A stretch of 64,000 nt of DNA from Utricularia gibba (lineage: Eukaryota > Streptophyta > Magnoliopsida > Lamiales > Lentibulariaceae), in NCBI GenBank assembly GCA_002189035.1, contig NEEC01000009.1, forward strand, positions 1,240,001 through 1,304,000, read 5' to 3'. Shown here piece by piece: positions 1 through 64,000 of the stretch. Each line of letters starts with the position of its first letter. Positions within the stretch are counted from its first letter, which is position 1. The notes beneath the pieces are model-generated. The model was not told the DNA's origin. It did not search any database and saw only the letters and a list, made by a program, of their open reading frames with translations. A program made the translations under genes and the position numbers.

Positions 1-32
1 TGACGATTCATTGAAAAGCAAGAACCAAAGAA

Positions 33-353
33 TCAGGCGGAGAAGAGTTTGTAAGAGGCGAAATCCATGTCTGTGGAGTGAATCAAGTAGGTAAGCACGA
101 GCGCGATCAACATCAAGGCGTAAGCGATGCCTTGGTCTATCGATGTACCTTCAAGAGAATTTCGAAAAAAAAAAAAGAAACCTAAAATTTCACCTCCGAT
201 TCATATAGATCTATGGTAATGCGCGTGAATTGATTGATACTCACCATCGCTAGCAGGCGCTGGCGCCGGAGCCGGAGATTCCTGCGCCGCCGAGAGGGTG
301 AAGGCGGCAGCGGCGGCGATTATAAACGGCATCAACGCCTTGGCGACCGCCAT
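33..353 (-). CDS. Arabinogalactan peptide (AGP16/20/22-like), GPI-anchored
   Basis: Two coding exons, 353-245 and 148-33, joined over a GT-AG intron give 74 residues, the usual size of AG-peptides. An N-terminal signal peptide rich in Ala and Phe ends near SAAQ. A very short mature peptide follows with the Pro/Ala motif SPAPAPAPASDG, whose prolines are expected to be hydroxylated and to carry arabinogalactan. The C-terminal part contains the hydrophobic stretch YALMLIALVLTYLI, typical of a GPI-addition signal, and then a short tail. Such peptides sit at the outer face of the plasma membrane or in the wall; their individual roles are poorly known. The frame is continuous across the junction and the start is the only ATG that gives a signal peptide. 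The upstream gene on the other strand is more than 1 kb away. Confidence 0.9.
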
Positions 354-1629
354 GATTTCTCTCCCTCTCGCTGTTCGTGGGTGAACTGAGTGCGACGATG
401 AATCTAGCGGTGCGAGTTCTTATGAGAGCGAGTAGGGGAGTGGGTCATGTTTTTGAAAGATATCCAGCCCATGTGCTGCCCCGCACGACCCAACCTGTAC
501 TGATGGCTCCAGCCGATAATTACGGAAATTACAAGAAAACCCCCGTCAGTTAACGGCTAGTTTCCCTGTTTTTCCCGTGCAAACGGATTGCTTATATTCC
601 CTGAATCTTGTTAAATTTTTATAATCACTATTATGTACAAATAATAATTATAAACAAAAGTAAAAAAAAAAAAGAAATTCATGTATATAATAATAAGAAA
701 TATTTAAAAAGTAACTTTTACAAATATTAAAAAGATTCTACTGTGATTTTGGAGTGTGAATAGTTGGATACATGAATTCAATATAGAATAATGTATATGT
801 ATTTGTCTATATGCAAGCATAGTTTTAATTATTATGTATTAAGTTAAAAATTAAAAATATAATACAATTAAGAATAATATGTACTCAAATTAGAATAAAT
901 CGAATTTACAAAAAATCAAATAAATAATTGATTGGATTTGATTAATTCCAGTATTGCTTTTGGACGAGTTTTGTTTTCATAACTTTTTGAAGTAATTATG
1001 TTTAATTTTTGTAGATTTTAATTTTTACTTATTTTATAGTAACTCTGCCTAATTTTTAGTGATTAAATAAAATATTAATTATCAATATTCAATAAACTAT
1101 GTACTATTAGTTAGAAATTAATTTCATCAAAAAATTTAAACAATTAAGGTTTATTAATATCAATTATTAAAATATTGTAGATTAATTATACTAAAATAGT
1201 AAATAATAAATTAAGTGATATCAATTTTCTAAACCAATGGTGCCATTATTTTGAAAAATTAAAATTAATTATACCAAATTCTTAAATTTATAATATTAAT
1301 ACATTAAATTTATAATATAATTTGATATTACTCAAAAAGATAATTTTATAATTTCAAACTGATGTTAACCACATAAATTCAAATTTTAAAAAATATTTTA
1401 TATGATATAAAACGTAAATTCAACACACATGATATATACCTTATTCTATTTTAAAATAGTGAAGATTGATGCTAGTTTCAGTAGGGTACGTGATGACAAG
1501 CAATGTGCAGTTTTCTATTTTTGATGTCAATTGTGGATGACTTGGGCGGTACAGTCTCGAGAAGGACGGAGATTATATGATACCCGTGAAGACGACGCCA
1601 ATTCCACGCTCCACCACAGTGCCTCAATC
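354..1629. other. Intergenic, divergent promoters of AGP and GDSL genes
   Basis: No coding signal was recognised. The first 230 bases are the promoter side of the arabinogalactan peptide gene. From about 600 to 1480 the sequence is strongly AT-rich with many short A and T runs, without terminal inverted repeats or an obvious transposon structure. The last 150 bases are GC-richer and are probably the leader of the GDSL gene. Confidence 0.6.
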
Positions 1630-3260
1630 ATGAGGGCGACGAGGAGCGTATTCCGGCAGGAACTTCGGTCGGCGGCCGTCGTGGCGGCGCTGGTGGCATC
1701 ATTATTTCTAGTGGTGCCGGGGTGTGATGCTAAGTGCAAGATAGAGGCTATCTTCAACTTCGGAGACTCCAATTCCGACACCGGTGGGTTCTGGGCTGCT
1801 TTTCCGAGGGACCCTCCTCCTTATGGGATGACATACTTCCACAAGCCATCCGGGCGGGCGTCGGACGGCCGGCTGATAATCGATTTCTTAGGTACAGAGC
1901 GGTGTTCATTTGTATTTGTTGAAATGGCATTGGAACAGTGTCGGATAGTAACTTAAAAGTACAATCTTTGCTCTGCGCGCCACCGTCGGCGCGGTGGCAT
2001 TCCCGTGCTTGACAACTTCTCGTGTTTATATTCTAAAGCTAAGTGATTTGGATGCAGCGGAAGGTGTGGGACTGCCGTTCTTGAGCGCGTATCTCCAGTC
2101 AATCGGGTCGAACTTCACACACGGAGCCAACTTCGCGACCTTGGCTTCGACAGTGCGCGTCCCTACGACTTCTCTTTTCGTCACTGGACTCAGTCCTTTC
2201 TTCCTCGGCATTCAGCTGAATCAGTTCAAAAACTTGAGGCTCAGAGTCGACGAAAATGCAGCTCCAGGTTTATCTATCTTTTCGTTTTTCACTCCCCAGG
2301 TGGTGCACTTAACTCAGATCTTCATCATTCTATTTTTACTTGTCGCAGGGCTTCTTCCTTCGGCGGGTGCATTTGGGAAGTCCCTCTACGTCTTCTACAT
2401 CGGCCAAAACGACTTCACCGGACCCCTGCCGTTCATCGGAATCGCCGGTGTTCAGCAGTTTCTCCCCGAAGTTTTTTCCCAGATTGCAGGCACCATAAAG
2501 GTACAGTTACTATCCACTCTTACGAAAACAAATTCAAACCCGCAACGAAAACATGAAAATGATCGGATATACCCATGATCCGAATCCCTGACTCTGCTCT
2601 TGTTGATGTTTCTCTGGTTAGGAAATATATGCAGTTGGGGGGAGGACGTTTCTGGTATTGAATCTTGCACCAATCGGATGCTACCCAGCCTTTCTTGTAC
2701 AGCTCCCCCACAATGATTCCGACATCGACCCCTTTGGATGCCTGATCTCTTACAACAACGCTGTCAATGACTACAACTCTTTGCTCAAGCAGACATTGAC
2801 AGAGACCAGAAAACAGCTCTCTGATGCTAATGTCATCTATGTGGACATCCATTCTGTCATGCTAGACCTCTTCCAACACCCCACATCACACGGTGAGCTT
2901 TCAATGCGCTTCCCTATTCGCAACAAGAAGGATAAAAAGACACAGCATAATGAGAACAATGGTTCCGAGCTCCATTGAGATGCTTGCTTGATTCCTGAGG
3001 CAGGACTGAAGTATGGGACGAAAGCATGCTGCGGGTATGGCGGGGGTGCATATAACTTCAACCGGAATGTCACCTGCGGCAACACAAAGACGATCAACGG
3101 GGTGAATGTGACCGCCACCGCCTGCGATGACCCGTATGGTTATGTGAGCTGGGATGGTGTCCATGCTACAGAGGCAGCGAACAAGGCGGTGGCTGAAGCG
3201 ATTCTGAGTGAGTCTCTGTTTGATCCACCCTTTTCGCTTCATGATGCATGCAATGGCTAG
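1630..3260 (+). CDS. GDSL esterase/lipase, secreted
   Basis: Five exons (1630-1891, 2058-2267, 2349-2500, 2622-2892, 3004-3260) join in frame to 383 residues, the normal length for plant SGNH/GDSL hydrolases. The chosen ATG opens a signal peptide that ends near PGCDA; an earlier in-frame ATG at 1531 would bury it. Block I is FNFGDSNSDTGG with the nucleophilic Ser. Block III is GQNDFTG. The C-terminal block has DGVH, supplying the Asp and His of the catalytic triad. The closest plant relatives as I recall them are the alpha-fucosidase-like and At3g26430-like GDSL clade, but the substrate cannot be read from sequence. An apoplastic esterase acting on lipids or acetylated wall polymers is likely. 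All introns are GT-AG and short. Confidence 0.93.
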
Positions 3261-3424
3261 CCAGGTAGCTAATGTGATGTCCCTTCAGCTCTGGTCAGGT
3301 TGAAACTTAACCTGGTTGTACTCTTTTCAAATACCAAATCCATGGAAATAAGCATCCATGATGTAATAATGAGTTGCATCAGACAAAATCATGGAACAAT
3401 TAATGGAAAAGAAGAAAAGGAAGG

Positions 3425-4630
3425 TCATGGAGCTATCTCCAGCCTTGGTTCGAAGCAAAAGCCAGTGAATAGTTGAAGGGGGAACCTCTTTGTCACGGGG
3501 CATTTCTGAGACCACTTCCATTGCCTCTGGTTCATGTCGAATACCAGAAGTGCAGGGCCTCCATAGCTCTGTATGTAGATGAGGCCGTCCGTGCCACTGC
3601 TTGCGAAAACTTCATCTAATTCTCCGAATCCTTGGAAGAACTTATGAGGCATTCGGGCAATCTCCTGCCACTCCCTTCCGTTCAGCAACCAGATGCCGAT
3701 TCCCTTGATGATACCGGGACGATCACGCTTCCCTATTCCTCCCACCATCACCAGCTTCTCCCTTAGATTCATCAGGCGTCCACATGTTAATGAACATGGA
3801 ACAGGGATGAAGTTCTCCATTAGCACACCTTCCCCTGTTCTGCTTCTTAAGTTGTAGGTGACCAGACCGTGGCTGTTAACAGGCCCGCCGCCTCCGGTGG
3901 AGAAGATCAGGAAGTACAATGTCCCATCACAGATGACGCTCTCATCTCCACCTCTCCATCCTGATAGCACCTCCGTCAAGGTAGTCATCCATGTCGTTGT
4001 TTCAGAATCATACACATGGATGGAGAGCTCCCACTGAAAGAAATCATCAGGGATCTGCTTGGATTTGACAATGGACACATTGTAACTCGCTGTAGCCCGG
4101 TTTACAGAGAAAGCTAATGCACTGTAATCCGAGAACTTTGGCCCATTCGGCTCTTTGAGACCCCTGCAGGATCTTGTGATTGGATTGCAGATGTACAACT
4201 CGCTCCTGCTATCATTGTCCATGAAACAAACAAGCCCTCCTGATGAAGCAACAAACCAATTCGATGTCTCTATTCGTGGAAGATCAATGTCGTACCACTT
4301 TCTAACAATTGGGTCATACGCAGAGCCGACTGGTTTATCAGAGCTCGTGAACATGAAGTACCAAGGCTTATGAGACCAGACATGATTTCGGTTCCAAAGA
4401 AACCGTCTTGAAGCTACTATTTCTTTCCATCTCTTGCAAACACAGCCTACCCTGAAGATGCTGGCGATCGGGAGATAGGATAATATGCATTCCAGTAGAT
4501 CATCTGGCAAGATCAGGTCCACTGAAACTGCTAAACCTTCGTTATCTATCTCTGAGATTGAGTTCAACTCCAGGGCTTCAATTGGGAAGTTATCTGTGCA
4601 GTGGCTGATCCAAGAGTTGTTCCCTTCCAT
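3425..4630 (-). CDS. HWS: F-box protein HAWAIIAN SKIRT-like
   Basis: A single intronless frame of 401 residues. An F-box lies at about residues 35-80, with LPDDLLECILSYLPIASIF followed by VCKRWKEIV, the part that binds SKP1/ASK in an SCF ubiquitin ligase. The remainder is a kelch-like substrate-binding region, including the motif ETSNWFVASSGGLVCFMDND that is very characteristic of Arabidopsis HWS (At3g61590). HWS controls organ fusion and floral abscission and affects microRNA accumulation; that role is family knowledge, not visible here. The open frame continues upstream without an ATG, so the start is the ATG encoding MEGNNSW. Length agrees with the family (about 410). It lies 164 bp downstream of, and convergent with, the GDSL gene. 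Confidence 0.93.
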   Translation of the reverse strand: MEGNNSWISHCTDNFPIEALELNSISEIDNEGLAVSVDLILPDDLLECILSYLPIASIFRVGCVCKRWKEIVASRRFLWNRNHVWSHKPWYFMFTSSDKPVGSAYDPIVRKWYDIDLPRIETSNWFVASSGGLVCFMDNDSRSELYICNPITRSCRGLKEPNGPKFSDYSALAFSVNRATASYNVSIVKSKQIPDDFFQWELSIHVYDSETTTWMTTLTEVLSGWRGGDESVICDGTLYFLIFSTGGGGPVNSHGLVTYNLRSRTGEGVLMENFIPVPCSLTCGRLMNLREKLVMVGGIGKRDRPGIIKGIGIWLLNGREWQEIARMPHKFFQGFGELDEVFASSGTDGLIYIQSYGGPALLVFDMNQRQWKWSQKCPVTKRFPLQLFTGFCFEPRLEIAP

Positions 4631-6581
4631 TGCAAATGATATGCGCAACCTAGTGAAACAGATCTAGGATAAGACATGCATAGCAAGAGCTTGAGAAGGG
4701 AAAGAAACAAGATCTGTATCAAAGTAATCTTGTAAAACCCCAAAAAAGGCAGGGTCAATCTGATTAAATGGGAATCATTAATAAAGAAACCAAATCTCTG
4801 GTTGAATGATTCGCATTGAAAAGATTTACGGCTACATGCATTCAGCAGTGGAAGCTACTCCTCCACCATAAATGAAGGGATTGAGCAAGCGTGCCAACAA
4901 AAACATACATACGAACAAGCAACTAGAAGCAGAAAACACATTTCTTACAAGTTACAGTAGCAGACATATAAAAAGAGAGCAAACCACATGAAACAAAATC
5001 ATAAAGACACTAATAATTCAAACTCGAAACACATATATCAAGAAATGGAACATGGCCGACAGCAGGGCAGGAAGGCTGCCGAAGCAGTACAAAGACAAAC
5101 AGATCTTATGCAACGAGCTGAAAAACAATTTTTTTAAAGGAAAAAAGAAAACCCCACAAAGGGTGAAGGAATCGCATAACAAAAGGAACAGCTAACCCAA
5201 GAAGAACACAATGAGGGCATTGTAAAAAGGTAAAGTTTCGCAAGATTCATGAAATGAACGGCTAAAACGAATCGAGGTCCGACACAAAAACACCAGACAG
5301 TGTATCTTTTTGACAAGCCAAGAAGAAAACAAGAAACATTCCGTGTACGAATGATCGCAAAGGGCCCAAATCATTAATTGAACAAAGCGGGGTAGAATTA
5401 GAAGCATACAAGATGGGTTTTTTTTCCGTCAATCATCCAATACGAATGCTCCCAAACACACACCTATTTATTCTGTCTCCCCCGATCCATCTAGACGACC
5501 GGCGAGGATCAGGGTCGTTCTCAGGTTTCTCCCCTTTAAAGTTACAATGAGGCCACTAGCGAATCACAAGTTGGGACACAAAAATAGAGCAAAGATTGAA
5601 TCTTTAAAGGCTCTTCAGTTAGATCATTCGATTCTCCTCGCCGGACGAAACCCAAAACTTTCCTACGCTTAGACAGGAAAAAAAAGACGGGCCATTACGC
5701 CGCTGTCGACCTCATTCCTTCCCCTCAAGTCTCAACCAAATCTTTGCCTTATGTGCATTAAAAAATGACTAAGTAGTGACGTGTATGCAAAATGCAGTGG
5801 AGAATTAAATGCCTTCGCCCTTCTTTTGTCAACACGGCCTTCTGAGCTTCTCATGAGTTGAAATGCAGGTACCAATTCATGCACATCATAATTCAATGTG
5901 ACGCTGACTTTTTTATTAAATGTCATTAAATATGCTTTTTAAAAAAACGAAACATTTTTTTAAAATTATACTAAAAATAATAACCATTTAAAAATGCGTT
6001 TATAATGATTTTCTATAATGTAAAATTATTTAAACGGGTTCAAGTGATGAGGTGGAAAATGTTTTTTTAATGTAATTATCGAAATTAGGGAAATTAATTT
6101 TTTTTTTGTAAGAAAGAATGTGGAGGAAGGGGAAATGAAGACAGCCGGAAATTTGGACCAGTTCTCGGATCACGCGATCACCAATCATGCCGCCCACTCA
6201 ATGTCCAACGTCTCTTCTGTCATGAAATGGTCCTCTCTGTTAATGCGTTGTTCGGAAAGTCAATGCAAGTAAAGCCCATCATCTACAATAACTGGGGTGA
6301 TGCGCTGAAACCAGCAGACGCCATTCATTTTCCTTGGCTGAAGCTGCATTGCAGCCTCTAGGTGCTGCGGATTCACTGTTTGACACTCGGGGGGTGTGAA
6401 AGTTTGGATCTTGTTTTGGAGTGAATTTCATGGTCAAACTTCTTTGTTTCTTGAGCTAACTGAAAGGCAGAGGATCAGAAAAAAGAGCATCCAATCTTCT
6501 GTAGAATTATTAGTTCAATAGTACAATATTGCTGTATTCCCATAGGATACATAGAAACTTCTTCAAGGCTCTGCAGAATGA
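4631..6581. other. Upstream flank of HWS and 3' flank of desaturase gene
   Basis: About 1.9 kb without a credible coding frame. The part next to HWS (to roughly 5650) is of mixed composition and probably holds the promoter and a long leader; a 5' UTR intron is possible but I cannot place it. From 5930 to 6110 there are A/T runs. The last 300 bases before the desaturase stop are probably its 3' UTR. Confidence 0.5.
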
Positions 6582-7928
6582 TCATCCATGTGTGTTGACA
6601 GCTTCCCACAGCAGATTCTTGGGAGGTTTGGTGAATTCCCGAGCTTCCAGAGCAGCATTCCTCAGTGTCTTTAGCGTTTGAACATTTGCCTCGAAGAAGG
6701 GGAGGCTGCTGTAAGGGAGATTGTGCTTCTTACACAGTTGATGCACCAAGGGAGAGATTTTTCTCAGGTGGCACCTCGGCAACCTGGGAAACAAGTGGTG
6801 CTCCAACTGAAACTGTAGCCCTCCGAAGAACCAATCCATTAGCGGTGAGCAGGAGATGTTGATGGTTCCTTTGGTTTGCTTCTCGAACCAATCGTTGCCT
6901 TTGGGGGCACCGATGTATACATTTGCAGAGAAGTGGTTTAAGGTGAATTGGACGTGCTGAATGGAGGTGACAGAGAGGCTCATCATCACAAATAGGAACC
7001 TTTCAGACCAGCTAGGCAGGCAAGAAACCAGTAGAGGGAACCATGTCCAGAAAACAAGGATTCCCATGATGTTCAGTCCCCTGTCTGGAACTTTTTTCCT
7101 GGAGAACAAAAGCAAGACTGTTTGAAGATAGAGATTGACTCTAGCCACACACATGACGGGATAATATGTGATATGCTGGTAGCTGACGAAGAACCTTGCC
7201 ATGGTATCAAATATCAGCTTTCTCCCATAGAAACAAGAGGTTATGGATTCGAAGAGTTTGGAAGAAACAGCAAGCATTGGCAGATGCTGTAGATCAGGGT
7301 CATAATCAAGGCTATTGCAAGCCACATGGTGTGCATTATGGGTCCATTTCCACCAGGCAATGCTGATTCCAGTGAGACAATTGCCAGTGAGAATCTGAGC
7401 GACTTTGTTGTACGCTCTACTAGTCATGATTTGGTAATGACCCGAATCATGACCCAAATAAGCCACTTGCATCCATGAAAAACCCAACAGCCCTGCAGAA
7501 ACCATGTGAATCAAGAAGCTTTCGGAGCATAAAACTCCATAGATGCAAGCGAAGAGCATGAGAGACACAAGACAGAGAGAGTAGATGACTCCATGCCCCT
7601 TCTTTTCAAACAGGCCTGATTTCGCAAACTCAGATGCAAGTTTTCGATAATCCTTCGAAACCTCCGAGACATGGTAATCCTCCAGATGATACCCCGTGAA
7701 AAACCTGTCAAGATACTTCCACGCTGATCCTGGATGAAAAGCAATGAACGCATCTGTTACATCCTGGCCCGATAAATTCAATAGAGGAATTTCACCACCA
7801 GGGTGATGGTTTTTCCAATCTGTAACATCATAAACTCTCCCCTGGATCGACAACCACAGATCTCCAGGCTTACAATGCTTCTTCAGTTCATCACACGTGA
7901 TGTATTTCTTCTCTTCTTCAACACCCAT
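6582..7928 (-). CDS. SLD: Delta-8 sphingolipid long-chain-base desaturase
   Basis: Intronless frame of 448 residues, the usual size. An N-terminal cytochrome b5 domain (residues about 8-80) carries the haem motif HPGG. The membrane desaturase part has the three histidine boxes HDSGH, HNAHH and QLEHH; Gln replacing the first His of the third box is typical of b5-fusion front-end desaturases. Hydrophobic segments lie around residues 115-155 and 255-310. The enzyme inserts a delta-8 double bond (cis or trans) into the sphingoid base of glucosylceramides and GIPCs in the ER, with electrons from its own b5 domain. Sphingolipid C8 and acyl delta-6 desaturases look alike, but in most eudicots this architecture is SLD. 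The frame extends upstream without another ATG, so the start encodes MGVEEEKK. Confidence 0.92.
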   Translation of the reverse strand: MGVEEEKKYITCDELKKHCKPGDLWLSIQGRVYDVTDWKNHHPGGEIPLLNLSGQDVTDAFIAFHPGSAWKYLDRFFTGYHLEDYHVSEVSKDYRKLASEFAKSGLFEKKGHGVIYSLCLVSLMLFACIYGVLCSESFLIHMVSAGLLGFSWMQVAYLGHDSGHYQIMTSRAYNKVAQILTGNCLTGISIAWWKWTHNAHHVACNSLDYDPDLQHLPMLAVSSKLFESITSCFYGRKLIFDTMARFFVSYQHITYYPVMCVARVNLYLQTVLLLFSRKKVPDRGLNIMGILVFWTWFPLLVSCLPSWSERFLFVMMSLSVTSIQHVQFTLNHFSANVYIGAPKGNDWFEKQTKGTINISCSPLMDWFFGGLQFQLEHHLFPRLPRCHLRKISPLVHQLCKKHNLPYSSLPFFEANVQTLKTLRNAALEAREFTKPPKNLLWEAVNTHG

Positions 7929-9182
7929 TTGTTTTCTTTTGCTGGGTTTTGAAAGAATCCAAATCAACCAACAAAAGATCCCCCTTTTAGAGTGAACCAA
8001 AAGGGGGCCTTTGCATCAAAAAGCCTCGTTTTCAGGAGAGAATGTCTTACTCAGAAACGCAAAAAGGTGAAGCCTGCGGTATCTGATTCGATATCAAGAG
8101 ATTTTCGTCGTTGTTTGTGAAGCGATACTCCCGGAAGCGGTTAGTATGACGAAACCATGAACCCTACGTATGGGGGTGGACGAGAATGAGATTCAAGATC
8201 CGTACGCCAAATCCTTCTTTTTATTATTAGCACATTAAATTTTAATCTTATTGTCCAGATCATTATTTTGAATTTGACTATTCTCCGGACTCCAGCGCAT
8301 TCAACAAAGAACACCGAATATTTCTTGTAAATAAATTATTTATAAACTACAGTATGGCTACTAAAATTCCATGTGCTTGACTATTTTTATTATTTTTATG
8401 AAGTTCGAGAATCTTTTAAGATGCTTTTCGTTGGGTTATGGGTTTAAAAACAAATGAATCGACAATGCGTAGAATATAATCAATTTTGAAATTATATAAA
8501 TAGAATTAGTTTTCAAATTATAAAATTATTCAGGGGATAATATAAGAATATAATATAGAATTTGATAAAATAAATTATGTATTAAAAAATTCAAATAAAT
8601 TAAGTTATTATAGAATTTAATGTGATAATATAAATATATTTTTAGAATATATAAATATTCAATAGTATACTTTTTCTAATTAATATATTATTTAATTTTT
8701 AAAATGTAGATTTAAGAAATTTAATAATTTTTAAAATTAATAATAAATTTTCAATTTTTAATTTTATTATAAATAATTAAATTTTAAACAGAATAAATTC
8801 AATAAATTATGTAAACAAAACAGACTTTTATTCTTGTCATAGTATTTACCCAAGAATAATTAAAAGGAGGATTTAAAGTTAATTTTTCCTTCCTGAAGTT
8901 TGATATAAGGTCTTCATGGGCTTACATAAGGCCCAGAAGTTTTGATCGGCTGATTCATGGGCCTCCAATCAATTACAATGAAAGTACGATGAGCTACAAA
9001 TGGGCCCGGCTTTTTTTGGGCTGCTTTATAATGATGTTTTTCAATTTGTTAATTATCGCTGTTGTATAAAACTGGATACTTTCTGTATTTAGTTTTCAAC
9101 TGACAGATTTTGCAATTAAAATTCTGGTACCGCCCCCAAAATTTCCTCGCTTCGATCGCCGCTTCTCTAGTTGGCGCAAACA
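7929..9182. other. Divergent promoter region, desaturase / UPF2
   Basis: No gene seen. The first 220 bases look like the desaturase leader. From about 8220 to 8880 the sequence is very AT-rich with many A/T runs. Between 8900 and 9180 the composition becomes balanced again, as expected for the UPF2 promoter and leader. Confidence 0.55.
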
Positions 9183-12100
9183 ATGGAACAAGGGGAGGAT
9201 GCTGGCGGCGAGAATCAGGAGAAGCATGATGGCGAGGTTAAATTCTCACCTTCCTGAATATCATGGCTGGATGCTTTTTGCTTGGTATTTTTCATAGTTT
9301 AGTCCGTGAAAGGTGTTCGGTTGTCAGTTGCTGTTGCGTTTGTTTATTTATTGATTCAGATTTTCTCTCAAGAAAGGATTGACTCACGCTCTGTCTCTAG
9401 ATCTGTGGAGTCGTGTTCTTGAAGGCAGACTTTGATATATGTATAATGTTTGCATTTACTGATTTGACTCAGGAAGCTGTTGCTCGGCAGGAGGAATTTA
9501 AGAAATCGGTTGAAGCAAAGATGGCTCTCCGTTTGAGTAATTTGAACCCTGATAGACCTGGTTCGTACCTTTACCTTCAATAGTCTGCTCTTTGATGTTG
9601 TTAATTCTTTTTCTGTAGCTGTGTGTGCGTATAGAGAATGCTTAATGCGGCAGCCTTAGATAGTTGGTGTAATGCACATTTTACCTCAACTTTAATGTCG
9701 GGACTCCGTGTTAAATCCTTCGCTACTGATATTTTCTGTTATGATGTTCGTCTTTACAACTTGGGTCATCGCAGACTCCAGCTTTCTGCGAACTCTAGAC
9801 TCAAGTATCAAGCGCAATACTGCTGTCATTAAAAAATTGAAGCAGATCAATGAAGAACAGCGTGAAAGTTTGATGGATGAATTGCGGAATGTAAATTTGA
9901 CGAAGTTTGTAAGTGAAGCAGTGTCTGCCATCTGTGATGCAAAGCTTAAGGCTGCTGACATACAACCTGCTGTGCAAGTATGCAACATATGCTCTCTCCG
10001 GATTCTTTGTTATTGTCCACACCTGTTTTGCCTAGAAATGACATACGTTGAACATTTACATGTTCAACATAGAATACTGCTCACTCATGGTGTTAGTTTT
10101 CTGCAAGACTTCAATCATCCATAATCCCTAACGTCCCTGGAAGTTTTTTTTTTTTTTTTTTTTTTTTTGCCTTAAATTTTTCCATATTAGTTTGCAGCAA
10201 GAGTATTTAACATAGACGTGGAGGCCCTACAGAAATCCCAGTTTCCGTGCTTTTGATTTCTTGTCTGTTCTCATTGCGTCCTGTTTGTTTACTTATTACA
10301 AAGGTTGCAACCTTCTTTTGCTTACTGGTTTTCTTTGGATTCAGATTTGTTCCTTGCTTCATCAGAGGTATAGAGATTTCTCGCCCAGTCTTATTCAAGG
10401 CCTCCAAAAAGTTTTTCAACCCGGGAAATCCACAGATGACACAGATGCAGACAAAAATTCAAGGGCCATGAAGAAGCGGAGTACTTTAAAGCTTCTTTTG
10501 GAGCTTTACTATGTTGGTGTTGTGGAAGATTGCAGCATATTTGTAAATATAATCAAGGATCTAACTAGTACTGAGCATTTGAAGGACCGGGATCTGACTC
10601 AGACAAACTTATCACTTCTTTCTTGTTTTGCACGACATGGAAGGTTTCTTCTTGGGCTTCCCCTAAGCGGCCAAGATATTCTGGAAGAGGTAGTTCATTA
10701 CTGTTTGTCTTTGTCTTCAGAATGCAGTTGGAGATGTTTTATTTTTTTTTTATTCTGTTTTGGTATGAATACGAGTTCCATAGTTTTATTGTTGGACTTC
10801 CACTGAGACCTTATTTTCTCATACTTCAATAATGTCAAGTTCATGATATGTTTGCTTTGTTTTGTATGAAGAGCTATTTGATGTAGCTTTTTTCGTTTAT
10901 GTGCTTGTATTTTAAACTGTGACTGATGATGCTGGATATGGACTAGCTGATGTTAAATCTTTTCTGAAATTTTCTATAACGTTTTGGTGATTTTGAATTT
11001 TATATTGCAGTTTTTTAGAGACCTTAATGTTACAGCTGATCAGAAGAAATCCCTTAGGAAAGCATGTCAAACATATTATGATGCAGCTGTGGAACTTCTT
11101 CAGGCCGAACATGCTGTAAGCAGTATAGTTTTTACGTAGCCTTAAATTTAACGTCACTTCCTTTTAATATTGTTCTTCCAATGCCATGGTCTCAGTCACT
11201 TCGTCAAATGGAGTATGAAAACTCAAAGATCCTGAATGCTAAAGGCGAATTGAGTGAAGAGAATTCCTCTTCGTATGAAAGGCTTCGGAAATCATTTGAT
11301 CTTCTCAGCCGTGGCATTTCATCGTGGGTGGATCTTCCCCCTTTTTTTTTTGGTTCTGTCTTCTTTGTGATAATTATTTACGTGGACTTGAACCATCTTC
11401 AAGAAATATTTTGGTTTTCCTCTTTTTCTCGTATGGTATTGATACATTGGTGTCCTGATACCTTTTTCCTTCTTAGCTTTGCTGAAGCAATTGATATGGA
11501 TACCCCAGTTATGCCAGAGGATGGTCATACTACAAGGCTCACTTCAGGAGAGGATACCCTATCTTTCGTTCCTGGAAAAGATACTTCTATTCCTGAAGCT
11601 CTGTGGGATGATGAAGATACCAGATCTTTCTATGAATGCCTTCCTGACCTAAGGTATCTCTTTTTTTTTTTATCAATATAGTCTTTTTTTTTTATTTAGG
11701 CAAGAGAAAATGTTTTTGAATAGGAATATTAATCCATTCCTGTTAGAGCATTTGTGCCAGCAGTTTTGCTTGGGGAGACAGAGCCCAAGCTTACCGAGCT
11801 GTCTTCTAAGACGCTGGAATTGCAAAATGTAATAAAAGTTCCTTCATATTTTTCTGGAAGTATTTTATTTGATTTCATTCAGGCTTCAGCTTACTTCATT
11901 TCTGACTTTAGTAATACTCTTTTTGGTTATCGAAAGATATCATCTGGCTTTAGATTCTCCATTGACATGAAATTTTTCATGGAAGGATGCTGCTTCTGAA
12001 TCTGAAAAAGGCCAGGCAGTGACTCATGAAAATCTGGATATTTCTGTTGATTCTGGGAATGCATCAGAGGCACGGGATGGCAAGGAGAAAGATGATGAAG

Positions 12101-15100
12101 ATAAGGACAAAGAGAAGAGCAAGGATGGAGAAAAGGGAAAGGAGAAGGATGTTGAAAGGAAGGGGGAATCTGACAAAGACAAAACCAAGGGTCTTGATGG
12201 AAAAAATCTTGAGGCTTTGCTGCACAGACTTCCAAATTGTATAAGCCGTGATCTCATTGACCAGCTGACGGTAAGTTTTGTGTAGTATGTGTTAGTCCTT
12301 CTTTGTTTTTTTTTTTTTTTTCTACTTGATGGTGAACAGGCCCATGAGCTTTGCCAATTTTCAGGTAGAATTTTGCTATTTGAATTCAAAGTCCAGTCGC
12401 AAAAAGCTAGTGAGGGCTTTATTCAGTGTTCCAAGAACATCCCTGGAGTTGCTCCCATATTATTCGCGAATGGTTGCAACGTTGTCAACTTGCATGAGAG
12501 ATGTGCCATCCATGCTCTTACATTTGCTGGAGGAGGAATTCAATGCACTGACAAATAAGAAGGTGAAATGCAGCAGATTTACTACGTTCATGGCTTGTAG
12601 TTTGTTTCAGGAATTTATCTTAGACTGCTTGTTGCAGGATCAAATGAATATTGAAACAAAAATAAGGAACATACGCTTCATAGGAGAACTTTGCAAGTTT
12701 AAAGTTGCTCCACATGGCCTTGTTTTTACTTGTCTAAAGGTATTGATGAAATTTGTTATTAAATGAAGTTTGTAGCAAGGTGCAATCTTCAGTTATGCTT
12801 CTATCACTATATGCAATTTAATATCTTATAACATTGAAAATCTTGATTTCAGGTTTGTTTAGATGATTTCACGCATCATAATGTTGATGTTGCCTGCAAC
12901 CTACTTGAAACCTGTGGTCGTTTCCTGTATCGGTCTCCAGAGACTACAGTTCGCATGTCAAATATGTTGGACATATTGATGCGCTTGAAAAATGTAAAAA
13001 ACTTAGATCCTCGGCAAAGTACATTAGTGGAGAATGCTTATTACTTGTGTAAACCGCCAGAAAGATCTGCTCGGGTCTCCAAAGTTAGGCATCCTCTTCA
13101 TCAGGTCTGCGGCAATGTATTTAGGAGTTTATAATTCTGATATGAACCTGAAAATTGATGCCAAACGTTTTTGTGTTCTACAGTATATTCGCAAGCTACT
13201 TTTCTCAGATCTTGACAAGTTATCCATCGAGCATGTGTTACGACAACTTCGCAAGCTTCCTTGGAATGAATGCCAGTCATATCTTTTGAAGTGTTTTCTG
13301 AAGATTCACAAGGGAAAGTATGGTCAGATTCATTTGATAGCCTTACTTACTGCTGGCCTTGGTCGTTATCATGATGAATTTGCAGTCGCAGTTGTGGATG
13401 AGGTTAGCTCCAATTTTGAAACTCGGATATGAATATTAGAATTTTATCTTATCGAAGGTTTGCTTCATGTAAATTGTGTGCTCAACTTCAAAACATGGAA
13501 GGGAATAATATCTTTCTGCTTATATGAAAATTCATTTTCTTTTGTTTTTAAGTGGAGGGCTTCAATGGGAGGACCAGTTAATGGATACATTTTCCTAGAT
13601 AAGGAAACTGAGAAGCATGCATGGGTGTGGTTTGAGATCATAGTAAGATATTTAACTTCACATTTTCACTTATCATCCAGGTTTTGGAGGAAATAATCGT
13701 AGGGCTAGAGGTGAATGACTATGGACTACAGCAACAGCGCATTGCATTTATGCGATTTCTGGGGGAATTGTACAACTATAAACTGGTGGAATCGTCTGTT
13801 ATTTTTGATACTCTGTATCTCATTCTTGCGTTTGGACATGGAACAAAAGAGGTATGGAGTTCAAATCATTGCACATTCTATAATCTGTTGATGCTTCTTC
13901 TGAGAGCGAGGTGTTGCTAATGTTTGCATGACCAGCAAGATGCACTGGATCCCCCAGAGGACTGCTTTCGCATTAGAATGATCATCACACTTCTTCAGAC
14001 ATGTGGTCATTATTTTGACGGAGGCTCTTCAAAGAGGAAGCTTGATCGGTTCTTGATTCATTTCCAGAGATACATACTGTCCAAAGGTGTACTTCCTCTG
14101 GATATCGAGTTTGACCTGCAGGTTGGTTTTTTGTGTCTGAACTTTCCTAGTTTCCATGCTCCACGTATACAGATCTCATTGTTGAAGAATCCGTTAGACA
14201 TAAATTGTCTTGGAGAACTCGTGGATTTCTCGAGGGAGATTTTTATCAAAATAAATGTCTGTTCAGGGGTGCATGCGAGGTCATCTAATTGGAATTTAAC
14301 TGAGTCTCTAGTGTTCAACTTTGTTTACCTTAATCATGATTGACATGGCACTGAGCTTATTAAGTGGGAAACTTTCAGGACTTATTTGTTGAATTAAGAC
14401 CAAAAATGATTCGGTATTCTACCATCGAAGAGGCCAGTGCTGCCTTAGTTGAACTTGAAGAACTTGAGCAACGGATATCTGTAGAGAAAGTTCAAATTGA
14501 GAAGCAATCAGACACAGACACTCCAGCCAGGAGCACGAGTTCTGTCTCTGTAGCAGCAAATGAGCGTGATGCTGGGGATGACGTTGAGAATGGCGAACGG
14601 CATGAAAATGGTATGACTGATAGTGATACCGGGAGTGGCAGCATTGACGATGAGGAATGGGATGGAGAGAATCCAGATGAAGCTGAAAGTGAAGATGATT
14701 ATGAAGATGGAGGTGACCCCGCCTCCGATGAAGATGATGAGGTACATGTCAGGCAGAAGGTTGCAGAGACGGACCCTCAGGAAACTGCTGATTTTGACCG
14801 AGAGCTTCGGGCCCTAATGCAGGCAAGATACCACCTACAATCTGCATGCGTGTTTTGATTGTTATGCTTACTGCATTTAACCCCTGCCATGAAGCACTTA
14901 CTGACCTACGTATGCTGCAGGAAAGCTTGGACTCCAGGAAGCTGGAGCTGAGATCGCGCCCTAGTATCAACATGACGATTCCTATCAATATTTTTGAGGG
15001 TCACCACGGTAGAGGAGTCGAGGGCGAAAGCGGTGATGATGCAGCCGACGAGGGATCTGGGGAAACAAAGGAGGTTCGGGTGAAGGTACTCGTGAAGCGT

Positions 15101-15400
15101 GGCAACAAACAGCAGACGAAGCAGATGTATATTCCCCGTGATTGCTCTCTGGTTCAGAGCACAAAGCAGAAGGAAGCTGCCGAGCTTGAAGAAAAGCAAG
15201 ATATAAAGCGCCTTGTGCTGGAGTACAACGACAGGGAAGAGGAGGAACTCGGAACGCAGCCCCTGAATCGGAGCCAGAGTGGTGGAGGCAGAGTAGCCAA
15301 CAGGGGACGAACATGGGATGGGCACCAGAAGTCTTCCGGATCCCGTCACAGACATATCTTTCATTCTGGCGCTGGTCTTTACTACGGCAGGAGAAGATGA
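9183..15400 (+). CDS. UPF2: Regulator of nonsense transcripts UPF2
   Basis: Seventeen coding exons (9183-9236, 9473-9560, 9775-9977, 10345-10689, 11011-11115, 11196-11323, 11477-11653, 11747-11828, 11986-12270, 12365-12562, 12638-12739, 12853-13104, 13184-13402, 13681-13851, 13936-14121, 14379-14822, 14921-15400) join in frame to 1172 residues; Arabidopsis UPF2 is about 1180. The protein bridges UPF1 and UPF3 at exon junction complexes in nonsense-mediated mRNA decay. MIF4G-like regions fall at about residues 50-280, 490-680 and 690-870. A Lys/Glu/Asp-rich linker (encoded around 12080-12190) precedes the second. An acidic stretch at about 900-1000 and the conserved C-terminal UPF1-binding part follow. 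The intron after residue 1013 starts with GC rather than GT. The first exon encodes only 18 residues. Confidence 0.95.
10144..10168 (+). repeat. Poly-T tract, about 25 nt
   Basis: An uninterrupted run of T in UPF2 intron 3, about 180 bases before the acceptor. Its true length is uncertain in any long-read assembly. Confidence 0.9.
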
Positions 15401-15573
15401 CGTTTCACTAGTTGCAGACATCACAATGCTGCCACCCAAATCGATCAAGGCTCGCGCGTCAGCGAATGCAAGGATATGGGTAGCCAGTGTGTGGCTTTGC
15501 CTGGTATCTAGTAGTCTGTTAACAAAAGCATTCTTGCAAAGCGAAACTACGCATTTTAAGTTTGAAGTTGGCA

Positions 15574-16406
15574 TCAGTAGAAGGAGATGCTGTACAGGAG
15601 TTTCCTGTGATGTTGTCTCTCGAAGTTGACGACGATGTCGTCGATGGAGTCCTCCCAGTTTTCGGTACGCTCAAGCTGCAGATGCATTCCCTTGTAAGTG
15701 CCCCGAAAAACTCACAGAACTAGGCATCAAGAACATGCATCCATATTACGCACAGTAGTACCTCTAAGCACAACTGCAGAGCGAGGCGGCCACCAATGGC
15801 TGCCTCCTCGTGGTTATCTTTCACCTCCAAGTTGATTACCAAAACAGGCTTCAGTTGCAGATGGGGCCGAGTGTGTAAATCTGCACATGTAACCGCAGTT
15901 CTCTTAGTAGTTGAAAACCAAACAGAAGAGATAATGGGAGGTGAATCAGCACCGACCTTCAACGACACTATCGAATACCTTCTCTTCGAAAGTGAGCACC
16001 ACATCAAAAGCTCCATCGGAAGCGTTTACTTGCCATCGCTGGGGTGCGATTTTCACGGCTACGTTCCTTTTCAGCATCGGCAGTATCCCGTTTCTGCGAT
16101 ACCTGATAAAAACCCTCGGATTTCGAATAAACGATGGACGGCTTTCGCATAAAATTGGAAGTTAAAAGGCACAAAATGGAAGGTTGCATACAATTCAGGG
16201 TCCTTGCGACGGAGCTCCTCAAGCATGTGCTTGTAGGGAGTGCCGAAATCGTAGACATTGGGCTCTCGTAGGGATGGACCAGGCAGCTTGACGTGTTGCC
16301 CAGTGCCGTAGGACGATACGTCCAATCCTTCCTTCTTCAGCAACGAATGCGCCTCCATGCTCCGATTCTGGTTCGACGAACACACCATCGCGTACCGGAG
16401 CTTCAT
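15574..16406 (-). CDS. SSU72: RNA polymerase II CTD phosphatase SSU72
   Basis: Four exons on the minus strand (16406-16192, 16102-15957, 15880-15762, 15675-15574) give 193 residues, the usual SSU72 size. The N-terminus has the phosphatase signature CSSNQNRS, a CX5R loop with catalytic Cys and Arg. GTGQHVKLPGPS follows, and NLEVKDNHEEAAIGG near the C-terminus supplies the aspartate region conserved in SSU72. The protein ends in the family motif YSISFY. SSU72 removes Ser5 phosphate from the Pol II C-terminal domain and acts with the cleavage/polyadenylation machinery. The first intron uses GTATGC right after GAATT, which restores the ELY motif across the junction. It converges on UPF2 with only 173 bases between the two stop codons. 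Confidence 0.95.
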
Positions 16407-16952
16407 CGCCGCCGCGCTCTTCTCCCGACTTCAGTTCTACAACCACAAATGGCTTCCAGTAAATGAAATTGCCCTGCCCTATAAAAACAAATTCCCAATT
16501 CACCACTACCAAGTCCGAATCAAATTTAATTGCAAGATTTTATTAATACAAACTAAAAAGTACGCTAAAATTGGAATCATTAAAGTAAAATTTAATTAAA
16601 ATTAAATATGCTCATTAATTTTTAATATATGTTTGATAAATAGTTAAATTTATTTCCAAAAATATATATTAATTTTTAGAACATTATAATAAAGAATCAT
16701 ATTGATATAAAGAATCGTCATATAATGAGGCTCCTCTTCAACTAGTAATGATTAAATTGAATATAATTATATAATTATCAGAATATTATTATTGCTTAAA
16801 AAAATTCATCATATATTAAAACTAAACTTTTTATTAAAAACATTTAAAACAACACCCGTTAATAATTAAAAATGTGTCTAGTGAAGTTGAGAGCATTTTC
16901 TTGTTCTTTGTTTGTTCGGGCGGGGTACGGGCTTCTCACTCCTTCTGTACAT

Positions 16953-16961
16953 CTATAAATA
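16953..16961 (+). promoter_or_regulatory. TATA-like box
   Basis: CTATAAATA in a GC-richer island with no recognised gene. It stands only about 20 bases before an ATG at 16980, so transcription from it would more naturally use the in-frame ATG at 17059. Confidence 0.3.
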
Positions 16962-16979
16962 CCTTCAACAATTCTCAAC

Positions 16980-17183
16980 ATGGGGATGATGCAGGCTTGC
17001 GGGTGGCATCATGTATTTCCGCATACACCTACTCTAGCGAAACTTCCCTGTCCAGGCGCCATGGCTGTGACCTCTCGGCATGGCGTAGTTGCAAGTATCC
17101 GGCGATCACTGCCGGCATTCGCTTTTGCTGTCGAGGATGACGTTTCTGTTCCCTGGCTCTCCGCTTGCGCTTTTAGTGCATAA
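16980..17183 (+). CDS. Possible small ORF (67 aa), unrecognised
   Basis: A short frame of 67 codons within a GC-rich island, preceded by a TATA-like box. A second in-frame ATG at 17059 sits in the good context GCCATGGCT and would give about 41 residues beginning MAVTSRHGVVASIRRS, rich in Ser, Ala and Arg and without acidic residues, which loosely resembles an organelle transit peptide. No family is recognised and codon use does not settle it. It may be the first exon of a lost gene, a non-coding transcript or chance. Low confidence. Confidence 0.15.
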   Translation: MGMMQACGWHHVFPHTPTLAKLPCPGAMAVTSRHGVVASIRRSLPAFAFAVEDDVSVPWLSACAFSA

Positions 17184-17822
17184 ACCTTCGAAGGTGCCAA
17201 CATTTACAACTCACCATTCCCGAAGAAAAGAAAAACAACCAAAACCCGTTCTGCCTCAGAACCTAGCAGTTCATGTTTGCGCTGAGACCAGCCACTCCAC
17301 AGATCCCGGCACAAAACATTATTCTGAATGTTAGAATGAGTACAATTCATGAGCTTGAACTACACACTTTAGAGTGGATAAATAAGAAAAAAAAAGAATG
17401 GTAATGATTAAAGGAATATTTTTTGTTGTATTGTTGGAAAAAAGACAAGTAGGAACATTTTTTTTTCAAGTGTAATAACCTCTCGAGCGCATCATCTTAA
17501 TTTGTCGGGACGCATGGCCCCACGCTCTCATCCCCTCTCTTGATCGTCATAGATCACGTTACTTCACCAGCACCAGCTGAGGAAGAAAGAAACTAGAGAT
17601 TGAGAGGAGAATAACCCCACTGGATTCTTCCTCTTCCTCCTCAGCTCGGCACGCTGAAGGTTCATCTGTGCAAAGGGGAATGCAGAAAGTGGACGCCATT
17701 TTACTGGAAAAGAAGTAGCTTTTTTCCAGTTCCACAGGGCTTCTTCGGTTGCTCCCATGGCTATCTGATCCTGATGATCCACTAGTCCTTCTTCATATTA
17801 AGATAGACTGCTTCCTCCACTG

Positions 17823-19751
17823 ATGCTGAACGCCAGCGATTCACAACAGCATCCGCCTTCATCAAACGGGAATGGTAAGAAGAAACGGTTACCTGCCGGA
17901 ACCCCAGGTAAGAAGAATGGTGATACATGGAGATGTTCAATAAATCAAAATTCCCCTTGATTTTAATAGGGTTTTGTCATCCAGATCCAGAAGCGGAAGT
18001 GGTATCCCTCTCTCCCAAAACCCTTCTTGAGTCGGATCGGTTTGTGTGCGAGATCTGCAACCAGGGTTTCCAAAGGGATCAGAATCTTCAGATGCACCGG
18101 CGCCGCCATAAGGTGCCGTGGAAGCTGGTGAAACGAGATAACACGACTCCTAAAAGGCGTGTCTACGTGTGTCCGGAGCCGAGCTGCCTCCACCACGACC
18201 CCGGGCACGCGCTCGGGGACCTCGTGGGTATCAAGAAGCATTACCGGAGGAAACACAGCAACCAGAAGCAATGGGTTTGCTACAAATGCTCCAAGGGATA
18301 CGCCGTGCAATCTGATTACAAAGCGCATCTCAAAACGTGTGGGACACGGGGCCATTCTTGCGACTGCGGCCGTGTCTTCTCCAGGTCTCCCCTTTACTTC
18401 TTCTTCCTCTTATTATCACTGTTTGTTTATCAGTCATTTCAAAGACTGTATTTTTCTTTTTTTTCATGGTACTTGGATTCGAGTGCGTGTCTGTTGTGTT
18501 TGAATGAGAGTGTGTCAAATCATTTTCTGGGAGAAAAGCAGTGACAGTATATTTATGCGCTACTGCACCAAAGCTTCTGTTGGGCTTTGACTCTCACATC
18601 ACATCCCATACCTAGTCTGTTATCCTACAGGTTTTATTGGGGATTGTCCTAATTCATAGGAGATTAGTGCCAAATTTGATTTAGGGGTTTCTTCTTCTGT
18701 GATATTTCGGTTTCACAAGTGTGCATTGAATACTAAAGCTCTAACCTTTATGTGAAAAAAAAAACTGTTTAACAGTTCTGCAAAAGTAGTTTTTGATGCT
18801 AAGAAAACAAGTTTTTGCACCATGACTGATACAAATCAATGTCCAAATCTCATGTTTGATACAATTGTGTGTACTTCCAGTTCATTGTCTGAGTTACAAC
18901 TTTTTTTCAAATGGTAAGATGCAATAATGGTGTTTGTGAGGTCTTCAAGACAATCTTCATCATGGGGAGATTGGAGAGATGGCATGGGGTCTTGTTTCCC
19001 GATTTGAATTGTGTACTTTTTCCATGAGATTATTACATCTTCCTCAAACTTGTAATGTGACTCGTGGGTTTTCTCAGGGTGGAGAGCTTCATCGAGCATC
19101 AAGACGTCTGCCATATTCGTCTCCGGGCACTGCAACCACCGCAGCCGATGCCGCTTTGCGTTTCCGGTCAAATTTCCAATGCCGGTTTTGCGGCTCCGCC
19201 GCTGCCGGTGGAGCCCGTGCTCCCTAACCTCGAGCTCCAGCTCCTTACAACTGAAAATGAGGCCACTAAAAAACCCAACAACCAGCAATGGGACTCCACG
19301 TCCCGATTCCACCTCTCCATTGGCTCGCCATTTGCAACCTCCATTGATCCACAGTTCTCGAGGATGAAGGAGCACGCCGAAGAAGAGATGGAACATGCCA
19401 TGGCCGATAAAGCTTACGCTGACGAGGCACGGTGGCAGGCACAACTTCAGGTTCGCTTGTTTCATACACTGGTTGGAGTGCGTATATCAGAACTCAGGCC
19501 ACAAGTTCATGAACTGGATTCAAACTTATTGCCTCCAATTTCATAAGGTTCAACTGGCGGAGCAAGAGTTAAGCAACGCGAAGCGAATCCGGCAGCAAGC
19601 CACCGCGGAGCTGATGAAAGCTCAAGCACTGAAAGAAGTAGCAACCAGGCAAATCAATGCCGTCATGCTCCACTTCACTTGTGACTCCTGCAATCAGAAG
19701 CTGCACCAAGGTTCGAGCCCCATGCAGTCTGAATCCTACGATGGGAAATGA
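17823..19751 (+). CDS. INDETERMINATE-domain C2H2 factor, SGR5/IDD15-like
   Basis: Four exons (17823-17907, 17985-18384, 19078-19450, 19548-19751) join in frame to 353 residues. A basic KKKR nuclear signal precedes the ID domain: a C2H2 finger starting CEICNQGFQRDQNLQMHRRRH, a second one with the long C-x4-C spacing CPEPSC, then CYKCSKGYAVQSDYKAH and a C2HC-type finger with CDCGRVFSR and HQDVC. The C-terminal half contains a coiled coil (AEEEMEHAMADKAY through AELMKAQALKEVA), ending in a CDSCNQK motif. That arrangement is typical of the IDD14/15/16 clade, whose member SHOOT GRAVITROPISM 5 acts in shoot gravitropism and starch/auxin regulation. I cannot tell IDD15 from IDD14 or IDD16 with certainty. 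The 693-nt second intron interrupts the last zinc finger. Confidence 0.92.
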
Positions 19752-20221
19752 AGAGAGGCTCACACAAGTAACAACCCTCTTCTTCAACATAAACTTTCCA
19801 ATCATCTGTTATCATACTCATGTATTGTGCAATAATTGTTCCCTAATTGTCATTGCTGGTTGTACTTGTAACATGGCAATTCTTTTGAATTTTGTGTTAG
19901 CTTGGCGTTTTGCTGCATTGTCACAGCCTCTGAGTTCATTCATAGTCCACTGGGGAAAGGTACAATCCCACACAAGGAAGAGAAAACCCTTGCCAGAGAC
20001 ATTTTTTTAATGTGTTCGATAAAAGAAGGTGAATCAACACAGCTTTTTTTTTTACGAAGAATTTCACTGTTGAAGTTGAACCCCACCGGTGTGATCTGAG
20101 CACGGGAATAACGGTGATGGCTTTACACTTTACAGCATGTGAAAAAGAGACAGCACCGCACAAGAGGAGTGGGGTTTAGGAGGAGTTAAGAGAAAGGGGA
20201 TAAGCATCAGACCCAGAAGCA

Positions 20222-20247
20222 GCAGGAGCAGGAGCAGGAGCAGCAGC
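20222..20247 (+). repeat. GGAGCA microsatellite-like repeat
   Basis: Four to five imperfect copies of a GCAGGA hexamer in the spacer downstream of the IDD gene. Confidence 0.6.
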
Positions 20248-20960
20248 TGACCTGATAAATGCTAATGAAAGGCTGCATGATTTTCAGTGCCAGTCTCGTC
20301 TCTCTCAATCCCCTTCCCAGCCAGCACCAAGCTATACATACAGGCATACATACGTCGAGATATATAGATATACACCAAACCTAACTTGTCATTTTCTCTT
20401 TAAGGCCCATATATTCATTCCCATTCCTTCTTTTTACATCTGCAGCAGCGCCAACTCCCATGCCACCTCCCTCCAATCATTATCTTGTGCAATCATCATT
20501 CCCTCCCAATAGCAGTTATCTTGTAGTGAAAAAGTAAAGCTTGCGGAAACCAGATTTGTAAAGCTTTTTCCATGAGTAAACCGAAAGCATTCATTGAACT
20601 TCTCAAATTAGCTTGTTCAATGAAAAGCAAGCAGCAGTTTTTTCCCTAGGGGTAAAAATGACAACCAAATTGTCTGTCGAGAGACTTCCTTCTCTATCTT
20701 TTGGACCACACCTCAGAGAAACTTTCCCTGTCTTGGTCTCAATATCTCAACTAGTTTTTTGGGTGTCCTTGAATGAATCAATGGGTAGATGGCTCATGAA
20801 TTGCTCTGTGACTGGTGAAGCAGAAAACAATGGGGGAGAACAAAAAAGGGTTCTTTTTAGAAAAGAATAAAAAAGGAGCTTTTTGATGATGCACTATGCA
20901 GATTCATTTTGATTCTTTCCTTTGGAAAACATATGTAAAATCAAAAGGTGGGTTGTGTCT

Positions 20961-21004
20961 TGTGGGTGGCGCCATCCACCCACATGGGCTGGCCCTGCGC
21001 CCAT
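20961..21004. repeat. Two adjacent inverted repeats
   Basis: Arms TGTGGGTGG and CCACCCACA (9 bp, exact) flank a 6-bp spacer. Immediately after, ATGGGC and GCCCAT flank a 9-bp spacer. Both could form hairpins or serve as paired factor sites. Function unknown. Confidence 0.6.
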
Positions 21005-21345
21005 CCTCACTAGTAGCTTTCACACGTTTCCCTGTCTTATGAGGACACTGATGTAACCTTATACATAACTCAGAAACCTGTCCAAGAGTAAGAACCGAGC
21101 TACTGTTTGCGTCTGTATGGGCTTAGATGAAGCGGGTTGGGATTGCTCACTATCGAAATTCATCTATCTCCTTTCCTCAGAGTAGGAGCCACTATTTGCT
21201 TGATAGTTGATGACAGGAGTGGCGTTTCCTTGCCAGAAGCCTTTATAGTGTATATCATCTTTCCAACTGCTCAAGATATTGAGTTGTTAATGTTCTACAC
21301 GAGACAAAAAAAAAAAAAAAAGTTCCTTTAAAAAAGAATCCCGAG

Positions 21346-24240
21346 TCACCGGGGCTTGCTTGATCTTCCTTTATCTTCCTTGTGCTTTTCTGTTAGATGT
21401 CCTTGCTGTCTATAGAAGAGAGTGAGGGCTGCAGAAACAAGCAATGCAGAGACTGCAAAAGCTGAAGATGCGTTGAGTTGCAGAGGACTCCTGTGCAGAC
21501 ATGCAGCAGATGTACTGCTTGACCATACTGATGCAAAATTTTCCCCGCTACGTTTACTACTGAAACATTAAGATTCTGTTAGAGGGATCATTCTGCACCG
21601 TATGTTAAAATCCAAGATAATCAACTGCAACCAAAGTTTTGGTTGCTCATACCGCAAGAGATTCTTGATTGATTTCCACCAATGCCTGGTTTCACTTCTG
21701 TCGCTCGAAGGCTGGTCTACATCGTCTTTACCAGATGTTTCTGGATGATGACCACAAGAAATCAACCTTAAGGAAAGATGAAGAAGAGTAGAAAATGTCT
21801 GAAAGCAGAGATATTGGCTCAGGCAGGAACCTCTGTATGTGGTTTTGGTGACCCCATGTTTCCTGATAGAAGCCAATTCTTCAACCAGTGCACGCTCAGC
21901 GTTGCTAGGAACAGCATAACACACTAGATTAGCAAAATAGGATTAAAAGATCACTCCAAATATCGAATATAAGTAAACCAGGAACTGCAAGTCAGGGATA
22001 AGGAATCCTCAAACGACTTTGTAAATACAAACCTCATCTTTTTGGGGATCTGAACATCCACAGTGAAGAAGTGATCGCCTCTAGAGGAAGGTCTTTTGAT
22101 GTTGGGCACACCCAATTGTGGCAGCTTCAGTTTTTGCCCAGGCTGAGTTCCGGCAGGGATCCTAAGATCCTTCACCCCTTCAACCGTCTGAACCTGTTTG
22201 CAGTAAATGATCGATCAAACCATGCATGTTACCAAAATTCTATATCTTCATGATTTTGCTGATTCAGCAAAACCTTTGTTCTGGTTACCTTCTTAACTGT
22301 CCCTAAGATGGCTTCTGTATAATCTACATCGATATTGGAGTATAGATTCATTCCATCTCTCCGAATTCCTTGTTTCTCTTCAATATGGACTACCAAGTAC
22401 AAGTCACCAGCTACACCCCTGCATCAACAAGCGCATGAAGAGAAGAACATGCCTTGATAAAGGAAAAGAAATCAGTAATTGGTGTAAGACAAAATCTCAC
22501 CTTTTGTTGTCAAAATTTCCTTCCCCTTGAATTTGGATTGTGGCTCCATCATCGATACCAGGTGGAACAGCCACCTCAATGTTCTGCTTTTTCTGAACAT
22601 GACCATGACCACTGCAACGACGGCAATGATCAGTAATTATCTTCCCGTCGCCACGACATTTTGAGCACGAAGTCACCTATATTCCACAGTAAATCATCTA
22701 TACAAAATGTCAAACAAAGATCTGGAATTGAAGTCAACTTTAAAAAAAAAAATTACAAGGAACAGAGGCCAAGCTTCTAAGATGTAGAATACCTGTGATA
22801 CTATTCCAAAGGGAGTCTCCTGTGTCATGACTTTCCTTCCTCTACCATCACATTCGACACACTTTTTTATACATCCACTGGACTTTGCACCCGTTCCTCC
22901 ACAATCATCACATGTCATCGTCCGTTGTACTTCCACGTCATACTTTCCTCCACAGATGGAATCATTAAACCTCAAATACACATCATTTCTACAAAATACC
23001 AAACGGTATGATCAGTATTGCGGATCAAAACATGAGTTTCTTATGACAGCCTACACAAGGATGCTTCAGATGGTATCCCCAAGACATTCTTTGATAACAA
23101 AGTAGACATTAACCCAAAGAAAGATGATTTTTCATCGAAACATGGCTAAAAAAAGCACAACAAGATTAATACCGAATGTCAAGATTCCCATTGCCCCTCC
23201 GTGCAGACCTGAAGAAGCCTCTTTGATCACCAGTTGATCCAAAAATGTCATTAGAGTCACCAAAGAACTCAGAAAAGATTTCGAAAGGATCCACCTGAAA
23301 CGTGCAGCTTAAGTTAAGCAGTTATGTTCCACTAAATATAAAGACTGAAGCATGTCGAGAAAAATGTACAGTGGAATCATAACTACCAGAAGAACTCATA
23401 TACAGGATCCAAACAAAATAAAGTTCCTATAAACGGATGAAGGGCCACTGTCTTACTCCTTGTGGACCAGCAGAGGAAGCGTCGAATTCTCCTTGAAGAC
23501 CCTCCTCACCATAACGATCGTACAAGGCTCTTTTCTCAGGATCCGATAATACCTATAAAAGCACTCTTTTCATGGAGAAAACTTACAGGATAGAAAAAAA
23601 AAAAATCAATGCCGCATATTTGTATGGGTAAAAAAGATGCTTAAAGGTCCTTATCATATACATAGAGAAATATAGTTGGCAAGCACAAGCAGGTAACAAA
23701 AAAAGGCAACTGGGGAGGGATATTATGAACCTCATATGCAGCAGCTATTTCTTTAAACTTTTCTTCAGCCCCTGGGGCCTTGTTCATGTCAGGATGATAC
23801 TGCATGCGGCAAAGAGATTTTAGCAAGATCAATGAATAGCGGCATCACTACAACAACATTACAATCGCAAGAAAATGCAAAAGATTTTACATAAACAGGG
23901 TGAATGAAGTACGTACCTTCCGAGCGAGTGAACGATAAGCTGATTTAATTTCTTGCAAAGATGCATTTCTTCCAACTTTGAGGACAGAGTAATAATCAGG
24001 CCTCTGGGCGGTTCTCGCGGCAGCCGCCGCAATAAATGAACCTGAATGGCGACGTTTGCCGTAGCTTGAGTCGTTGAAACTGGGAGTCGAAGAAATACCC
24101 TTGAAGGTGGGGAAAATTGTGGCGGAGAAACCCAAAGTCTTGAAATTGAGAGCAGATATATGATTTGTATTGAAAACCAATTTAGGGTTCACCCCAAGTG
24201 ATCTGATGGAGTGAACACCCTGGTTTTGCGATAATGTCAT
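21346..24240 (-). CDS. Plastid-type DnaJ (type I J-protein)
   Basis: Eleven exons (24240-23917, 23799-23731, 23552-23457, 23294-23173, 22988-22793, 22676-22501, 22418-22289, 22193-22033, 21904-21831, 21740-21653, 21559-21346) join in frame to 549 residues. An N-terminal Ser/Thr-rich extension of about 80 residues looks like a chloroplast transit peptide. The J domain starts at [10 protein letters not shown] and has HPD split across the first intron. A Gly/Phe-poor linker precedes the zinc domain with four CxxCxGxG repeats ([32 protein letters not shown]), then the substrate-binding C-terminal domains. Unusually for bacterial DnaJ, a tail ends in a hydrophobic segment [18 protein letters not shown] and a basic terminus. 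It resembles At3g17830. It would stimulate plastid Hsp70. The 90-nt intron 21830-21741 keeps the frame if retained. Confidence 0.9.
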
Positions 24241-25339
24241 CGCTTTCGACAACTGGGTACGAGCGAAACAAAAAGAGTCCAGCTCCGGAGTTCCCTTAGG
24301 GCATCCTATTGCCTTGTAAAATGAAGGAAAACCTGGTTCACCAAATGGAATAGGAAACTAGTAAAATCCTGGATATTCATTATTGAAGCTCCAAGTTATC
24401 CAGATAACTAAAAACCAAGTCTTGGAATTCAGAAGTCTCACCAAGGATTAAGTGCTCCTTTTTAATTTGCTATGGAACTAACTTTTCCTGATTCAATCAC
24501 AAAAAATATTAGTTTTTTGTATCCTAATCTCCAGTATCACACTTCACCTTGTCATGATAAAAGGAGCTTTGTCCAATAGAACAAAAGGAGCTTTTCAAAA
24601 AAGCTCATCCCCTACATCCAAAATCTGGGTATTCTGCTGGAGTCTTGGAGAGGAGACTGAGACAATTCCAACAAACATTGTTTATAAATATTTTTCCTTT
24701 GCATCTAGATTCTTGAGCAGTTTATTTGGAGAAAACTCACAGTTTCGAATGTCCTATTGGAAGTAATCAAACTCCATTTTTTTTTGTCAAATCCATAACT
24801 GCTATTGAATGAGAAACTTCAAACTCTGGAACTATTTGCTCAGAGACTGTGTTTTAGTGTGAGCGCCTTCATTTTTAGTTTACCCAAAGATCAAAGCACA
24901 GGGCTTTTCTCACCGTTCAGGACCCATCTGTTGACAACTTGCACATCTCTGCAAAACATCAGGCGCCATCTTCTTCTGCCGCAACATGACTCTTTAACAA
25001 ATATGCATGCACCAGATTGCCAAGAAAGAGTTGTTTATTCTGTCACCAAACATCATTTTAATATAAAAAAGGACTAGAGATATTGATCCTCCAGCGTTCC
25101 CACCGGAGCTTCTGGATAAATGATTTATTATTGTATTCACAACCATACAAGTCACTTGGATCGATTCAACATCATTAAGGCTCCACATGGGTTTCCATTA
25201 CAAGCCAACTTCAACGATTTCACACGGAAGAACGAAGCCCCGAAGCAGATTGGCTTGCACCATCTCTTCCTAGTCATCACGCATGATTCCCCTTTATCCT
25301 CTTCTACCTTTTTCTTCTAATTACTACGCTGCTTCAGCA
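24241..25339. other. DnaJ promoter and Nudix 3' flank
   Basis: About 1.1 kb of AT-leaning sequence with no supported coding frame. The side near 24240 is the DnaJ promoter/leader; the side near 25339 is the Nudix 3' UTR. Confidence 0.5.
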
Positions 25340-26299
25340 TCAGTAGTTTGAAGTAATGCATAGTTTTAGACCTTCTGCTCTGCATGAAGTGGGGAGATGT
25401 CCCACATCTGCTGCTGTTGGGCGATGGGTCAGTTGGCGGATGAATGCTTCCAGTGCTTCTTTCATCCATGATTGAGTACAAGCTTCCATCGCTTGTACAA
25501 CCGTCATCTGAGAAACATAACAAAGTTGTCGATAGTTGAAACGAGTCATCAACGGAGATTACATGTTCATCTTTGGTTGTGAACATGTAGCAGTGATTTA
25601 AAGCATACCCAAGTTCGTTGCCGGAGATCCTTCTCTGGCCATACGTCTAATTCTTCGGTGACAAACAAAGGGAACATAGATCCCATGTGAAACTTTTCTT
25701 GGCTTTTGCTCTTGAATGTCCATTCACCTAATTTTTCCTGTAAAGTAATCGACGAGCAAACGGCGTTTAAGATGGTGGATCAGGAACAAAGGAAACAAGA
25801 AAAAAACACAAGCCAAGGTCTTACACCAAGCTTTCCTATTACGCCAGCTTCCTCTAATGTCTCTCGTGATGCTGCCAATTCGATGTCCTCGTCTAGTTCC
25901 CAACCACCCTAATGATTTTTTGGGGTGAAACGGAGAATGTCAAATCAAAAGTTCACTATGTATTGCTAGTATGGAACAACACAAACTGATTGCTTCAGCT
26001 TCTTGCGAGAAAGATGAGGATCCAAAAGGTACCTTGGGGAACATCAACCTCGGGCTTTTCTGAGAGGTGATAAGAAGAACTTCTATGTCTTTAATTTCAG
26101 GGCCATGGACTCTATAAGGAATACACCTACAGGGAACAAATGGTCAGATAATTGATGAAAACAAAGGGGTGACCAATACAGAAACTGCAAGAAGAAAAAA
26201 GAGATTCTTTTATAACACATACCCAACAACCAGACGGCATCCCTTATCATACCGTTGCAAATGCCTTCCTGTACGTGAAATTAAAACAGGAGCCAACAT
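25340..26299 (-). CDS. Nudix hydrolase, NUDT12/13/17/18-like
   Basis: Five coding exons (26299-26223, 26126-26033, 25908-25825, 25737-25609, 25507-25340) join in frame to 183 residues. The start gives MLAPVLISRTGRHLQRY, matching the SRTGR-QRY opening of this plant clade; the preceding CAG is probably a 5' UTR acceptor. The Nudix box GGWELDEDIELAASRETLEEAGV fits GX5EX7REUXEEXGU, with all metal-binding glutamates present, and is carried on one 84-nt exon. CIPYRV and MFPK lie ahead of it, as in the family, and the tail has the TW and QAMEACTQSWMKEAL motifs seen in NUDT12/13/17/18. These enzymes hydrolyse nucleotide diphosphate derivatives, some in mitochondria or plastids, but the substrate cannot be inferred. 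The second intron-containing half is compact. Confidence 0.9.
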
Positions 26300-27374
26300 C
26301 TCGATCTGCATGAAGAAAACAACTAAACCTCTTCTCCCCCTTCTGTTAAAACCAGAAAGACCAAATATTTTTCCTCAAAAGACACCCCAAAGAAAACAAG
26401 GAACCCAGTTAGATGAAAGTTGCAGTGAAACAAACGATGTCCACTGATTTTTATAGAAGATAAATAGCTCGGTGATACTGCTGTCATATCTCATGATGTA
26501 TCACCACCCAAAATCAATGCGAGGGGGCCCCGACTCAACATGCGCACATTGTGTGTCTCTGTTACAAGGCAACATTGCAACACTAGAACGATCATGATAT
26601 GCTGGGATTCCCCCTGCACCATTGCAACTGTAAGTACAACCTTCGGTTACATGAATGATGAAACCATAAATAGTCTCGTTGCTCGTTGTAACAACTACAG
26701 TCCATACTTTCGAGTCGGCAGCAATCATTCCACCCACAAAAATTACCAAAATACCCCGACACAATCACATCAACTTTCATAAATGAGTGCGGGTTCCTTT
26801 CTAGAGCAGTCATAATGCCCTCCAATACCTCCCTTTTCAAATGAGGGATAAAAAGATGCCATACCTCTTCAATCTGTGGAAGGGGAAACAGCGATAAGAT
26901 TCTTCAATTCAGAATTATATGGCGTGCAAGTTTGATATTGACTGCTTCAGCATCCCTTTGCCCAACGTATCTTTTCTCTGATCTGCGCCGAATTTCGCGA
27001 CGAACACACATCGCGCCAACCAGTTGTGGCCACCCGACAGAAATATTTTTATCCACAGAAAAAAGCTAGAAGACAAGTTGAGAGCATCGAGAGCAGTGGG
27101 GGGGAGCTGGGAGAGACGCGTTTCGTCTTCTTCCTCACACCAAATTGGATATATTAGGCTTGAATTAGACTTGAAATGACCCGTATCCGGTGATAGCGGG
27201 CCTGAAATTGACAGGCCCATTGAGCCTACACGCAATTGGACCGGAACTAAAAAACCCTAATGAAATACGCCTGATTTTTTTTATATAAAGGTTTTTTTTA
27301 TGGAAAAGCCAAACAGAAACTGCATTTCAAAGAGCAAATGGTAGAAGCCAACGAGGTTCGATTCGAGGTGCTTT
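26300..27374. other. Nudix leader/promoter and GS1 3' flank
   Basis: No coding frame supported. An acceptor-like TGCAG just upstream of the Nudix start suggests a 5' UTR intron, so some of this stretch is probably transcribed. A telo-box-like AAACCCTAA stands near 27252-27260. The end near 27374 is the glutamine synthetase 3' UTR. Confidence 0.45.
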
Positions 27375-29319
27375 CTAGGGTTTCCAGAGGATGGTTGTTT
27401 CAGCAATCATGGCGGTCACCAGATATGGGTCCATGTTGGAAGCTGGTCTCCGGTCCTCGAAGTAACCTTTACCGGCCTGTTCGGTATCCCTTCCGACGCG
27501 AACAGAGGCTCCCCGGTTGGCCACACCCTGCAGACAGATGAGGTTCAAAATGGAGGTTTCTCGTCAGGGACAGGACGGGAGAATGTGGGATGATTATTAC
27601 CCATGAGAAGGTGTTGATGTCTGCTGTTTCATGTCTTCCGGTGAGACGGCGTTCGTTCCCCTCGCCGTAGGCAGCTATGTGATGCTTGTGCCTGAGACGA
27701 AGCTTTTCAATAGCATTCTTGATTACTTCGAAGCCTCCGTCTTCCCTCATGGACTTGGTGCTGTAATTAGTATGAGCACCAGCGCCATTCCAGTCACCCT
27801 AAGGTAAAGAAAGGTGGAGCTCTGATGCATTAGATAATAGACCAAGCTAGTAGGGCTGTAACTTTACTAGGAAAGGCGGTACCTTGATCGGCTTTGGGTC
27901 GAATGAGAGAACAACTCCGGCAATTTCTGTTATCCTCTGTTAACATAGAAACTTCATGAGACTGGAGCTTGATCTGGTAAATGTGCATGGTGCAGGATAA
28001 GTATGAAGGCTGTTCTTGCTGCGTACCTCGAGAATGTATCTTGCTACCCAGAGTTGATCACCGGCTGAGATTCCCACGGCAGGGCCGACTTGGAACTCCC
28101 ACTGATCAATGGGGAGCAGAACCGTAAGGATGTGTAATGGTCTCTTACAGAAATGTCATTCGTCACATGGAAGTAGCATTTTCACCTGGCCTGGCATAAC
28201 TTCCCCATTGATTCCACTGATGTTGATGCCAGCATAGAGACATGCTTTATAATGAGCATCTACAACATCGCGGCCAAAGGCCTTATCAGCCCCAACGCCA
28301 CAGTAGTAAGGACCCTGACATTTTCAAGAGCAGAAAACTAGGATCAAGCGGCAAGCTAATCTGATCAGAAAATAAGGGGGCGTTCGGAGCAGATTTGGAT
28401 GAGATAAGCACGAGTTACATTACCTGAGGGCTGGGGAATCCTCCCACCGGCCAGCCAAGTGGCCATTTCACATCTTTCTGAAGCAGAGTATACTCTTGTT
28501 CAATACCATACCTGTGTCAGTACACCCTCATCGTTAATATGACTCAGGGAAAGGTTGTCTGGAAGGATTGTTTGATTACCATGGCACCTCGGCCGCAACC
28601 TCTGGATGGCTAAAGATTTTCGCAGCCTCGAACCTTTTGTTCGTTGGAATAGGTTCCCCAGCTGGTGTGTAAGTATCACACATCACCTACAGATCACAAA
28701 TCAGAAGAAGAAAATGGCCATTTACTGGGAAATAGTGACAAACTAATAGATGAGTGATTCAGGAAAACATGCATACAAGAATGTGGTTTCCTCTCCTGAA
28801 TGGATCAGGGAAGATTGCTTGTGGGCTGCAAAGGAATAACAGCAGCAAAAAGCCTCTATGTAAGGCACTCAGACAACAATTATTAAGAAGCAACAACAGA
28901 CAGGTTGAAAGAGAAATCCTACTAGAGAATAACTTCGCTGTCCTCTCCAGGGGCTTGGCCTGTGCTAGAACCATCATAGTTCCATTTGGGAAGCTTTGAG
29001 GGATCAGAAACAGGGCCTGAAAGCGTCTGTTTCATGGAATAGATTGGCCTGATTCAGTGAAAAATGGCTACAAACCATGAAATTGTGTGTTCAGGCTGTG
29101 AACAGCAAATTCTTTACCCTGACTTTGCTTCGAAGGTCCAATCCAGATCCACCGATCCTGCAAACCGATGTGAGTGAAAAACCAAGCCATTTCATGAAGT
29201 CAAAACCCAACTTCCACGAAAAGAGACCAATTGACTCCAACTAACCATATGTACTCTGCAATCGTGCTATCAGTAACCTCTGTGAGATTCAGGTTGATGA
29301 GATCGCTGAGGGCAGTCAT
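27375..29319 (-). CDS. GLN1: Cytosolic glutamine synthetase (GS1)
   Basis: Eleven coding exons (29319-29246, 29157-29118, 29026-28923, 28825-28777, 28686-28580, 28511-28424, 28314-28186, 28101-28027, 27936-27883, 27798-27601, 27527-27375) join in frame to exactly 356 residues, the canonical cytosolic size. The protein begins [14 protein letters not shown] with no transit peptide and ends without the plastid GS2 extension. Visible signatures are [36 protein letters not shown], the ATP-binding loop [14 protein letters not shown] and the RPASNMDPY motif. It forms a decamer that condenses ammonium and glutamate with ATP to glutamine, for primary assimilation, senescence and photorespiratory recycling in the cytosol. 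It is divergent from the CHLM gene. All introns appear GT-AG and all exons keep frame. Confidence 0.97.
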
Positions 29320-30117
29320 TTTCCCTTCTCCCTATGAGCCCAGAAAGATCCCAAAACACCTCCTTTGTTATACTCCCTTTGCTTGAGGTTTGACACCTTA
29401 AAATGACAATGGAGAAAGGTGAGCTACTGGTCAAGGGCCATAATCTCATTCACCCTATTCACAGCTGTCATTCAAACTCAGCATATGGAAAGTTAGCATT
29501 TTTAGGAGGTATTACCAAAGAAAAACAATCACATGCCATGCACCGATTCAATACTGCGAATCTGGAGTCTTTTAAAACGTCGTCCTTATTAATTTCATTG
29601 CAGAAATATAGCCTTGCAGTCTTCCCATTTCTGTCCCTATGTGGAATTCCACCTCATCAAACTTCCGTAAAGCAAATTTGACGTCTAGTCAGTAGTCACT
29701 CGTTGCCGTGTGCCCTAATTTTGAGATTTTTAAAAAGTAATATAAAATATGCCATAAATTCTGATGTTTAATGAGAATACGTGTCGTCTATAACTACAAC
29801 TCGAGACTAAGCATGGGACACGGCGTTGGACACGTTGGACTGGGGCCCACTTCAGCCTTTTCCCGTTAATCTAAAACAGCCCACCCAAAAATCAGCCCAT
29901 CAAAAGGCCCAGCTCTTCAATGATTCGGGTGGGGGTAAATCGGTAATTGAGAAGGTGGTATATAATTTTCTTTTTAATTTAAAAGTGGGACGGGGCCCAC
30001 GTATGGACACGTCGGAGTATTCTATCGTCGTGAACCACCAGTTCAGGAGAACGGATGAGAGCTCGCCCGTAGTCTTCCCCCCGGCGTAAGCGGCGCAGAA
30101 GTAATAGAAGGGCGGTA
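29320..30117. other. Divergent promoter region, GS1 / CHLM
   Basis: About 800 bases between two start codons that point away from each other. No gene seen. Several ACGT-core motifs lie on the CHLM side, including ACACG near 29819, 29829 and 30007, plausible light or ABA elements but common by chance. Confidence 0.5.
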
Positions 30118-31139
30118 ATGGCGTATTCCTCGCTTTTAACTTCTGTACCTCACTTCACTCTTCCTAGATCTCGGTTCCAGCGCTTGGGCCGCCGCAACTT
30201 CTCTGTGTCGGCCGCGATTCCTCCGCTTCCCACGGCTGCCGAGGTTTCCGCAGCGTCCGATGCCCTCGATGGCGCTTCAATTGCGGCAATTGGAGGTGGG
30301 TCAGTGGCTGCTCTTGCCGCGGTGCTATCCCTTAGTGACCCAGAGAAGCGGCGGAAAATGCAGGCGGAGGAGGTGGGCGGAGGGGACAAGGAGGTCGTTC
30401 GCGAGTATTTCAATAACGATGGGTTTCAGCGGTGGCGGAGGATTTATGGAGATGGGGATGATGTTAATCGGGTTCAGAAAGATATTAGATTGGGGCACTC
30501 TAAAACCGTGGAGAATGTGATCAAGATGTTGTTGGATGAAGGGCCCTTGAATGGTATCACAGTCTGCGACGCTGGCTGTGGAACCGGCTCCCTGTCTATC
30601 CCGTTAGCCAAGGAGGGAGCTGTTGTGGCGGCCAGCGATATCTCCGCCGCCATGGTCTCAGAGGCTGAGAAAAATGTACTCCCCAATCCGTCTTTCAACT
30701 TTTATATTCCTTAAGATTCAACATTTACACACATGGTGCAGGCAATGGAAGAGCTTGGTAAAGAGAACTCACAAGGAACTGTGCTTCCAAGATTTGAGGT
30801 GAAGGATTTAGAGAGCTTACAGGGGAAGTACAACACAGTTGTTTGTCTAGATGTTCTGATACACTATCCTCAAAACAAAGCTGATGCCATGATAGCCCAT
30901 CTCACTTCATTAGCAGAGAGGCGTTTGATTCTTAGCTTTGCCCCAAAAACATTCTATTACGATCTACTTAAGAGGATCGGTGAACTGTTCCTGGACCTTC
31001 AAAGGCTACAAGGGCTTACCTCCATTCTGAAGCTGATGTGGAGAGGGCATTGAGAAAGGTGGGATGGAAGATCAGAAAGAGAGGTTTGACTACAACACAG
31101 TTCTATTTCTCAAGAATTGTTGAGGCTATTCCTGCATAG
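30118..31139 (+). CDS. CHLM: Mg-protoporphyrin IX methyltransferase CHLM (frame broken once)
   Basis: Two exons (30118-30675 and 30742-31139) carry nearly the whole enzyme, about 318 residues when the frame is followed. An N-terminal Ser/Arg-rich transit peptide is followed by a hydrophobic SIAAIGGGSVAALAAVLSL stretch and the SAM-binding motif VCDAGCGTGSL. The second exon has VVCLDVLIHYPQ and ILSFAPKTFYYDLLKRIGELF. After that the family expects PGPSKATRAYL, which is present one frame over from about 30992. The frame as given stops at 31053 with an unrelated tail, losing some 45 C-terminal residues. Adding one base at the CC run (30990-30991) restores the family sequence to the stop at 31139. 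CHLM methylates Mg-protoporphyrin IX in chloroplast membranes and is essential for chlorophyll synthesis, so an assembly error is more likely than a null gene. Confidence 0.9.
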
Positions 31140-31723
31140 CAGCTCACCTCAAGAGCAGAGTTTGAGTATTGCTTTCCCTGCTACTATTTCATTATACTGC
31201 GAACTGCAAGAGTCATGTAAAATTGCAGGAATCTAGGAAATGTGTGCCCAGGTCTCTCAGACCGTTGTCCAAAAATCTGAATTTTGGTTCCAACATGAAC
31301 TTTTTCCGTTAACTGAAAGCTGGGTACAGGTTCCAACTACAAAGCTTCGACTGACAACCGAACACTCTTGCGATCTGAAACACTGGAAATCAATCCCGTT
31401 ACAACCGGCGGTTTTGCAACGGAAAAAGATCCAGAGTTCAGACAATCTCTCGTCAAAGGTTGAGCTTCAGACCCAGACAGATGGGCCTGATAAGGAAAAC
31501 GGGCTGAATGATTTTAATTGGGCCTGGCCCTGTCAGTTGGTGGAAGGGCAATATATCGGTACTCATGGGCTCGGCCCTTGATTTTGGGCGGCTCAGGGAT
31601 TTCCACCAGTCGTGGAATTATCCGCCGCGGACTGAAAATATCCTGTGTTTGCTTTTGGGGGGAATTGCATGTGATCAACAAGTTTGGAATCGGATTTGGT
31701 CGTACTCGTAACTGAACTGAGAC
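31140..31723. other. Spacer between CHLM and glycyl-tRNA synthetase
   Basis: CHLM 3' UTR followed by the promoter and leader of the next gene. An open frame at 31240-31581 has no resemblance to known proteins, and in particular nothing like the WHEP segment that precedes many plant glycyl-tRNA synthetases. Confidence 0.55.
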
Positions 31724-34700
31724 ATGGAGGCGGCGCAAAAAACCCTAGAGCGGGAAGCTTTCCGTCTAGCAGTTGTTAACACTCTCGAGCGCCGGCTTTT
31801 CTATATACCATCATTCAAGATTTACCGCGGCGTTGCTGGGCTCTACGACTATGGACCTCCTGGTTGTGCTGTTAAAGCTAACGTCCTTGCGTTCTGGCGC
31901 CAAGTAGGCCTATATGATGTTTTTCTTTAAATTCTTTATTGACTGGATTTGGTAATGGATGGCGCTGCAGTGCAGTGGTTTCTTTAGTAGTGTATTGGAT
32001 TCAGTACTCGCTTGCAATTTTTATTTTCAGTCGGAGATGTCTGATCTCTTTTTTTTACTGTTATTCAGACCTTTCTTTAGTATGGTTTTTTATACAATGC
32101 TACATCCATGTACCTTGCTTTGGTATTGTGTAGCATTTTGTACTGGAAGAGAGCATGCTGGAAGTTGACTGCCCCTGTGTTACGCCGGAAGTTGTGCTCA
32201 AGGCCTCAGGCCATGTTGATAAGTTCACTGATCTCATGGTCAAAGATGAAAAGACTGGAACATGCTACAGAGCTGATCATCTGCTGAAAGATTTTTGCAA
32301 GGACAAGCTTGAGAAGGACACGAAGCTAGACGCAGAAAAGGTGAAAGAAATTAAGCATATTCTTGCAACGTTGGATGACCTCTCTGCTGAGGAACTTGGG
32401 GCAAAACTTAAAGAATATGGGATTACAGCTCCAGAAACCAAAAACCCGCTCTCTGATCCCTATCCTTTTAATCTGATGTTTCAGACATCAATTGGACCAT
32501 CTGGATTGACCCCTGGGTGAGTATGATTAGTTATCATCTAATCACTCTACCTGCACGGTATGGTTTTGCTTTCATTTGATTTATGAGGTTTGATTTTTTT
32601 TTTTTCAGTTATATGCGTCCTGAGACTGCTCAAGGAATTTTCGTCAACTTTAAGGACTTATATTACTATAATGGAAACAAGCTTCCTTTTGCTGCAGCTC
32701 AAATTGGCCAAGCTTTCCGAAATGAGGTTTTACCACGTTTTCTTGATTTTTTTGCTCTATTGACATCATTTTAATGTCGAATAGCACCATCGACACTTTT
32801 TGTGCAACATGATTTCCATGAATTATCCTTTGTATCTTCCACAGTCATATATAGGTCTAAAACCAATGGATATTGCAGATTTCCCCACGTCAAGGTCTCT
32901 TAAGAGTTCGTGAGTTCACACTCGCGGAAATTGAGCACTTTGTAGATCCAGAAGACAAGTCACATCCTAAGTTTTCTGAAGTGAGCGGACTAGAATTTCT
33001 TATGTTCCCAAGAGAAGATCAGGTATCCGGAAAACAGGCTAGAAGAATAGCTATCGGAAAAGCAGTGTCTCAGGTTATTATTACTGTGTAGAGCCTAATA
33101 GCCACACGACTTTTTTGTCATTCTCAAGTATCTTTATGTCAATCAGGGGATCGTCAACAATGAAACACTTGGATACTTTGTAGGGCGAGTATACCTGTTC
33201 CTGACACAGCTTGGAATAGATAAAGATCGCCTACGTTTTCGACAGCATTTGGCAAATGAGATGGCACACTATGCTGCAGATTGTTGGGATGCTGAAATTG
33301 AATGCTCTTATGGATGGATTGAATGTGTGGGCATTGCTGATCGTTCGGCATATGATTTGCGCGCCCATACAGTAAGTACTATTTAAGTTTACCTTTTTTT
33401 TCAGAATCCCTGATGAGAAATTATATTGGTTGATGCGATGGTTTTTCTCTATTTTTCAGGATAAGAGCGGTGTGCCTCTGGTGGCTGCTGAAAAATTTGC
33501 TGAACCTAAAGAAGTAGAGGTAGTTTCTCCCAATTTTTTCTAGTGCTCCTCTTATATGTAATCCTTTCTGTACTTATTTGCGTACTGACATCAGGAGATT
33601 CACATATCAAGATGCGTGTGCTAATGTATTTATTTATATGGTTTTGTTGGAATAGATTGCTTTGAGCAATTTTCTTTAAAGGCTCCCGGCCCCGAGTTTC
33701 GCATTCGATTGAATAGCTGTTCATGCAATAATTCTCTTATAAGTTTGTAACTTGAATGCTCTCCGAATCATTTGTTAACAGTTGACTGTTTATGGTTTTC
33801 AGAAGCTTGTCATAACTCCTGTTAAGAAAGAAATTGGCCTTGCTTTCAAGAGCAACCAAAAGATGGTGCTTGAAGCCTTAGAGGTATAAGCTCGTTCATA
33901 TTTCTTTTCTCAAGTTACTTTATTTCTTAAAAATTTTGTTGATACCATTATTCTTACTAATGCACAACAATTGTTTTCATATCCTTGTGAAGTGCTTCTT
34001 GTGCATATTTTGGGAGATGATACACTTCTACTAACGATGCTTTTACTCAACAATTGTGAAGGCTATGGGCGATAAGGAAGCTATGGAGATGAAATCATCT
34101 CTAGAAACTGTTGGGGAAGCAGAGCTTCACATTTGTACGCTTGATCAAGTTGTCTCTATAAAGAAAAATATGGTGTCAATCTCCAAGGAGAAAAAAAAGG
34201 AGCACCAAAGAGTCTTCACTCCATCCGTGATCGAGCCATCCTTCGGCATTGGAAGGATCATATACTGTCTCTACGAACACACCTTTTACACAAGGACCAG
34301 CAAGGACGGGGATGAGCAGCTGAACGTCTTCCGGTTCCCACCCCTGGTTGCTCCCATCAAGTGCACCGTTTTCCCTCTGGTTCAAAATCAAGAATACGAG
34401 GAAGTCGCCAAGAAAATTGCCAAGTCATTAACTGCAGTTGGGATTTCTTACAAGATCGATATAACAGGTAACCATCCACCATTTTGCATCCCCATCACTC
34501 TGTCTCTCTCTTTCTGTCCATGCAAGATCGAGTTTGCAGTTGAGTGCACAGCATGTTTGTTCATCTAGAAACTGTGGTTCTCCAATGCAGGCACCTCGAT
34601 CGGCAAGAGGTACGCCAGGACTGACGAACTGGGGGTTCCCTTTGCCATCACAGTGGACTCTGCAACCTCAGTTACCGTCCGAGAGAGAGACAGCAAGGAG

Positions 34701-34808
34701 CAAGTCCGTGTTAACGTGGACGAGGTGGCTTCTTTGATCAAGGAGGTAACAGATGGCGTCAGCACATGGAACGGCGACGTATTGAGGAAGTACCCCACAC
34801 ACCACTGA
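31724..34808 (+). CDS. Glycyl-tRNA synthetase, short eukaryotic form
   Basis: Nine exons (31724-31903, 32134-32516, 32609-32726, 32879-33073, 33147-33371, 33460-33519, 33803-33883, 34062-34467, 34591-34808) join in frame to 621 residues. Class II features are clear: [23 protein letters not shown], motif 2 around [17 protein letters not shown], motif 3 [15 protein letters not shown], then the anticodon-binding domain with [19 protein letters not shown]. It charges tRNA-Gly in an alpha-2 enzyme. The Arabidopsis dual-targeted enzyme (At1g29880) is about 730 residues, with a targeting sequence and WHEP region before the catalytic core. Here the core starts directly at [13 protein letters not shown], with an in-frame TGA six bases upstream (31718-31720). 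This copy therefore looks cytosolic only, unless upstream exons were missed. Confidence 0.93.
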
Positions 34809-35444
34809 TCTTCACCATGACACCAACCAAGCGGATGCAGACTCTGGTCACCACACACAGACAGGCATAACTTCCCAGCATTGTTCTGACGTACTACTTG
34901 AACAGCTGCCAGTATCATTTGCATGATTATTGAAAAGGTCATTTTTGTCTTTTCGAGTTCCTTTTTTTAATTTTAAGAAGAGAAAAAAAAGAATATATAT
35001 ATATGCAGCCAAGGCTGGGGAGACATCACAATCAGACAAGAGCAAGAGCGCTACTCCTGTACTGTATTAATGCATTCGTCGTCTTCTTCTCCAGATTGTT
35101 CATTTCGTAAGTGCTTACCTCACCTGGATGAGGATGGGCGCTGGGTATATACATAGACAGGAATGCCTGTTTTAAGTGAGGAGTTGACGTCGGAGATCGC
35201 GGTTGCGGAAACGAAAGTGAGAAAGGCTCTCAAGATTACTGAGCTCATCGTACACATCATCTTTTTCCCTGAACCTCGCTGTGTTGAGTATGCGGTTTGT
35301 CTGATTTTGATGTGATGATTATTCGGCTGAACGGTTGTCGATTGGGATAACGGAGTCTGACGTCTTCAGGGTTGTTGCTTTTCCTTTTTCATGTCTCATC
35401 TCCTTGAATTTCGGATTCTCCAGGTGTAACGGCACAAGCACAGG
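34809..35444. other. Spacer before SURNod19 gene
   Basis: 3' UTR of the synthetase, then sequence without a recognised coding frame. A short TA repeat lies near 34994-35004. Confidence 0.5.
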
Positions 35445-37185
35445 ATGACTCGGGTGTCACTCTCCTTATGTGTTCTCCTGCCAATCCTTCTTCTTTTGTC
35501 AGGATTAGAGTTCTCGCTCGCTTTTTCGACAATTGAAGGGGAGGTGAAGAAACAAGTGTTTATGTCACCTGGATTTGTGTTGGAACCGGGTTCGGTTTCT
35601 AACAAATATTACTATAACATCGATTTTCCTCGAGGTCATATTGCTCTCAAGAGTTTCAATGGTGAAGTGGTTGACGAGCAGGGGAACCCCGTTTCACTTC
35701 ACGATACTTATTTGCATCATTGGGTTGTGGTTCGATACTATCAGAAGTCTGGTTATGATATTCAGGTTCATCAGGGTGATCTTGCTTTCCACAGTTCCAA
35801 TTTCATTACTGTAAAAAATAGTGGGCTGTGCGACCATGGACTGATTCAGTATTTCGGACTTGGCTCTGAGACCAGGAAAACAGCCACTCGTGTGCCTGAT
35901 CCTTATGGTGTTGAGGTTGGTAATCCGGTGGATATCCCTTCCGGATTCGAGGAGCGCTGGATGCTTAATGTGCATGCTATCGACACTCGGGAAGCCGAAG
36001 ATAGGATGGGCTGTACAGAGTGCAGGTGTGATCTGTACAATATCACTGTAGCTCAAGACTATGTTGTGAAGATCAGGCTAGATGCAGGGTGAAAGAGGGA
36101 ATCAGGGGCATTAAGAGAGTCCTTTATTTGAGGTACACAGTGGAATATGTTGACTGGAGCTCAGCTATTGTTCCTGTTAATATTTTCATTATTGATGTCA
36201 CTGATATATGGAGAAAGGCTGATCAGTCCAGAGGCATCAAAGAGCAACACACATGCTTGGTATACATATCAACTTATCTGAAATGTCATTCTTATGCAAA
36301 ATCAGCATGAAAATATATATATTTTTTCTGTTTCAATGCAGATAGAGTATGAAGTCCACCCCTGTTCTTCTAGTAGTTCTAATGACGCCTGCACCCACTC
36401 AAAAACCTTGACTGTCAAAATGCCTACCGGTGGTGATGTTATATATGGTGTTGGGCACCAACATTCGGGAGGCACGGGAATAACTCTACTTGGAGAGGTG
36501 ATTCCTTCAAAACATATAAATTGGCATGCTGTGTTGAAAACCATAAGCTAATGGATGAACTAACTGTTTCAGGGAGGGCGCCATATATGCTCATCTATTC
36601 CGGAATACGGAAAAGGAACTGAACCTGGAAACGAGGACGGCCATATTGTGGGAATGTCCACATGTTATCCTTCACCAGGATCAATCAAGATCTCTGCAGG
36701 GGAGATGCTTACTCTGGTGTCCAATTATAGCAGTGCACAGCTCCATACTGGGGTCATGGGGTTGTTTTACATCCTAGTTGCTGAGGAGCCCGACACTCTC
36801 CTCCATGCTGCAGTTGAAGTAAGTTTCCCCCCTTCCGGTTTCCTAATTCTCCTTTCGACTACATACTTAAATAGCAACGTAAATAGTAATGTAGACACAC
36901 TGAGAGCTCGAAACATGGATTCAACTCTTCTGTGCCTTCTCTTTACCACATCTTGTACCTCCAACATGAATGCAACTGCCACCTTGTTAATGACACATTT
37001 CTGAATCCACACTGTTTCTTCTCAAACTGTGGATGATTTTTCTTATGGTTTTGCAGGGTAAGCAATCAAGCAGAGCCCCCAGTGTAGTTATATTGTTTGC
37101 TGTCTTCGGGGCTGGGGCTATTGCAGCAATTGCTTTTCTAAAGCGCGGAAAGAAGGAAGGGCAAGAGTATGAAGCTATACCATGA
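35445..37185 (+). CDS. Stress up-regulated Nod19 (SURNod19) protein, frame broken once
   Basis: Four exons (35445-36259, 36342-36497, 36573-36818, 37057-37185). A signal peptide opens the protein and a single C-terminal membrane segment (VVILFAVFGAGAIAAIAFL) ends in a basic, acidic cytosolic tail, so a type I membrane or secretory-pathway protein is likely. Family motifs are SPGFVLEPGSVSNKYYYNIDFPRGHIALKSF, TYLHHWVVVRYY, MGCTECRCDLYN, YGVGHQHSGG and GMSTCYPSPGSI. After DLYNIT (near 36047) the frame runs into a stop at 36090, while the expected continuation, CCEDQARCRVKEG, lies one frame away from about 36062. The total length is one base short of a multiple of three. About 12 residues that relatives have here also seem to be absent. 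Biochemical function is unknown; the founding member is nodulation and stress induced. It could be a pseudogene or a sequencing error. Confidence 0.85.
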
Positions 37186-37606
37186 GGTGACCCTCACTGA
37201 GTTGCATAACTTTGCTCTTGTCATGTCAACTGATGCTCAACGCTTTGGACTGTGTAGCATGAGCACGAAATCAAATAACCATCAAAAGTACTGTATAATG
37301 ATGGGTTCAATACCAGGATATACTTTTTTTAAAATATTAGAGATTTAAAAAATATATTTTATTTTTATACTAAATAATAATAATAATAAATGGGATTTAA
37401 ACGGTGAGCTTCCTAAAAATATAATGGGCCTAAGGATGTTTAGATGAGCCCCTGTAAGATCCATAGCGAGGGCCCAATGAACCCGATGTGGACCCCACAA
37501 AAGAGCACATGTTTGGGCCTTCAGATTTATAGATTAAAGGCCCAAACGAATTGTTTAATACGGATCAATGGAACCCGGTCTGGTCAGCGAATTGTCACTC
37601 AGTCTA

Positions 37607-37625
37607 CGTGGGTGCCTCTCATTGG
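37607..37625 (-). promoter_or_regulatory. ER stress response element, perfect CCAAT-N9-CCACG
   Basis: On the minus strand the sequence reads CCAATGAGAGGCACCCACG, which fits ERSE-I exactly (CCAAT, nine bases, CCACG). It stands about 55 bases before the calnexin TATA box and about 190 before its ATG. In plants such elements are bound by bZIP28 with NF-Y subunits during the unfolded protein response. The match to the downstream gene's function makes chance less likely. Confidence 0.8.
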
Positions 37626-37680
37626 TTGATGAAACCTGTAAAGAATGTGATTGGGCGAAACAGCGGGAGTTGCGGAGGTT

Positions 37681-37688
37681 TATAAATA
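37681..37688 (+). promoter_or_regulatory. Calnexin TATA box
   Basis: TATAAATA in a GC-balanced promoter, about 130 bases before the calnexin ATG, with the ER stress element just upstream. Confidence 0.75.
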
Positions 37689-37816
37689 GAGGCGGCTAAG
37701 TCGGCCTTCAGCTTTAACCGTTGCAACAACACAGCACATCCCCAATTCCTTTCACTGGTTCCTTTGTCAAGAACCTTTCTGGATTGAGGGAGGATCGGAG
37801 GAGAAGGATCTTGAAA

Positions 37817-40057
37817 ATGAAGTTCCTTCTGCTGCTGCTGGCACTAGCCTGCGTTGTTGCTCGCCTCCACGCTTCGGAGGATGTGGTAAGACAATTCATA
37901 GTTTTCTGAGCTGTCGCTTCGTTTCTGTAATGTATCAGATTTATGTGAGCTGATTATTTGTTTCAAATTTTGGTGTAGATCATCGTAGACGTTTTTGTAT
38001 TTCATGTATTCTCATTGTGTTAACTCAATTGTGGTTACAGAAGTTCTACGAGTCGTTTGATGAGGATTTCAAGGGAAGGTGGACTGTTTCGGAGAACAGT
38101 GATTATACAGGTGGGGTTTCTCTTTCTTCTCTCTATGTAATGGCGTCTGTTATGTCGAGGGATTTTCGCACGCTTGTCTGATTGCCATTTGGGTATCTAA
38201 TGTATTGGTTTGTAGCTTCTCTTTTTTTGTTGTGTTCTTTGGTTATTTGAAGGAGACTATTTTGTGTGATTAAAGATTACTTGAAGGTTGTGAATTGCTG
38301 TGGACTAGGCAGTAGTTTCTTAAAATGAGTAGAAAATTGTTGTGGTATCAGGTGTTTGGAAGCATGAGAAGAGTAACGGACATGATGATTATGGACTGCT
38401 TGTAAGTCAGAAGGCACGGAAATATGCCATTGTTAAGGAGCTTGATGCACCTGTGGATGTGACAGAGGGCACTGTTGTCCTTCAATATGAGGCTCGGTTC
38501 CAAGAAGGACTTGAGTGTGGTGGTGCATACCTCAAATTTCTCCGTCCTCAGGAAGCTGGATGGACTGCTAAGGAGTTTGATAATGAATCACCTTACACGA
38601 TAATGTTTGGCCCTGATAAATGCGGTGCTACGAACAAGGTGCACTTCATTCTGAAGCATAAAAACCCAAAGACTGGAAATTTTGTTGAACACCACCTTCA
38701 GCTTCCCCCATCTGTTCCATTCGACAAATTGACCCATGTTTACACGGCCATCTTGAAACCAGATAATGAGCTGAGGATTTTAGTAGATGGGGAAGAGAAG
38801 AAGAAGACTAACATTCTCTCTCAGGATGATTTTCAACCTTCGATTATCCCATCTAAGACCATCCCTGATCCAGATGATGTGAAACCAGAGGACTGGGATG
38901 AGAGAGCAAAAATCCCTGATCCAGATGCAACGAAACCAGATGATTGGGATGAGGATGCTCCAATGGAAATTGATGATGAGGATGCTGTGAAGCCTGAAGG
39001 CTGGTTGGATGATGAGCCTGCAGAGATTGATGATCCTGAAGCATCAAAACCAGAGGACTGGGATGATGAAGAGGATGGCGAATGGGAGGCACCTAAGGTT
39101 GATAATCCCAAATGTGAAGAAGCTCCGGGTTGCGGTGAGTGGAAGAGGCCTAAAAAGAGGAATCCTAATTACCATGGAAAATGGCATGCTCCTCTTATTG
39201 ACAACCCCAATTACAAGGGCATTTGGAAGAATAGAGAGATCGATAACCCTGAGTATTTTGAGCTTGACAAGCCAAACTATGAGCCCATTGCTGCTATTGG
39301 AATTGAAATCTGGACGATGCAAGATGGCATACTTTTTGACAATATTTTGATCTCTACCAGTGAGGAAGTTGCAGAATCATACCGCAAATCTAGCTGGAAG
39401 CCAAAGTTTGAGGCCGAGAAGGAGAAACAGAAGGCTGAGGAAGCTTCCAGTTCTGATGATGGCCTTGAGAGTTTCCAGGTAATTGAGGAAGTTTCACATC
39501 TTCCCAGTTCAAGTCCCTTCTTGCTACAACATTGTGACGCCCACCACTTTCCCTGTTATTCGTGACAGAAAATTGTGTTCGACAACCTTTACAAGGTGGC
39601 TGATCTCCACTTTTTGGCTGAGCACAAGAGCAAGCTCTTGGTAAGTCAAATGGCCTTCCTCTTAACTCGTTCCATGCCAGATACTCATACATGAACTACT
39701 ACTCTTTGTGCCGCAGGATTTGATCGAAAAGGCCGAAAAGCAGCCGAACCTCACAATCGGTATCCTTGTCTCCATTGTGGTCATCATCTTGTCTATCTTT
39801 TTCAGGCTGATCTTCGGTGGAAAGAAGCCAGTAAGTGTATATATAGCCCTGATCATTAACTACTCCCGCTTCTTTCTCTAAGTTCTCCGTTCATTCATTA
39901 CTACAAAACTCTTTTTATTCCCCAGGCAAAGAGTGAGGCCAAGAAAAAGGATGTTGCTCAGACTGAAGACAAGCAAGAGGAAACCGATGATAAAGATGAG
40001 CAGAACGGAGACGCTGCCGCCGCTACTCGCCGGAGGAACACGAGACGGGATAACTGA
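37817..40057 (+). CDS. CNX1: Calnexin, ER membrane lectin chaperone
   Basis: Six exons (37817-37885, 38041-38110, 38352-39478, 39569-39640, 39717-39830, 39926-40057) join in frame to 527 residues, the normal size. A cleavable signal peptide is followed by the lectin domain with [14 protein letters not shown] and CGGAYLKFL, a calreticulin-family signature. The P domain has repeats of the type IPDPD-KPEDWD and then [22 protein letters not shown] single transmembrane helix ([18 protein letters not shown]) and a cytosolic tail ending RRRNTRRDN follow. It retains monoglucosylated glycoproteins for folding in the ER. The large third exon carries most of the lumenal part, and exons 4-6 the membrane anchor. 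Promoter context supports induction by ER stress. I cannot separate CNX1 from CNX2 orthology. Confidence 0.96.
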
Positions 40058-40482
40058 TGCAATTGAAGTCGAAGAACATATAATCCTCCATGGAGAGAGC
40101 ATCACAACGAGGGGAAGTATCTCAAACAATCTTTTCGACCCCTTGAATTTTTCCTGGCAGCTGGCTGATGTCTGCCTCCTGTTGAGTTTCCCTTCTAATT
40201 TCCATGTCGAACACCTCAATTTGGTTTGTGTGACAAATATTCACTTCAATGAAGCTTTTGTTTAATCAAAACTAAAACCACAGACAAGTCGCGTTGGTGT
40301 TCGTTTTCTGGAAGCAAATCAATCTGAAGCAAAACTGTTCAACAAAAATAAGCTGTCTGAAGACAAGGAAAACATCGTCACTGCCCTGCCCTGCCCTGAC
40401 TCTCTCTCTGTCGCGTTCACTGAGATGACAACATTGCAAAAGTACTCGCACAGGCTGAGCCTTAGCAGGGAGCTTCTTCGCT
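40058..40482. other. Convergent 3' spacer, calnexin / Tudor-SN
   Basis: Only 425 bases separate the two stop codons, so the 3' UTRs are close or overlapping. A CTGCC repeat stands near 40381-40396. No gene seen. Confidence 0.6.
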
Positions 40483-43400
40483 TCATCGTTTTCCGGCAGG
40501 TTTCCGGGATGGAGGACCAGAATCCTCCTCATCGGAAGCAATATCGCCGTACTCCCACATACCAAGACGACCAGTTCTAGCTTCCGTTTCAAACTTCTCC
40601 AATTCATCGAAGGCTTGCTGCCGATCCTTCGGCTCCCATCTTCGCCTTTTCTCAAGGCGTGCGAGTCCCTCCTGTGGAACCACCGTACCGGAAATGAGAT
40701 CATGTATTCCGGTGCATAACTAACTTGAGAGGCCAACCAGCTGGAAGGTAAGGTACCTGTAACAGTATTGAGTTGATGCTGACATCTTCTTCAGAGTCGA
40801 TCAAGGTGACAAGAAGCACGGTCCCTGTTCCCTGGCCCTTCACTTTTCCGCCTGATGTGTCCTTGTCTTCAACAACAGCCCTGAACTCTTTAGGAGAGCT
40901 CAAGACAAGTTCACTCAGGCGGAGAGCTGCTTCTTGGCCATAATCATCCTCCAACTCTGGGACCTTGACGAATGCCAAACTGCAAAGCTGAGCAAGACCA
41001 GGGGCAGAGGACACTGAGGAATCCAGAGGGCGCAGATGGGCGTAGGAGACGGTCTCTTGGTTCCCGTAATCAATATAAAACACCTCAAACTTGTCGCTTG
41101 GTGATTGCACGGTGCCACGGGGAGTGTTCACAATCTATCAAGTATAAGTCACATGGTTGAGAAACAACGGTATGATTGTTCCTTTACCAGACTATTGCAT
41201 GGCATCTTACCATAGCACGGTTCCAGGAGTTATCAGCACTGAACTGAGCGAGAACAATGTCTCCCTTCTTTGGAATGAAGGCACCAATCAAAGGTGCTTC
41301 TTGGAGATTCAAAGAAGCTAGCTGCTTGGCTAAAGCAGACATCTTTTGATCAGCTGCGTATTGAATATAAAATTTACCTCCGGCCAAGACTTCAGTAACA
41401 ACAGCCTGAGAGAGAACACGGTTTTGAATTCACAACCCACAAAATTAAAAAAAAAAAAAAAAACTTACAAAAATGGATGTGCGTGAAAGATCCTGAAGAG
41501 ACGTACCTTGAACTCCTCTTTCTGTCTTCTTTCGACAGTTTGGCCAACAGTCGCCTCTTCGCCCTCAACATAATTTTCCCATATCTTTGAAACAAAAATT
41601 TAGAAAAAAAATAGTAGTACCACAGTGCTAGGAACACGTATATTAACATCGAAAACAGTTACCTTTATCTTGTTCTGCTTAGCAGACTGCTCAGCTTGAG
41701 TAAGAAGATGAATTTCAGGTATTCTGTCAAGACCAAAGGAGGTCTGCAGCTTAGCTAATCCAGTTTCCAAAAGGGGTATAGCTACATTGGTTCTGGATTC
41801 CCACATTGTACCCAAGAAGGTTCCAGTTCTATCAACAGTTTCCACTTCGATCTACAGCAACAAGATCATCCTGAGTGAGATAAGGAAGACAGGTAACCGA
41901 AAATTTGAAATTGTGTACGGGATAGCTACCTCAACATCCCTCTGCATGATCTTTCGCCTCATAAAGGCGATAGCTTCATCAGAATAAGGTTCATCACGAC
42001 CCGGACATCTCACCCCGGATAGAGAGAAAGCAATACTGCACGTTGCCTTAGGAACCTCAATTTTAAATCGATGACCACTCAGCACATACTCAACAACAGC
42101 AGACAGCCTCTTTTCACGTTGTAGAAATGGCAGGAAGTCTCTGGCTTTCTTTGAAGAAGCCTAGTAGACGTTTAAAAACATCCCATTAACTTTATAAATT
42201 TCAGGAAATTGAATCCTTGAGAACAACAGTATCAACTAACTAACCGTTAGCAGTACAACTAACTTAAAAAAAAAACTGTGCAACTGTAACAAGTTATCTT
42301 TTATGCAGTACAACTAACCGTTAGCAGGTCTGTTACATGCCTATTGGGCGGATCCTTGGCAGAATGTACACCCTTCTTCCCAGAAATGGCACGTGATTCC
42401 GCAGAAAGCAAGGCATCGTAATGGTTTGATCTTTCCTCAAAATCCCGGTGCCTAACTACAGAGGCAAAACCACGAGCAACTAACAGTTCGGCAACATTAA
42501 CACCAGCCTGCTGGCTTCCAGTGCCAGATGTAGCATCTTCACCACCTTTAGGTGGGTTAATGAGGAAGACAGATCCGAAGTCCATTGTCCTTGTATCTGC
42601 AGATGCAGAAACAGGAGCAGCTCCATCTGCTACACCAACCCTCCTGGAATACTCCATCGAAACATTCACCTAAAAGCAGTTTTTGATACTTCAATGCAAC
42701 AGAAGATTAAAAAAAAGACACCCAAATTCCCAAGCGTACAATCACTGCAGTATCCTTCATAGTCTTTATATTCAAACCCGGAAAGTCTGGAAATCACTAT
42801 TTTATCATTATTATCTTAAACCTCATTGTTGTAGAACCTAGTCGATTTGCTCCCATCATGCCCAGCAGTCATGGACAAGCAATAAAAAAAGAGAGAGTTG
42901 ACAATAATAGAATCCCCAACCTGACGACCGATTAGGCGTGTCCTAAGGAAATCCTTTGCTTCTCGGGCATAAGGATCAGGCTTCTGATCTCGTCGAGGAT
43001 TGCCCATCTTAGGAGCCCTTATACTTGAAAGATTCACACGCCGCTCAGCAGATGGGTCACCGAATGCTAAGGAATCATCAGCAACAACAATACAATCTCC
43101 ACTTACAACTTCAACAACCTGCATTGGCGAAAAGGATCTTCACAATGGAAAAAGCAAAGGCATTGACAACAACTGGACCAAGACGACAACCGTACTTTTC
43201 CTGTGAAATTCTGATCATGAATGGCCTTGGAGTTTGAGACAGGGGGGACATAATTGGTCCAGATTCTCAATCGGTTCTTTTTTGCTATAAGCTCAGCATT
43301 TTTCAATTTCCTCTTGGTTTCATCTTCCAAAGACCCTGATCTCCATTCCACATACTTACCTAGTCCCTGGGAAATCACGATATTCACTTAGACTGGCTCT

Positions 43401-45401
43401 TGTATGAGCGCAACAATAAAATAAAAAGAAATACCAACAAGACAACAACAAACCAAGAGGTTCGAAAATGCAAAACAAGGAATAATATAATGAAATATGT
43501 GAAATTCACCACAACGAACTCTTTATAGTTAGTTATTACAACGATGGCAGAATTGAGTTTCCCCATTCAAAGAGATAGGGATATTACATCACTGAAAATA
43601 GAGACAGGCTCTTCTTTCAAAAATAATTCTCTCAACTGGTGGAAGCGTATTTTATATTTTGTTCAGATTATCGAAATAGTGCAAATGAAGTCACTTACAT
43701 TTTCAATAAGCTCTAATGCCAAGTCCTTTAGTGAGTCACCTTCGGGATAATATACTGACCCTGTCAAATTGTTGAATTTATCAACTCCCTCAAGAACAAT
43801 ACGGACCTGTAAACAAAAAAATGTTCAAGACAAAGACATTATTTTATTTTTAAAATAGTAAACAAAAAAAACTAATCAGAGACACTAACATCTCTGTGCA
43901 ACACACGAGTCTCGGTAAAATGCTTTGCTTCTTTCCCGAATGGATCTACAGGAACTTCAGTCACAGATGTCACGGATGCAGCAATTCTTTGTGCAGATGT
44001 CAAAGGAGCCGGATCAACTAATGGATCACTATTCTGAGCATTTGAGGTTATTGCTGTTCCATTAACAGCCTCTACAGCAGCCCTTCTGCCTGGGGATGGT
44101 GACTGGTGTGAACCAAAATGAATGGGATAATGTTAGCAAATCCTATCACGTCCAAAAAATACCATCCCTATTTAATTTTTTTTTTTTAAAAAAAAGGAAA
44201 AGGGCATTCAGAGAGTTTCACGTACCTGAACTCCAGCGACAAGTACTTGAATGTACTGAAATTCTGGAAGCAAAAAAACACGGATTGTGCTTCCATCACG
44301 AACTTGGTCCACCACAGCCTCCAAGGCACTGCCTCTTTTAGAGTTGGCGAATGCAACAGCATCAAAATTGCTAGCATCACCAATAGCAGAAGGAGGCAGG
44401 TCTCTGATGGAAGCCTCAGACGCACCAGGTGCCTGAAGTAGCAAGCGGAGATTAAAATTAATTATAAGAACAAACAGGCAATCAGAAGAAGTTTAAAAGT
44501 GGAAGAACCAACTATTAATTTTGTCAAGGAGCAAAAACTTCCCAGAGTACTGCAGCATACCCTGTATAAAAAGCAGAATAATGAATCTTATAATTACCCC
44601 ATTCCAGCGGCCCACACCTTGCTGCCTAGCCTGTTCTTCAAGGCGAAGCAACTCACCAATAAAAGGACTCGCTTCCCCTTTCTGTTGACCTTGCTCTTTA
44701 ACCTACTTAAGGTGCAGGAGAGAGAGAGTGTTAGATGATACAAAGATGAAGAAGCCAGGACTTCAACTCGTGATAAGAAATCTAACTAGTGATAAGACCT
44801 TAGCCCAGCCTGCAGCAACCACAAGGAAAGCTACATTCTTGTCCCCGAGGAAGACAGACCCAAATTCCCGGTTAATGGATGGTACTGTGTAGTCTATGCT
44901 AAAGGTAACCTCCTGAAACATAACAGGCCACCAAATTCAGTAAAAGCATTCCAGTGAACAATGAAAGTAAAAGATGCTCGTGTTTTATATAGGAGTAGCC
45001 GATGTCAAATCTACACCCACCTTTCCAATGCAGAGCTTCCTGAGAAACTCTCTGCTATTCCATGCAAACGGTTCATCCACACCACCTCGGCGTGCCTTAA
45101 AAATGGTAGGGAAAAGATGCAAGTACAGAAAAGGTCAGGACCGAACACAGGTATATTGTGCTAAAGTACTGCATAGAATACATGCAAACCACCGCATCCA
45201 TGATACATATGCATATGGTTTATACTAAAAAGGTTTTGGTTAGAGGCTTACCAACTTTGGAGCCATTAGGGATGACAGAGTGACAGTCTTCTCTGGCGGG
45301 ATTTCAGATTTTGTGTTTCCCATTATCACCAGGCTGTCTCCCGATGGAACAGCTTTGACAATCCCCCTCAGCCATCTAGTAGCTCCAGCTGTTGATGCCA
45401 T
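40483..45401 (-). CDS. TSN1: Tudor staphylococcal nuclease (Tudor-SN)
   Basis: Sixteen exons (45401-45252, 45095-45021, 44912-44799, 44702-44598, 44432-44226, 44102-43890, 43806-43699, 43366-43196, 43118-42921, 42669-42319, 42160-41930, 41851-41663, 41584-41507, 41405-41211, 41134-40757, 40671-40483) join in frame to 983 residues. Four staphylococcal-nuclease-like domains come first, opening with RWLRGIVKAVPSGDSLVI. A Tudor domain follows with the core FEVFYIDYGNQE, and then a partial fifth nuclease fold. The acidic/basic tail has SDEEDSGPPSRKPAGKR. Tudor-SN is a cytoplasmic scaffold of stress granules and P-bodies, stabilises stress mRNAs and is a target of metacaspase. An acceptor-like CTCTGCAG just upstream of the ATG suggests a 5' UTR intron. 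All junctions are GT-AG and in phase. Confidence 0.95.
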
Positions 45402-46720
45402 TTCAGCAACACCTAACTGCAGAGATTTCATCGTTGAGAATTAGCATTACGAATGGCCAAGCTGCACATCAGTAACCTCACAGCATACCCAGAATAAGCC
45501 CCAGAATAACCATAAATTTAACACATCATTCAGCATATCAAAGTAATATCTAATATCGCTTCATGTCAGCATCATTCCTTGTAATGATTTCACATTGCCC
45601 TTGAACTCCGAAGTGAAAAAAGGGAAGTAAGAAACAAAAAAAAATCCACTTGGAATAACGATGTGTCTTTCTAAAGTGCTTGGAAAAATTAAAAACTAAA
45701 ATTGTAAAACGCATAACAAGCAAATATAGTCCTTCGATCCTTGATCCGCAGGAAACGCCCAATACGAACAGAGGTAACGTCATCTTACGCATTACAAAAC
45801 AAAGACCCCTTGATGAAATTTTTCCCAAAATCGAAACTTTTTTGTGATTTTCTCTGCTACAATAATAAAATGCTTGCATATGACAATGAAGATCATCATA
45901 AGTGGATCAGAAATCTAGCAATAGCAATCAGCCGCAATCCAGACAAACAAAACGAACAATGATTATCAGAGATCTGGCAAATTACCGAGAAAACCAGTGA
46001 CCAATCAATTAATTAAATTTTGATCTTGAGAGTAGAAAAACAGAAGACAAAAACGACGCGATCAAACTCAAAATGCTGCGGTGGAATCCAAATTGGGATC
46101 GATTCCGACTCTCAGCAGTAGCACGCCGAGGCTCACCTCAAAATTAACGGCGGATCAGAACACAGTTCTGAAGATGCGATTTATATCCACCCCGTTTTCC
46201 CAAAATTACAGGCACTGCCATCGACACTGTGATTTAGATCCGTCGCCGCAGACGCATAGGGTTTGGGGTATTGACGTGGAGGTCTGCCATGTGTACCCAC
46301 CGTCCAATGGAACCATGCCACGTTTGCTTAGACATGTTTTTTTTTGTTTCTTCGTATTTCGGGCAAGGTAAAGTGGAGTACTTCAACGCATCCCTTTTCA
46401 CACCTGTTTCAGTGCACACTCTGGGAATCTAAAACTTCCCCAGAAACCCTAAAGTTGTTCTAAACTCCACACACAAGGTTCCTCTTACACCTTGAGAGAT
46501 GAATATGTGTACAATTGACTTGTCAAATTGTATATAAATTATCATACAACATTGCAACTGGGGGAGAGTTTCTGTTTATGACAGCAGTGATCCCCATCCC
46601 TGCCTGCCTTATCACCCCCTGATTTGCGTAAACGGAGAATCAAAACGGATCCAAGGCATTGTTTTTGTCAAGCGGAGAGGCACCCAGATGACTGGCAACC
46701 ATATATAAAAGCTAGCTCCT
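45402..46720. other. Tudor-SN leader/promoter and ADA1 3' flank
   Basis: A probable 5' UTR intron begins just upstream of the Tudor-SN ATG and its first exon probably lies near 46080-46230. A telo-box stands near 46444. From 46500 to 46720 is the 3' flank of the next gene. No other coding frame supported. Confidence 0.5.
46444..46452 (+). promoter_or_regulatory. Telo-box AAACCCTAA
   Basis: AAACCCTAA in the promoter region of Tudor-SN. This motif is enriched near the start of plant genes for translation and cell growth. A short motif, so chance occurrence is possible. Confidence 0.4.
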
Positions 46721-47913
46721 TCAAAAACTGTGCGTACAAATTTTCTCCAGCAAGAAAGGCCAGTCTTCGCCAAGGATTTGTGGATTCAGTTCCATGGCTA
46801 GTCGAAAGTCCGTGAGAGAGATTTGGGGTGTCTCTGTTTCTCCAATGCGTTGCGACCGATCAGAGTCGTTCGTTTGGTTGAGTATACAGTTCTGGATTGT
46901 CCCGTGTCCTGATCTTGATCTTACTAGCTGGGAGCAGGAGTGTAATAAACCTTTCAGGTACGAATCTAGACTATGGTTCACCAGGTTGGCAGAATCTAGC
47001 AATACCCCCTCAAGGCCATTAGCAACGGCAATCCGCTCCATTCTATCCTTTAATTTCTGGCTATCCCATAAGATACCGTCACTGAGTTCGAGTTTACGAA
47101 TGCATCTACTACTACTGCTACTTGCAAAAGGGAGAGCACTTTGTGCTCTACTGATTCTAAAAGGAAAAAGCTGAACCCCGAGAGGGTTTCTAGCAGAACC
47201 TTCTTTAGTAACTAAAAGAGCTGACTGATCTCTGCTACATGAGGGTCCTGAGGATTCGAATAATCTGGCATCTGGCATTCCACTAGCCTGAGAAGTAGGG
47301 GTTTCAATTTCTTTGTCTGATTGACGCAGGATCCTAACATCCTCAGGTGGATCCAAATCTCCATTCTTCGATTTGGGATAGAAGTAGATGGCTGGATGGC
47401 AGCAGATGTCTCAGTGACGAAACTGGTCTTCCCATTGGACCCCAGAGCACTCCTGCTGCCTCCATGCCTCCGATCACGGCTCCCTGTTCTAGCTTTTCGA
47501 GGTGATGGCGGAAGGATGCCGATACCATTTGACATCCCTGGTGAACAAGAAGCCTGAGTTGCAGCATTATGGGACACTCTTCTCTCCTGGTAAGCATCAC
47601 AAGAAAGCTGTTTGACAGTCACGCCATTTCCATGACTTAAAATCTCATCTTTTTGAATGGAAGAAGAGGGTGGTCCTTTTGCGCAGACACCATTCTTCAG
47701 TATTGAACGAATGAGCTGATTGTGAAGTGCAACATTCTCACGTCCAAGAATTCTAAGACAAACTTTATTGAACTCTATCTTGCTCATTTTTGAGTTCAAG
47801 AACTTGGCCAAGTAAAAGAAGTAATCCTTTGATCCATCAGGCCCCAGTTTCTTCACTAACTGAACCTTCAATTCCACCAGATTGATCCGTGAATGGGCCC
47901 CTGGTGTCTGCAT
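46721..47913 (-). CDS. ADA1/Hfi1-like SAGA coactivator subunit (Tada1), frame broken once
   Basis: Intronless gene of about 397 residues spread over two frames. The first frame starts MQTPGAHSRINLVELK and shows the conserved plant ADA1 N-terminus: VKKLGPDGSKDYFFYLAKFL, KIEFNKVCLRILGRENVALHNQLIRSILKN, then LPPSPRKARTGSRDRR and SALGSNGK. The second frame contains the other family blocks LGVQLFP, ALPFASSSSS, LKDRMERIAVANGLEGV and LDSYLKGLLHSC and runs to the stop at 46721. The frames meet near 47370-47378, where minus-strand CCCAAATCG would need one more C or A to read through as IPKSKNGDL. ADA1 is a histone-fold-like scaffold of the SAGA complex. The first frame alone would end at 47212. One missing base is the simplest reading; a real pseudogene cannot be excluded. 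Confidence 0.85.
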
Positions 47914-49606
47914 TGTTGAAACCTCTTCTTTTCACTCTATGTAATCCATAGAACTGAACCGCAATACTATATCAGTGACCAACAAATTAGGGTTCTTTCA
48001 GCATGAATGCGGAGCAACAGTTCTACGAAGGCGTCTAAATTCACCTCCATCCACAAACTTAAACTCGGGAACGCAACCCCATTGCCGGAATCTCACTACA
48101 GAATCAGAAGATACTATGTGGAGAAAGCCCATACCACAAGATCCCAAATTTTCAGTATAACTGATTCTCCCTCCAAAATTTTGAAACTCAGAAAATCCTG
48201 AAACTTTTGAATCGAATATCAAAACCCCAGAATCGCAGAACAAAGATGCCTTTAGTCAACAAAAACCCAAAAAAGGACAGTTTGCCAAGCAATTTCAACG
48301 CAAAATATATCACAATTTCACGAGTATACCAACAATCTCAGCTGCGAGCCCATGGACTGGTCAGTAAAGGTTGAATTGCGATGAACTTCAAAAATGCTGT
48401 TTATTCTCGGAATTCAAACTTGGAGAAAAACAAATCACCGAAGCACAAACATGCCAACACTCCCAAGTAAACAAGCAAACTGACCTCTTGCAGCTCGACA
48501 AATCGAAATTAAGCAAAAAAAAAACAAAAATTAATAAAAGGCAACACTTATGGCATCCATTTCCACTTCCTCTTCTTTTTTTCTTTCTAGATCACTGCTC
48601 AGACGCCCACAGAGCTTCTTTCACCACGAATCATTTCAACATAAAAATCCCACTCGCATTCTCAACCGCACTTCGCTACTTCGTCCGACCCTCGAAGGGG
48701 AAACTCATTGAATCATAAAAAATCAAGACCTTTCCCGCAAATTTTCACCACGTCTTCCCTTCGAACGCTCTCTCCCCCCTTCTCTGTCGCGTTTAAACTC
48801 ACAGCAATCGCTCATAAAAATGATGTACACTACGCTTCGCAAATTGTACCCTGGCTTGGTATGTTCAAAAACAGTTGGGCGCTATCAATTCTGCCATCGA
48901 AAGGCTTTCTTCCTGTCCACGCTCCATGGGCTTACGTGGAGTCCACAGCCCATATCATTGGTCATCTACCGCGACGTGGTTACTGGAAGACTGGACGTGG
49001 CCCAACGCGTCAACATGCCAGTAGGCATTAACTCCTTTTGAAGCCCACTTAAATGTCTTAAGCTACTAATTCTAGTTGGAAGTGTGTTCCCAAGTTTAAT
49101 GAGATTGTGTAATGACAATTGGGTTACCCCTAGCTCATCATTCTGTCATCAACTTACTATCAAAAACCACCTTACGATTTCCAAATGGGGAGGACCAATT
49201 CCAAATCAAAAGTTTCAAGATCGAATCAATTACGATTTCATGAAACTATAAGATATATTGTAACTTGAAGAATTTGATAAGAGTAATGTAAATAAAACGA
49301 TAATTTATTATTGATCACAATACATGTTTATATATATAATATTTTTAGACGGTCCTTATAGAAGGCACTTCATTTCGAAGGCTGAAATGAAGTGGAATGA
49401 ATGAATGTGCAGAGAAATTTGTATTTGATAACTTAGATATAGAGTTTAATATGCGTTGTTGGGTGGTGATCCTCAAGTTGAATAATGAATAGTACAGTTG
49501 TTACAACAATCATATAGTATGATAAACTGAGAGAGCTGAGGATTTATTTCTTGCTCCATGCCCCTATATCGAACGTAACTAGCGATGTGGGTTGGGTGAG
49601 TCATCA
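47914..49606. other. Spacer between ADA1-like and WRI-like genes
   Basis: About 1.7 kb. From 47914 to about 48800 it is probably promoter, leader and perhaps a 5' UTR intron of the ADA1-like gene. From 49070 to 49560 it is AT-rich and includes the WRI-like 3' UTR. No coding frame supported. Confidence 0.5.
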
Positions 49607-51655
49607 TCACGCATCCAGCTCGCAAGGAAAAATTGCCGATGCGAAGGAGTCGTAGTTCCCGAAGATGATGTCATGTTCGTCGGCAAAGGTGCTCGAGTCC
49701 TGGAAGTCGAACGACGTCTGTATGTCGTCGGGGAAGCATCGCCGGGGAGGCTTCGGCTCCGACTGGCTGCACACAGCGGCGGTCTGCTCTACCAGCATTT
49801 CCCGGAACTTGGAGGACTGCAGGAACAGCGCCAGCGTGGAGGGGACAATCTCTGCCTCCTCCGTGGCCCCGGAGTTCTGGGCCGGCGCTTCCTGGCCCAC
49901 GGCACCCGACTGATCGGAGCTCCTTCGGAATGACTTGATCCACTTCACATAGTGACTGAGATCGAAGTTGGTCACGGCGTTGAGTCCCCGGTACTCGATG
50001 GCGGCAACGTCATAAGCAATGGCGGCTTCCTCCTGCGTGGCTTCACCAATCACACCATCCCACAAGTTAAACCAGATCAGAAACAGCCCCAGATCCGCAA
50101 CACCAGTAAACTAACAACACAGGCATTCTAATCCCATCACAAGCAAATTTGAAGTGATATAAAAGCACCCACTTCGGACTAGTTGGAGGGTAGCTGGAAT
50201 TTATGACAAGGAGTTTTGGAAGGTACCCACCCATATTTGAAACCAGCAAACCGACCTAACAGTTGAGAACTCGCCTAACAGACCTAGTCCAGTTCCTGTT
50301 CGCATCACCAGCTCTTTATTCCCATTTAATTTCTCTTTTGACCCGTTTCTTTTCACCCTAAAACCCTCGTCGTGATTGGAGAACGATGACAAAAACCAGA
50401 CGTTCACTCACCATAGGTTCCAAGGTACAGATACTTATTCCCAGAACTCTTCCGATGCGGGCTTCCCATCTTCCATTATGGTGGTGCCTACGTGCAAATA
50501 GACGTAAATAATTACATTTTTTTTATAAATAATAAAAATGAAATAATTTTTATTATTAAAGGGGGCGGCTTGTAAAGATTGTGAAATTTCATTTTGACCC
50601 CTGCCTGGGCTTGAAAAAAAATTAAAAAAAAAGGTTCTTTGTACGTTCCCAAGTGGGCGAGTACAGACAACTTTACATGGTCCCAATCAATCACCGCCGT
50701 TAATCTTAGCTGGTGGGCTCTCTTTTTCCTCACACCATAAATGAATATTCAGTATTATTTTATTACAGGGTGAATAGTGAATTAAAAAAAAAACTTACCG
50801 TGCTACGCCTCTGTATTTGGAAACTCCCCGAGAAAAGCCGCTGCTTTTTCTACGAATTGACGGGGTAAATTATTAAATGCGTGCGGTAATAATTAGGAGA
50901 GGTAATTATAAATTACCTTCTTAAGGAACCAATGTACTCTTCTCTTGACTGGGCCTCCATTTCCTTGAGCTCGCTCTCGTAACTGGAAACCTAAAATAAT
51001 GATGATGATGATGATGATGTAGACCGGATTTGTGGGTTTCCGGTGAGGGTAAAAAAGAGTATTCTTTTTTTTTACGGCGGTGAAAATTTACTGGGAAATT
51101 TAGGGTTGTATCGTGTCCCAGTACTTGAGTGCTGCCAAGTCATACGCATGTGCGGCTGCTTTTTCATCATCGTAGGCCCCTAAAGCAACTATGTCGATTA
51201 AATTATGGATTTGTATAGAATAAACGGATAAGATCGTAGAAATTGGAACTGATTGTTACCTAAATACACTGCACTCCGATGGATCACGGCGGCCGGAAAG
51301 GAATCAGGATTAGTGTGGAGTGGAAGGGAAAATCAGAAATGGTAAAGGAGACGAAAGACCGACCTTGTCGGCCCTTCTTGTTCTGCGATTCATTCCAGCA
51401 ATCCTTATCCCATAAATGCGCCTCATACCGGCCGGTCCACCGGTGTCTGAATCGGAGGGGCGGAATCGGAATCAGACCGCAATCACTCATTCATTCATTC
51501 ATTCATCCCAATGAAATCCAATTTTACCTGGTGACGCCGCGGTACACGGAGCTCCGCTGTTGAGGAGACTCCCTGGGTATGCTCTTCCTGCTCCGCTTGC
51601 TCCTCAGAATTGGCTCCTCCGGTGGGGTGGCGACAGCGGTGGCGCGCTTGGCCAT
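49607..51655 (-). CDS. AP2/ERF factor, WRINKLED3/4-like (frame broken twice)
   Basis: Eight exons (51655-51528, 51446-51364, 51268-51260, 51179-51092, 50990-50917, 50849-50799, 50487-50412, 50040-49607) carry two AP2 domains, about 314 residues when followed across two frame breaks. AP2-1 is [23 protein letters not shown], joined through a 9-nt micro-exon to [26 protein letters not shown]2-2 is [22 protein letters not shown] then [27 protein letters not shown]. After LKYW the frame breaks at a CCC run (51117-51119); after GRVLG it breaks at another (50440-50442). One extra G in the sense strand at each restores [10 protein letters not shown] and [13 protein letters not shown]3/WRI4 factors activate fatty-acid and cutin or wax genes. 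Assembly error is favoured but loss of function is possible. Confidence 0.85.
50999..51019 (+). repeat. ATG trinucleotide microsatellite
   Basis: Seven copies of ATG in an intron of the WRI-like gene. Confidence 0.9.
51260..51268 (-). other. 9-nt micro-exon (VYL)
   Basis: The nine bases TGTATTTAG lie between GTGCAG and GTAACA. They supply V-Y-L and the first base of Gly between the preceding RQ and the following GAYDDE. The same micro-exon is known in WRI1-type AP2 genes and is commonly missed by gene predictors. Confidence 0.85.
51487..51506 (+). repeat. TCAT tetranucleotide microsatellite
   Basis: Five copies of TCAT in the first intron of the WRI-like gene. Confidence 0.9.
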
Positions 51656-52090
51656 GCTGGTTTCGGGTCCAGTTTGAGTGATGGGCAGGGCTGAATGTTG
51701 GTTGTCGCGACTGGCCGGCCCTATATATGTATTCTCACAACACGATTCCCCTCCTTCCCCCTTCCTCCTCTCTTACAAAGACGCCTTAAATGTTCAATGT
51801 TCGTATTATTATTTGGCGGAATTAATTGTTGTTACCGTAGGATCGCCAACTTCCTCCGCTCACGCCTTTAATTCTCCGCTGCAATTTTTGGTCTATTTAT
51901 TTATTTCACCCTCCCCTTCAGCCTACCACATAAAAAATGCCGTGGCTTCCTGTCCAATCAGATATTAACTGTTTTTTTAATTAATTTCTTTTATATTTCC
52001 AATCGGGTTCCATAATGTATGTGATTAAGGGATCCATTTTAAGAGAAGGCCGGGCCGGGTTTCTGTTGGAGGTGATTAAGGGGTAATTAT

Positions 52091-52100
52091 GACACGTGTC
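52091..52100. promoter_or_regulatory. Palindromic G-box/ABRE GACACGTGTC
   Basis: A perfect 10-bp palindrome with CACGTG core, about 440 bases upstream of the WRI-like start. It fits bZIP or bHLH binding. Single motif, so function is uncertain. Confidence 0.45.
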
Positions 52101-53600
52101 GGTTAATGAGGGGGGTATTTGGAGTATTTAATTGGTTCAAAGTGGAATAATGGATGCCCACTAAATTGGAATGAACTAACGGTTAGGTTAATCTGTTGGC
52201 CACAATAATTAGGAAATTATTTCCCATCCCTAAATGTTTTTGCCGGGTTAAACCCTAATGAATGAGCTGTCACCATTTATTGCTGCGCTTTTTGAATTCA
52301 TGCAACTTTTTTTTTCCAAATTTTAAAATAAATGCCCGTCTTCATTCTCAATGGGGTACATATGAACGGGTGCTTTATGTTACATTAATCACATATTTAA
52401 TTAGCAATAGTATTTAATACTATATTTTGGTAATCCTGTAAGTGTATAATAAATAAGATTATCAAATTGATTATTTTTTTATTTAAAATTGACTGGAAAT
52501 GATATTTCTTGTAAATTAGTCACATATTGAATTAGTAATGATATTTAATGCTATATATTAGATATTCTTTGTTATTTAAACTTTGATTTATGGTCAAAGA
52601 CAAACACATATATTATATAGATTTTTGTAATAAATACTATTTCATTTAATTATATATTATGGATATTTGATAATATTATATGTATATTTAAATATAGTAT
52701 TTTGTGTAAAATATGTGTTAAATAGTCTTTATTTAAATAACGTTAGTTCTAGAATATACTCATGTTTTTTAAATATTTATTTTTTTGAATATTAATATTA
52801 TATATGATTAACTTGGATGAATTAAAATATCATATTAAATTAAACTAAATTTCATTTTAGCGTTATTATTATTTAATTTGAAGAACTGGGACTGGGACTG
52901 GCACATCCTGACCGCATGCGATTCAGGTTCGCTAGTGGCCGTAGGATTGAATACGGAGGGGGAAGGGATGGGTGGGTCCCGCAGTACAGGTACGTGTGTG
53001 GGCTTTGGAATAGTGAATCCATCACCCATTTCCCACAGAGGAATTCAGGCCCGTTCAAGAGGGTTTGTCTGTGCGGATTTTAATCTAACAAACTGTGTTT
53101 GGGCGGGGGGGTTTGGATGTTTTTGGGCTTGCAGGGGGGAGAGAATGAATCTAGTTAGATTTGGAGACGGGTGCTGTGAATGGAAGGAAATTATGGCACT
53201 GTGTGGATGATGATAGAACTTGCAAAGGTAAACCATCGGCGATGCTGCTCTGCTTTTCATGTAGATTGTTCTCTTGAGGAGACTAAGCGGGTACAAGACA
53301 AACTTGAATGCCTGTTCTATTGCTTTGCTATATTCCCATTTGAGATTGCACCCATTCCTGAGATGGATAGTGTGCCGTTGTTTAACTGTGGATTCTTTAT
53401 CTGTTTGCTGCCTTTTCAAAAAACTTCACATGTGATTACTGTTTCCCAGCAGAACTGGCTGCTTTCTTTTTTTCATTACGTTTTGTGGGGATAACACATG
53501 GCACATGGCACATGGAAGGTTTGTTCTTATTCTACCTGCACACTTTTGCTTTTCTCTTGCGTGTGTTGCCATCCATGAAGCAGTCTCGTGTCATGTAGTG

Positions 53601-53616
53601 AATATATATATATATA
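53601..53616 (+). repeat. TA dinucleotide repeat
   Basis: About eight TA units in the 3' flank just downstream of the aspartic protease stop. Confidence 0.85.
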
Positions 53617-53636
53617 CATGCTGTTTTGTGTAAAAA

Positions 53637-55240
53637 TTACATCTTTCGTGGTCTTAAGCTGCACATCTCTCGAGCAAATCCCACCACTAAATTCTTTGTA
53701 TCATACACAACTCTTGTGTTTCTCTGCTGATAGTTCCCAATGATCCCGTTCTCATCCTCGTAACCAAGGCTTGCCAGAGCTAAGCACACTTGTGATGAAT
53801 CCCTTCTCACGAAATACAGCATTCCTGAAACATCGACACTCATCTCTGCTCCACCCTGGAACCTCATCTTCATTGTAGGGACATTGACTTTCTGGTATCC
53901 TGTGAGGTTGAAGCATGTGTCCAAGATCGAGAATCCTGGGGCGGGAGGGTACCCTGCAAACTGCACCAAGAACTCGTCTTTAACTGCTCTGTAGATAGAT
54001 GGAGGGAGTCTAGTGATGACTGTCCCCGAATCAATAAGAATCCCTGTCTTCCCAAAAGATGGAGATTGCAATTCAACACCTCCAACGCTGGCTCCTGTCA
54101 TATTCAGAAGGTAGAAGCTGTTGAGTTGAGGATCTACCACTAAGTTAGTGTAAGAAACCGGAGTTGTGTTTCTGAAAACCGAGGTACTGCTTCCAAGAAC
54201 TAATGAACCCGAGAGAGTGGTATCTGACTCAGGTAAGCAGTAGGAGAAAACACCATCAAACAAATTGGAAGTTTGAGAAATGAGTGAAAGTTGGCTTCTT
54301 CCCAGTCCCAGTAAACCAGAAGCAGCACCAAAAAGACCTTTGTTGTAATACCCGCATCCAAATATGAAGTTCTCAATAGAAACCACTCCTAGAAGTAGCT
54401 TATCCTTCCCCAGATTCCCTGCAGTTGATGATCCGTCCCCGTATGTAACTGCATATTTACATTTAGGTTCATCGTTACCACATAACCCTGAGTGTCCAAT
54501 TGCGTACTGTAAATTCTGACAGGCTTGTGAGCTGCATTGAACGTTTCGATATGAAGGGGATAGCAAGGGGTTGAACACTGGATCTGCTTGAGTGTAGCAT
54601 TGCTGACAAGGCTGACACTGAACCCAACTCAGATCACTTCCTGTGTCAACTATAACTGTCAAGTTTCGCCCCCCTAATGTAACAGTGACTATGTAGTTAA
54701 GTGTCTGGAGTTTGATTCCTGAGTTCAGTGGAAGCTCTGCTTGTAGAGACATGGATTCCTTTTTCGTGGAACCCATATTTTCAATGCGGTATTGCATGGA
54801 CTTGAATCTGATAACATCAGCAAAGAGACGATTTTGAGGCTTGTTGTTCCAGTCTTGTGCAAGGCCTGAGCAGGAATCATGATGCTTCATTTCTAAAATG
54901 GTAGCTCCGTTTTCATTTCCTGTTGATGCTGACAACTCTCTTTAGAAGCAGATAACATCAGGGCACCAAAAGTAGGAAACCCAAGAAACGAAACTTTCCC
55001 TAACCTTAAAACTACCATAAAAGCAACCCAAAAGAAACAAGTGGAATGCAATTTGGTGTTTGAAAACTCACTTGTTGTCTGTGGGACTCTGCAGTTTACA
55101 GCATACTCTGGCTTTGTCCGGGTTAGCTTCTTCAATGAGAGAGGAAGAAGCTCATTCCTGAGTACACAAGAAACAGAACTAATGCAGCTGGTAAACGCAA
55201 ACAGGAGGAGCAGAGAAGCCATTGAAACCCAGAGACCCAT
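53637..55240 (-). CDS. Nepenthesin-like aspartic protease (family A1)
   Basis: Two exons (55240-55072 and 54928-53637) join in frame to 486 residues. A signal peptide (MGLWVSMASLLLLFAFTSC) is followed by a prosegment with LEMKHHDSCSG, as in plant atypical aspartic proteases. The mature enzyme starts near LPLNSGIKLQTLNYIVTV. The active sites are VDTGSDLSW and IDSGTVITRLP. Many cysteines, including CQPCQQCY, CSSQACQNL and CGNDEPKC, fit the nepenthesin-type insertion. The typical plant-specific saposin-like insert is absent. It is likely secreted or vacuolar. Substrate unknown; relatives act in defence and development. The first exon ends ACAACAA before GTGAGT, and the phase-1 junction restores QTTTSTGNE. 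Confidence 0.93.
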
Positions 55241-57627
55241 TTTCCCCTTCCCCTCAGAAGCTATCAGAGCAGAGCAAAGAGAGACAGAACATGCAGTCAG
55301 AATTTAAGAAGAGGGGAGTTGGATTCTCGTACCTTTGGATGGCTGTCTTGATACCCCACTAATTGCTTATCCACATTAACACATCTCTTAGCGAGCCACG
55401 TGATCATTTCACCATCTTAGAAACTGTGCTATCCCTCCCCCTCCCAAAAAAGAAGAAAATACACCAAATCCACTTGCTAACGAGCCCTCTCAAAACCATT
55501 CTACATGCAGTCCCCCCCTCCGTGTCAACCCAATGAACCACCATGTCATGATAATGCCGTCAAATCTCGACCAGGAAGATATCATTTCTAGTTCACGGGG
55601 GAACGTGGGTCTTCTTCAGCCTGCCCCTGGCATCATTCCTGCATGGCCCGCTTCGAGATGGAGTGTCGTGCTTATTGTATTCTTGTTCATCTGCTTCCGT
55701 CTGCATCAGCCTCAGTTTTGTCCTTGTCATTCCCACCTGTTCCTCTCCTACTCTCAAAGGCATCAAGACGCCGGTGCTACCTATTGTTGTGTGAAGCAGC
55801 ATTTGCATAAGAATCAGCATTATTGAGTGGGAGAAGAAGAAAACGACATGGCGAAAAAATGGCGACCGCTGCGGGGTTGGTCACGGGGGGAATAACAATA
55901 AATGAGGGGGTGGAGTTTTATTATGTCGTGTCCGTTGAAATTTTGTCATGAAACAAATGAAGCGTCGCTTTCGAGTCTGCTGGCTGCGGGGTCCACACCT
56001 CCGCTGCCTTGGGCCTGCTACTTGTGGTTTGTAAAATTGGACATAACATTTGAAAATGTAATAATCTTACAAATATCTTTTTAATATAAAATAGATAAAA
56101 TTGCAAGAAAAATATCTCAAATTTACTTTAATATAAAAAATTTAAATCCCTCAAATTGTTGAAATTTGATGAATCGAATGATATCTATGTAGGGCTATAT
56201 CACATTTGTGTATTGTATGATTCAAATTAAAGATATTTATATTGTTTTCATGTTTATATCTAATATAATATATTGTTATAACAACGATCAAAACCAATTA
56301 ATTTTGATAACATAAAAAGTTAAATATATAATTTCAATAAATTAAGGTGTAAACTATTTAAAAAATTAAATTGAAGGTTTTATATCATAATTTTGAAACT
56401 TGTAAATTAAATGTTTAATATTGACCATAAATTGGAATAACTTTGGTAAAATCTACCCATATAAAATATTTTCTTTTTTAATGTTTTAGTATTAGGAAAA
56501 ATGGGATTGGGCCAGGCCGCCTATTTTGAAATTGTAACTATGAACCGAGTGTTTGATTGAACTTTTTAAAATGGGCTTGGATCTGGTCTGGGCCCAAAAG
56601 GGAAGTACATCATAAAATTTCCAGCCAGGACTGGATACCTCTGATGCGGGCTCTTGTGGATCTATCTGGGCCGGATGCTGGTAGCCCGTATTGTCAAGTT
56701 TCTTAGGCCCAAATAAGGGAAACTAGATGCGATCCGTGTCCACAGCACAGCCCCTCCCCTGAATCTGGCTGATGGAGACCTAAACGAGGGAAGTCTGCAG
56801 TGCATGATTCCGGTGATCAAGTCCAAGCATAGTGACGAAGAAGAAGGCGGCGCTGGTGTTATGCGATAATGGATGAGATTTTAAGATGAGATGATCTGGG
56901 TTTAGCTCGTAATTAATTGGTAACGGAAAAGGAAAACGTGGGGAAGTGTACTGTTTACTATCGAAAGATGTAAGAGCATCATCATCGGTCACCTTTGGGG
57001 GTTGAACCAAAGCTGAAGCGTCATGGGGCTGGTTTCATTTCACTCATTCAATTTTTCGAAATGGTCCCTTTTTCATTTCACTGATTCTCATTTTTGCCGG
57101 CAAAGCTGACTGCGGAATCTCTCCCAGGACCTAGGGGTTCGTGCAAGAATCTTGGCGCTGCTCCGGGTCCGCTTTCTGTTTAACCTTCTTCTTTCTTGTG
57201 CTCGAGTGGGTACGTCGCATTTTTCTTTTCCTCTGTTCGCTGACTGGTAATTGTTTTCATTTTGAAAGCCCTTCTCGTAACTATTTCATCGTCTCCAATG
57301 CGTGGAGTGATGGAAGCCTTATGTGGGTTTCGCTACATTGCCGTTCATGGGACATCGTTTTCCGATTGCGTATTTGGTGCATGCTATTGTTTTTATTGTT
57401 GAAATTTTTGGTTGAAGAAGCGCATAAGAATCACCCCATTGTTAGATGATCTCTCCTTTAGAATGAAACTGGGTGCTTTTTAACCATTAACTGGACAATT
57501 TTACTCTGCTTTATATGGATCATTTATCAGATTTCTATCAGAGCTTTTTCATATGTTTCTGATGTATAACAATCATTGCTGGATGTTACTGATTTTGTAT
57601 GACTGTTTGTAGCTTCAGGATAACCTT
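55241..57627. other. Divergent region, aspartic protease / SDE3
   Basis: About 2.4 kb. No coding frame recognised. From 56030 to 56470 it is AT-rich. The SDE3 leader probably starts near 57000-57130. A donor-like GAGTGG|GTACGT near 57209 and an acceptor TTTGTAG near 57612 suggest one 5' UTR intron directly before the start. Confidence 0.5.
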
Positions 57628-60600
57628 ATGGAGTCAGCTGATAAATCTGATGATGAGTATTCGGTTATTGGTGATAAAGCAGACATTGGGTTTATTGATC
57701 TTGACAGCTGCAAATCTGTTTGCAACTATAACCCTTGTGAGGAGAGTGATTTTGTAGAGATATCTGTGCCTTTTGCATTAAGGGATGGAAAGCCTCAATC
57801 AGGACTTGTTGGTGAAACTAAGTTTGATACTGTTACAATAAAAAACATATCCAGTGAGCCATTGGATCTCTGGTCAGTAAGTATTTATGATGCCAAACCT
57901 GAGAACTCGTTTACGATTTCTCTAATGGAGCCCCAAACGCCAATTCTGATATGCAGTATATCGAGGATTTTATGGAGACATTTTCCTTGGAAGATAGAGT
58001 TCTGAAATGTGATCAGTGTTTGACCATCTGGTTGTCGTGCAAACCGAAAGAAATAGGGATGCATTCAGCAGCTGTGCACTTTACTGTTGGAAGCGAAACT
58101 ATAGAAAGGATAGTTTTTGTGTTAGCAGAAGATAGCATATCCAAGTCTTTGACCTCAAAAAAACCATATCAACGATTGGTGAGAAATAAACAATATACTT
58201 GGAACGCCAAGCCTGCAGATAATGCATATTTTGTGGGTCGTCGTCCTCCAAAGGCTTCGACTCGTGGGCCTAGGTACCGACTACCTGAATATCCTATTCC
58301 AGATTGTATCAGGTCTGTTATAAAAGACGGTCAGCTTCCTGATGTGGTGATTGAGGGTTTAGCACCTAGAAACTATGAGTCTTTCTTTAAAGCTTTACTA
58401 GCTATAGAAGAGATAAAGTTGGAGGTATGCACCTCTTTGATGCAGCATAGATACCATGTTTTGTATCCCTCTTACACTAATTATTGCCATCTTCATCTCT
58501 TTATTAATGCTTTCTTCTTTGATGGGTGTTCAGGAAGATATGCATGCCTATGACATGGTTTCAGTCACATTGAAAAGTAAAAGGAACCAGTTCCTGTCTC
58601 TTGAGGTTCCTGGTTTGGCTGAGAAACGACCGTCACTTGTTATTGGGGACTTCATTCTCGCTAAAGGTGCTTCTGGGAACGATTCTTTTCAGGTTATCCT
58701 ACTACTTTTCTTCATTCGAGTGTTTTTGGGAAATGTATTCTCATGTTACATGAACAGAATGTCAAAATACAATTCACCTTCTCTGGTTTTACTAAATTGT
58801 TCCCATTTGTGTTTTATGGCCTCAGTACTCTGTGAGCTTCTACATATATTTGCATCCATGTCTTCTGTCCAATGCATGTTATGTGTGAATTATGCTTTGT
58901 TCCGTGAATATTTATTCATGCGAGTTATTGAGATTGTCACATGCTTTTGATCTTTATTGTTCCTTGTTTCTTTATGTGCAGGGTTACATTCACAAAGTTG
59001 AGGCTGAAGAAATATATTTGAAGTTTGACCCGAAGTTTCATATCCACCACAGAGATGGAAATCAGTATGATGTCCAGTTCTCATACAATCGAACTGCTAT
59101 GCGAAGGCTGTATCAGGCTCTCGAGGCTGCTTCAAGTTTGAGTAAGAGGTTTCTTTTCCCATCTACTCCAAGCAGGACTAATGTGAAACAACCCCCAACG
59201 TTTGTTCCATTATCTTGTTCCCTGAACAAGGAACAAACGACTGCCATTCAAATGATCCTTTCTAGCAAGGGAGGGTTCCCATATGTGATTTACGGTCCCC
59301 TGGTACTGGCAAGACGATGACTCTGGTTGAATTAATCTTTCAAGTTTATAATAGAAATAGAAGAAAAGCTATTCTAGTCTGCGCACCTTCCAACCCTGCA
59401 GCCGATAATCTCTTGGAGAGGCTAATCCGTGAGAAGTCACCAGGATTTAAGAATGATGAGATATTTAGACTTAATGCGTACACACGTCCTTTAGAGGACA
59501 TGAATCCCAAACTCATGGATTTCTGCTATGAAGAAGACTCACTTTTCAAGTGTCTTCCACGTTTTGTTTTGGAAAAGTTTAGGATCATCATAACAACCTA
59601 CGCAAGTGCTTCTCATCTTTATGCTCAAGAACTGAGTCGTGGACACTTTTCTCATATTTTCTTGGATGAGGCTGGGCAAGCTTCAGAGCCAGAAACAATG
59701 GTTCCTCTGTCCCACCTATATACAGATCAGACTGTTGTGGTTCTTGCTGGAGATCCTATGCAGTTAGGTCCAGTTGTATTTTCTCAATGTGCTGAAAGCA
59801 GTGGACTGGGAACCTCATATTTGGAAAGGCTGCTACTCTTCAAGACATATGCTGATGGAGACCAGAATTTCATGACCAGGTTGGTTAGAAATTATCGAAC
59901 ACATGAAGCAATTCTTCGCCTTCCTTCTGACTTGTTTTATGATGGGAAACTAATCCCTTCTAAGGAGGATGAAAGATTCTCATCAGCCTTTTGGGATGGC
60001 ATTCTTCCCAACAAGGATTTCCCTTTGCTTTTCATTGGTATCCAAGGGTGTGACGAGAGGGAAGGAACCAATCCCTCGTGGTTCAACAGAATTGAGGCAA
60101 GCAAAGTAGTTGAGATGATCAGATTGCTGATTGATGATAAAGGGCTGAAAGAGGAGGATATTGGGGTCATTACACCCTACAGGCAACAGGTATCCAAAAT
60201 ACGGTGCACTCTAGAGAATCTTGGGATGTCTGGCATCAAAGTGGGAAGTGTTGAACAGTTCCAGGGACAAGAGAAAGAAGTCATCATCATATCCACAGTC
60301 CGCTCAACGATCAAGCATAATGAATTTGATAAGCGTCATTATCTAGGATTTCTGAGTAATCCAAGGAGGTTCAATGTTGCCATCACACGAGCCAAGTCTT
60401 TGCTTGTTATCATAGGGAATCCACACATTCTCTGCAAGGTACACGTAATCTGTTACACGTTTAACATGCTTTTTTTTTTTTTTTTTGCCTTTTTCATATG
60501 GAGCAACAATCAGTTCTCTAATGTATTACTTATATAGGATCCAAACTGGAACAACCTCCTATGGTATTGTGTGGACAACGGCTCATACAAAGGCTGCTTC

Positions 60601-61128
60601 CTTCCAGAGAAGCCATCTAGCAGTCCAGATTTCTCAGGCTATGAAGAGGGGAATAATGATTCTGGAGCATGCAATGGAAACTGGAATGATAATGGAAATG
60701 GTTGGGATACTCCCAAAGGTCAATGGAGTGCTGAAGAACAGGGTAATCAGACATCAAATTGGGATGACAATCCGAGTGAGTGGTATTCCTCCCAACGCCA
60801 ATGGGCTTCTAATGAACATGTCAATCACCCCTCAAACTGGGATGATAACGCCAATGATCGGAATTCTCCCCAACCTCAAGAGGGTGCTGAAGAACAGCCA
60901 CCAAACACTGATCAGCAGCCGTATGACAATTCTGATTCATTGGGTACACAACGTAATAATGATCCTTGGGTTGGAGATGATGAACAGAGTTGCAGGTCTG
61001 CAAATGACAACTCTGTGTGTGTAGAAGAAGAGAGTGAAACCACACCGCATGATGATGATTCATCACCACAAGGCTTCCATGGGAACAAGCATGAGGATAT
61101 CAACAAATCTGATGCACCATGGGAGTAA
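57628..61128 (+). CDS. SDE3: RNA helicase SDE3 (SILENCING DEFECTIVE 3), frame broken twice
   Basis: Four coding exons (57628-58424, 58534-58692, 58982-60438, 60538-61128) give about 1001 residues if followed across two breaks; Arabidopsis SDE3 has 1002. An N-terminal immunoglobulin-like region is followed by an SF1 Upf1-like helicase: Walker A would be GPPGTGKT, motif Ia [14 protein letters not shown], Walker B FLDEAGQA (DEAG), [35 protein letters not shown] and [16 protein letters not shown]. The C-terminus holds tandem Trp-containing repeats, an AGO hook. SDE3 supports transgene and RdRP-dependent silencing. The first break is at CCCC (57931-57934), where one more C gives the PPNANSD junction. 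The second is at CCCC (59297-59300), inside Walker A. A pseudogene would be expected to have decayed elsewhere; it has not. Confidence 0.9.
60679..60912 (+). repeat. 78-bp tandem repeat in SDE3 tail
   Basis: Imperfect copies of a 78-bp unit: AACTGG/AATTGG at 60679, 60757 and 60835, and CAATGG/CAAGAG at 60721, 60799 and 60877, all spaced exactly 78 bases. This encodes a 26-residue repeat with Trp in NWDDN and QW contexts. Copies have diverged. About three units. Confidence 0.85.
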
Positions 61129-61527
61129 GAATGTCTGTAGCTTCTGCATTTCAAGGGAAATGAAAGTTCTTCCGCAAGATGCTCTTCAAGTAGAGCTGGT
61201 ACTTGGAAGTCCAGCCAATTTTGTCGATTTTCAACTATGGGCTTTTGGTCTCCGGTTGGTGATGGATATATAATATTTTATAAAAAATATATATATATTA
61301 AATTCAAAATTTTTCATTTTAGCAATTTCCCACGTGAATAAATAATATTCCTTTTTTTTTCTTGTTAATATTAAAGCTGGGATGAGATGCTTTACGGGAG
61401 GGTAAAAAGGGAAAATTAACTTGAATTATAGGTAATAAAAATGCGAAATAAATTTAAAACAAAAAAGGAAAATTTTAAATCGGAATAATAATAAAAAAGC
61501 AAGACGACAAGGAAATCCAGGTAATGC
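61129..61527. other. Convergent 3' spacer, SDE3 / LTPG
   Basis: Mostly A/T-rich 3' flanks of both genes. No gene seen. Confidence 0.6.
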
Positions 61528-62439
61528 TTAGTAGCAGTTTGTGAAAGCTGTGGTTCCAACCAGGAGCAGAGCTGTAACGAGACCTACTGACCAAATTGTG
61601 CGGGTAGGGGAGGGAGCGGCGGCGGCGGCGGAGTTGAACAATCCAGTTCGGCTGCCGGAGTTTCCTGGGGGTGATAGGCCAATGATGGTTCCAGGTGGAG
61701 GCGGTGGGGGAGTAGTAGCTTCGGGCACTTGCTGTGGTGGCGGTGATCCTAGTGGCATTTGAGGAATCAGGTTAGTGTATGCCTCAAATCCTTCGATTGG
61801 AGTTGTAAAGGGTCTAACTGTTACCTAGAAACAGGGGGGGAGGAGGAGAAGCTGTGGGAGATAAAGGCGATCCATTTGGCGTAGGTCCTGTGATTTTTTG
61901 TAATTGAAGAATGAGGCGAGTTAAGGAATTGTGATTGTAAGCGGTAGATATATGTTTACCTTCAACCCGGTTTGGAGCAGGGGCTACGGCTGGTGGAGTT
62001 GCCGCTGACACATTGTGATACTAAGGTGATTGATTGAAGAGATGAAAAGGCAAAGATAAACAAAAAAGATATATTTATAAATCTCACCTTTGCATTGAAG
62101 TGGAACTCCAGAGGTGTTGCAAGCCTGAGGGAGGGAAATGGCGAGATTCTGGTTAATGGGTACCACCTGGGAGAGAATGTTGTTGCTGAGGATCTGGCAA
62201 ATGCATTCTGTGCCATTGCTCATCAGTGACTTGAGAGAATTGCAACAGCTTTGGCTTGGTCTAACGGATGTCCCGTTCGTTGTGTTGCTGGTGACAAAAT
62301 TCATACAAGGAGCGAATGCTGTGATCATCGAAGTGCTGCAGGGGAATATGGGTAGGATCTGGGACTGGACTCTGTTGGGGGCGAAGAGGAGGAGAAGGGA
62401 TGAAACTGCTATAGCTAGGAAGAGTAACTTTGAGGCCAT
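61528..62439 (-). CDS. GPI-anchored lipid-transfer protein (LTPG-like)
   Basis: Four exons (62439-62088, 62004-61960, 61887-61825, 61748-61528) join in frame to 226 residues. A signal peptide (MASKLLFLAIAVSSLLLLF) is followed by the eight-cysteine motif: C..C in PCSTSMITAFAPC, CC in SQSCCNSLKS, CxC in ECICQIL, then CNTSGVPLQC. A long Pro/Ser/Thr-rich linker with SPPPPL and TPPPPPPG blocks, likely O-glycosylated, follows. The C-terminal hydrophobic segment (SVGLVTALLLVGTTAF) is a GPI-addition signal. Such proteins move waxes or cutin monomers to the cell surface. The last intron, about 76 nt, is needed because its retention gives an immediate stop. It is head to head with the next gene, also of this superfamily. 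Confidence 0.88.
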
Positions 62440-62723
62440 TTTCTGGTTGGGAAAATACAAGGTTTCTTAACAGGGAAATGAAAATGAAACGGGGTTTTAT
62501 AGATGGGAAATCTAAGAGTTGACAAGAGCAGATTGAGTTGATTAGCAGAATTGGGTTATTCTGGATGAACTACTTAACCTAACTTGTGGAAAGAAAAGCC
62601 CAAGCCAGAAAGTTAGGACGAAGTTGTTGAACCTCCTCGGGATTTTTCATTACTTAAACCCCACAAAGTAACGCCCATAAAAATGTCTCCTTTCACTTTC
62701 CTTCAACACAAACCACCTGAAAA
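62440..62723. promoter_or_regulatory. Shared 284-bp head-to-head promoter of two LTP genes
   Basis: The two ATG codons point away from each other and are 284 bases apart, so both promoters and leaders lie here. A TATA box for the minus-strand gene is clear. None as good was found for the plus-strand gene. Confidence 0.6.
62495..62501 (-). promoter_or_regulatory. TATA box of LTPG-like gene
   Basis: Minus-strand TATAAAA, about 56 bases upstream of the ATG. Confidence 0.65.
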
Positions 62724-63238
62724 ATGTTGCATCAACACTTCACACTGGCGGCCATTGCCGTGATCCTCATTCCCAACATGTGGACTGGTGTTGCATCTCA
62801 GGCCAACGGCTGCAGAAGCATCATCAGTAGCATGTCATCGTGCCTGAGCTACAACTCGTCCATGGTGAGCGATTCCTGCTGCACCGAGCTCGTCTCGGTA
62901 ATCACTTTAGAGCCACAGTGCCTCTGCCAGGTACAAAGCTATGGAGGATCCAACTTTGCCATGAGCCAAGAGGTTCAGGCTTTGGCCAGTGCCTGCGGTG
63001 TTGATGTTCCAAGTTTCAGTGACTGCCCGCGTAAGGCTCTTCCTTTCAAGTCGTCTTAGTTCTACTGTGGAACCCCAAAAAGAAAAAGCTAATCTTGAAA
63101 ATGTGTCAACACAACGCAGGTGGAAGTGGAATAAGACCACCGGCTTTCGGGATGCTATCAGATGCTTCTGGTATCAAGCTGAACACTTACACTGCGCTCG
63201 GCATCTTCTTCATCGGAATACCTGCGGCAATTTTCTGA
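62724..63238 (+). CDS. LTP/2S-albumin-like protein with hydrophobic C-terminus
   Basis: Two exons (62724-63030 and 63120-63238) join in frame to 141 residues. A signal peptide ending near GVASQ precedes the eight-cysteine fold: CRSIISSMSSC, SDSCCTELVSV, PQCLCQVQ, SACGV and SDCP. After the intron, a short linker RGSGIRPPAF is followed by the C-terminal hydrophobic stretch ALGIFFIGIPAAIF, compatible with a short GPI signal. Type and cysteine spacing fit small GPI-LTP/xylogen-like proteins, distinct from the longer Pro-rich neighbour. Likely cell-surface or extracellular lipid binding. Confidence 0.85.
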
Positions 63239-63447
63239 CATGGCGTGACTGGAAACACTAATCTTCTTATTTAGTGTACAGATTGTAATATGATTGGTTT
63301 CATTCGAGTCTTATGTTCTACAAGTTGAATTCTTAAGTAGAATCCAATCATTGTTCTCCCGTTCAAGACCAAAACAATCCGTTGTCGGATTAGGTACACG
63401 CAGTCGACCGGAATTTGCCTGCACGACTATTTGTATGTGTCGTGCCG

Positions 63448-63455
63448 CCACGTGT
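63448..63455 (+). promoter_or_regulatory. ABRE CCACGTGT
   Basis: A G-box type ABA-responsive element about 100 bases before a TATA box and about 160 before the ATG of a seed-maturation protein, a class usually driven by ABI5/bZIP factors. Confidence 0.6.
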
Positions 63456-63547
63456 AAATTGAAGTGTTAAGGTGTCGAGCTCTGCCGCTAGCCACGTATT
63501 CCTTCGACGTTCTTGAAAAATCTTTAGCAGTCAACAGAGCATTCGTT

Positions 63548-63554
63548 TATAAAG
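63548..63554 (+). promoter_or_regulatory. TATA box of SMP/LEA gene
   Basis: TATAAAG about 60 bases upstream of the ATG and downstream of the ABRE. Confidence 0.6.
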
Positions 63555-63611
63555 CGAAGGGTTGCAGAAAAACGAGTTGTCGAACTCTTGATACTTCAAC
63601 TGAGAGACGTC

Positions 63612-64000
63612 ATGAGCCAAGAACAGCCGACGAGTTCGCCGGAAGGGACCAAGCAACAGGAACCCATCAAATATGGTGACGTTTTCGATGTGTCTGGGGA
63701 GCTTGCGGAGAAGCCGATTGCCCCTAAAGATGCCGCAATGATGCAGGCAGCTGAGGCCAAAGTTTTGGGGAAAACTGAGAAAGGCGGAACAGCCGCCGTG
63801 ATGCAGTCTGCGGCAAATCTTAATGAAAACGTTGGCGCCGTTAGCCACCACGAGGTCACCGATATTGCAGGTTCTGAAGGTGTTGCCGTCACCGAGATCG
63901 ATATCCCCGGGACCAAAATAATCATGAAATCCGTTGGCGGGCAGGTTGTGGAGCAGTATGCTGAACCTGCGGATTCAGGGAAGCGCCTCAGGCTGCTATA
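63612..64000 (+). CDS. Seed maturation protein (SMP/LEA D-34 family), 3' truncated by window
   Basis: The first 129 codons are present and open to the window edge. The protein starts MSQEQPTSSPEGTKQQEPIKYGDVFDVSGELA. This PI-KYGDVF-VSGELA opening, followed by IAPKDAAMMQAAEAKVLGKTEKGG with a repeat of Ala-rich SMP blocks, is characteristic of seed maturation proteins of the D-34 LEA group. These accumulate in late embryogenesis and drying tissue, perhaps as protectants. No signal peptide. The region after EVTDIAG is less usual. The promoter has an ABRE. A further exon presumably follows. The family normally has about 170-260 residues. Confidence 0.85.
   Translation, partial: MSQEQPTSSPEGTKQQEPIKYGDVFDVSGELAEKPIAPKDAAMMQAAEAKVLGKTEKGGTAAVMQSAANLNENVGAVSHHEVTDIAGSEGVAVTEIDIPGTKIIMKSVGGQVVEQYAEPADSGKRLRLL

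Follow-up and report, generated by a model that had tools for sequence, protein, structure and literature searches.

Five genes in one stretch of the Utricularia gibba genome lose their reading frame at seven places, which raises the question of whether these breaks belong to the plant or to its assembly. The stretch that we analysed, the window, covers 64,000 nt (C505:1240001-1304000). A first-pass annotation, made from the letters alone, had described the breaks as seven single-base losses and had proposed homopolymer contraction in the consensus as their cause. U. gibba has a genome of about 100 Mb and has undergone two recent whole-genome duplications (PMC8333044), and a PacBio assembly (88x, HGAP, contig N50 3.4 Mb) gives the genome as 82 Mb (PMC5793159; all papers are cited here from excerpts). 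Our searches covered a genome of 100.09 Mb (516 contigs), which is probably this PacBio/HGAP assembly. Judged from the sequence, the frame breaks in the window are very probably base-loss errors of the assembly consensus, and not features of the plant.

Results

Proteins of relatives were aligned to the DNA with a frameshift- and intron-aware protein-to-DNA aligner written for this analysis (introns limited to GT/GC-AG; stops penalised), and the splice sites of the SDE3 and SURNod19 genes were additionally inspected directly in the sequence. All seven breaks, one each in the CHLM-like, SURNod19-like and ADA1-like genes and two each in the WRI-like and SDE3-like genes, came out as a net change of -1 modulo three (same sign in seven of seven, two-sided 0.016), so that, as the first-pass annotation had it, none requires the removal of a base. 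Its stronger claim, that each break is a single lost base mended by exactly one added base, fits six of the seven, the ADA1 break being placed only roughly; it does not fit SURNod19, which also lacks 12 codons found in Paulownia. Stops in the same genes had been named there as something to look for, and the alignments of the five broken genes contain none. Base gains were likewise absent from all five, and no mixture of stops, gains and lost exons was seen in the SDE3, WRI, CHLM and ADA1 alignments.

The clearest case is the CHLM-like gene (two exons, 30118..31139, + strand), which is one base short at a C run at 30990. On contig C402 the second copy of the gene carries an additional C at this position and is open to the end. 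Comparison of the two copies gives a Ka of 0.051 and a Ks of 0.542 over 309 codons, and, for the 49 codons downstream of the break, a Ka of 0.018 and a Ks of 0.572 (Ka/Ks about 0.03). The sequence past the break is thus still under strong constraint, which argues against the relaxed constraint of a pseudogene. At the same time, an intact second copy means that a true loss would be tolerated, a point that counts against an assembly artefact.

The SDE3-like helicase gene (four exons, 57628..61128, + strand) is broken at two CCCC runs. With the Lamiales SDE3 proteins P0121, P0122 and P0126 as references, the first -1 change falls at 57931 with two of the three (the third places it at 57940), and the second at 59297 with all three. 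The exons measure 797, 159, 1457 and 591 nt, the first and third each being one below a multiple of three. Identity to the Handroanthus protein is 0.81 upstream of the first break, 0.69 in the stretch separating the two and 0.74 downstream of the second, with 0.46 for the last exon. Lamiales sequences prevailed among the best matches of the SDE3 protein search, and a DNA search of the genome found no second SDE3 copy.

Two losses were also placed consistently in the WRI-like AP2 gene (49607..51655, - strand), where four of four relatives give -1 at 51117 and 50444 with no stops, each break adjoining a GGG run (CCC on the + strand). Across the three segments that the breaks delimit, identity is 0.70, 0.87 and 0.73 to Sesamum alatum and 0.89, 0.85 and 0.64 to S. 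indicum. The best matches of the AP2 protein search were of mixed taxonomy, with Salix first.

Placement is looser in the ADA1-like gene (46721..47913, - strand), whose three paralogues (L010, L012 and L013) are all open. The break is best placed at 47375-47385: L010 puts it at 47385, L012 gives +2 at 47379-47375, which is an equal change of frame, and L013 gives -1 at 47235. The gene evolves fast (Ka 0.354, Ks 1.115), which says little on constraint; taken with the inexact placement, this would count against an artefact.

The SURNod19-like gene (PF07712 family; four exons, 35445..37185, + strand) is, judged from the alignment, a partial exception to the pattern, as its deficit exceeds one base and is not at a C/G run. 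Besides the -1 modulo three, 12 codons of the Paulownia protein P0002 are absent at 36050-36062, between LYN(I/V)TV and CCxD. The full segment is present in five of six relatives among the matches listed and is shorter in Erythranthe. Such a deficit may reflect a true in-frame deletion together with one consensus base loss; it may also be a consensus loss of greater length, or a genuine lesion. Identity to Paulownia is 0.69 before the break and 0.63 after it, and no further match to this gene was found elsewhere in the genome. The best matches of the protein search were mainly from Lamiales, the very first being from Glycine soja.

Several window genes have second copies on contigs C402 or C412, mostly 74-83% identical. 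Exon-level DNA comparison with paralogues was dominated by intron gaps and was relied on only for the detail of CHLM and SURNod19; a GlyRS-like gene (31725..34809, + strand, nine marked exons) was compared separately, exon by exon, with its C402 copy and is unbroken in both. The main exon of a calnexin-type gene (38351..39495, + strand) is unbroken in the window and on C412, where 378 codons align without a break; on C402 it is decayed, only 121 of 381 codons being alignable, with one gain and one stop. This decayed copy differs in lesion type from the five broken genes.

That five breaks sit at a C or G run had been noted in the annotation and was borne out: five of the seven are at or adjoin such a run, and these are five of the six that a single lost base fits (the ADA1 context is uncertain, and SURNod19 has no C/G run). 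C/G runs of at least three account for 6.2% of the GRAS-domain coding sequence counted (26.5 kb) and for 6.4% of that counted in the broken genes (6.5 kb), so five of seven against about 6% of coding bases has a binomial probability of about 2e-5, a descriptive value since the threshold was picked post hoc. A/T runs of at least three outnumber C/G runs of that length in the broken genes (196 vs 128), and no A/T run is the site of any of the five run-placed breaks. Avoidance of the commoner A/T runs speaks against ordinary slippage at such runs.

The pattern extends past the window. We surveyed one family, GRAS, by PF03514 profile matches in the whole genome (69 matches in 45 loci, 47.9 kb). 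The match is in one full piece in 24 of the 45 loci. Neighbouring pieces meet at 24 joins elsewhere, 17 of which, in 15 loci on many contigs, leave less than 45 nt; losses are thus not restricted to one gene or region. The other seven, with gaps above 45 nt, were excluded (three on C402 keep the frame, and one on C4 is an intron in L079). Fourteen of the 17 joins shift the frame by -1 and three by +1/-2, a departure from equal shares with a two-sided value of 0.013. Measured against the profile, the net excess is exactly -1 in eight, -2 in two and some other value in seven (-52 to +8), and a net gain of exactly +1 occurs in none of the 17. The break rate is one per 2.8 kb over the 47.9 kb; it falls to about 4 kb per break when only the exact cases are used and every -2 counts as a pair of losses. 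L075, one of the two with -2, does resolve into a pair of single losses. The seven joins that are neither exactly -1 nor -2 would count against an artefact. Some GRAS loci, such as C3:261182-262252 with its four stops, look truly decayed, so an assembly artefact would not explain every join.

A separate alignment covered the 30 best-scoring of the 45 loci, among which intact ones are hence over-represented, with the two best references for each. Nine breaks in seven of these loci read as -1 (L061, L070, L073, L076 and L077 once, L075 and L078 twice), counting L073 and L070 although they are poorly placed; against its second reference L078 gives -2 and -1. Excluded were L053 (a +1 unseen in the reverse comparison), L056 and L057 (near or before the start), L066 and L067 (poly-G N-terminus; probably one loss in L067), L068, L069 and L079 (inconsistent or of low identity) and L062 (the mirror of L061).

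A conserved frameshift site that seemed common to six GRAS loci was rejected on inspection. L076 and L077 are short within one C run; in L078 and in L075 there are two separate losses; in L079 the break is an ordinary intron; and the sixth locus, C1:4158002, lay outside the set examined.

Two contigs allow losses to be seen directly at the DNA level. C316 (38 kb) and C412 carry a same-looking GRAS locus; over 4128 aligned columns the two versions show 11 gap events, totalling 20 nt, and a single substitution. In all 11 the bases are absent from C316; none is absent from C412. Between alleles or duplicates more substitutions would be likely; the two contigs appear to hold one locus assembled twice. 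Three of the 11 losses are of a single C or G at a run; the remaining eight are of A/T or mixed composition, including losses of 2, 4 and 6 bases, and their position away from C/G runs would count against this kind of artefact. As a small contig, C316 could have lower depth or be worse than the main contigs.

Discussion

Losses outnumber gains and substitutions, as they would with deletions in a long-read consensus, among the window breaks (seven of seven), between C316 and C412, and at the GRAS joins (14 vs 3). Homopolymer context accompanies them at five of the seven breaks and at three of the 11 C316 losses. Consensus error is the best account of the window because the one-way pattern recurs in GRAS, C316 and C412 differ almost solely by bases lost from C316, and CHLM is constrained past its break; the same three lines of evidence support the annotation's choice of homopolymer contraction as the cause. 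The first-pass annotation was correct on the likely cause and nearly so on the facts, with corrections for SURNod19, for the place of the ADA1 break and for the extent of the pattern beyond the window. The errors would arise when the length of a short run, mostly of C or G, is called from noisy single-molecule reads and the consensus settles on one base too few, placing a frameshift in a gene that the plant itself carries unbroken; accurate reads would then carry the longer runs.

Real pseudogenes, copies that acquired frameshifts in the plant after whole-genome duplication and are now dying, would be the main competitor, though an improbable one. CHLM and ADA1 do possess further open copies, true decay does occur in this genome (the calnexin-type copy on C402 and the GRAS locus with four stops), and SURNod19 lacks its 12 further codons. 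Against decay stand one-directional changes in five genes free of stops and gains, the strong constraint on CHLM downstream of its break, the identical pattern in many GRAS loci, and the lack of any other SURNod19 match in the genome. A run-specific instability that had truly shortened C/G runs in the sequenced clone would account for the sparing of the commoner A/T runs, and seems very unlikely, since C316 and C412 show the same kind of one-way difference inside one assembly and the behaviour of PacBio consensus is known from excerpts of PMC4888979 and PMC6041341; we regard it as just as doubtful that the clone carries contracted C/G runs in many genes, tolerated or recoded. That ribosomes change frame at these runs, leaving the genes functional as they stand, has next to no probability: L076 and L077 are both short at one C run in a conserved GRAS motif, yet the site and its context vary between genes, and no programmed shift site common to and needed by relatives was found, the relatives of SDE3, WRI and SURNod19 and the open CHLM, ADA1 and GRAS paralogues all continuing without a shift.

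Base loss in the consensus, the explanation we favour, is an ordinary artefact of a kind already known in print. HGAP with Quiver left 561 single-base homopolymer deletions in Enterococcus faecium (about 3.2 Mb; PMC4888979), on the order of one per 5-6 kb and, as in the window, single-base losses at homopolymer runs. Those were proven with Illumina reads, whereas the U. gibba losses are deduced from coding frames and two contigs; also unlike that case, coding C/G runs as short as three are affected here and A/T runs are absent among the placed breaks. In the PacBio assembly of Cuscuta australis, Pilon fixed 980 SNPs but 101,825 indels (PMC6041341), an excess of about 100 to 1 that is alike in a plant PacBio assembly before polishing; unlike here, the assembly was polished ahead of the gene-loss analysis. 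Long-read errors that fragment genes, described with Kastor (PMC12007338), similarly create frameshift-only pseudogenes through homopolymer indels, although those are nanopore bacterial data with more errors at A/T than at G/C stretches, while the window prefers C/G.

In the excerpts of the U. gibba literature covered, including PMC8333044, PMC10663240, PMC5793159, PMC5797450 and PMC6041341, with the PNAS 2017 genome paper outside this scope, we found no statement on consensus indels in the assembly; RNA-seq data are named in PMC10663240 under BioProjects PRJNA595351 and PRJNA354080. A truncation of DCL3 reported for U. gibba was checked in the original work against transcripts and by 5' RACE (PMC8333044), and so should not be ascribed to a consensus artefact without a test. 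Were a rate of one coding break per 3-4 kb to apply assembly-wide, an extrapolation from GRAS, roughly a quarter to a third of genes would read as broken. In excerpts of PMC6041341, two sets of orthogroups that lack any U. gibba member (992 and 563) and a missing-BUSCO share of 13.7% are set beside the polished Cuscuta assembly; any bearing of our results on these figures presumes that this same assembly was used. Counts of broken or lost genes taken from this assembly need checking against accurate reads, which bears on the published gene-loss counts for this plant.

Run type at the breaks and probable error in the consensus

Within the coding sequence of the broken genes, most of the breaks fall at C/G runs, while A/T runs are spared even though they are both commoner and longer. 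This combination of C/G-run breaks with spared A/T runs in U. gibba genes differs from the pattern in published nanopore data (PMC12007338). Two loci on separate contigs, L061 (C316) and L062 (C412), look from their sequences like a single locus present twice in the assembly, and such contig redundancy could therefore serve to gauge consensus error without reads. The GRAS paralogues L076 and L077 are both short at an identical C run within a conserved motif, a common shortfall that could wrongly pass for a conserved recoding site.

Repeats and true gene decay

At window positions 56157-56470 lies an AT-rich stretch of about 300 bases, which, judged by its at least 38 relatives genome-wide (69-80% identity), is a dispersed repeat. 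For U. gibba DCL3, an N-terminal truncation has been published, supported by transcripts and 5' RACE (PMC8333044). The decayed copy of the calnexin-type exon (L004/L008, C402:2031597-2037662), with 121 of 381 codons, one gain and one stop, provides a yardstick for true pseudogenes in the U. gibba genome.
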